The notes beneath the pieces are model-generated. The model did not search any database. It was given only the letters and a program-made list of their open reading frames with translations, and was not told the origin of the DNA. From Thunnus maccoyii (lineage: Eukaryota; Chordata; Actinopteri; Scombriformes; Scombridae), in contig NC_056546.1 in assembly GCF_910596095.1 (NCBI RefSeq), positions 21,852,425 to 21,916,424 of the forward strand: DNA of 64,000 nt, written 5' to 3'. The position numbers were made by a program, and so were the translations under genes. Shown here one piece after another: positions 1 to 64,000 of the stretch (the first letter of the stretch is position 1; each line of letters starts with the position of its first letter).

Positions 1-1333
1 ACGCAGAGAGCTGCAAGAGCTGATGAGTCAAAACCCTACTACAATGATCGGTGTATACGTCACCAATGTAGAAACAATGCAGTGTCTCCCTCTCCTCTCT
101 TTGTTAGCTGAGGTCAGTGTGTGGATGGAGCTGCCTGCTGTCAAAAGTCAGCGTTGGGTTCTTGTCTAAAACCCAAAAACTGGCCCCCCAAAAACATTTT
201 CAACTCAACATTAGACATAAGGACTCAAGCTAAATAGTAATGACAATGCCAACTCAAAGCCTGGCCAAAAAAATGGTCTGGCATAAGGTTTCAGAAGTCA
301 TTTTCCCTGTGTGCAGATTATTAAGAGTCCAACATGTAGACTGCTGCAGACAGTTTCTACTCAGCTAAAGCCACACACATACCAGTTATAGGGCCATAAC
401 TATTAACCATTACTTGAATCAACTGGAAAAAGAAAACAGCCAACAGGGGTCGGCACCTTCACCTGAAAATATAGTGAGCTTCCATAAAGTGAAATCAAAC
501 ATGGCAAAAGAATAAAGAGTTATACAAAACAAAACTTGACAGAAAGGGAGTTAAGATTCTGGATTCAGGAAACCCCAACAAAACAAGGTTTACAGAGTGA
601 ACTTGGGTCTTTCACATCTAGTTCAGCTGGTCTCCTCCATGGAAAATCCTCATTCACAGCAGGAAAACCTTCTACCACCTTACAATTTATCAGTAGCTGA
701 ATTTTTAAAATTGCTTGACAGTTGAAAAAAGACCCATTAAAGCACTGTGACCTTTACCAAAGACAGCATTTTTTATTTTCCCCATCATGAGTGGCAGTGA
801 CATGGCATCTAGTATATTATGATAGCATTCATAAACAAGACATACTGACTCCATAGTCTCTTATATGGTGTATGCTGTCTATCAGAAGTGACAGCTATAA
901 AGAGATACAAGCATTTAATAACAGTACTACCTTTCCTCCAGCTCACTGTCATTTTTTCTGGATTAGAGATAAAATGCAATGAAAATTGCAAAGCTAAATG
1001 TTACACATACAATGTGGCTAGCGCTACACTCACAACTCTATAGATTTTGCTAATAAATATAGCTGTTAGTAAGTCGTTTAATTAAGCCTACACTCTAACA
1101 TATTACCACACTCTCAAGCCTTCTCAGAAAGCCAGCAAGCAAGTTTAGTGGTTTCAGTCGGAGTAAAAAGGTCGCTATACCGTCGTGCAGCGCCTTTAGC
1201 TCCTAAGCTAAAGCTAACAAGCTAGCATGGTAACAAGAACAATCAAACACAGAAACTGAAAGCGAGTTGCTAGAAAGGAGCAGTATCGTGCCCCGGTAGT
1301 GTCACTAATGTGCGGTCGTGTGGTGTTTTTCAC
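1..1333 (-). other. STRN: STRN intron 1 (5' part)
   Basis: This stretch follows the donor of STRN exon 1 on the minus strand, so it is the beginning of striatin intron 1; the next exon lies beyond the left edge. I see no other exon, RNA gene or clear transposon in it. Short ORFs here show no resemblance to a known protein. Confidence 0.75.
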
Positions 1334-1546
1334 CTGTAATTCGGCCCGCTCCACCTCCCATTGTGCCCTCTCTACTTCGAAACGGGCCCATTCGTGCTGC
1401 AGGAAGTGCAAGATCCCCGGGATACTGTATTGCGCCCTGGCCGCCTCCCCAGCGTCGCCATCGGGCAACGGTCCTTTCCCAGCGCCGGGTAAAACCGAGT
1501 TGTTATTGTTGTTGAAGAACACGCCGGGCCCCGCCTGTTCGTCCAT
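1334..1546 (-). CDS. STRN: Striatin, first coding exon (partial gene)
   Basis: Striatin is a WD40 and coiled-coil scaffold of the STRIPAK complex. It acts as a regulatory B''' subunit of PP2A and binds caveolin, calmodulin and MOB/GCKIII kinases. This exon codes for 71 residues beginning [11 protein letters not shown]. It then has a low-complexity Asn/Gly stretch and ends with the conserved motif [20 protein letters not shown] (residues about 40-59) and the start of the coiled coil ([13 protein letters not shown]). The exon closes in phase 0 at a consensus donor (CAG|GTGAAA on the minus strand). An in-frame ATG 72 nt upstream exists, but the family start is the one used here. The downstream exons (calmodulin-binding region, WD40 repeats) are outside the window. 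The paralogues STRN3 and STRN4 begin differently, and STRN is also the synteny neighbour expected beside HEATR5B. Confidence 0.93.
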
Positions 1547-1740
1547 GGCCGGGCTCGGTGGAAAGCTTTGTCCGTTGTCTCGCTGACTCTGGGTGCTGGA
1601 TACAAACGGAAAAAGCAAAAGGCTGTCGACGGCGGTCCGTCTGCTCGGCTCGGAGGAATGAACTCACTTTCTGACAGCTAGCTGTCATTGGATGACGTCA
1701 CTAACCGCGGCCACGCCCACTGCATGTCGCTAAACTATGT
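1547..1740 (-). promoter_or_regulatory. STRN: STRN 5' leader and GC-rich promoter with a CRE
   Basis: This CpG-rich stretch lies upstream of the STRN start codon. It contains a perfect palindromic cAMP response element, TGACGTCA, at 1693-1700, about 150 bp from the ATG. No TATA box is evident. The motif is seen directly; that CREB/ATF proteins bind it is inference. Confidence 0.55.
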
Positions 1741-2343
1741 TGGGTTTTTTCTTTTTTTATTGGAAAAATTCTTTACTCATAAACTGAAGTTTTTAGATTC
1801 ACAGCCCTCTTTTCCTCTTTTTTTTATTTGAATTTAACTCAATGCTTGACTCTCTTGCTCTTACAAACATTTAAAAAAAGCAACAGGTTCTGAGAATATT
1901 ACAGGAACATATTTGGTGAAACCCCCTCAAGTCAAATTAATTGCTCTTATCTAGTGTCTGTCCTTATTCATTTAAAGATTTTTATTTATTATTCATAATA
2001 ATTATTTTCCAACTTATTTAGAATATTTGTATCTCATTGCATTGATTTTTCATCCCTTATTCTTTAATATTTATACACTAGTTTTTGTTATCAGTACTCC
2101 TGTATTGTGTTGTGTACTTTTTTGTGCCTGACCTAATATGTAAATTTTTTTGTGCTGAAAAAAGATCTATATTTTTAAAGAAAATGTTGGCTGGGGGCGC
2201 TGGATTCGCTTCCCCTGAGGTCCAGACTCACCTTGTCTATTTTACCCATTACACCCATTCAATATTTAATCCCCAAACTAGGTTAAACCATCAGCTTAAA
2301 ATGTGTAACCAAATGCAGGCAACAGAAGTCAAGTCAAAGCAAC
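1741..2343. other. Intergenic, STRN promoter to HEATR5B 3' end
   Basis: AT-rich sequence with poly-T runs. No coding exon, RNA gene or recognisable mobile element is seen. It separates two genes transcribed in the same (minus) direction. Confidence 0.6.
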
Positions 2344-2349
2344 TTTATT
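2344..2349 (-). terminator. HEATR5B: Candidate HEATR5B poly(A) signal
   Basis: TTTATT on the plus strand reads AATAAA on the minus strand. It lies about 0.9 kb past the HEATR5B stop codon and is the only canonical signal I noticed between 2.34 and 3.27 kb, so the last exon would include a 3' UTR of roughly 0.9 kb (about 2330-3265). Confidence 0.5.
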
Positions 2350-3265
2350 CAAATCTCTTAATACCCCCATAACAGATCTGCCAATTTAGCATGGCAGCTG
2401 ATGCGCGCCTGTTCTTGTATCGATTGCACAAAGACAGATGGATCAAAACTAAATTATAGGCAAAACAAAATCTGTATGATATGCAGCACTTACATTAAAT
2501 AATGCAGTATTCCAACACTTAACAGCAGACTAGACTGCCTCTGAGATAATTCAAATTTCTGCCACAAATTTGAAAGCTTAATGCATTTAATTTTCAACAG
2601 GTTATAAAATATCATTCTGAGCTCAAAATAATAATCAAAAGTAATTTCTCAGTTATGTTTTACAGCATGTCATAGGAATGTTTATAACATAATTTAAGAG
2701 CAAAACATATTTTCAATAAAAAGAAAAAGAAACATCTGTAACAATCAGCAGACCCTAAGGTCATGTACTAAATCAAATTCATTAAACAGACACGCATGAT
2801 TGTAATCTAAAGGAAAAAAAAACTTGCCACGGTCATGGTGATGCAAATGCAAAAATGGCACAGTGAACATCAACTTTTGGATAGTGAGGGATGATGACCA
2901 GGCAAAAAGGAGATGATCAGGAAAAAATAAACTACTAGAAATAAAGTAAATTGTGTCCCTTTACAAATGTGCATCTGAAAATGATACATTCACACAATCA
3001 AAATTTACTACATATTGTAAAGTGAGACTCTTTTAAAGTGAACATTCAAAGGCTTTGTAATGATATTTACATAATTGCCTTCTTGACTTCATTCTTGAGT
3101 TCTCATCCGTCAAAAACAAAGATGAGATGTAGAATAAATAAATACATTTAAGAAACTGTTCATACAGACATGACATGTGCTACTCTGTTGACAGACAACA
3201 AACCAAACCAAAAAAAGACAACATGATGTTAGGCTGTGAGAGTGTGCAGTACATTTCTGGAGTGT

Positions 3266-21780
<18,515 letters not shown>

Positions 21781-21825
21781 GGCGAGGACCTTTGTATCAC
21801 AGTGGTGCCCTCGCCTCTGCAATCA

Positions 21826-22060
21826 ATCAATCAAACTTCATTTGTGTACATTTCACATAGCTTAGTGCAATACAAAGTGCTTCACAGATGAGAGTGAAAG
21901 AGGTTAAGAAGTAGATAAAATAGATTTTAAAAAACAAAGACAAATAAAATTGATGGGGGGAAAAAATAATAATAAATGAATGAAACAAAATTTTACAATA
22001 TGAATACAATACAATAGGTGAATAAGATAAAGTAAATAATGTCTTTAAATCATTCTTAGT
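21826..22060. repeat. Dispersed repeat fragment in HEATR5B intron 1
   Basis: It starts with CAATCAATCAATCAA and continues with 'cttcatttgtgtacatttca' and 'caatacaaagtgcttcacag', wording typical of retroposon tails scattered in fish genomes. It is probably a 5'-truncated LINE or SINE end; the family was not identified. Confidence 0.4.
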
Positions 22061-22620
22061 CAAAAGTCAGGCTAAAGAGGTAGGTTTAAGACTTCCAGCT
22101 GCTCTCTCAATGTTATATTAGGAGGTGTACTTTGTCTGTAGATGTTACATCTCATATTTCTGCCCTTTCATCCAATCACAATATTAGCTAGAAAACAAGA
22201 CAATAATTATTCGAGTTACCAAAGATTTGTAGACATTTTACAGTATTACTATGACTTTATTTGGTTTATGCCAAAGACAGCAGTAATTATTAGGTTCAAT
22301 CAGCTGTCAGCGCTATAGCAGCTTTTAAATCCTCTCTTACTTATCGTATAAAATGTGTCAATCTAAAATCTTAAAGCTGTGTAGCGTTAACACTTTGCTG
22401 TTTCGTGTTGACAGCTACATCCAGCTGTTGACAGGCGAGCTGGTTAACTTAGCAACCTAAGCTAGCTACGAGGAACAAGCCAAACTCCGACTACACACCC
22501 AAACTGAACCTTACCTATATACCGTCGTATTTTTTTCTTAAATTTCAGCTGTTCACATACACCTCAGCGACAACATATTACTGAAACATGTGCTATATGT
22601 AAGCAAATTGTTCATCCTAC

Positions 22621-22690
22621 CTGTGTTTCGATAACCGAGGATGAATGACGACGAGGACCGACGGTGTCGCATTAAAGATAGTCCGATGTG
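22621..22690 (-). other. HEATR5B: HEATR5B non-coding exon 1 (5' UTR)
   Basis: On the minus strand the sequence reads ...CGAAACACAG|GTAGGATG, a consensus donor at 22621/22620. The next exon's acceptor (TTGATTGCAG) lies near 21819, just upstream of the start codon. The transcription start is not defined, so the upper limit near 22690 is a guess. Confidence 0.55.
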
Positions 22691-22984
22691 AAACTACGGG
22701 AAGTAATGTACAGAAAATACAGCTTTAAAATAATCAACAAAAAAGTGCCATATTATGTGTATCATTTTTTCCAGTTGTCTTAATGCACAAAAAATAAGAA
22801 CCTTCCTCTGAATGATTTATCAAAAGCGCCGGAACTTTATAATTGTTTAGTACCTTGTAGCTAGTCGGAACATATCGTTGAACGAACCAAACATTAGCAA
22901 AGCAAACATAAACCCACAACCGGAATAGTTTATAAGTCGCTGTAACTGTTCTTTGATACATTCTTGCCCTTTTGTGCGGTCAAA
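22691..22984. promoter_or_regulatory. Head-to-head promoter of HEATR5B and GPATCH11
   Basis: About 300 bp separates the HEATR5B leader (minus) from the GPATCH11 ATG (plus). GGAA-type ETS-like cores occur (CGCCGGAACTT near 22828, ACCGGAATAG near 22920, ACGGGAAGTAA near 22696). No strong TATA box is seen. Bidirectional activity is inferred from geometry. Confidence 0.55.
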
Positions 22985-25011
22985 ATGTCTGATGAGGAAG
23001 AGGACTATATGTCTGACGCATTTCTCAGCAAAATGTAAGCATTATTTGTGGCTAGTGTTTGTATTAAAAGCTCGAAGCATCGAGGTTGCTACATTGGGAA
23101 CCATTTTGGTACTTTTGTATGTTGTATGAAGTTAAAAGCTAATTCAGACCAATTCAAAAGAGCCCTTTGATGCTATTTTGTTGGCTTTTTAATGTATAAT
23201 ATCACCCTACCCATGGCCTGCACTTAAAAATGAGTCATTTGGCTAAATCTGAGACATTATCATATCACTGATAACAAATAAAGTAAGTTGTGTCAGCTAT
23301 GAAGATGTAGAAGTGGGAGTTAACAATCATTGCTCTCGCATTAACTGAATATCATTGTTTTCTTATCCCAAAATAACATTTTCTATGTTGTTCTGTCTGC
23401 CAGACAAGATGTGAAACCAGGTGTCAGCATGGTGAGGCGAGTAAAAGAAGCAATGAAGAAGGAGGCAGAGCAAAAGGAGAAGAACATCAGGAATCGCCAG
23501 AAGACCTACAAAGAGCAAGAGAAAGACAGCCGAGAAGCAGCTTTACAGAGCTCCATCAGTAATGAGAACAAGGGCTTTGCACTTCTGCAGAAAATGGGTT
23601 ACAAAGCTGGTCAAGGCCTCGGAAAGCAGGGCAAGTTTTCTTCTTTTACTCTTCGATTTACTGATTTTTCAACTGTTACTGTATTTATTTCATGTATTCA
23701 TGATCCTCTCTGTTACCTCTGCAGGAGCAGGAAGAGTTGATCCAATTCCATTAAATATCAAAACTGGTAAGGAATACATTTTAAAATTTAAAGTGTATTT
23801 GGAAACAACCTGCGTAATTCGACTGATTGCTTACCTTTTCTTTCTGTAATGATTCAGACAGAGGTGGCATTGGAATGGAGGAGGTGAAGAAGAGAAAAGC
23901 GGAGGAGGAACTTGAACATTACCGACAGAAAGTACGAGCCAAACAACAGAATGAGACCAAATCACTGGAAGATTTTAGGTGAAGTTTGCAGATTTCTAAG
24001 AGATGCCCTATGCCCCTGAGCATTGTCCCATACTATAAACACTACTCTTAAAATAGACCTAAAATCTTTCTATTCAGGAAGGCTTTTTCATCTTAACTCT
24101 TTATTATTAATTTCTTTATGTTGTATGTTCTATTTATAAATACCGTAGCACTTTGAGTTTCACTATGAATGAAAAGTGTGGTGTATTATTATGAAAAGTG
24201 TATATGTATTATTATTAATATCATCATTTTTATTATAATGCAAGTGTTTCACAGTCTCTGTGTGTGGGCTATCATGTTTCCTTCATTCCAGGTCAAGAGT
24301 AAGGACAGAGAGAGAAGAGCGTAAGATTGAAGGAGATCTCAGAAGGAGTCAGTCAGCCTGTGAGCAGCTTGACAGTCAGAAGGTTGGAGAAATTATGGCT
24401 ATAGCAGAGGCTCATCAGAAAACATATTTTGATATTTCACTGCTGGTCAGTATAGAGTGTGAATCCTTTGGCTGAGTTGTTTTTTTTTAAATTTCAGGGT
24501 ATCACAGTCCCTAGGGAAGACTGGTACTGGCCTAAAGCAGAGGCTGATGATGAGGAAGAAGAAGTTGAGGAGGAGGAGGAGGAGGAAGAGGAGATTGTGG
24601 AATTAACCGTCAGTATCAAGTTGAACTTGTTTTTTCAGTGATGTAATGTGTAATCCTATTATATGAACCAATCAGTTTTGTTGTTGGGGATAGTTAATAT
24701 ACTTGCGTATGCTGCAATAAATGCATCTTGTAGGATTTTGTGGTGATTAATTCAGATTAATCTTACAATGTATTTGTTATATTCTTTTCTCTTACAGTCC
24801 TTTGACAAACTGCAAATTCTGACATCCTATTTACGTGGAGTCCATTTTTACTGCATATGGTGTGGGACCACCTATAATGGTAAGAGTGTTGACAACATGG
24901 CTACTTCATGTTGCTTTTATTGCATTTGCTGACATACAGTTTTCTTGTTTGACAGATGAAGAGGATTTGTGCTCTAACTGTCCCGGGGATACAGCAGCAG
25001 ACCACGAATGA
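22985..25011 (+). CDS. GPATCH11: G-patch domain-containing protein 11, complete, 8 exons
   Basis: GPATCH11 (CCDC75/CENP-Y) is a nuclear G-patch protein; G-patch proteins commonly activate DEAH-box helicases. Exons: 22985-23034, 23404-23630, 23725-23766, 23858-23978, 24292-24382, 24498-24608, 24798-24879, 24956-25011. They give 259 residues starting MSDEEEDYMSDAF. A lysine-rich coiled stretch (28-60) precedes the G-patch (about 69-106, NKGFALLQKMGYKAGQGLGK). A poly-Glu run follows (about 194-209). The DUF4187-type tail has paired cysteines C233/C236 and C247/C250 and ends ADHE. The family is of similar length (human about 260). The second intron starts with GC (CAGG|GCAAGT) and ends in AG; all others are GT-AG. 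Gene order beside HEATR5B supports the call. Confidence 0.95.
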
Positions 25012-25722
25012 ACTTGATAAAAAATATATGTGTGCAGTAGTTCTGAGTGAAAAAGCAGTAACAAGTGTTTGACAGTGGAAACATTATACATGTTAAGTGA
25101 GTGCATATTACAGCATGAAACAGGTTCATCACACTATCATTATCATCACACCCAACAGCCTGTAATAAGCAGTTAAGGCAGTACAGTGATCAGATTTTGA
25201 GCATCATCCCATTTGAATCTGCTCTCCATCTCTGGAAGGACATTGTTGATGCTGTTTGGTGGAGGACTTTCTTAATTTTTTTTTTTCATTTGGAAATCCT
25301 GTGGAAAATTTAGGATGCTTTGTATTATTTATATTTTGAATAGATGTACAATGATTTGTTACATTTTTTTAGAATTCTACGTTAACCATTGTTTTTTTTT
25401 TTAGCGACTTATATTACATTAAATGATGTTGGGTTTGATTTACCTAACAAATGTAAATAATGTAATGTAAATATGATACTGCCATTTTGCCTTTCTGTGT
25501 ATGTGGTGCTCAGTTGTGACTTTCTAGGTCTAAAAATTATTATATTAAAAGAGACTAATAGATTATAGACTCAATAGGATTTTGACAAAAGTTACCAAAA
25601 ATGGTAACAACAACCCGTTTAGATAGGGTCACATACTATAATAGTTAACTTTTACCTAAAACTGTGACCCCCATAGTATTTTGAGATAGGGTCACATATT
25701 TCAGTAGCTGTGATGGAGGTAA
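25012..25722 (+). other. GPATCH11 3' UTR and intergenic sequence
   Basis: AT-rich sequence after the stop codon. ATTAAA at 25544-25549 is the best poly(A) signal candidate noticed. Two copies of 'gatagggtcacata' (about 25622 and 25685) with GTGACC in between form a small inverted/direct repeat. Confidence 0.45.
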
Positions 25723-25730
25723 CTAGTGGC

Positions 25731-26584
25731 CAGTGGTGGAGGAAATACTCAGATCCTTTTCTTAACTGAAAGTCAATCAATACCACAATGTAAAAATACT
25801 TCCAAGTAAAAGTTCTACATTTAAGCATAGAAGTATTACCAGTTAAGTTTACTAAACTATTAAAATAAAAGTACTTGTTTTGCAGAAAAACGAACTGTGA
25901 CTGATATATTAAATACAAACAAAGTGCATTGTTAATACTGATGAGTCAATGCATAAACAGCATTTTATTGGTGTAGATGCTTGAGGTGGAGCTAGTTTAA
26001 ACTGCCTTGTGAGGAGCATAAGACAAATCTGAGGGGTCTTGAGATGATAGATTGGGTTGGAAAGAAGAGAAGGCAAAGTTCTGCTTCATACATGTGGGTT
26101 AAAGTTTCAGAACCTTTCTTCAATCTTTGCATTTTTGTGAAATATTGGAGAGTTTGACCTCTCTGGGTCTCAAATAGTTATTTATTTGAAACCATGTGAG
26201 GGGAAAAGTCTCTTTGCTGGAACTGCAAACAACTCATAGACATCTGAAATATCACAAAGAGACACAACTACATTTATTTTTTACAAGAGGTCACAAGCCA
26301 AAACATTTGGGAACCACTGGTTTAATCTTTAATAATGCAGCTTAATTTATAAGCTTAACATTATGTTATTTTATATAAAAAATTTGATCTATAAAAGTAA
26401 CTAGTAATTAAATCTGTCGAATAAATGTAGTGGAGTACAAAGTACAATATTTTTTCTCTGAAATGTAGTGGAGTAGAACTATAAAGCAGCATAAAATGAA
26501 AATACTCAAGTACAGTATAAGTACCTTAAAATTGACGGTACTTGTAATAAACAGTAGTTGAGTAAATGTACTTAGTTACTACTG
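25731..26584 (+). mobile_element. hAT-like non-autonomous transposon
   Basis: It begins CAGTGGTGGAGGAAATACTC and ends AGTTACTACTG, giving imperfect terminal inverted repeats (CAGTGGTGG against CAGTAGTAG). The flanks are a near-matching 8-bp target duplication: ctagtggc (25723-25730) and ctaatggc (26585-26592). The text 'aagtactcagatccttt... gagtaaatgtacttagttac' is typical of a very common fish element. There is no transposase ORF. The middle (about 25,980-26,330) looks unrelated and may be a nested insertion. Confidence 0.7.
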
Positions 26585-27042
26585 CTAATGGCCAACGTGG
26601 ATATCTACTACTTTACAATAACATTTCGAGCGTCTACTTAACGATTATTAGCATTGAACAACTACAGCTCCCATGAGTCTTAGCTGCAGTTGCGATACTC
26701 AAACCTTATAGGAACTGTAGTTATTTAACAAGCTAATAAAATAACGATTTAGTTCAGGTGAAAAACAGGTAGACACGTTTTAAAGTTAACTGCAGCTGCT
26801 TTTAATGAAATTCAAGCAAATGTTAATTCAAATCTAAGAATCCATCAAAATGATTATTTACAGAATATGGATGTTAGCTAAAACAAACACATCACTTTTA
26901 CTTCACTGAGACTTTTTCCACACTTTCCAAGGTGAGTTACATTTTCGCTTCCACTTGTCAGCTGGTTCATGTTTGCTGAACCAGTTTTGATATTTCGGAC
27001 GCCATTTGAAGGCGCCACCACTCTGGAGCATGACGTTTTACC

Positions 27043-27056
27043 GAGAAAACGAAACT
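27043..27056 (-). promoter_or_regulatory. ISRE upstream of PKR copy A
   Basis: The plus strand reads GAGAAAACGAAACT. Its reverse complement AGTTTCGTTTTCTC matches the interferon-stimulated response element AGTTTCNNTTTCNC at every defined position. It lies about 150 bp upstream of the PKR-A start codon, as expected for an interferon-induced gene bound by ISGF3/IRFs. Function is inferred. Confidence 0.75.
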
Positions 27057-27109
27057 TGCGGAGGGGCACGGCTGAATCGAAAGTCTTCAGACATTGACGC
27101 AGAGTAAAG

Positions 27110-27175
27110 ATGAAAATGGAAAAGATGCACTATATTGAGATTTGTACCTTGTTTTCCCATTTTTATGTGATTTGA
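27110..27175 (+). other. Upstream ORF in the PKR-A leader
   Basis: An ATG at 27110 opens a 21-codon uORF with three in-frame Met codons (positions 1, 3 and 6), ending TGA at 27173-27175, 30 nt before the main ATG. It is in the transcript only if transcription starts upstream of 27110, which the ISRE position makes plausible. Confidence 0.5.
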
Positions 27176-27205
27176 GTCGGCATTCCGGCCGCTGTGTTGT
27201 TTATG

Positions 27206-30200
27206 ATGGAAACGGGAAACTACGTAGCTAAACTAAACGAGTATGCACAGAGGACGCGGTCGCAGCTGAAATATGAGGACGTCGGATCTGTTGGCCCTGA
27301 TCACATTAAAACGTGAGTTTAATACATTCTCTGGTGGGTCTTAAGACCTGCAAAGTCAAGCGTGATTAAAGGATTTGAACACATTTTGGAGTTTTAACAG
27401 CAGTCTCTTTTTGAACTGGAGGATGTGGTATTTCCATGGGTGTCAATCCGGGATCTTTCCAGTTAAGATGCAAACATAAACGCACATTGAACCTTAAAGC
27501 TCCCATGTGTATATTTGCAAAATTGCAACCGTTTTGTGTGTAGAAAAATAAGAAAATGTGTGCATTCTGCATGGTCCTTCAGTTCATTCAATGTCTCTAG
27601 GAATGTTTACATTCCCAGTGTGATTTTTCCACATAGCAATGCACTTTGTCACCACATTTAAACCACACACGCATTTCTCTTAATATTAAGTTAACATTGT
27701 AGACCTGAAATAATTTGTTGAGATATTCAATTTGAGATTTCCCCCCTCTGGTCTATATATCCCTGCCTCTGCTGAATTATTTGTATCCCTCCATAGTGAT
27801 TCATGCTGCTTCACGCATAGACCATATAACATATATAAAATAAAAAAAAGGCTATTTAATAAAATCTATGTAAAGTGCTGCAGCGTGAGAACATCAGTGC
27901 AAACAATAATAAAGTCAGGAATGGACATTCACTGTCACTACGCGTGAAAACGTGTAACACGGCGTCTGGGCTACGTGATGACGCAGTAAATGGACGGGGG
28001 GGGGGGGGGGGGGGGGGGGTAAATGATGGGCGACACACTATGGATGACCACTCCACAGGACAGCAGAAAAAGAAGACTGAAGTCCGTAATCAAAATAGAC
28101 TGTTTTCTTAGTCTGACAAGTAGGCATTTATTGTAGCCCAGTGGTTCTCAAGTGGGGTCCGGGGAACCTCAGGGGTCCTTGGGGGGGATCCAAGGGGTCC
28201 CCTGCACAAAGATGAATAATTTATTTTCACTTTAAATCCATCCATGTAATTAAAACACCTAAAAGCAAAAATCTTATCAGAAGGGGGACAAAATCTAAAA
28301 ACAAATCAAAAAATTTAAAGTTTGAGAACCACTGTTGTAGCCTATTTATTTTTATGATGACAGCATGTTATGCATGCTGTGATTATTTTCTACTCAATAT
28401 TGACGTTTGCTGCGCATAAAGCTGAATTAAACAGTGACTTGCAAGAATGACATGAAGTGTATTGGCACATCTAGCTGAGTATCCACATTACTGAAAGGAG
28501 CGTTTGGAGATTTAATTCTGGCAGATTTTTTCACAAACCACACCCTGGAGATATTATTGTTTCCTGCATACAGTGTTGGGAAAAAACTGAGGAATATGGA
28601 ATAAATTTGTCCCATCAATGAAAAAGTAAGAACGCCTGCACACTTACTCCAGTCTGATTAAAATTTAATTAGATAGGACAATGTTTCGATCCTACTCAGA
28701 TCATCAATTGATGCTGTTTTTTATAGCCTTGCACCTACATGATGTGCATATTTACTCTCCTTCAACTGATTAACTTGTCCCATGTCATAGCTGCAGTGCC
28801 CTGCTTTGACTCATAGGACAAAATTTACAGTCCAGGAAGCCTTTCTGGGACTGTTTTCATGAGGAAAGTTGGAATTCAACTATAGCTCAGTCACAGTGAA
28901 GGAATGGTTATAGCATTCAGTATCAGTATTGTTATGGAATTTTCCATCTTTAGGGGTTACAAATTGGGTTACACTGGGTCAAGTCTGGGCCTTGAGGTCA
29001 CACTGTAATTCTTAAGCAGGAAGGGGACATTCTCTCCTCTCCTTGAGACTCCAGCTGTCTGTGATGTTTGGGGAAAGCAGAAACCTCTCTCATAGAGGGT
29101 AAATCAGCATTGATTCAATAGAATCAGTAGATTCTATCGACACAGTCAGACATTCAAACCAAATATCTGCTGAAGTTCCATGCAACGTGACCTGAACTGA
29201 CACAGGTAAACTGCAGTTCCTTGTTTAGAAACTAGTGAATCAATTAGACTAATTTTTCATATTGTAGGCTGATCTGCTTGGGTTAAAGACTAAGACTCAG
29301 ACCTCCAAGGGGCAGAACAAAAAGAGACCGCATTCGAGTTGCAGATGACTTCGATGCTCGCTATTTCAGTTCTCCTTGGCCAAGTACTTCAATAAACATT
29401 TTCAGCTTTAAGACATCAAAGGCTTGTGCGCGCTTTTCTCCACTGAGGTGCTGACCATCGCTCAAAATATCCACAACAAGTATCTGTTGATATTTGTAAG
29501 CACAAAGAGGCAGGTGTATACCTTCTGTTGCAACTGTTTAAGGACAGTTCACAATTTTTTGGGTCTGTCTTAAAACAACAGTGAGGTGCCCAAATGAAAA
29601 TTGAAACAGGTTTTTCTTGTCATAATCGTTCCTCCTGTTTATACTGGCCAGTGTTTCCCCTATAGTAGTACAGGTCTGGTGGGCCGCTAGGCCAACAAGA
29701 ACCCCCACCAGACCAAAAGAATATTTTTTGTAATGCCAAAAATAATGCCAAATATCCATTAATTTGGAAATCAATAGCATTGGGGGGGGGGGCTCTGTGC
29801 AGCGCTGCTCTGAAACATGAGTCAACGTCTGTGTTGTTGTCTGTGAAACTCTTGGAAGCGTAGCTCTTTTTAAGGAATAGTACAGGGCATAAGGAGTGTG
29901 CGTAGCAAGTGAGTGGGTGAGTGAGAGACTGGGTGGCAGAAAAGTGACGGTGAATGCGAGCGGAGCAGAGGAAAAGGTTAGCAGTAAGTTGTCAATCTGG
30001 CAGTAAATGTATAGTACAGATATCCACTTGACATGACCACTTCAAAAACGATTTTGAGTATTGACTGTCCTGTTTTTCTTTATAATTTCTTAGATTTACC
30101 CTAAGAGCAGTCCTGAATGGTAAGGCGTATCCTGATGGTGTGGGGAAGAACAAGAAGGAAGCCAAACACAATGCAGCAAAAAATGCTCTAAAAGGCTTGT

Positions 30201-33200
30201 TGGAGGAACCGGTTGACTCTGTAAGATTAGCTTTCTTGACTTACTGCCTGTGTGAATTTTTGTATTTCTGTAATATGTAAAATCCCAATTCACAACACAC
30301 TGTATGTCTTCTTGATGTATATTTGTTATTTTCCTGACAGACAGAAACTGTAGCAGAAGTGTCTGCAGCACCAGTTCATCAGGCAAGTGTCACTACCATC
30401 AACTATATATGTTGGCTCAATGAATATGGCCAGAGGAAAAGGGTGCTGATAAAGGCTGTGGAGTCAACAAGACCAGGGCCTCATGATGCCACGCAGTAAG
30501 TCTTAACAGTGTATCCAAATGTATGTGTAGCTGTTTAGTCACCATTGGAAAATACTTTAAATAAAAGTTTTTATGGTTTTAGATGTTGTAGGTTCATGGT
30601 TGACGATAAGGAGTACCCAGCTGCCTATGGGAAGACAAAGAGGGAAGCTAAGGAGGAAGCAGCCAAGCTTGTATATCATGAGATATGTGGTAGTAAAACT
30701 ACAGATGTGAGTAGTAATACACACTAGTTTGTCTCTATTAAAGGCCAACAAATTAGTAAAAATTCATGGAAAGAATTGAAATTCTTCTCCTTGATTGTAA
30801 TAATATTGTCACAAATGTGCAAGTAGCTTTTCCAAATGTCCCACAGGCCACACTCCAATCATTTCATTGTTATAAAATCATACTTTTTTGTTTTCAAGAC
30901 TGGAGATGAGAAATCAAGCAGCACAACATGTAATCAAAAGGAGGATCTGAATCAAAATGTGTCTGAGATCTGGTGAGCACAAGTTCATTGACAACGTGTT
31001 GTTTCATTTTTGTTTCATTCTTCACCACCGTGAAACATTGCACAAAGTAACATTTTGTTTTTGCTCTGTTTGGTTATTAAAAGGTTTTAATTAGTATCTG
31101 TTTTGTCTTTGTATTACAGTGATAAGATAAAGAACTTGAGCGTGAAGACAGAGGACAAAAGCTTTATAGAGACAAATTTCATCGGAATGGTCAACCACTA
31201 TTGTCAGAAAACAGCTCGCTCCCATACATTCATTGAAGAGAAGAGATGCGGCCCCCCTCATAACCCTCAGTGAGTATGACCAAACCTCTGGGACCTGAAT
31301 AGACACTGCATGATAGATATGAGAGGGAAATCTGAAAATATTTTCTCCCTGCCTACACAGATTTTTCTACAAGTTGGTGATCAACGACAAGGACTACCCT
31401 GTGGGTGAGGGTAAGACTATCAAGGACGCCAAACAAAAAGCATCTCAGCTGGCCTGGTCTGCTCTTCAAGAACAGTCAGACTGGGATAGCAAGGTATTCA
31501 ATATTTTCTGTTGTTTTAATATAATAAAATATAGTTTTAATTAGGGCTGGGCGCTATGACCAAAGTCTCATATCCCAAAATAGGTAATTTCATATCATGA
31601 TAACGATACCTATCCCGATACAGCACATTTTAATTCAATGAATAAATAGTTGGTCTGTGCACCTGGCACCCCTGCAGAGATCCTGCCCTCTACTTGTATT
31701 TTATTATTATTTTGCTGTGTTCAGGACGTTTTTGGGCATCAACCTTTGGGCAGTGGGTGTGTAGCCCTCAGCCAATAACAGCATGCAGGGTGTGAGGTCG
31801 GGGCTCGTCGGGACTCCGCTCTGCTCTCTGTCTGTGTGTCATGGATGTATAAAGAGCTGCAGGTCTGTGTGTCCGCTTGACCGAGGGGGGCTGAGCTACA
31901 CACACGCAGAGCAGAGAGGCAACAGCGGACAGGATGAAGCTCTTCATTCACACCAAATCCAGCAATGCGACACCTTCCCCTCTCTCTCTCTCTCTCTCAC
32001 TGTAGTTAAGCTGGGGAGGAGGGGCCAACTTGAAATGCTGTGTGTTTACAAACACTAACTGACAAATCCTGCATAGCATACCTTTTTAAAAAGAGATTTA
32101 TACATTTCTGGCTACAGTCACACTGTGGTAACAGCAGGTTACCAAGTGAGGTTCTTTTGAACATCTTTTGTTTCAGAAAACATGAAAATGGTTCCCTTTA
32201 AGTAAAAAAAAAAAAAAAATCACATTGATGTTGCACCCCATGCCAGGGAAAATCAATTAATACAAAACATGCTACTATGTAACAGCAAACATTTCCTTTG
32301 TGCTTTCAGGTATCTTTCTTCTTAGCTGATGATGGTGCGCTAGCGAAGCTGCCCACAACACCAAGCACTCAGTAAGGCACTGACCTAGTAGCATAACAGA
32401 TGGTTAAGTTTGATGTTGAGAATATTCTACTAATGTGTCTCATTGTATTCTCTAAGAAAGTCCCGTGATGCAAAATCAGAAAGCTTGCCAGCGACTACAA
32501 GTAACCCAGTTGTTTTCGCCAATTCATCAAACTCTCCCAAGATTCAGGTCTGTTATTTTGTATGTAATCCTTTTATACCGTCATGGTTCCTCTGTTTGTG
32601 ATGCTCTGTCTATTGCAGCTAGTTATATCAAGTTCCTTTAATTTACCTTTTAAGGTAAAACCAGAATTACTCAACTGGTCGTGATTACTGAAATATGACT
32701 TACAGAATGTGAAAGTGACTTAATATATTACCAGAATGTTTTTTAGTAATCCCTGTGAGTTGCACATGTTTTTGGAGAGAGTAAACAAGTCAGCAATAGT
32801 ATTACAAGAGCAAGAGTTTGTCAGTAATTCCTGAGAAATTGCTGAGAAGTCAAGGGGGACTGTATGTATGTATGTTTAAATATGTTTTCCTACTTTCCAT
32901 TACAAAGGATCAAAGTCCTGATGTGAAGCCCAAAAGAAAGTAAGCCATCTTTTGAGACCCACTGTAAAGCTACAGTACATAATTTTTCACATGTTATTGC
33001 TGATTATAATTTTTCTTGTCTTGTTAGAATTGCAGCAATTTTCCAAAATGCCCACAGAAACAGCAAAGAGGTAAAGTAAGCCTGTGGATGATCATGTAAC
33101 TTAACATGATTTTTCATTTGCTTTTGTTAAACTTTTTAATCTTGATATCATGACTTTGTTTTATTCATTAAGGATATAATGGCCAATTCCGATGACAAGA

Positions 33201-35373
33201 ATATAGGAAATAGTCCGAGTGCGAAAACATCAACCCCGTCAGTAATTTCAAGGTATGGAAAATTATAACATTTAATAACATTAGTTGCATGTTTTAAGTA
33301 CTTCTGCAGGCTTTAGTTTGTGTGTTGTCTATTTATACACAACCACAGATGCATTTTCATATTTTCAACTATTTGATTCAACAATACTTTCAACAGGTTT
33401 ACAGCAGAATTTGAGTCCATAGATTGTCTGGGCAAAGGAGCCTTTGGTCGTGTTTTCAAGGCAAAACAGAAACTACTAGGGAAGTATTTTGCAATAAAGA
33501 TTGTCCGCTGCAAAGAGTAAGTCAAGTATTAAATTATGTTTTATTTTTTTAAATGAGGACTGTATAATGTTTTTATTTATTCATTTTCTTAAACTTCTTT
33601 TGATCAGAAAAGCTTTACGAGAGGTGGGGGCATTATCAGACCTCCACCATAGTAACATTGTTCGATACTACACATGTTGGATGGAAGACACAGGATACCA
33701 GTGGGACACTGCAGCTGAGAATTGCAGCACTTCCCAGTAAGTCTCATCCACTTAATAAAATCCTAACTTAACTATATTTATTTACTAAAAATGAAGGTAT
33801 GTCATTTCACTATTTTATTTTTTCTTACTTCCCTAGGTCTACTGGTAATTCACCTGCAAAGTTCCTCTATATTCAGATGGAGTTATGTGACACCAAAACA
33901 CTCAGAGTGTGGATAGATGAGAAGAATACACAGAATGTGAGGAAATCTCTGCGAGACTCCAAGAGAAGAGAAGACAGTCTAACTATTGCACTGCAGATAG
34001 TCAGTGGAGTTGAGTACATTCACTCCAAGATGCTCATCCACAGAGACCTGAAGGTGAGACGATGAAGTAGACAAGATTGTCATTTATTACTACACATCTG
34101 TCATGGAGTTACATGTTTGTGTTTCTTTCCTCTGGTTAGCCTGCCAATATCATGTTTGGGCGCGATGGAGAAGTGAAGATTGGGGACTTTGGTCTGGTCA
34201 CTGCCGAGAATGATGACGATGCTGAAAACCTGCTGGAGAGAACAGTGTACAAAGGAACCCCATCGTACATGGCTCCTGAGCAGGTTAGACCCTCCATTGT
34301 TTACATTTACTTCAGATGCTTCTGTATTATTGAATATTGGTTATCAAAGAAAGCCATTAAAAAGGTACCTGGAGATTTCAACCACTAATGATGCTGTAGG
34401 GCTGAAGTGCCCTTTGTTAATATAATTTTTTTTTTTATAACAGAAGACCAGGAACACTTACGACCGGAAAGTGGACATATTTGCTCTGGGTTTGATATAT
34501 TTTGAACTCCTCTGGAACCTCCCTGCTGACCAACAAAGAAAAGCAGTGAGTTCAGACACACATCATATTACATCAATAATTGTTTACTAATAAATTGCTT
34601 CAAGTTTGTTTCAAAAATAGGTAAAGTTCCAGCCAGTTTATCAGATATTACTTGCATATTTCAACAGAGCATTTTGACTTTTCATAGCAGGAAAAGCACA
34701 AGTGTTTGTAATAACATTAACGTCTAATGTCTTCCATGCTAAAGGCCAATCGGACAGCTTGTTAATAGTATCATGCTAATTACATGTTCTTCCACCCTTT
34801 TATCACTGCTTGAATTCCAGATCTGGGATGGTGCCAGAAACCAGAACTTTCCTCAAGGGTTTTCACACAATTTTCCCCATGAGGTACATCAGCATCTTCT
34901 CAATGCACTTGACACATGAAACAGTATTTTACGTAGGGTGGCAGTCACTTGTGATGGTCACCAACAGGGCAGTAGTGAGGCTGAGGTACAGGAGTTTGCA
35001 CTGTTAGAACAGTTCATCTGTGAAGCCACAAAGGCTGAGGAGCCAAAACAGGACCGTTGATGTTTGCATGTGAATGATAAAAGAAATATCAATTTCAAAC
35101 AATCACAACAGATGGCAGGGGAAAATATTTAGTCTGTTAGGTAATGTAATGTAGACAAGGGCTTCAGAAACACTGACATGACTTATTTATATTACAGAGA
35201 TCTCAATGGCTGTTCTTTTTGTTGTTATGTTGCAGAGACAAATTATAAAGTCAGCGCTGTGTGTGAAGCCAGAAGATCGACCTGAAGCAACTAAATTAAA
35301 GACTGATTTGGAGGAGTACACTCATACATTTATGATGCTAAAAAACACGAGTCGCGACAGTAGGACTGTTTGA
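27206..35373 (+). CDS. EIF2AK2: PKR copy A: dsRNA-activated eIF2-alpha kinase with three dsRBDs
   Basis: PKR binds viral dsRNA, dimerises, autophosphorylates and phosphorylates eIF2-alpha Ser51, shutting down translation. Nineteen exons: 27206-27312, 30094-30220, 30341-30495, 30583-30706, 30899-30972, 31120-31269, 31361-31493, 32310-32371, 32457-32547, 32908-32939, 33028-33070, 33173-33252, 33397-33516, 33608-33736, 33837-34053, 34140-34283, 34444-34545, 34821-34883, 35236-35373. They give 696 residues. dsRBD1 is about 4-72, dsRBD2 about 95-165, dsRBD3 about 212-285, followed by a Ser-rich linker and the kinase (393-690). Key residues: GKGAFGRV loop, K427, alpha-C E438, HRDLK (D546), DFG (D564), activation threonines T583/T588 in RTVYKGT, APE, PEDRP. 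Exon 4 could alternatively start at 30592 (in frame, minus 3 residues). ATG 27203 is directly upstream; 27206 aligns with copy B. There is no Z-alpha domain, so this is not PKZ. Confidence 0.93.
27996..28019. repeat. Poly-G tract (24 G) in PKR-A intron 1
   Basis: An uninterrupted run of 24 G in a GC-rich patch of intron 1. Its length is likely to vary between individuals and to be error-prone in sequencing. It could fold as a G-quadruplex on the transcript strand. Confidence 0.9.
28139..28334. mobile_element. hAT-type MITE with perfect TIR ends and 8-bp TSD
   Basis: It starts CAGTGGTTCTCAA and ends TTTGAGAACCACTG, matching inverted repeats. It is flanked on both sides by the identical octamer ttgtagcc (28131-28138 and 28335-28342). 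An 8-bp target duplication is diagnostic of hAT transposition. About 196 bp, non-coding, inside PKR-A intron 1. Confidence 0.92.
29640..29995 (+). repeat. Dispersed repeat, first of a pair (PKR-A intron 1)
   Basis: It shares long similar stretches, in the same orientation, with 50285-50530. Shared text includes 'agaacccccaccag', 'tctgtgcagcgctg' and 'taagttgtcaatctggcagt'. It contains a short G run. Family unknown; no ORF. Confidence 0.6.
31535..32050. repeat. Dispersed repeat with 'gggctgggcg' start in PKR-A intron 7
   Basis: It begins TTAGGGCTGGGCGCTATGAC and runs into repeats of tatc/gata character, a wording very common in fish introns. It ends near a (CT)n tract at about 31980-31999. 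It sits between exons 31361-31493 and 32310-32371, and lies away from their splice sites. Confidence 0.5.
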
Positions 35374-37300
35374 TTATTACAAGAAAATATTCAAACAAAA
35401 GGAAAAAAAATGTCAGTCGTCACATGCATGACTGTTTATTCAGCACCATATTCCACTTTACATGTACTTGGATGTTATTGAATGCTAAGGAGAGTGTCTT
35501 TTTTAATAACTGTTTTTTATGAACTGATGTGACATAATTTATTATGATCATGATGAACAAGAAACCTCACTCATTTTATATAACTGAAAGCAACATTAAA
35601 TTAAAATTGTGTCATTATTCACTTTTAACAAACAATTATGTCATGGGAAATTACTTTGTCAACTGGTATTGAAATTATGATGGAAATTGTTTAATGAATT
35701 CAAAGTGATGTGCCATTACAGCCTTAGCTTCATAATGAAGAGGCTTATTTGGAAAATAAAACAATTGTCAACTAGGGTGTAATGATCATTCAACTGCTGT
35801 GCAGTTCATTGATGTACTGTGGTTGTATTCTGTACAATTTGTTCATTGTAGTGGGTGCTGCTGGATACTTTGGAGTGCTCTACTGGTGATCTGCTTCATT
35901 TTTACGTTCAAATTAGTCTGTATTGGAATGTTATCAACTCTGAGTCAGGGGATGTGCCATAATTCCAGAAAATTACTTTTATGTACTTAATATTTGTACT
36001 TAATGGTTTTGTTATTAATTCCTAAAGTGCAAGACAACTGTGTTCATATACAATATGAAGATTTGTATTTGTGAGGAATCGCACTTGAGTATTTTCTTTC
36101 AAGGTCAAGGTGGATGAAGAAGTATTTTATGTCATATGCAAAATGTAATGTTTACTTGTAGGTTTGGCATCAACCTTAGTAGCCACTAAGGAGGTCAGAA
36201 ACAGACATATTAATATTCAAGTAGATTGAAAGGACCGCCCTACAAATTCAGTTTTACATGAATGTCAGGAGCTAAGAAGAGGGCAAAATCAAATCTTATG
36301 TGGGTTGGCAACAGTTATGTAAACATCAATGGAAACTATCACAGATGCAAGGAGCTCCTGCCATCTTCCCAGTGATAGCAATAGGTATATTGTGATTTAT
36401 AATATTAGAGTAGCTGCATTTGCAGTTTATGGCAGAAGTGTTCTGTCTAACTACATCAAATTTTCTGTGTGCTCTGTGGAGATGCTGGCAGTGTTGTTGG
36501 CACTGTAGTGGGCTTAAGAGAATAAAAAACAGAAAATTCTCAGGAATTACTTTATTGATTACAGTAGTTAAGATATTGTATTCAATCAGTGTTGAGGGTT
36601 CTGAGTAATACAGCATGGTACAGTGCATCCCAGTGGGTTTTCGCCGCGTGACGCGCGCGGTTCTCAGCAGAAATAGACAGGGAACACGATAGAAAGATAG
36701 GGCTGCCAATAGCAGAAGCACCGCAGCAGACACGCTTCCAGTGGTGTACGCTGCAGTTTAGCGACGCACACGTACTGCTGAGGTTCACACATCCGGTGTA
36801 TCCCAGGCGTTATGCCTAAATCCCAGCCAACCCAACCAATGAAGGCAACGAGTACCAGCCAATCAGAGGCAGAGTAGGGCGGGTCATGACTGCCATCCTG
36901 GAAAAAAAAAATGGCTCGGCGTATCTACACAGGAGGCGTTCAGGCACAGTCTTGAGCGTAGGTCACCCGCGTTTTGGAAGCGCTCAGAGCCCCAATACAG
37001 AAATGTGACTGTAGGCTTTCCTTGTAAACTTGACAACACTGTGAAAAAACATAGGAAAACCCTGAAGTCTAATGATAAAATTGTGAAAATGCGCATTCGC
37101 ATGTAGGATGAAACTGGCACTAATAACAGACACACACAAATGCCCCCCCGACGTTCTCTGAATGCCGCCTGGGAAGCGTTTGGAGAGAGTGTAGCCAACA
37201 AGGAGAGAAACATGTCGCGAGGGTCCCTGTCTGGAACCGAACCAGGTAATTTTGCGGTTGTCTGACATGCGCAGTAACGACCCGGCTACCAATGCGTTTG
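35374..37300 (+). other. PKR-A 3' UTR and A-B intergenic spacer
   Basis: AATAAA at 35755-35760, about 385 bp after the PKR-A stop codon, is a good poly(A) signal. The remainder is AT-rich, with a GC-rich patch at about 36600-36850. Minus-strand ORFs here do not resemble known proteins. Confidence 0.6.
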
Positions 37301-37306
37301 AGTTGT

Positions 37307-37316
37307 TTTCAGTTTC
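37307..37316 (+). promoter_or_regulatory. ISRE-like core upstream of PKR copy B
   Basis: TTTCAGTTTC matches the ISRE/IRF core TTTCNNTTTC. It lies about 190 bp upstream of the PKR-B ATG, a similar place to the full ISRE before copy A. The outer consensus positions are weaker than in A. Confidence 0.5.
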
Positions 37317-37332
37317 GATAGTGTGGACGTGA

Positions 37333-37466
37333 ATGACTTACGGGGAAATCGAGACTTATTGGTATTACTCAGCGGAATGGGAAGAGAGCACAGCAGAGTG
37401 AAGCTGGAAGAGGAAAAGAGAGAACCACTGCGAACTTTGTGCCATTTTTATCACAGTTGTATGTAA
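37333..37466 (+). other. Upstream ORFs in the PKR-B leader
   Basis: Two overlapping uORFs in different frames: ATG 37333 to TGA 37398 (21 codons) and ATG 37377 to TAA 37466 (29 codons). The second ends in an internal ATGTAA, so even a late transcription start leaves a minimal start-stop element at 37461, 36 nt before the main ATG. Transcript extent is unknown. Confidence 0.45.
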
Positions 37467-37501
37467 TTTGAGCTCAAATTCCGACTGATTGGACATATTT
37501 G

Positions 37502-40500
37502 ATGGCGTCTGGAAACTACGTAGCTATTTTACACAACTATGCACAGAAATCAAGCTCAGTGCTGCGATTTGAGGACCTCGGTTCTGTTGGCCCTCCCCAT
37601 GACAGCGTGTGAGTTATGTTATTTTCTAATTACCTTTGGATTTACATTTCCAATGTATTGTGTCGTATTCGTACTCGACTAAAATTGAATAACATTAAAA
37701 AAACAGCAAGTCATTATGGCATAACTTAATGTCAGAAAACGCCTAGAATACCACGAAACTACTTGTAGGTTAGAGACAACCAACTTACTGTTATGACAGT
37801 CTAAGTGTAACCACAAACATTGTTGATTACTGGAGGATATCTATCCACCTCTTTAATTTATACAATGTTCAACTCATCAGGTGTTCATCAGTGTTACATT
37901 ATTGGTTAAGGTATCTCAAAATGTGTTATTTCCGTATCAGCATGATTAGTCTATCATTATTAACACCACAAGCATATCCAAAATGTTTGGAAATATAAAA
38001 GCAATTTGTTAATTCAGTGGATTTTGTAAACCAGTAAAATCCCTCTGTCACAGAATTAACATGTCAAATATTCAAAATAAGGAAGTGTTCAAGTTAAACA
38101 CAGATGCTAACACGTAAAAAAAATCTCAAATATGTAAACAATAAAAGGAATCGTAGTACTGGTAAACTGAAATTATCATTGCAGGAAAATGCAGAATTAC
38201 ATATCCTTCAAATTCATTGGATGATGCAAAGAAAAAGCTGAGCCTGGTGACAGACAGGTTGAACTGGGGAAATAATTCTTACCTTTTCAGATTAAGAAAA
38301 AAAGACAAAGTAGGAAAAGTAAAATTAAACAGAGAGAAAGAAGCTTGTTAACTAAATCTGAGGGTATATCAAAACAAGTGTATCCATGTCACATGTTGCT
38401 CCTTAAACAATTTAAAAGGCCAACTCAATAATTTGTTATTTTATGTGGTGAAACAGACCTCATTACCCTAAGAAATCCCAGCTGGTCAAAGAATATAACA
38501 AAAGGAAGTCTGAGTTTTAGTCTATGGTTGGGGTGTTTAAACTAAATAGGATAAAATCCTTTATTTCACAGTCTGAGTCTAAATGATGTTATATCCAAAG
38601 AAACATATTTAAGAAAATTGGAGAGCTGGATCTTTTGTTAAGATTCTATTTTACAATTCAAAACTGCCCATTAAGTTTTCAGAATTTCCTAAACAAGTAC
38701 TACACTGCTAGAAGTTATTTTACGTGTAACTTTACTCCACATGACTTGTGGAACAACAGAACTATTACAACCAAACAAACTTTGATTTAAAAAAAAAAAA
38801 AAAACAACAACCTCAAAACTGTACTTAAGTAAAGGGTTTGAATAAATGTACTCTGTAACATTTTCTATGATTTATAATCACTATTCAAAAAGTTCATGTA
38901 TTACATCCTAGAGGCTGAATATGGTAGTGTGCAGATTCATGTCATTATATGCACTCCACTACCAACATCATCTCAAATCAATTCATATACATATACACAC
39001 ATACATATATATAAGAAAGTTTTGACTATTCCTCTACAGATTTACCCAGAGGGTAGTCCTTAATGACACAGTCTATCCTGAGGGTGTGGGGAAGACCAAG
39101 AAGGAAGCCAAACAAAATGCAGCTGAAAATGCGCTGAAATCCTTGAACAAACAACAGGATCCAGTTGACTCAGTAAGATTATGGTTTCTTTTTGCTTAAC
39201 TCGAGCATGCTGGTTTGTAGATATATAAAAGTAAAAGACCAATTTTTGGCACATGTGTCCTTGATGTATATTTACTTTTTTCTATTTTCCAGACTGCAGA
39301 TGCAAATTACAACTGTGCATCAGGTCAACAAAAGGAGGATCTAAATCAACATGTTTTGGACATGTGGTGAGTAAATCACACTGGGAATGCATTGTTTAAT
39401 TTTGATGTTTTCTTCAGTTTGTAATGTTATTTGTTTATTACAGTAATAAGACAAGAGGCCTGAGTGTGAACTCTGAAGATAAAAGCTTTCAAGAGACAAA
39501 TTTCATAGGAATTATCAACAACTACTGTCAGAAAACAAACCGCTCCCATACATTCACTGCGAAGGGGAGATCTGGCCCACCTCATAAGCCTCGGTGAGTA
39601 TGGCCAAACCTCTGTGACCTGAGTAGACAGCACAAATACTCTATGCTGTCAATTGATATTCAGTTGTAAACAATATTAAAATCTTAACACAATGATCTTA
39701 ACAATTTCCTCCTTTTCAAAACATCACTCAGATTTTTCTACAACTTGATGATTGACAAAAAGGAATACCCTGTGGGTGAGGGTAAGACTGCCAAGGAAGC
39801 CAAACAAAAGGCAGCTCAGTTGGCCTGGACTGCTCTTCAAGAACAGTCCGACTATGACAGCAAGGTATTTAATTTTTTCTACTCCCGTTATGTTATCAAA
39901 TATAGTTCAGTAGAATAGTTTAACTGCAGATTTTTCCTGATGCCTCTGCCTCAAAATTTACTGCTCACGGGGACCATATTCACCACTGCTTACCTGCTTT
40001 AGCCCTTATCATAAAACATTCAAATAAGGTGTTTTCTTCTCCTCTTTTCTTTTGTCTTTTTGTTCCAGGCAATCCTATTTTGTTTGTTTGTGTTGTGTTT
40101 GTTGTTTTTTGGGGGACTGGAGCCACCATGTTGAGAAAAGACATTATATTAAACATTTTTGTTCTGTGCATTTTAGGTGTCTGTCAAGTCAACGGTGTCC
40201 GAGGATGAGTTTTCAACACCATCATCTACAATGTAAGGCAATTTTTGTCATTAGTAGGAGAGCAGATCATAGAGTTAAATACTAAGAAAGCGATACTCAT
40301 GTCTCTCATTGTATTCCCCCAGGGAATCCCAGGAACCATCATCACAAAGCATGCCAATGAGTACAAGTGACTCAATAATATTCTTCAATTCATCAAGCCC
40401 TTCCAATGCTCAGGTCTGTTCTCTCATAATCATAAAAAATCTGTAATAGTTAAAGCAAAGATCTGTACTCATAAGGGATAATATTTAAACAGTGCAACTC

Positions 40501-43500
40501 ACTAGCAGTAGAATTGTTAGAGCAAGAAAGTTTTGTTTAGGTCTGTGTTGCCAAATTTCTATGCATTTCCGAAACCATCAATCTAACAGCCACACAGGCT
40601 TTCTACAGCAATTGGTCAGGTGTAAATAATCGGGTTCTTGCATGGGCCCTGGTCGGTCCACTTTAGCTGCACCATGCCAAGCCAGACCATGACATAGTTT
40701 GGAGCTCAGTGTCACTCCTACATTTTGATACAGTATCTGCCTTATTTTACCATTTACTGGTCGCTTTCAGTTGTATCACAGCTGTGTTAAGTTACTGCTG
40801 TGACAAACCAAACATGTCCTGCTGCTGCTTTGCATTAAAAGCTTTCCACTGGGGAACTGGCAGGATGATTTTTTGGACAAAAATTATAGGAGAGCCAATG
40901 TGTTTCTTTCATTATTGGTGCTGTTCTTCAATAAAAACTATACAACAACATATGGACATACTGTATTCAGCACTATTTGGCCAGCGAATGAGTTTTGAAT
41001 ATTGCAGGGAGGAAACAGCCAACAAGGCTTCATAATTTTCTTTAGAACATGCCACATTTTAACAACTAAATTATTACTTTTTTGCATTTTAGATGTCCTC
41101 CAGGTCAACTGCTTCTGAAAGTGATGCATCAAGCAAGTGGTCAACACCAACTTCATTGTAAGGCACTTAATGATACTAGTGTCAAAGCAGATTGTAGAGC
41201 TCAATTCTGAAAAAGGTGGACTCATGCCTCTATATTCTCCTCTCTTGCATCACCACAAAGCATGTCAACGGGTACAAGTGACTCCATATCATCTAGTGAT
41301 TCATCAAACCCTTCCAAGGATCAGGTCTGTTACATTTCTCACAATCTTAAAAAACTGTGATAGTTAAGAGAAAAATTCACCTTTTATATTCTGCTTGTTC
41401 TGCACGTGGGTAGTGGCATATTTGTTGTATACCAGTGACAACTTTACCCCACCTATGGAGGTAGTCAATATCAACAATATATACTACATGACTGTTTTGA
41501 CGAGGCGTACTACTCATATGTCTTAGAACGTAAAGAGTACACAATTTAATAATCAGAGCAGGGTTCAGCACTTAAATCTGTAATCTGTTTTATTTGCTAA
41601 GGTCAAAGACAAGAACAGTGGAGGAAGTCTGAATGAGACATCAATCCAGCCAAGGTATGGCTGCTATGGTCTTATATCTGTGCCCCAATAAATTATGTGT
41701 AATCAAGAACATTTTTTGTTGTTTCTTTTGTTTTTTACCTTTCGCCTAAACAATAACTTTAATCTCAACAGGTTTAAACCAGATTTTGATATCATAAAAT
41801 GTCTTGGCCATGGGGCCTTTGGTTGTGTGTTCAAAGCAAGACATAAACTGCCGAAAAAGGATTATGCTGTAAAAGTTGTCCAATGGGAAGCGTAAGTATG
41901 CAGTGACAAAGTTCCAGTCTAAATTGTATCATGAACAGTGTTTATGCAAGTACTTTGTTTATTGATGGATGTTGTTGTTATTCTTTGGATCAGAAAATGT
42001 CTTCGAGAGGTGGCGGCATTATCAGACCTCCACCACCCAAATATTGTTCGATACCACACAGTTTGGGTGGAGAAGTCTGGATACAAATGGGATGACGACA
42101 CTGATCATTACAGACCTGTTGAGTAAGTTGCATGAACTTACCTTACATCTTAACTTTTTATTCAAGTTAAAGGTTAGTAATTAAAACGCTTTCTCTCTTC
42201 TTTCTTTTCTAGAAAAGTTAATTCATTGTTCCTCTATATTCAAATGGAGATATGTGATGACAAAACACTAAAGCACTGGATTGATGAGAAGAACACTCAG
42301 TCCCTGCAAGACTCCAAGAGAAGAGAAGAAAGTCTAAGCATTACTCAGCAAATAGTCAGTGGTGTTGGATACATTCACTCCAAGATGCTCATCCACAGGG
42401 ACCTCAAGGTGAGACGAAACAGGAGCTATCTGGATGTAACTTTAGGTCTAAAGCACTAGATACTAGACTTTTGTCCCACACCACCATTTACTAATGAACA
42501 CATGTTGAGGTTATTTTAAGTATCAGGATAGATCCATCCCCACCAAGAACCCAAGAGGAGGTGGCAATGTGCTGCCGCTTTCGTAGTTCAATTCAACTTA
42601 GACTTTTGCTGTTGTGACCAAAGTTCTCTGTTAGTTAATTGTCTGCCATTGCAGCACAGTACTAATGTGGAGACCGCAGACAGTCAGGCAGATGGTTTTA
42701 AACCCACAAGAATTTGCTGAAGTCATATTTTCAAACTGTCAACCTGTATATCTTTGTGACATAAATCCAAAGTCTGAAATGGCCATGACACTTTCTAGAC
42801 TTATCATCCTCAAGTCTGGTCATTTTTAAGGCCACTATTTAATAATAGTCAGGATATTATTCCGGGTAGGATGGAGAGAGCTTCCAACAGAATTTAGACC
42901 ATCAGGACTTGAAACTCTAGGACATACTATTACCTGTAAGTGGATGAGATTTACATTAGATTTAGAGTAGAGTCATAATAAAATGAACAAATTACACACT
43001 GACATACCATTTTACGCATTGCTCTTTGGGTCTGCAGTAAAAAAGAGATGCAGGAATATCTAAAAACAGAAAATTTCATAAGACATTAAAAAGTGGCACT
43101 GAAAGAGGATAATGTGACATTAATTAAGTATTTTTACCTGTAAATGATCAACTAGATAAACATAAGCCAGTTGACTGATCATTTATCTAATCAAATTGAA
43201 CAAAACAGCCCTTCCCCCAAAAAGCCACATGTAGTTTAGATTTGATGCTGGTTTCAACCTCAAGCACATTTTCAAAATCCATTTGAAGCTCAAAGTTTAC
43301 TATTTCATCTATCACTGCCCATCACACAAGGAGCTAGATGTTAATTTGTTTTCATTTCTGTTTTTCCTTTTCAATGGTTAGCCTGCAAACATCATGTTTG
43401 GACCCGATGGAGAAGTGAAGATTGGGGACTTTGGTCTGGTCACCAAAGATAATGATGACGATGCTATGATAGAGAGAACAGCGTACAGAGGAACTCCACC

Positions 43501-45031
43501 TTACATGGCTCCTGAACAAGTGAGATGGTCGATAATGACAATAAATTTTCATTACTCTGTGTAATTGTTTTAACTAACTACGGTAGACCACTTGTACGCC
43601 TGCCACACTTAACAATTCCCCCAAATATCCTGAAGCTTAGCCTCACCTGTCTTAACTGTTGGCAGTGAGAGTTGTAAAATCAAACAGTATACATCAAAAT
43701 TTCAGATATCCTGGAGGGAAGAGCATTTTCTAACCGACAGAATTACCATGTAAAATATGCTGGGTGATGATATAACCCATTTTCAACAGTAGTGACATAT
43801 TTTTCCATCATCTTTATCTTTGTAATTATTTTAGTGTTGCTTACAGACAACAGGTTACAGCTTTTATGCCAATAGAACATTATTTTTAAATTTAATTGTA
43901 AATTTAAGCAGTAAAAACGGAAGCTTCATTTACCTGATGAGCATAACTAGTTAAACTATCATGATGGTTAAGGGGAAACATTGGGCTGCTGAAGTGCCTT
44001 TCATCAATACTGTGTTTTTATTCACATCACAGAGGAAGGAGACAACCTATGACCGAAAAGTGGACATATTTGCTTTGGGGTTGATTTACTTTGAACTCCT
44101 TTGGAAATTCTCTACTGGCTCTGAAAGAGCAGCGGTGAGTTTTTCATGGACAAAATGTCACATTATGCTGTATATTTAATTTAAGATTTACCTGTTACTT
44201 GCCATAGTAATGTTAACACAATATACTGTATGGGGCCATATCTATTACATAGAAATAGGAAACCTGCTAAGTGCCAGTAGTTGATTTCTTTTCGGTATAC
44301 TGTAATATGAATCAAAAGTGTAGATAGCAGTTAAGATGGCACTTTATTGTTCATCTTTTAATGTGACTTGTTTAATCTTTCTTGTATTTATTTGCAAAGT
44401 TTGCATAATACAAATTATTAGTTTATTTCAGGATAACTAACATGTTCTTTCATCCTTTCATCACTGCATGAATACCAGATTTGGCCCAAAATCAGAAGTC
44501 AGAAGTTCCCCACGGAGTTTTCACGGGCTTTTCACGTGGAGGTAGATTGCCATATTTTTATGTTATATTCATATTATTACAGGATGCTAACTGATTTACT
44601 TACTACATGAAACAGTACTGTTTTATATTCCATCTGTGAAGCCTCAAAAAATGAGGAGTCAAAATCAGGGCTGCAACTATTTGCATGTGAATAATGTCAA
44701 ATATCAAGCAATAGAGATGAGATTATGAGAAGATATCAATGTCACTTTCAAAAGACTTTCATTGGTCAGTTGCCTGAATAAAGTTCATGTGTGGAAACTG
44801 CAGAGTGGAGCTTTCGGAACATTGCAGTATGACAGCATATATTATTATTAGTAAAGAGATTTCTGTAACAGTTATTTTTGTTGTTTTTTGCAGAATCAAA
44901 TAATTACGTCAATGCTCTGTGAGAAGCCAGAGGACCGACCTGAAGTGAGTACACTGAAGGCAGAGCTGGAGAAGTGGGCTCAGATATTGAACACACAAAA
45001 GAATGTGCATCGGGAAAACAAAACCATCTGA
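37502..45031 (+). CDS. EIF2AK2: PKR copy B: eIF2-alpha kinase with two dsRBDs
   Basis: Second tandem PKR, on the same strand as A. Seventeen exons: 37502-37608, 39040-39172, 39293-39366, 39444-39593, 39732-39864, 40177-40232, 40323-40413, 41093-41157, 41261-41324, 41602-41654, 41772-41891, 41994-42122, 42213-42408, 43382-43519, 44033-44134, 44479-44541, 44894-45031. They give 603 residues starting [14 protein letters not shown]. Its dsRBDs correspond to dsRBD1 and dsRBD3 of copy A; the exon pair for A's dsRBD2 is absent. The linker contains a duplicated exon pair. The kinase (309 to about 597) has [11 protein letters not shown]343, HRDLK (D455), DFG (D473), T490/T495 in RTAYRGT, APE and PEDRP. 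All frames close and no lesion is seen. Independent substrate or virus specificity is possible but not shown. Confidence 0.93.
40177..41324 (+). repeat. Internal tandem duplication of a linker exon pair in PKR-B
   Basis: Exons 6-7 (40177-40232, 40323-40413) and exons 8-9 (41093-41157, 41261-41324) are related pairs. They share the Ser/Thr-rich pattern STxSE...STP and [11 protein letters not shown]. The introns inside each pair are also alike (both open GTAAGGCA and share 'agcagat.gtagag.t'). Exon 9 has lost the original CAG acceptor and uses CACAAAG| further in, which keeps the frame. Confidence 0.75.
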
Positions 45032-46250
45032 TTATCACAAGGACAAGTCATAGGAGTGTGTGGGAATCTGTCTCTTCAGATTTCTGGAATTTAATGAAAT
45101 TATTTGATATACAGTTATTATTATGATTATGTAGGAAAACAGTGATGAACTGCACTTATAAAGCGCTCTCACTTGAGATCTGTACAAAGCACTTCACAAG
45201 GCCTCACATTCGTGCACAATAGGGGTGAAAAGGTCATCAACAGGGCAGCCCCTTTGTATGTGGTGCATAATGGAAAAATGAACCTAACATTATGTGTTTA
45301 ATAATCATGGAATAAAACATAAAATGTAATTATATCATGAATTTAAAAATTGTTGTGTGTATTCACATCTGTTGAACTTTTGTCACAAGTGATCATGAAC
45401 CAAGTAATTTCTGGAGTACAGTATATGACATTTTATTCGAGGGTGGAAATTGTTACATGTGTTTAAAGTGATGTCACATTACATCTTTTGACTTGTATTA
45501 AATATGTTGGGTTGGAAAATAAATCAGTGGTTATCTGGGGTAAAATTGTATTTTCTTTCAGTCTATACTGTATATGTAGACAACGCTGAAGCCCTCTCAT
45601 GCAGCTGCAATTAGTACAAGCATTACCTGAGTTCCTGCTGAAGGTATTCATAGCCCAGGGATGATGGACATCTGTCAGAGCCATCCTCTGGGTGAGGAGG
45701 AACCAAGCAAGAGTCGCAGATGCTAAGCATAATGGCAGGATGGTTAACTGTCACAAGTTAATAAGATGTAGTGAATATGTAGTGAATATGTTTGAATACT
45801 TGCACTGATCCTGGGTCAGTTTTGGAATTCATGGTAGCTATAATGTTCTCTACAAACCTTTAAGAGCCTTTTAGAGACTACATGGGATGATTATTTGATA
45901 CTTTAAAGTTAGATTTTTGGTGGAGCAGACCTTTAATCTTAAATTAAATAAATTGCAAAGTACCACTTCGCGGTAGACCAATTACATGTTGCATGCCAGT
46001 GATAGAAGGGGTACCAGATCTGGGACAATGCCAGAAACTAGACATTTACCCAACAATTGTCACTCAATTTTTACCCCAAGAAATACTTAAATTTGCTTGC
46101 AGTAGGAATGAGACGGTTACACATGTAACATGAATTAAAAATGTACAATGTACATATATTGTAAAAATGTTTTCTAGCAGTAACTCATACCTGTGATTTT
46201 TGACATGAATTGGCTTTCAGGCATACACTTCATAGTCTACTATTAGAAAT
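45032..46250 (+). other. PKR-B 3' UTR and spacer
   Basis: AATAAA occurs at 45518-45523, about 490 bp past the stop codon, and an earlier one lies near 45311. A retroposon-like fragment ('cttataaagcgctctcactt... caaagcacttcacaaggcc') lies at about 45150-45225. No gene was recognised. Confidence 0.5.
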
Positions 46251-46254
46251 TATA

Positions 46255-47459
46255 ATTTTAGTATACATAAGTATTTCCATTTTATGCTACTTTGCATTTC
46301 AAGAGGGAAATATTGTACTTTTGTATTAACCTGTATTTGTTTGACAGCTAGTTACTTATATTTTGCATTTTTTTCCTTTTATCGAGTCATTTTAGTTTAT
46401 TTTATTATTAAAAATGGGAGCTTTAGGACTCAATGGTACACATAAATGTCTTTGCATTGAAGTTTTTGATTAAAGATTAAACTGCCAAATACTAACAGGT
46501 AGGGTGAATAAGGGTAATGTGGGACAATTTCAGCAATAGGCACTTCATAGATATATATTTTGATATGAAGCCAATACATCTGCACCCAATACCATTCTGA
46601 AATCCTTGAGTTGTTTTCTAATCATATCAGAAAAGAGAATGCAAATATCACACTCAGAGAAGAAATTGCAAATATAAAAGTGTTCCTTGTGCTAATTGTC
46701 CCAGATTATGTGCTTTTCCTAATGTGGAAATCTGGAGACACTGGGAGGCTGAAAGGTCTAAATCACCTTAATTCATAAAATAAAAACTTCTCCGGTCAGT
46801 AACGCTCAAGTGCATTCCCACATTTGGTCTTTTCAGTAATTACAATGGTTTTGCAGTTACAGATAGTACAGTAATGTATTATATTATATATTAGTTATAA
46901 TATAGTTTGCAACCTACCTAAAAATAAGTTAAAATTAAGCATTATAACACTGAATAACTATTGGTATTACACATTTAATGTACATAAGCATATTTCACCA
47001 ATTTCACAACATATATTACTGCCCCATAATAGTAAAACCAGCTGTCCCACATTTCAACCCACATTTTGGGCAATGAAAAATTGAGTGGAATAAAAAATAT
47101 GAAACATATTTTCATAATATTGTAGCATGTTTTGAGGCATGTACAGTATATATCATAAACACAATCTGATAACAAATGGCAACATTTCTTCATTTATGAC
47201 AGATTTATATCCTTAACATGAAATTACTCTAGATCCTTTATCACTGACCTTTGACTAGACTTCATAGCAAGTACTTCCTGTTGGAAGATTGCTCTGATTT
47301 CAATAACGTGACACCCCAGGTTTAATTTGACAGCACTCCTAATTATTAGCATTTGGCAGAAAAACAGATGCATTTTAGCTTGGGTTTCCCATATTTGTTG
47401 GCAGTTAATTCACCCTAAGTATAGGGCTATATAAGATCAGAGTACTTCTTCCACCACTG
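46255..47459 (-). mobile_element. Reverse copy of the hAT-like element, interrupted
   Basis: The plus strand at 47438-47459 reads GAGTACTTCTTCCACCACTG, the reverse complement of the start of the 25731 element. Around 46265-46345, 'tccattttatgctactttg' and 'aaatattgtacttttgta' match the other end in reverse. About 0.9 kb of unrelated sequence (46,500-47,400) lies between, suggesting a nested insertion. It ends about 210 bp before the PKR-C ATG. Confidence 0.6.
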
Positions 47460-47512
47460 TTCATCAGCGACTCATAGATGTACTTTCCTGTCAGCTACAG
47501 TTGGTGGTGGTA

Positions 47513-47655
47513 ATGCACCTTCTCGTTTGAAACCATCGAGGAGAAGAAGAAGCCACTTCATCACTCCCATAAGCGTACAGCGTCAGCACGGAGGGAAATT
47601 TAAATCTCTTCGATGCAGCACTTTAACTACTGCATGCTACTGTGAAAAGCACGCA
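47513..47655 (+). promoter_or_regulatory. PKR-C promoter/leader segment (duplicated downstream)
   Basis: The sequence immediately before the PKR-C start codon recurs imperfectly at 48214-48347 inside intron 1. Shared text includes 'tctcgtttga', 'gaagaagaagcca', 'atttaaatctctt' and 'aaaagcacgca'. No ISRE matching those of A and B is seen here. Confidence 0.5.
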
Positions 47656-47662
47656 TAGCTTT

Positions 47663-47698
47663 ATGATTCGAGATGGGAAAGAAAAAGTACGTTTCTAA
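47663..47698 (+). other. Overlapping upstream ORF at the PKR-C start
   Basis: ATG 47663 lies 10 nt before the main ATG (47673) in another frame and runs 11 codons to TAA at 47696-47698, overlapping the start of the PKR-C coding region. Ribosomes starting here would miss the main start unless they scan past it. Confidence 0.55.
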
Positions 47699-49766
47699 AC
47701 TAAGCGAGTATGCATGGAGAACACGGTTGGAGGTTAAATATGAGGACGTCGTCTGTGACAGACCAGACCACAATAAAAAGTGAGTTGAAACTATTGTATG
47801 ACAGCACTTATCGGTTGATTGCACATAAAATGACATAAAACAGTTTGTGTTATCACAGGCCGAAATAAGTATCTGTACCTTGGTGTACATAGTTTGACGT
47901 TTGAGTGACATCATAAATTCCCTCTGAATGTGTTGTGCATTATAGAATGGAGCTTGACTGATGCTGCACAGGTGATATTTTTCCCTTTTTCTCGATTAAA
48001 ACGCGTCTCGGACAAACAATTGTGCAAAGTATTGAGCAAAAGCAGGCCGTAATGGCTCATTGGGCCACACTGCATGATAAGCCGTGTTTCCGCTACATGG
48101 TACCGACTCGGTTCAACTGCACTGGCTTTACTTTTTTGAGTTTCGGTTTCCATTACCGGTAGTAACGTATTATAAGGAATGTATGCAGGGATGGCGAGTT
48201 AGACACAACTCGGAAATGCACTTTCTCGTTTGAAAATGTGAAACCATCGCGAAGAAGAAGCCAATCAGCGTGCACTTTCTGCACAGACAATTTAAATCTC
48301 TTAAATACAGTGCTATAACTAGTGCATGTGGCTGTCAAAAGCACGCAACAGGATTAACCCTAACCCTAGGACTGCAGGATTATCATGATACTAACCAAAC
48401 AGAAGATTTTTTAAATGAAAAACACTCTATAGAATTAAGACATGGCAGCCTTGGATATGCGTGGTCCTATAATAAGATAAGACTTAATTGTCCCAGAGGG
48501 AAATTTGCCTTGGACACACAGTGCGGCTGCTGTACAGTATCAAATAATTCAACATTACTACACATCATACATCTCATAAATACCATGATAGAAAGTACAA
48601 TAATTGCGTGAAATTACTCTGGATAAAAACTAAAACTAAATACATACTACTGTGGTCACCCTGCCTGAATGTAATAAATAAGGTAACGATTAATTTGCTG
48701 CTAGTTTTATTTTGTAATGTATCTAGATATATAAGATTTTATAACCAGAACATACACATATTGTTAACTTGCAAACCAAACACAAAATGTGACCCCATCA
48801 CAGTATGTAACAGTAATGACCAAACAGAGCTGAGTACTGGGACACATTTAACCCTATGAACACATCACATCCATATGAGATTGTCTCCATCTAAAACCAT
48901 GTGCATTAATATATATGTATCAATGTGATGCTCATAAATTCATTGTTTACATATATTTTCCCATCCCAGATTCTTCCAGAGGGCCGTGGTCAATGGTGAA
49001 GGCTTTCCCATTGGTGAGGGGAGGAACAAATGGGAAGCCAGGCAGAATGCAGCTAAAAATGCCCTGAGAGTTTTGAGTGATAAGGAAAATCAGGGACTAG
49101 TGGTAAGATTATTATCCGTCTTTGTTAAGATGGTGCATGTTGGATTGTGTGTTCAAATTTGAAAGACAATATACAAAGCATGTTGCATTTATTTCTACTT
49201 TTACAGCTCAATGGTAGTGATGGCCAAAAAGTGTTTCTTCATGTTTCTTTCAGGCAGAAAAGGCAGCAAAAAATCCTACTGTACCAGTTCATTCGAAATG
49301 TGCCACTAAATTAAACTTGGGAAGCAGTGATTATGGTCAGCAGAAGAGGGCCCCTTTACAGCTTGTGGGGTCAACAAGACTGAGACTAAACAATGCTGCT
49401 CCGTAAGTTTCTGCACTGCATCCCTATTCATCTGTAATTGTTTAGCCATCATGTAAAATGTAATTAATCAAAGTTTTAATGGTATTCGATGTTGTAGGTT
49501 AGTGGCTGGTGATAAAGAGCACCCAGCTGCCTCTGGGAAAACAAAGAGGGAAGCTAAGGAGGAAGCAACTGGGCTTGTATATCAGGAGGTATGTGGCAGT
49601 AAAACCAAAGAACTTACATAGATAAGAAGTGAAAGCTAATTTGTCGTCCAATTGCAACATCAGCACGTAGCAGCAGAGCTAAGCCTCCACCATTTTGGTC
49701 TGAAGGCGACTATAACGTCCTGCCTGCAAAGTGCTGTACAAAACTAAAACAAAATTCTTTCTATTT

Positions 49767-49816
<50 letters not shown>

Positions 49817-49868
49817 TGTGTGTGTGTGTGTGTGTGTGTGTATGTATATATAGATATAGATATAGATA

Positions 49869-49899
<31 letters not shown>

Positions 49900-50736
49900 A
49901 TAGTGGTAGAGTGCCTCTACCAAAATAGCCTGTTGTTTTTTTTGATCAATTTTTTATTGTATATCAGTATATCACACCAGTGTAAACTAGGGCTGTTGAC
50001 TGGTTGATTAGTTGGTCGATATGCTCTCGTCCAACTAAGTTCTCATTGGTCGAATAATCTCTGTGTTATTTTCATGAGGAGAAAAGTGCTACATCAACAG
50101 CTTTCCAGGAGTAATCCATTATTTCCTGTGGCAGGAGGGACAGACTAACAAATTACCTGGGTGTATTCAAAACACCCCCGTTGTTTTCAAAACTTTGAAC
50201 TCGTCCAAACTAATGGAGACTGCTGGGTCTAACTGTACTCAACGTTTATTGAATGTACTGAACGTTTACTGAATCTGTGTTTCTCCATAATGACACAACG
50301 AGAACCCCCACCAGGCCAAAAAAAATATTTTTTAATATTTGATATTATCGACAGCGTTTGGGAGTCTCTGTGCAGCGCTGTTCCGGTACGTGAGTCAACC
50401 TCTGTCGTTGCCTGGGAAACCACTGGTCGCGTGGCTCCGTTAAGGAGTATGTTTGCGTAGTGAGCGGGAAAGAGCGAGGGGTAAAGGAGGAAAAGGTCAG
50501 TAGTAAGTTGTCAGTCTGGCAGTAAATGTACAGTACAGACTACAGTGTGTCAGTTAATAAATGCTAAAAAAAGTCACGTCATGTTTTCTCCTCTCTTCCA
50601 CTCCCCCCATAATGTCACATATGTACAATCTTAAACTTTACGAGATCTACTATGGAAAAGGTTACAATTGTGTCATCATAAACAATTAACAGTCATAATA
50701 ACCGAACTCTCCCCCACCCCTTTACCCCAGTGACGA

Positions 50737-50768
<32 letters not shown>

Positions 50769-52837
50769 GAAATTGAATAATAATTAATGTCTGTCACACT
50801 GCATCATCTCCTTAACTAAATTATAAGCCTCCTCCCACATTTTAAATGTCGAGTGCACGATTTCAAGAAGCGAGTTGACCCACTGTTGCCGAGGTAAATC
50901 ACATGGTGGTTGCCACCTCAAAGCTAACATTTTCTTGGCTGCGGTGAGGCCAGCCCATAGAAGGCGTCTCTGTTGCAAAGACAGATTCAGAGAAGGGTCG
51001 TCATTAAGCAGAAGCACTTTTTTTGGGAATTGGGTGGAGCAGATATTGCCCGTTCAGACCATTGCTGAGGAACTTGCATATAAAACTTTGGTCATGTTAA
51101 TAAATTGTTTACCCAAATTAAATTTATCCAAGGTAGTCCAAAGCATCCAGTGATAGAACCGAGCACGGAGAATCAATACTGCTAGCTGAATGGATAATGT
51201 GCAATAGGCGACGCATGTTGTCTGATGCTTGACGAGTCTTAATAAAGCCAGTCTGATCATTATGAATTAATTTTGTGAGATTTACTTTTAGTCGGTTTGC
51301 GAGCACTTTGGCATATAATGTAACATCACTATTCAAAAGAGAAAGGGGTCTATAATTACTGCATTGAGACAGGTCTTTATTTGGTTTTGGAAGTACAGAG
51401 ATTATGGCCATTGAATGCACCCTTATCAATTGCTGCATTAATCATTTCCAGCAGCGGTTTTCCCAATACATCCCAGAAGGCGAGGTATAACTCTGGCGGA
51501 ATTCCATCCCATCCTGGTGACTTACCCTTCTTCATACTAACAAGAGCCATCCTTAACTCTTCTAAGGATATAGGGGCATTGAGCAACTCTGCTTCATCGT
51601 TTGATAGGGAGGACAGATCTAACCCCTGAAAGAAACGGGTACATTTGCCAGGGTCAAGTGGGATTCCAGAGGTCTTGAATTCAGTATTAATGTTGCGGGG
51701 GTTGCTCAAAGTACCAGTAGGAGTTTTTATGACCAATATTTGAGTATTTCTCATTATTTTTCAATCTCAAAGACAGAAGGTGGCTAGGCCTGGCCCCATT
51801 AAAGTAGTATGTCCTTCTTGTCCTATGCATCAAAAACTCTGCCCTGCATCTTAACAGAGAATTCAACTCAGTTCTCGTTATGGTTATTCTTTGTTGTAGC
51901 GCCTCAGAGTATGAGGCCTATTGTTGGGCCTCTAGTTGGGTGAGAGTAGTCTCCAGCTCAGTTATTTTCTTAATTCTGTTTTTGTTTAGATGAGAGGAAT
52001 AAGTGATGGAGGAGTCTCTGATGCAGCCCTTAATCGCATCCCACACAAATCTGGGGTCATCTACAGAGCCTACATTTATATTTATTAAGATATTTAAATT
52101 CTCTCTAAGAAAGAGAAGTATTGAACCGCCACCGCGGTGCTCTGGTGGGCGTATCCTGAAGTGTGAAACGTGCTGCAACAATGCTATGATCAGATAGAGA
52201 GCAGGGTGAAGCCAGTATAAAAAGTATACTGTTTAGATGTGGGATTGACAGCACGGTACAGGTCTGTTAGACCAAGCACAGACAGAAATTTTTGAAAATC
52301 TGTGGATGCACGTGATTGATTGTATGTGAGACGTTGCACTGATTTATCCAGTGTCATGTTCGCAAAGCAATTCATGTATTACTTCTCGTCAAGCCAATTC
52401 CAGCATGGGCAGACATCAAATCACAAATTAACTCCGTAATATCCTGTTTTAGTCCAATTTGGGGAAATGATCAATTTTAACCAGTAAGAGTGGACCAAGG
52501 TGTCCGTCTTTGGTCCGTCTAACTAAAATAGGAGATAATGATGGCAATACATGAAAGATCTTATTTACAATTAGGAGACTACACATGATCACTGCTTGGC
52601 TCTTTGTTCATCGCCAGATATGGCACGTATGTCTAAACGTCTTTTAATGCAATATTAAAATAAATAAATAAATAGATAGATAAATAGCACAGAGCCATTT
52701 TCCCCTAGATCATCTGTGGTCCACTTCAAAGTACCTCTGATACCGATGTGACTATGTACACTTGGTAGGCTCCTGACAATTAAAACAAAACAAAACAAAA
52801 CAAAACAAACAAAAAAAAAAAATATATATATATTTAA

Positions 52838-52883
<46 letters not shown>

Positions 52884-55800
52884 ATGATTATTATTATTTT
52901 TCTTTTTTTAATGTTTTGTCTTTTATTTACGGCAGGTTTAGATACTTTTGTAGTAAATTTGTGTAAGGTATGTCTTGTCTTATAATTAGGAAAGAATAAA
53001 TACAAATGGGCACAAAGTGGATAAAATTAGGGATGTCACAAGAATTAATACATAGATATCAAATCAATACCAGCATTTAGAAAATGATACTAATACCAGC
53101 CTTTTTAGTTATCAGTAGTATCGAATTTACTCTATAACTCAGTGTTGTTATTCTAATATAGAGTGAGTGTGTTTGTTTAAAAGCTGAAATATTTAAAGTT
53201 TTAGTCATACTTACAAGATTGCAAACCAAATTGAGAGCACATGATCACAGTTGTATTTATTGTTACAACATGACATTTCATACAGTTCCTCTGATTTTAA
53301 TATTTTTGGGCTGCTTTGATTTGTACTTGAAGGCTACAGGCCAATATTTAATTTGTAATGCAGCCTGTATGCTTAAATAATGAAACACATAAAGTTTCTG
53401 TTCAATTTCTAATGTTTATAAAAAGTTTTTAAATACAGGAGTGTGTTCTGAATGGGATTTCTGGTTTTGCCATGGTATCAAATCAGGTATTGAGGGTAGT
53501 GGTACTTAAGTGGTAATTCTAGTATGGTGACATCATACATATACTATAAGTGTCATACAATTTACTGATGACTTGTTTTGAGAATTTTTCTTTTGCGCTT
53601 CTGATTATGCTGTGAGATTCACCGATTTTGAGTGAGTAAGATGTGATGAATTTGAATGAATGATGGTGTTTTCAGTCCAAAATGGCAGCAGTGCTACAGC
53701 AGCACCATCCAGTGGCGTTTGTCAAAGAAGCACCTGAGTTTCATCTCATGCTTAAGTGAAACTACTGAGTTTAGTAGTAATACACGCGAGTTTCTTCTGG
53801 CTTAATGGATGGTCTAGAACATTGCAGCTCAGCTGGCCTGGTCTGCTCTCCAAAAACAGTCAGATTGGGACAACAAGGTATTGGATATTTTCTGTTGTTT
53901 TTAACATATCACCTTAGAAGTTTGTCAGTGTGCTCATTGCACACTTTTTCTAAAGCTTGAAGAGGGTTATCAGTTTTTTTGCTGTAGAGACCTATACTCA
54001 TAACTGCTGAAACCAAAATTCCTTCTATAAAATATGCAAACTAAGTTATTATTCTTTCTTTTTCTGAAAACTCAATCAATTACTCAAAAAATTACTATGA
54101 AAAGATGATACACTATAGCAGTTAAAGACGTTGTGCTTTCAGGTACCTTTCGGGTCAGCTTTGTCCGATGATGGTGCACCAGCCAGGCTGTCCACATCAC
54201 GAAACACACCGTAAGTCACTGACTGATGGTACGGTCTGATATGTGACTGTTTTTATTAATGTCACTCATTGTGTTCTTCAAGGGAGTCCATTGATGCAAA
54301 ATCAAAAAGTGTGCCATCAACTACAAGTGACCTAGATGTTTTCATTGATTCATCAGAGGATCAGGTCTGTTAATGTCTTTCTAATTTTCTATCATTGGAT
54401 ACTGAAAGTAAGCACCCACCCTCCGATACTCAGCATCTAATCAAATCAAGTCTCCCAAGAACTCTGTCAAGTCAAATATAAACATTTCAGTAAACTTTGG
54501 GAAATCCCTTGATCTGTAACTCTGTGAGTTTTTGAGAATTTTTCATGCAATGGGACTGATTGTTTAGAAAAAAGACATTTTCATTTTTCTATCAATGGTT
54601 AAACACTTTCTTTCTTCAATGTGTAGAGCAATGTTTGTTGGTTCCTAAAAAATAGTGAATATTACTGAAATTTAATTGGCCTTATTTTCCATTTTTGTCT
54701 CCTATTACAAAATCAAATTTCTGATGTGAAGCCCAAAAGCAGGTAAGTTACCTTTTAGGCCCACTGTGAACCTACAATACATAGTGTTTGACCTGACATT
54801 ATTGCCCATTATCATTTTTCTTGTCATGTTAGAACTGCAGCAAATATCCAAAAGGCCAGTCAAAACAGCAGTGAGGTAAATTAGCCTTCTGGAGAGTTTA
54901 ATCATTTCAATCATGTAGTTGTTTGTTCTACAGTGTGAGCCCTGTCATAATTTCTTTGGTTCAATTAGGATGCAATGATTCCTGGAGAAAAGAATATGGA
55001 AAACAGTTCTGGTGACAAAACATCAATCCAGTCAGAGATCATCAGGTACGGAAAAGTAAAACATTTAAGTGCAATATTGGCATGTATTTTCTGTGGCATT
55101 TAGTTTGTCTGATGTCTATTTCAAAACAACTGTTGTACAATAAAAAAGACTCTCATCTTTTCTCTCAACAGTAAGTTTACAGCAGAATTTGACTCCATAG
55201 AGTGCCTTGGCAAAGGAGCCTTTGGTCATGTTTTCAAGGCAAAAAAAAAATTGCCGGAGAGAGATTATGCTATAAAGATCGTACCCTACAAAGAGTGAGT
55301 GAAGTATCTGATCATGTTTCATATTTTGAATAGGTATTTCATAGAATAATGAATCAGTTACAGATGCAATAAAAGACAAGATTTATTTAAAGAGTCCTTT
55401 TCTTATTAGAAAAGCTGTGCGAGAGGTGCGGGCATTGTCAGACCTCCATCACGACAACATTGTTAGATACTACACATGTTGGATGGAGGATTCATCATAC
55501 CAGTGGGACAGCACAGATGACAGTTACAGCACTTCCCTGTACGTCTCATCCTCTTTCTAAAGTCTTAACTTAACTGAAGGTGTGTAATTTCACCATTTGT
55601 CTTCTCCTACCTTCCTAGGTCTACTGGTAATTCACCTGCAAAGTTCCTCTATATTCAGATGGAGCTGTGCAACACCAAAACACTCAGAGTGTGGATAGAT
55701 GAGAGGAATACACAGAATGTGCGAGACTCCAAGAGAAGAAAAGACAGTCTAACTATTGCAACACAGATAGTCAGTGGAGTTGAGTACATTCACTCCAATA

Positions 55801-57007
55801 AACTCATCCACAGAGACCTGAAGGTGAGGCAAAGTAGACAAGGTTATCATTTATTACTACACATCTGTAATGGACTTACATGTTACATGATGTTTCTTTC
55901 CTCTGGTTAGCCTGCCAACATCATGTTTGGGCAAGATAAAAAAGTGAAGATTGGAGACTTTGGTCTGGTCACTGGTGAGAATGATGACGACGCTGAAAAC
56001 CCAATTGACAGAACAGCTTACAAAGGAACCCCATCGTACATGGCTCCTGAGCAGGTTAGATTGTCTAAACTGACAAACTTTAGATTCTAATGCAGTTTTG
56101 TTTTTAAGAGTTGTTTGAAGTAACACACAGAGACTTTTTTTGAGAATAACTGGTTATGTTTAATATATCAGAGTCATGCCTCGTGATTTTTGTTAATACT
56201 GTCGTCTTGTGTTATGACAGAAAAGTGAGCAGACTTACGATCGAAAGGTTGATGTATTTCCTATTGGACTGATATTCTTCGAACTGCTTTGGAGAATCGG
56301 CACTGTTCATGAAAGAGAAAAGGTGAGGTGTTCAGTCACAATCCAAAATCATGCATAGTGTGTCATTATCAATAGTTGATAACCTGATATGTTTTTTTTA
56401 TTAAGTTCATGTCAAAGGCACCAGACATGAATCTCAGATATCTCAAAATTAAGTTCAACAAAATGTTATTGTGTAACTTATCAGGTGTTTCAGGCCAATT
56501 ACATGTTACCTTCTTCTTTTATCATTGTATTATTTCCAGGTTTGGGGCGACGCCAGAAGACAGAAACTTCCTCAAGGGTTTTCATGCAATTTTCCGGAAG
56601 AGGTACATCAACATTTTGTCAAAGTAGTGTACTTGCAATATGAATCAGCTTTCCCATAGAGTTCCAGTTTTCTCACAATGTTCACCAACAGGGCAGGTAG
56701 GAGGTTGACAACCTGGTGTTTGCATTGATTAGGAGCCAAGACAGGACTGTTGATTTGTGCATATAAATAATGAAAAATATCCAACAGGACAGATTGCTAG
56801 TCCAAAAATGTTCTGTAGCATTTTAGTGAAGTATAGATCTTAGTAGCTGTTCTTTTTGTTATGTTGCAGTGCATCATAATCAAGCCAATGCTGTGTGAGA
56901 ATCCAGAGGGCCGACCCGAAGCAAGTAAAGTGAAGGCAGACCTGGAAGAGATCACTCTCAGACTCAACAAAAAAAGAATTATGCGTCAGGGCAGCTGGAC
57001 TGTCTGA
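47673..57007 (+). CDS. EIF2AK2: PKR copy C: intact kinase, eroded dsRNA-binding region
   Basis: Third PKR. Exons: 47673-47779, 48970-49102, 49254-49402, 49498-49588, 54143-54210, 54283-54364, 54732-54742, 54833-54875, 54969-55045, 55172-55294, 55410-55538, 55619-55823, 55911-56054, 56221-56322, 56540-56602, 56870-57007 (554 residues). dsRBD1 (4-72) looks sound. The dsRBD2 exons are diverged, their usual donor is lost and a TAG lies at 49618; a strong donor at 49588 (GAG|GTATGT) rescues phase 0. dsRBD3 exons are deleted. Skipping 49254-49588 also stays in frame (474 residues). The kinase has K289, HRDLK (D404), DFG (D422), RTAYKGT threonines 441/446 and APE. Oddities: PEGRP replaces PEDRP, and FPIG replaces FALG. 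It is probably expressed given the clean kinase frame; a pseudogene in progress is the alternative. Confidence 0.78.
48139..48152 (+). promoter_or_regulatory. ISRE-like site in PKR-C intron 1
   Basis: AGTTTCGGTTTCCA matches AGTTTCNNTTTC exactly and misses only the last C of the consensus. It sits in a stretch ('gtttccgctacatggtaccgactcgg') resembling a dispersed fish repeat, and lies about 60-75 bp before a second copy of the PKR-C leader sequence (48214-48347). Confidence 0.5.
48214..48347 (+). repeat. Second copy of PKR-C leader/promoter sequence in intron 1
   Basis: Imperfect repeat of 47513-47655 in the same orientation. Similarity stops at 'aaaagcacgca', just short of where the start codon would be; no exon 1 coding sequence follows. 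It may be a relic of another PKR promoter or part of a repeat that supplied both. Confidence 0.55.
49770..49901. repeat. Compound (TA)n/(TG)n microsatellite
   Basis: TA repeat (about 49770-49812), TG repeat (about 49815-49841), a TATAGA stretch, then TG again (about 49868-49895). It lies just after PKR-C exon 4 and marks the left side of the sequence that replaced the third dsRBD exons. Confidence 0.95.
50285..50530 (+). repeat. Dispersed repeat, second of a pair (PKR-C intron)
   Basis: Same orientation as and similar to 29640-29995, from 'gagaacccccaccaggcc' through 'taagttgtcagtctggcagt'. The two lie in non-equivalent introns of copies A and C, so they are separate insertions rather than part of the gene duplication. 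Confidence 0.6.
50738..50768. repeat. Poly-C then poly-A tract
   Basis: Twenty-one C followed by ten A at the 3' edge of the reversed LINE relic. Confidence 0.9.
50770..52420 (-). mobile_element. Decayed L1-type LINE ORF2 fragment
   Basis: Minus-strand pieces appear in the right order: an endonuclease end ([20 protein letters not shown], 52375-52190), a spacer region (52181-51918), the reverse-transcriptase start ([17 protein letters not shown], about 51530), the RT motif with [10 protein letters not shown] and YRPLSLLN (51438-51130), and a C-terminal piece with [17 protein letters not shown] (51017-50784). Frameshifts and stops break it, and much of the RT, including the YxDD region, is deleted, so it is non-functional. 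It lies where the PKR-C third-dsRBD exons should be. Confidence 0.85.
52783..52880. repeat. (AAAAC)n, (TA)n and (GT)n simple repeats
   Basis: AAAAC repeats, an A run, a short TA run and then about 19 GT units (52843-52880). Intronic to PKR-C. Confidence 0.95.
52881..53823. other. Unassigned sequence in PKR-C intron
   Basis: AT-rich sequence without an exon I can support. It replaces the place where, by comparison with copy A, the exons for the start of dsRBD3 should be. Confidence 0.5.
53824..53877 (+). pseudogene. Remnant of the dsRBD3 exon in PKR-C
   Basis: The last 54 bp of the exon equivalent to 31361-31493 in A survive: [18 protein letters not shown] followed by the donor GTATTG. The upstream part is gone. 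A fused sequence ATTGCAG could act as an acceptor but would enter in the wrong phase after the preceding exon, so the remnant is probably skipped. Confidence 0.75.
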
Positions 57008-57100
57008 TGATAAAAATCCTCAAATCATGGTCATCTATTTCAGATCCTATCTCATACGTGCACTTTGAAGATGGTCTGTTTTAATATCTGACAAGGAGTA

Positions 57101-57440
57101 GGGCTGGGCAATATATCAATATATATTGATATTGTGATATGAAACTAGATTTCATCTTAGATATCGGATATTGTAATGGCATAAGTGTTGTTTTCCTGGT
57201 TTTAAAGGCTGCATTACATGCAGGCTGCATTACATTATGATGCAATTTTCTGAACTTACCAGACTCTTCTAGCTGTACTATTATTTTCTTTTACACACTT
57301 AATCATTATATCCACATTACCAATGATTATTTATCAAAATTCTCATTGTGTTAATATTTTGTGAATGCACCAATAGTCATCCCTACAATTTTGTTGCAAT
57401 ATTGATATCGAGTTATTTGGTCAAAAATATTGTGATGTTC
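57101..57440. repeat. Dispersed 'gggctgggcaatata' repeat after PKR-C
   Basis: It begins TAGGGCTGGGCAATATATCA and contains runs of 'atattgatattgtgat', ending near 'ttggtcaaaaatattgtgat'. It is the same type of wording as the repeat in PKR-A intron 7 and probably lies in the PKR-C 3' UTR. Confidence 0.5.
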
Positions 57441-57995
57441 CTTTTAAAACAGGAATAAAGATTGTGTCCAAGTCTTGCTTGTAGGTCTCTCAATAAGTTT
57501 ATACTTTTAAGATCTTGGTTACAATACTTGAATGCATTTTTTAAAAATCGTAATTTTTAGATTACTGCAGGGATCTCAGAGCGTTGCAGACAATCAAAAA
57601 GCAATAAATTGCACTAATTAACATGCCTGCCAATGTTTTTACTGAACAAGTCTTTTACTGGGATTGTTCAAATAACTATGTATGGGCAAGTTGGCCTGTT
57701 GGAAATAGATGAAATGTGTTGTGTATTCTACTGTCCATTTTATCTTAATCTCTTGATTTTAAGATTTTCCTGATTATTGCAGACAGACATTCCTCATTTC
57801 TGTTTGACATGACAGATGAATGTACAGTGCCATGCCCTTCACTTGCTTTGTTTTTTTTCTCTTGCACCTATGTAATATAAGAAGTTTATGCTTAATTTTT
57901 ATAAAACTCTCATGTTTATAAGGTAAACCAAAAAAATGACCAAAAAATTGTATGTCTTTCCTTTTTTTTCATTGTCAAACTCGGTCTTTACATGC

Positions 57996-58001
57996 AATAA
58001 A
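57996..58001 (+). terminator. Candidate PKR-C poly(A) signal
   Basis: AATAAA about 1 kb after the PKR-C stop codon, followed by a T-rich stretch. An earlier AATAAA near 57452 is an alternative. Confidence 0.4.
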
Positions 58002-58479
58002 TCTCTTCACTTTTGTCTTAATAACTGATTTCTTGGTGACTTATTTGAACTTAGACATGATATCAGTCCTTATGTTGTATACAGACAGGTGACAAATTAA
58101 AGGAAATACTGGTACAGGTCTGAATGCTTGACCCTTACAGTGAGGGGTTCTGTAGCTTCCTGTCTTATTTACATGCAGCACAACACAAGTCTTAGGTACT
58201 TCATAACATAATATTGTTTGCATTTTCTGACAGTCCCAGAATACCAGAGTACTATCTGCATTCTTGGGTCCACGTAGTCTTCAAAATCAATTACAAAAAG
58301 AGTAGATTACTAAAACATGTCTTATCGTCATAATAAAAATGTTTCTTCAACAGAACTCCTTTCATTGCCTGTAGAGCAAATGGTTATGTGTTGTACCTTA
58401 GAAGAATTATAAGTCGTAATTGTTTATTCTGATATTGAATTCTGTTTCTCATTTATCTCAAAGTGACACAACAGTAAAG

Positions 58480-58563
58480 ATGAGCGCAGTGCTCTTTGTT
58501 TCTGTGCTCCTTGTCATCGTGTCAACTTGGGTCCAAGTGTGGGTGATTTTTCCTCTTTATTAG
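58480..58563 (+). other. Short ORF resembling a signal-peptide exon
   Basis: ATG opens MSAVLFVSVLLVIVSTWVQ, a hydrophobic segment typical of a secretory signal, then runs out at TAG. A GT lies after CAA (CAA|GTGTGG), so it might be a first coding exon, but I found no convincing continuation. It could be chance. Confidence 0.2.
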
Positions 58564-61500
58564 GAGTGCTGGGAATGAACAAATACTGCAAGATGCAACA
58601 TGACATCTAAACAATGTTGAAGTATCAAATAGGACCCCAGCCAGGTCCTGTATTTTGTAGGAAGATGATGAAAATAACATGTATTTTCTTGAAAAAAAGA
58701 AAAAAGTTGTTTATCAGATGGATTATGCTACTTGGTTTGTGCAAGCAACATAATAGCCTCCATCTGATGGAAATATTATTTTAAAGCCCTTAAGATTGGT
58801 TGTCTGCCTTGTTGTGTCTTTAATTTCTTTCATTATATATATTTTTCAGTGCATACAACATGCTTTAAAACATTAGCCAATGTCGTGTTAGGCCAAGTAA
58901 CAGTTCGACTCTGACATATGTTCACATTACAGCAGTAATGAGGGACCGCTGGGACATTTTCTTGCAAGGTCAACATTTTCACCAAAAGCATATCAACCAT
59001 GGTAGTATGGTCTTTTAAAAAATGTTTTATGGTTTAAAATGGGCTGTCCCCATTCACTGACTGTTAGTTGACCTTTATTTATACAGGGAGGGTAGGATGA
59101 GCACACATGCTCTTTTTACGTTACCTGTTCACACTTTAATAGAATAATAGAAACAAAATAACAAGAACAGACAGAGTCAACAAATAAAACAGAAAACTGA
59201 CAAAATACAAGATGCAATCTCGGTGAGAGATATCACAGGCAGGCAGAGGACAGTTATTGAGAGTGGTGTAGAGATACAAGTGTTTTAACTTTTAGGTGAC
59301 ATTGCAGATTATTTATGAGGCCGCTACACTAACAGCAAAGGTAATTTGTCCTAGATCAGTTCTGGTTAAGGGCTCCTGGACTGGAGCATCAACCAATCAC
59401 TGGAGCTGGTTAAGTATGGGCCACAGTGCCAGAGCCGCAAGGAGGAGATATAAAATGGTACCAATGGTTACTATGTCTCTCAGTCAGGGAAGGAATAAAG
59501 TTGTGAATGTACATTAATATTCACATCCACATGCCCACATGTAATATACTATACTACAGTTAGACTAGATGCTAGGTTAACTTGTAAGCAAACTATGGTA
59601 TATATTTCATACATATGATTGCTCAAGAACATTTCAATGAAGCTTATTTTCCATCAGTCGGGCCTTCACTCAGTCCTCCCTGCTTGATTTCACTAACTTA
59701 ATTTCTTAAGAGACTGAGGATTATCTAGTTGGATTTGGGTGGATGAGGATTTATGCAACACTGGCAGAGCAGAACGGAGAGAAACTGAAGTTTGGAGACA
59801 ATGCAGAACATTTAGGATACTGGGTAACTGGTCTAAGCCTAAGTGTAATTCTTACAGGGGTGGTAGGCTGTCACTCTTAAATATCCAGTACAATAAAAAG
59901 TGTAACAGTGAGAGTTAAATGCACATGTTACAGAATTATGGTTGTAATAAAGGTGATTGGGTACCAGGCATGCACAGCACATATGTCCAGGTGAAAATGT
60001 ACGTATTTTGACTTAAAGTACTATGAAAAGTATAAGTTGGCTCTTTTGAGATAACATTACTGGCAGTTTTCTCATGAGCCAGATGTCCATGTGACTTACA
60101 GTTGAATACACCACATGAGGGCAGCCTTGCCTTCTTATTTTTTTTATGTTTTATGACTATCACACTATGAGAAAACTATTACATAATTTGGTGAAACAAC
60201 AATTCAATTACCATTGCATCTTCTGTGTATAATAACTCAGTTTGGGATGATGTAAAACAACTGGGTGTGCCCACTGACCTGATTGTTGTTGTCTTTTGTT
60301 GAATGACCTGCAGGGGGAGCTGTGGCTCTGTAGCTCAAGTTGTTCAGAGTGTGGCTGCAGACTCCTCCTCAGCCTATGGGTGAGAAAGGTTTATTCACAG
60401 TGAGAGGGCCAAAACCGAGGGAGCTGTGTGACATTTAATCATGCCTCTGGCGCATGCTGGATGATTAGCATCTCTGTGGAAAACAACAGTAACAAGTGCC
60501 AAATGCAGGATCCCACACAATCACCTAGCCGTGGAGCACACAGTCACATAGACCTGGGTAATCAGCACAAATCAGCTCCTGTGGCTCAGTATGTTAACTC
60601 AACAATCACCAGACTGCAAAGCGCCCTAACATTTGTTCAGTGCCCATGTACAGGTGCCATAGGTGGATCCATACATGTAGATTAAATAACTAAGTTCATT
60701 TCTGTTTGCTATCAGCCATGCCCCCCCCCCCCCCCCCCCCCCCCCCCTCACAGACTGTAAAAATCTGGTGGTGACAAAAGGTATAAGGAGGGGGGGAAAA
60801 AATCTGCTGAAAAAAAAAAGAAGTAAATCCAGGATCCTCCCTGTTCAGAAGGAAAGTAGAGAACTCAGGATGTTATATGTGGACAGTTTTATTAGGAGCC
60901 ACAGTCCTTCTACATTAAAGCTTTTATTTGTAGCCTTCCTCGAGTCAAAATATTCAATAATATTTTAAGTAAAATCCCTGCATTAATAAATTTGGCCACT
61001 TTGGTGGCAGCACAACCAGTTGTAATTATCACCTGAGGAAGTCAATATGGCAGTCTGGCATGTTAGCAAACATGCTTATTTACACATTGAGAAGATATGA
61101 AGAAACATTAGCTTTTTTTTTTCTTGAGTCATGTTTTTTGTCAATAGCTAGTTTTGCAGGTAGCACCAAACAGCTACTTTCAGTCAGTTTATTGCAGCTT
61201 TTAGATGAAAACAATTTCCTGCAACAGCTGGATGCAGCAGCTGGTGAGAGCAGTGAGAGTGAATCAATACAATAAAAATGGCGTTCTGTAAAGTCAAGGC
61301 AATGAGTTTAAAGATGCTGAAATGCTCCATAGAGCTGAAAACTGCACGTCTGTGGATTTGTTCACTATGAGCGACATCTTTCACACTACACATAGTAGTA
61401 TCTCCATTGTTAATATTGCTTAGAGCAGCTTTAAACAAGCATCACTAGAACCACGTTACTGGTATTCCATCTGATGCCCAAGACAGATAAAGTGCACCCA

Positions 61501-64000
61501 GTGCAAATACAAGACTGGCTGAGTGAATAAGTTATTCTTGTTGCTATGTCTATGCGTCAAGAAGTCAAAACTCAGTTCATTGTGATTAAATAAAATTTCA
61601 CTTCCACAATAATTACCAATAGAGTTACCAGCTTTTTCGCATTTGCAGATGTCATTTAGATATCAGCTGCATGAGAAAACTTGGAATCATTCCTTGACAT
61701 TTACACCACCAAATCAATGTACTCTCTCATTTTAGCAGTATCTAAGATAAGAAACCTGGTATGTTTCCAATCTTCCACAGCTGTCGCGCTTGTGTGAGCA
61801 GGGTTATTGGATGTATTGAGGTCACTTCCTCTGAGAGTGGTGTGGGCACTGAAGCAGTGCTCTAGTCAGTGGCCTGGACCATGTAGCCTGGGGTAAAATG
61901 GACTCACCAGTCGGGAACACGGCAACTGAGTGTCTCCCTAAAGTCCCAGAGGTCAGAGCAAACGATTACTCCGTGCGTAGCCTCATTGCAGAAGCAGCAA
62001 CCAGAGTTTGCTCTGCTCTGTGTGTTTTAGGAATCAGCCTTGCTGCAAAGACAAAACTATCGCCCACCAGCAGACATCAAAATCAACATGACAGTTGAGG
62101 ACACACATGAGTTGTCAGATAGTGTTGTCATCTTCCCTGCCTGTACATGCACTGTATTCCAGAAGTTTTTGTTGTAAAGTTATAGCCCACTTAACCTCTT
62201 GTGAACTCAGTTAACTGGAGCATGACCACATGTTGTGCCTCACCGGAGGCCCCACTTGGCTTTTACTCTGGACTTTCCACCTCTCCAGAACTGCATCCCG
62301 CCGCTGTCCACTCTACTTCAGGAGCACTGCCAGTGTTGTTTAAAGGGTCACACCGGTGATTTTGCATGTTTTAACCTACTCGCTACAACTTGTGAAAACT
62401 TGCATTTTCCAAATCTGTAGTTTCAGATTTTAAAAGCCTCTTTCTCCTACTTTCTAGGTGTGGTATCCATTAACTATTAAAAGCTTCATAATCATTGTGT
62501 GGTAATGCAGTTAAAGTCTGCATTGTGCTACATCATGAACATAAGATGAGTTTGATAGAACTTTATGCTGACATGTCAAGTTAAGTCAAATGTATTCATA
62601 TGGTCCAAATCTCAAGATTGTGTCGGGAGCTTTACAATCAAGAAATGATACCTTGTCTCTGAGAGTTTGCATTTATATATTGCTAAAGTGTTGCTGGCAA
62701 AACATAGTTGTAGAATATAAATGTAATTTCTATGACACAAGACCCTAAGACTCATAGGTATTGGAGCAGACATGTCAACTCAAGTCAATTTCACTTAAAT
62801 AGTATTGCCCAAAACCACAAATTTGTGACAGGAAGCTTTACAATCTGAGTAACATATGACACGTAAATGGTTAAAAAAGCAAAGTCCCTGCTGTGGTCCA
62901 TTAAAGTTACAGTATACGCCATTTAACTATATGTCAAAAGGGACATTACTGATGTCTGAAGTCTTCTGTATTTTTTCTAGGAATTTAGGGGTTGGAAAGG
63001 GTTTAGGAGTTTACATTCAGAAAAAACTAAGATATGGGGAGTATTTTGGGGTGATTCAAATATTTTTAGACTCAGTATATTCAGTATATTATGCTGGGTT
63101 AAACCAGAGAATCTTTCACCTGTTTCAGTCTGCACTTTCTTCCCCCAGAGATGATGTCGAATGCAGCACAAAAAGACCTGCTCTCACTTTTCCTTTCAAG
63201 CCATGACAATCAAGTTCGACCTGTGTGCCTTGTGTTCACTCTGAGCCACCTGCTTCAGCTCCAGTCAGCAGAGGAGATCAGAGCCTCTCCAGAACACCTA
63301 CAGTACATCCTCCCCCAAGCTCTTGTACTCTAGTTACATAAAGCTCATTTCATATGAGAACTCCCAACTGCTCTACATTAAATGAACTGTAAATCAGAGA
63401 CAACAGACTTGGTGAACACTGCTCCACCAAATATTCAGTGCAGATATCATTCATTCATTCTCACTTTTTATATTTACTCCTCAAAAAATACCACCCTGCT
63501 GCCCCCTGAGAGGAGGCCTGTCAGATAGAAAAAATAATATTTTCACATCATGGTATTTCTTTGGTTATCTGTTGTTGTTTAGCACTGCTGGATAGACTTT
63601 GGCAGTGGCTGCTTCTCTGCTTCTTCCTCTCCTTCTCACATTGCTGTCTTGGTTTGTTTTGTTGATTCCATTCATCTGCAAATCTGTCACGCTATATACA
63701 ATTCTAAAAAAGAGATTTACTTGTGCATAATGGATGTAATATTACTCTGATGTATCTTAAATTCTGATGTAATTTTCATGAAACTAGGGAAGATGCTCCA
63801 GCTGCTGCACAGCTGATTCAAGACATTAAACATTCCCACCCCAAAAGGTTTTCACTTTATTAAATAAAATGTTACAAGTCAGCATATGCTAATGTTAAAA
63901 TGTTGCATAATTTTAATCTAAATTCAGTTGCCCAGCTATTATTACAGAAAGAAATATTCTGTCAAATTGAACCTGAAGCGCCACTTTTCTCCTGAACAAA
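58564..64000. other. Gene-poor right end
   Basis: No exon of a known family was recognised on either strand. There are repeat fragments (for example 'gacctttatttatacaggga' at 59070) and short ORFs at 60428, 61898, 62235 and 63151 without similarity I can name. The human neighbour SULT6B1 was looked for by sulfotransferase motifs and not seen. Confidence 0.5.
60721..60747. repeat. Poly-C tract (27 C)
   Basis: An uninterrupted run of 27 C, likely length-variable and hard to sequence accurately. Confidence 0.95.

Follow-up and report, generated by a model that had tools for sequence, protein, structure and literature searches.

Three tandem EIF2AK2 (PKR) genes with unequal sets of dsRNA-binding domains in Thunnus maccoyii

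Three EIF2AK2 (PKR) genes were found in head-to-tail order, all on the + strand, on one chromosome of Thunnus maccoyii, and hand-built spliced models of the three differed in their dsRNA-binding domains (dsRBDs). Positions refer to the window, that is, the whole 64,000-nt stretch of NC_056546.1 that was analyzed. Copy A (27203-35373) contained dsRBD1, dsRBD2 and dsRBD3, copy B (37502-45031) dsRBD1 and dsRBD3, and copy C (47673-57007) dsRBD1 and a degenerate dsRBD2. Pfam searches of the full-length proteins found three, two and one dsrm stretches, respectively, and a kinase domain in each copy. An earlier note on this DNA had described three PKR copies with unequal dsRBD sets, and that observation was confirmed as correct in essence: the sets given for A and B were borne out by the models and by Pfam, and the graded dsRBD content alongside intact kinase domains is real. 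In our judgement the fish EIF2AK2 locus quite probably expanded to three head-to-tail genes from an ancestor with three dsRBDs, with B and C losing dsRBDs.

The models comprised 19 exons and 697 aa in A, 17 exons and 603 aa in B, and 14 exons and 536 aa in C. Every internal exon boundary in these predicted models had GT/AG signals, the frames were open, and homologous exons of A, B and C had identical phases. The exon pair encoding dsRBD2 (E3 and E4) runs from phase 0 to phase 0, as does the block of linker and dsRBD3 exons (E5 to E7), so either block can be lost without a frameshift, which agrees with the earlier proposal that dsRBD exon sets are removable in frame. The dsrm scores given below are for isolated domains; the Pfam cut-off was 23 bits, and matches above an E-value of 0.1 were mostly dropped by the HMMER filters. 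In the window, neither Rfam at its gathering threshold nor a tRNA search gave a match. The features of copy A were as follows.

27203..30220, + strand: dsRBD1, E1 (27203-27312) and E2 (30094-30220), spliced model, dsrm 71.4 bits
30341..30706, + strand: dsRBD2, E3 (30341-30495) and E4 (30583 or 30592 to 30706), spliced model, dsrm 34.3 bits
30899..31493, + strand: E5 (linker), with dsRBD3 in E6 (31120-31269) and E7 (31361-31493), model, dsrm 52.0 bits
32310..33252, + strand: five linker exons, E8-E12, spliced model
33397..35373, + strand: kinase domain, seven exons, E13-E19, stop at 35373, Pfam Pkinase 8.3e-46

Judged by its splice signals, E4 of copy A most likely starts at 30583, 9 nt upstream of 30592; the latter start was dropped in favour of the upstream AG, with which the protein is three residues longer and the isolated domain scores 34.3 bits instead of 33.2. 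The shorter E4 was used in the full-length Pfam counts, the dN/dS estimates, the domain grouping and the private-change comparisons, and the domain counts were the same with either start. The two dsRBDs of human PKR aligned to dsRBD1 and dsRBD2 of A (1qu6, A residues 4-167, E=1.3e-21).

Copy B differed from A in the region between E2 and E5 and in its linker.

37502..39172, + strand: dsRBD1, E1 (37502-37608) and E2 (39040-39172), model, dsrm 62.8 bits
39173..39292, + strand: 120-nt intron where A has E3 and E4 (dsRBD2), with homology of its body to A intron 2
39293..39864, + strand: E5, with dsRBD3 in E6 (39444-39593) and E7 (39732-39864), model, dsrm 48.2 bits
40177..41654, + strand: linker exons E8, E9, duplicated E8' and E9', and E12, spliced model
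41772..45031, + strand: kinase domain, E13-E19, model, Pfam Pkinase 6.3e-46

The 120-nt intron is the sole gap between E2 of B and the next exon. None of 1000 shuffles reached the score of its body against A intron 2, and no homology was seen to A introns 3 and 4 (score reached by 507 and 647 of 1000 shuffles). Since the intron body matches A intron 2, there is no room for a hidden dsRBD2, and such an exon at 39.2-39.3 kb, which the earlier note had named as the finding that would count against it, is ruled out. Read from this alignment, the dsRBD2 exon pair is lost through a deletion that joins intron 2 to exon 5. One route by which domain number changes is the removal of a whole frame-neutral exon block, here with one junction in the splice-acceptor tract. 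In the linker, E10 and E11 are absent from the B model and E8 and E9 are duplicated, with identity at 201 of 255 aligned bases and a score that 0 of 500 shuffles reached.

Copy C was the most rearranged.

47673..49102, + strand: dsRBD1, E1 (47673-47779) and E2 (48970-49102), model, dsrm 57.0 bits
49254..49588, + strand: degenerate dsRBD2 with open frame, E3 (49254-49402) and E4 with alternate donor (49498-49588), model
49646..53726, no strand assigned: insert of ~4.1 kb, from flank alignments and an RVT_1 match
53824..53877, + strand: E7 remnant of 54 nt, last helix of dsRBD3, from A-C alignment
54143..55045, + strand: linker exons E8, E9 and E12, spliced model
55172..57007, + strand: kinase domain, E13-E19, model, Pfam Pkinase 5.9e-46

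The earlier note had given C a dsRBD1, a decayed dsRBD2 and a destroyed dsRBD3. The first and last of these stand, while "decayed" goes too far for the dsRBD2 exons. Neither the full-length C protein nor the isolated domain gave a Pfam match for dsRBD2, and both splice sites of E4 are altered, the upstream acceptor AG being CG and an alternate donor lying at 49588. Because the exons keep an open frame and splice signals, they may be translated. What is left of dsRBD3 lies within an alignment of A 31440-31517 to C 53824-53901 (90%) that extends beyond the E7 donor, E7 of A ending at 31493; E5, E6 and the remainder of E7 were not found in C by tblastn. The insert contains simple repeats and, on the - strand, a fragment of reverse transcriptase (RVT_1, 1.4e-9, 51127-51441). 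Retrotransposon insertion by itself was rejected as too simple a cause of the dsRBD3 loss: the sequences flanking the insert on either side match one piece of A (30655-30733 and 30656-30744), the end of E4 and the start of intron 4, so local duplication and deletion probably also took part. The C linker is ambiguous at E10 and E11, whose sequence is present at 54704-54875, but with the acceptor AG of E10 missing.

The kinases of A, B and C, with Pfam E-values from 5.9e-46 to 8.3e-46, are by sequence eIF2-alpha-kinase-type Ser/Thr kinases with intact predicted catalytic residues. The putative catalytic and activation-loop motifs were present in 3/3 copies. PERK was the best PDB match for each of the three, ahead of PKR (44-45% identity to PERK, 42-43% to human PKR), so the family cannot be read from the kinase by itself. 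All three copies had N-terminal dsRNA-binding domains above the Pfam cut-off, as expected of PKR. An identity with PERK (EIF2AK3) was rejected since the Pfam matches before the kinase were to dsRNA-binding families, plus one weak match below cut-off, with no lumenal sensor, and PKZ was rejected since no copy had a Pfam Z-alpha match. Nor was Z-alpha found at E 0.1 on the + strand of 45032-47671 and 57008-64000. The two Z-alpha matches in the genome (6/6 candidates scored) lay on another contig, both within a single 580-aa frame and next to dsRBD matches, an arrangement that looks like ADAR1. PKR family members bind dsRNA through the N terminus, pair, phosphorylate themselves and stop translation, and on this family knowledge each of the three copies would do the same, with binding expected to be weaker or more dependent on longer RNA where dsRBDs are fewer; that A, B and C are expressed, bind RNA and act as kinases, and that they share out these tasks in any way, is what we infer here.

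A whole-genome kinase search placed the 11 best of 86 matches in the window, the best elsewhere being 40% identical. No close PKR copy was found elsewhere among the 130 scored of 341 first-look candidates, and kinase matches elsewhere were 26-54% identical, the higher values over short stretches. Three further features lay around the genes.

27045..27054, + strand: ISRE core GAAANNGAAA, 158 nt upstream of the first A ATG
37307..37316, - strand: ISRE core GAAANNGAAA, 195 nt upstream of the B ATG
46014..46081, + strand: exon-18 relic of a PKR, lying between B and C, blastn match of 76% to A E18 across 68 bases

The relic matched A E18 with E=1.5e-8, and 0 of 500 shuffles reached its score. Within 600 nt upstream of C there was no exact ISRE core. 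On the - strand beside the array were an exon resembling striatin and exons resembling HEAT repeats, and on the + strand there was a G-patch gene. Pfam detected G-patch and striatin; of the four candidate HEAT exons searched, two matched HEAT or HEATR5, each under the cut-off, so that HEATR5B is weakly indicated. Human PKR (EIF2AK2) is a single gene with two dsRBDs, compared with three, two and one in A, B and C. Its neighbours we take to be GPATCH11, HEATR5B and STRN, and the genes beside the array are consistent with that presumed order.

In the history proposed above, a 19-exon ancestor with three dsRBDs, a plan still seen in A, would have duplicated. One copy (B) would have had its dsRBD2 exons deleted, another (C) would have lost dsRBD3, with dsRBD2 degenerating, during the rearrangement around the insert, and the eIF2-alpha-kinase-type domain would have been retained in all three. 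The order of losses leans on the three dsRBDs described for TnPKR1 and DrPKR (PMC2291453), because the rooting of the three copies had a support of 52%.

The unequal dsRBD sets could instead be neutral wear on spare copies, with A doing the work and C heading to a pseudogene whose kinase is not yet broken, a possibility to be weighed but on balance doubted. C has the changed E4 splice sites, the Pfam-negative dsRBD2, the dsRBD3 lost in rearrangement and no exact ISRE core upstream, and the exon-18 relic suggests that another copy was lost earlier. The dsRBD2 dN/dS between A and C was 0.58 (interval 0.29-1.2), and dsRBD1 and dsRBD2 of C had more private changes than those of A in 4/5 outgroup comparisons (p<0.05), the exception being the comparison in which human dsRBD1 served as outgroup (3 vs 7, p=0.34). 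The C kinase, however, has no in-frame stop, a dN/dS of 0.33 (0.22-0.47) against A and no excess of private changes over A (0/3 comparisons), and only 0.1% of 2000 simulated neutral kinases stayed stop-free at 0.23 changes/site. Frame, splice sites and constraint thus lend no support to C as a plain pseudogene; since 3.75% stayed stop-free at 0.1 changes/site and 14.7% at 0.05, a recent release of the C kinase from selection is compatible with the data.

It appears unlikely that selection has shaped the array into a graded series of sensors, in line with the earlier note, in which dsRBD number tunes the activating dsRNAs and kinase output is the same. Intact kinases with three, two and one dsRBDs do stand in a single array, but the dN/dS of the dsRBDs was similar to that of the kinase and their intervals overlapped (kinase A-B 0.41, 0.29-0.57; B-C 0.37, 0.25-0.55). 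Furthermore, dsRBD1 and dsRBD3 of B showed no excess of changes over A (0/4 comparisons), whereas the B kinase did in 1/3 (18 vs 50, C as outgroup, p=0.00013), with none when human PKR or PERK was the outgroup. The idea of a diversifying sensor and a conserved effector is therefore partly supported, for C, where dsRBD1 and dsRBD2 are faster and the kinase is not, and fails for B; these sequences would fit adaptive diversification and neutral loss alike. Related kinases that carry three, two and one dsRBDs within a single genome form a natural series, which offers a handle on how many dsRBDs PKR needs.

It is very speculative that C, given its single dsRBD, degenerate dsRBD2 and lack of an exact upstream ISRE core, is a separately regulated kinase no longer needing two-domain dsRNA binding, which as a weak, constant partner, pairing by its kinase domain with A or B, could set the threshold of the interferon-induced copies. 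Skipping of the dsRBD2 exons of A in mRNA, which would give A and B the same working set, is highly improbable: E3 and E4 are removable in frame and dsRBD2 is the weakest A domain, as in the published TnPKR1 domain scores (E-value 0.013), but its GT/AG sites are intact, it has few private changes and clusters with human dsRBD2 (support 83), and the cloned TnPKR1 cDNA is described as including dsRBD2 (PMC2291453).

Expansion from a three-dsRBD ancestor with losses in B and C, the reading we prefer, can be set beside the arrays described by Rothenburg et al. 2008 (PMC2291453), the source of all comparisons that follow. The earlier statement that most PKRs have two dsRBDs holds in that account for mammals and amphibians and not for fish, whose PKRs carry one, two or three, and all tandem PKR/PKZ arrays described there are head-to-tail. 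Copy A follows the published 19-exon fish PKR plan: each dsRBD takes two exons, a single exon separates dsRBD2 from dsRBD3, and five exons encode the linker and seven the kinase. As here, Tetraodon nigroviridis PKR1-PKR2-PKR3 are three head-to-tail genes with the kinase kept in all, a likeness at the level of the array as described. The first Tetraodon copy resembles A in its three dsRBDs, 19 exons, five linker exons, exon plan and weak dsRBD2, and the later copies, like B and C, have fewer dsRBDs, though different ones: one and a partial dsRBD, compared with dsRBD1 and dsRBD3 in B and dsRBD1 and a degenerate dsRBD2 in C. Kinase identity is 64% between A and B, compared with 49% between TnPKR1 and TnPKR2. 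Zebrafish PKR is described with the same 19 exons, single exon linking dsRBD2 and dsRBD3 and five linker exons as A, and kinase exons one, five and six measure 120, 102 and 63 nt in both; its neighbour is a PKZ with Z-alpha domains, whereas all three copies here have dsRBDs. Xenopus tropicalis PKR1-3, of independent origin, and Takifugu rubripes PKR1-2, which nest with the Tetraodon copies, are tandem arrays too, unlike the present one in having two or, in the published description, incompletely resolved dsRBDs in each gene. The array with unequal dsRBD content is thus a further example of a kind known since 2008 (PMC2291453), and what this analysis adds is the deletion joint in B, the exon-4 splice changes in C and the exon-18 relic.

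Predicted spliced models and Pfam matches support the claim of the earlier note that three tandem PKR copies lie at 27206-57007. The models were assembled one exon at a time, each internal exon being preceded by AG and followed by GT, and the exons are numbered E1-E19 on the plan of copy A:

27203-35373, + strand, copy A, 19 predicted exons, 694 aa (short E4) or 697 aa (E4 from 30583, the better start)
37502-45031, + strand, copy B, 17 predicted exons, 603 aa
47673-57007, + strand, copy C, 14 predicted exons, 536 aa

All three predicted frames were open, each with a single terminal stop. When the three proteins were used to search the window (tblastn, E up to 0.01), matches were confined to A, B, and C, and included a remnant of E7 in C. 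Searches with single exons (blastn), in which the many matches at E above 0.01 were regarded as chance, additionally picked up sequence of E10/E11 in C, a relic of E18, and a weak match at 18397-18435. The last, which aligns with E10 of A and its flanks at 77% across 39 bases (E = 0.002), is far upstream of the cluster and is possibly due to chance. The E18 relic (46014-46081, between B and C) is closest to E18 of A (76%) and has lost its donor GT; it is probably the trace of a fourth copy, or else of uneven exchange. Duplicated sequence was also observed in B and C. In B, whose model lacks E10 and E11, the linker exon pair E8-E9 is repeated in situ as E8' and E9' (40177-41324, 201 of 255 aligned bases identical), and in C the stretch directly before the start codon (47509-47655) recurs in the first intron (48212-48347, 107 of 128 aligned bases identical).

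The Pkinase domain was found in all three copies, and the number of dsRNA-binding (dsrm) domains was three in A, two in B, and one in C, in agreement with the domain sets proposed for A (dsRBD1, 2, and 3) and B (dsRBD1 and 3). As isolated domains, those of A scored 71.4, 34.3, and 52.0 bits, those of B 62.8 and 48.2, and dsRBD1 of C 57.0. Human PKR dsRBD1-2 (1qu6) aligned with dsRBD1-2 of A (residues 4-167), and because fish dsRBD2 clustered with human dsRBD2 in a small tree of ten short sequences (support 83), there is a hint that dsRBD3 may be a fish-specific domain. Exon phases were identical between homologous exons of the three models, and the blocks E3+E4 (dsRBD2) and E5-E7 (linker and dsRBD3) are in phase 0 at both ends, so that, as had been proposed, these exon sets can be removed without a frameshift.

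In B, a single intron of 120 nt separates E2 from the following exon. The body of this intron matched intron 2 of A (score 47, reached by 0 of 1000 shuffles) and did not match introns 3 or 4, for which 507 and 647 of 1000 shuffles reached the score, while homology to the end of intron 4 and E5 begins 20 nt upstream of E5. This places the predicted deletion joint within the last ~20 nt before E5. Since TnPKR1, the first Tetraodon nigroviridis PKR, and zebrafish PKR are reported to carry dsRBD2 (PMC2291453), the difference is read as a loss in B and not a gain in A.

The dsRBD2 of C, described in the earlier note as decayed, is indeed degenerate and as an isolated domain had no Pfam match (max_evalue 10, although HMMER filters drop most matches above 0.1), but that description understated how readable its exons remain, with an open frame and a donor. 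The upstream acceptor AG of E4 in A is CG in C, and therefore splicing in C would move to the following AG, 9 nt downstream; the E4 donor of A is not kept, and an in-phase GTATGT donor is predicted after 49588. Two stretches of C, 49561-49645 and 53727-53808, each match the end of E4 and the start of intron 4 in A (for the second stretch, on which the shuffle control was run, the match was reached by 0 of 500), and between them lies an insert of ~4.1 kb (49646-53726). Downstream of the second stretch is the 54-nt E7 remnant (53824-53877); E5, E6, and the remainder of E7 were not found by tblastn, A-C alignment, or single-exon blastn of the window, consistent with the proposed destruction of dsRBD3. 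The insert encodes a reverse-transcriptase piece on the - strand (Pfam RVT_1, 1.4e-9); a second frame that was searched had no match. Besides this retrotransposon piece, the insert contains (AT)n/(GT)n repeats, and it shares a repeat, in three pieces, with intron 1 of A (50296-50539 and 29693-30020, respectively).

Kinase dN/dS was 0.41 (0.29-0.57) for A-B, 0.33 (0.22-0.47) for A-C, and 0.37 (0.25-0.55) for B-C, and the corresponding dsRBD1 values were 0.46 (0.25-0.84), 0.28 (0.12-0.58), and 0.48 (0.22-1.01). The values were 0.58 (0.29-1.2) for dsRBD2 (A-C) and 0.64 (0.28-1.55) for dsRBD3 (A-B). Because these intervals overlap, faster change of the sensor cannot be read from dN/dS by itself. 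With one copy as outgroup, which presupposes a root whose support among A, B, and C was only 52%, private changes were 2:17 for A versus C in dsRBD1 (outgroup B, p = 0.0007) and 18:50 for A versus B in the kinase (outgroup C, p = 0.00013); all p values are uncorrected. The same comparisons gave 3:7 in dsRBD1 with human as outgroup (p = 0.34), and 8:9 and 11:14 in the kinase with human PKR and PERK. For A versus C, counts were 1:10, 1:8, and 0:9 in dsRBD2 (p = 0.012, 0.039, and 0.004) and 18:24, 13:10, and 7:11 in the kinase, none significant. For A versus B they were 8:5 in dsRBD1 and 5:1, 5:3, and 3:2 in dsRBD3. These counts show a faster-changing sensor with a steady kinase in C, and no such pattern in B. 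In a neutral simulation of the kinase (2000 runs), the share of runs without a stop was 0.1% at 0.23 changes per site, rising to 3.75% at 0.1 and to 14.7% at 0.05. Between A and B, dsRBD3 (31120-31493 and 39444-39864) had less synonymous divergence (9 of 42.5 sites) than the kinase had (73.7 of 178; Fisher p = 0.02, rounded counts, uncorrected), but the difference from dsRBD1 was not clear (p = 0.07). This may reflect gene conversion over E6-E7.

On the - strand upstream of the cluster were a striatin-like first exon (Pfam 1.2e-13) and HEAT-repeat-like exons, for which two of the four candidates searched had matches below the cut-off (HEAT 0.00026, HEATR5 0.0026); the + strand there carries a G-patch gene (4.7e-8). 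The human gene order is presumably STRN-HEATR5B-GPATCH11-EIF2AK2. Two exact ISRE cores lie close to gene starts:

27045-27054, 158 nt before A
37307-37316, 195 nt before B

There was no exact core within 600 nt upstream of C, where a one-mismatch site lies at -78, no more than chance would produce; the window as a whole held 10 exact cores against 4.65 expected. The absence of an exact core near the start of C, in contrast to A and B, suggests that interferon control of C differs. When the 782 Mb genome was searched for the kinase (130 of 341 candidates scored), the best 11 of 86 matches were all in the window, and the best match outside was 40% identical among the candidates scored. A Z-alpha search of the genome detected no PKZ, the fish kinase with Z-alpha domains. 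The only two Z-alpha matches were in one 580-aa frame on another contig (G000:C10:15889784-15890446), with dsRBD matches a few kb away, as expected for ADAR1.

Binding of dsRNA pairs two PKR molecules, leading to mutual phosphorylation and then to phosphorylation of eIF2-alpha. From knowledge of the family, the dsRNA-binding surface would be largest in A, and B would have the two binding domains usual for a PKR. With one good domain, C should bind dsRNA more weakly, require denser or longer dsRNA, or depend on pairing through the kinase. Activation of human PKR is reported to need about 30-33 bp of dsRNA (PMC6599070, PMC3185532).

A 19-exon PKR plan has been reported, as have fish PKRs with one, two, or three dsRBDs (PMC2291453), a range restated in a review (PMC7137213), and tandem fish PKR or PKR/PKZ genes are mentioned in two reviews (PMC7137213, PMC7582293). 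Among the literature matches listed, no title or abstract opening described a copy with dsRBD1 and 3 like B. In Tetraodon, Rothenburg et al. (2008, PMC2291453) described a tandem array of three PKRs, whose members carry three dsRBDs, a single one, and a partial one, and the Thunnus cluster, which is real and well formed, is a further example of this known kind.
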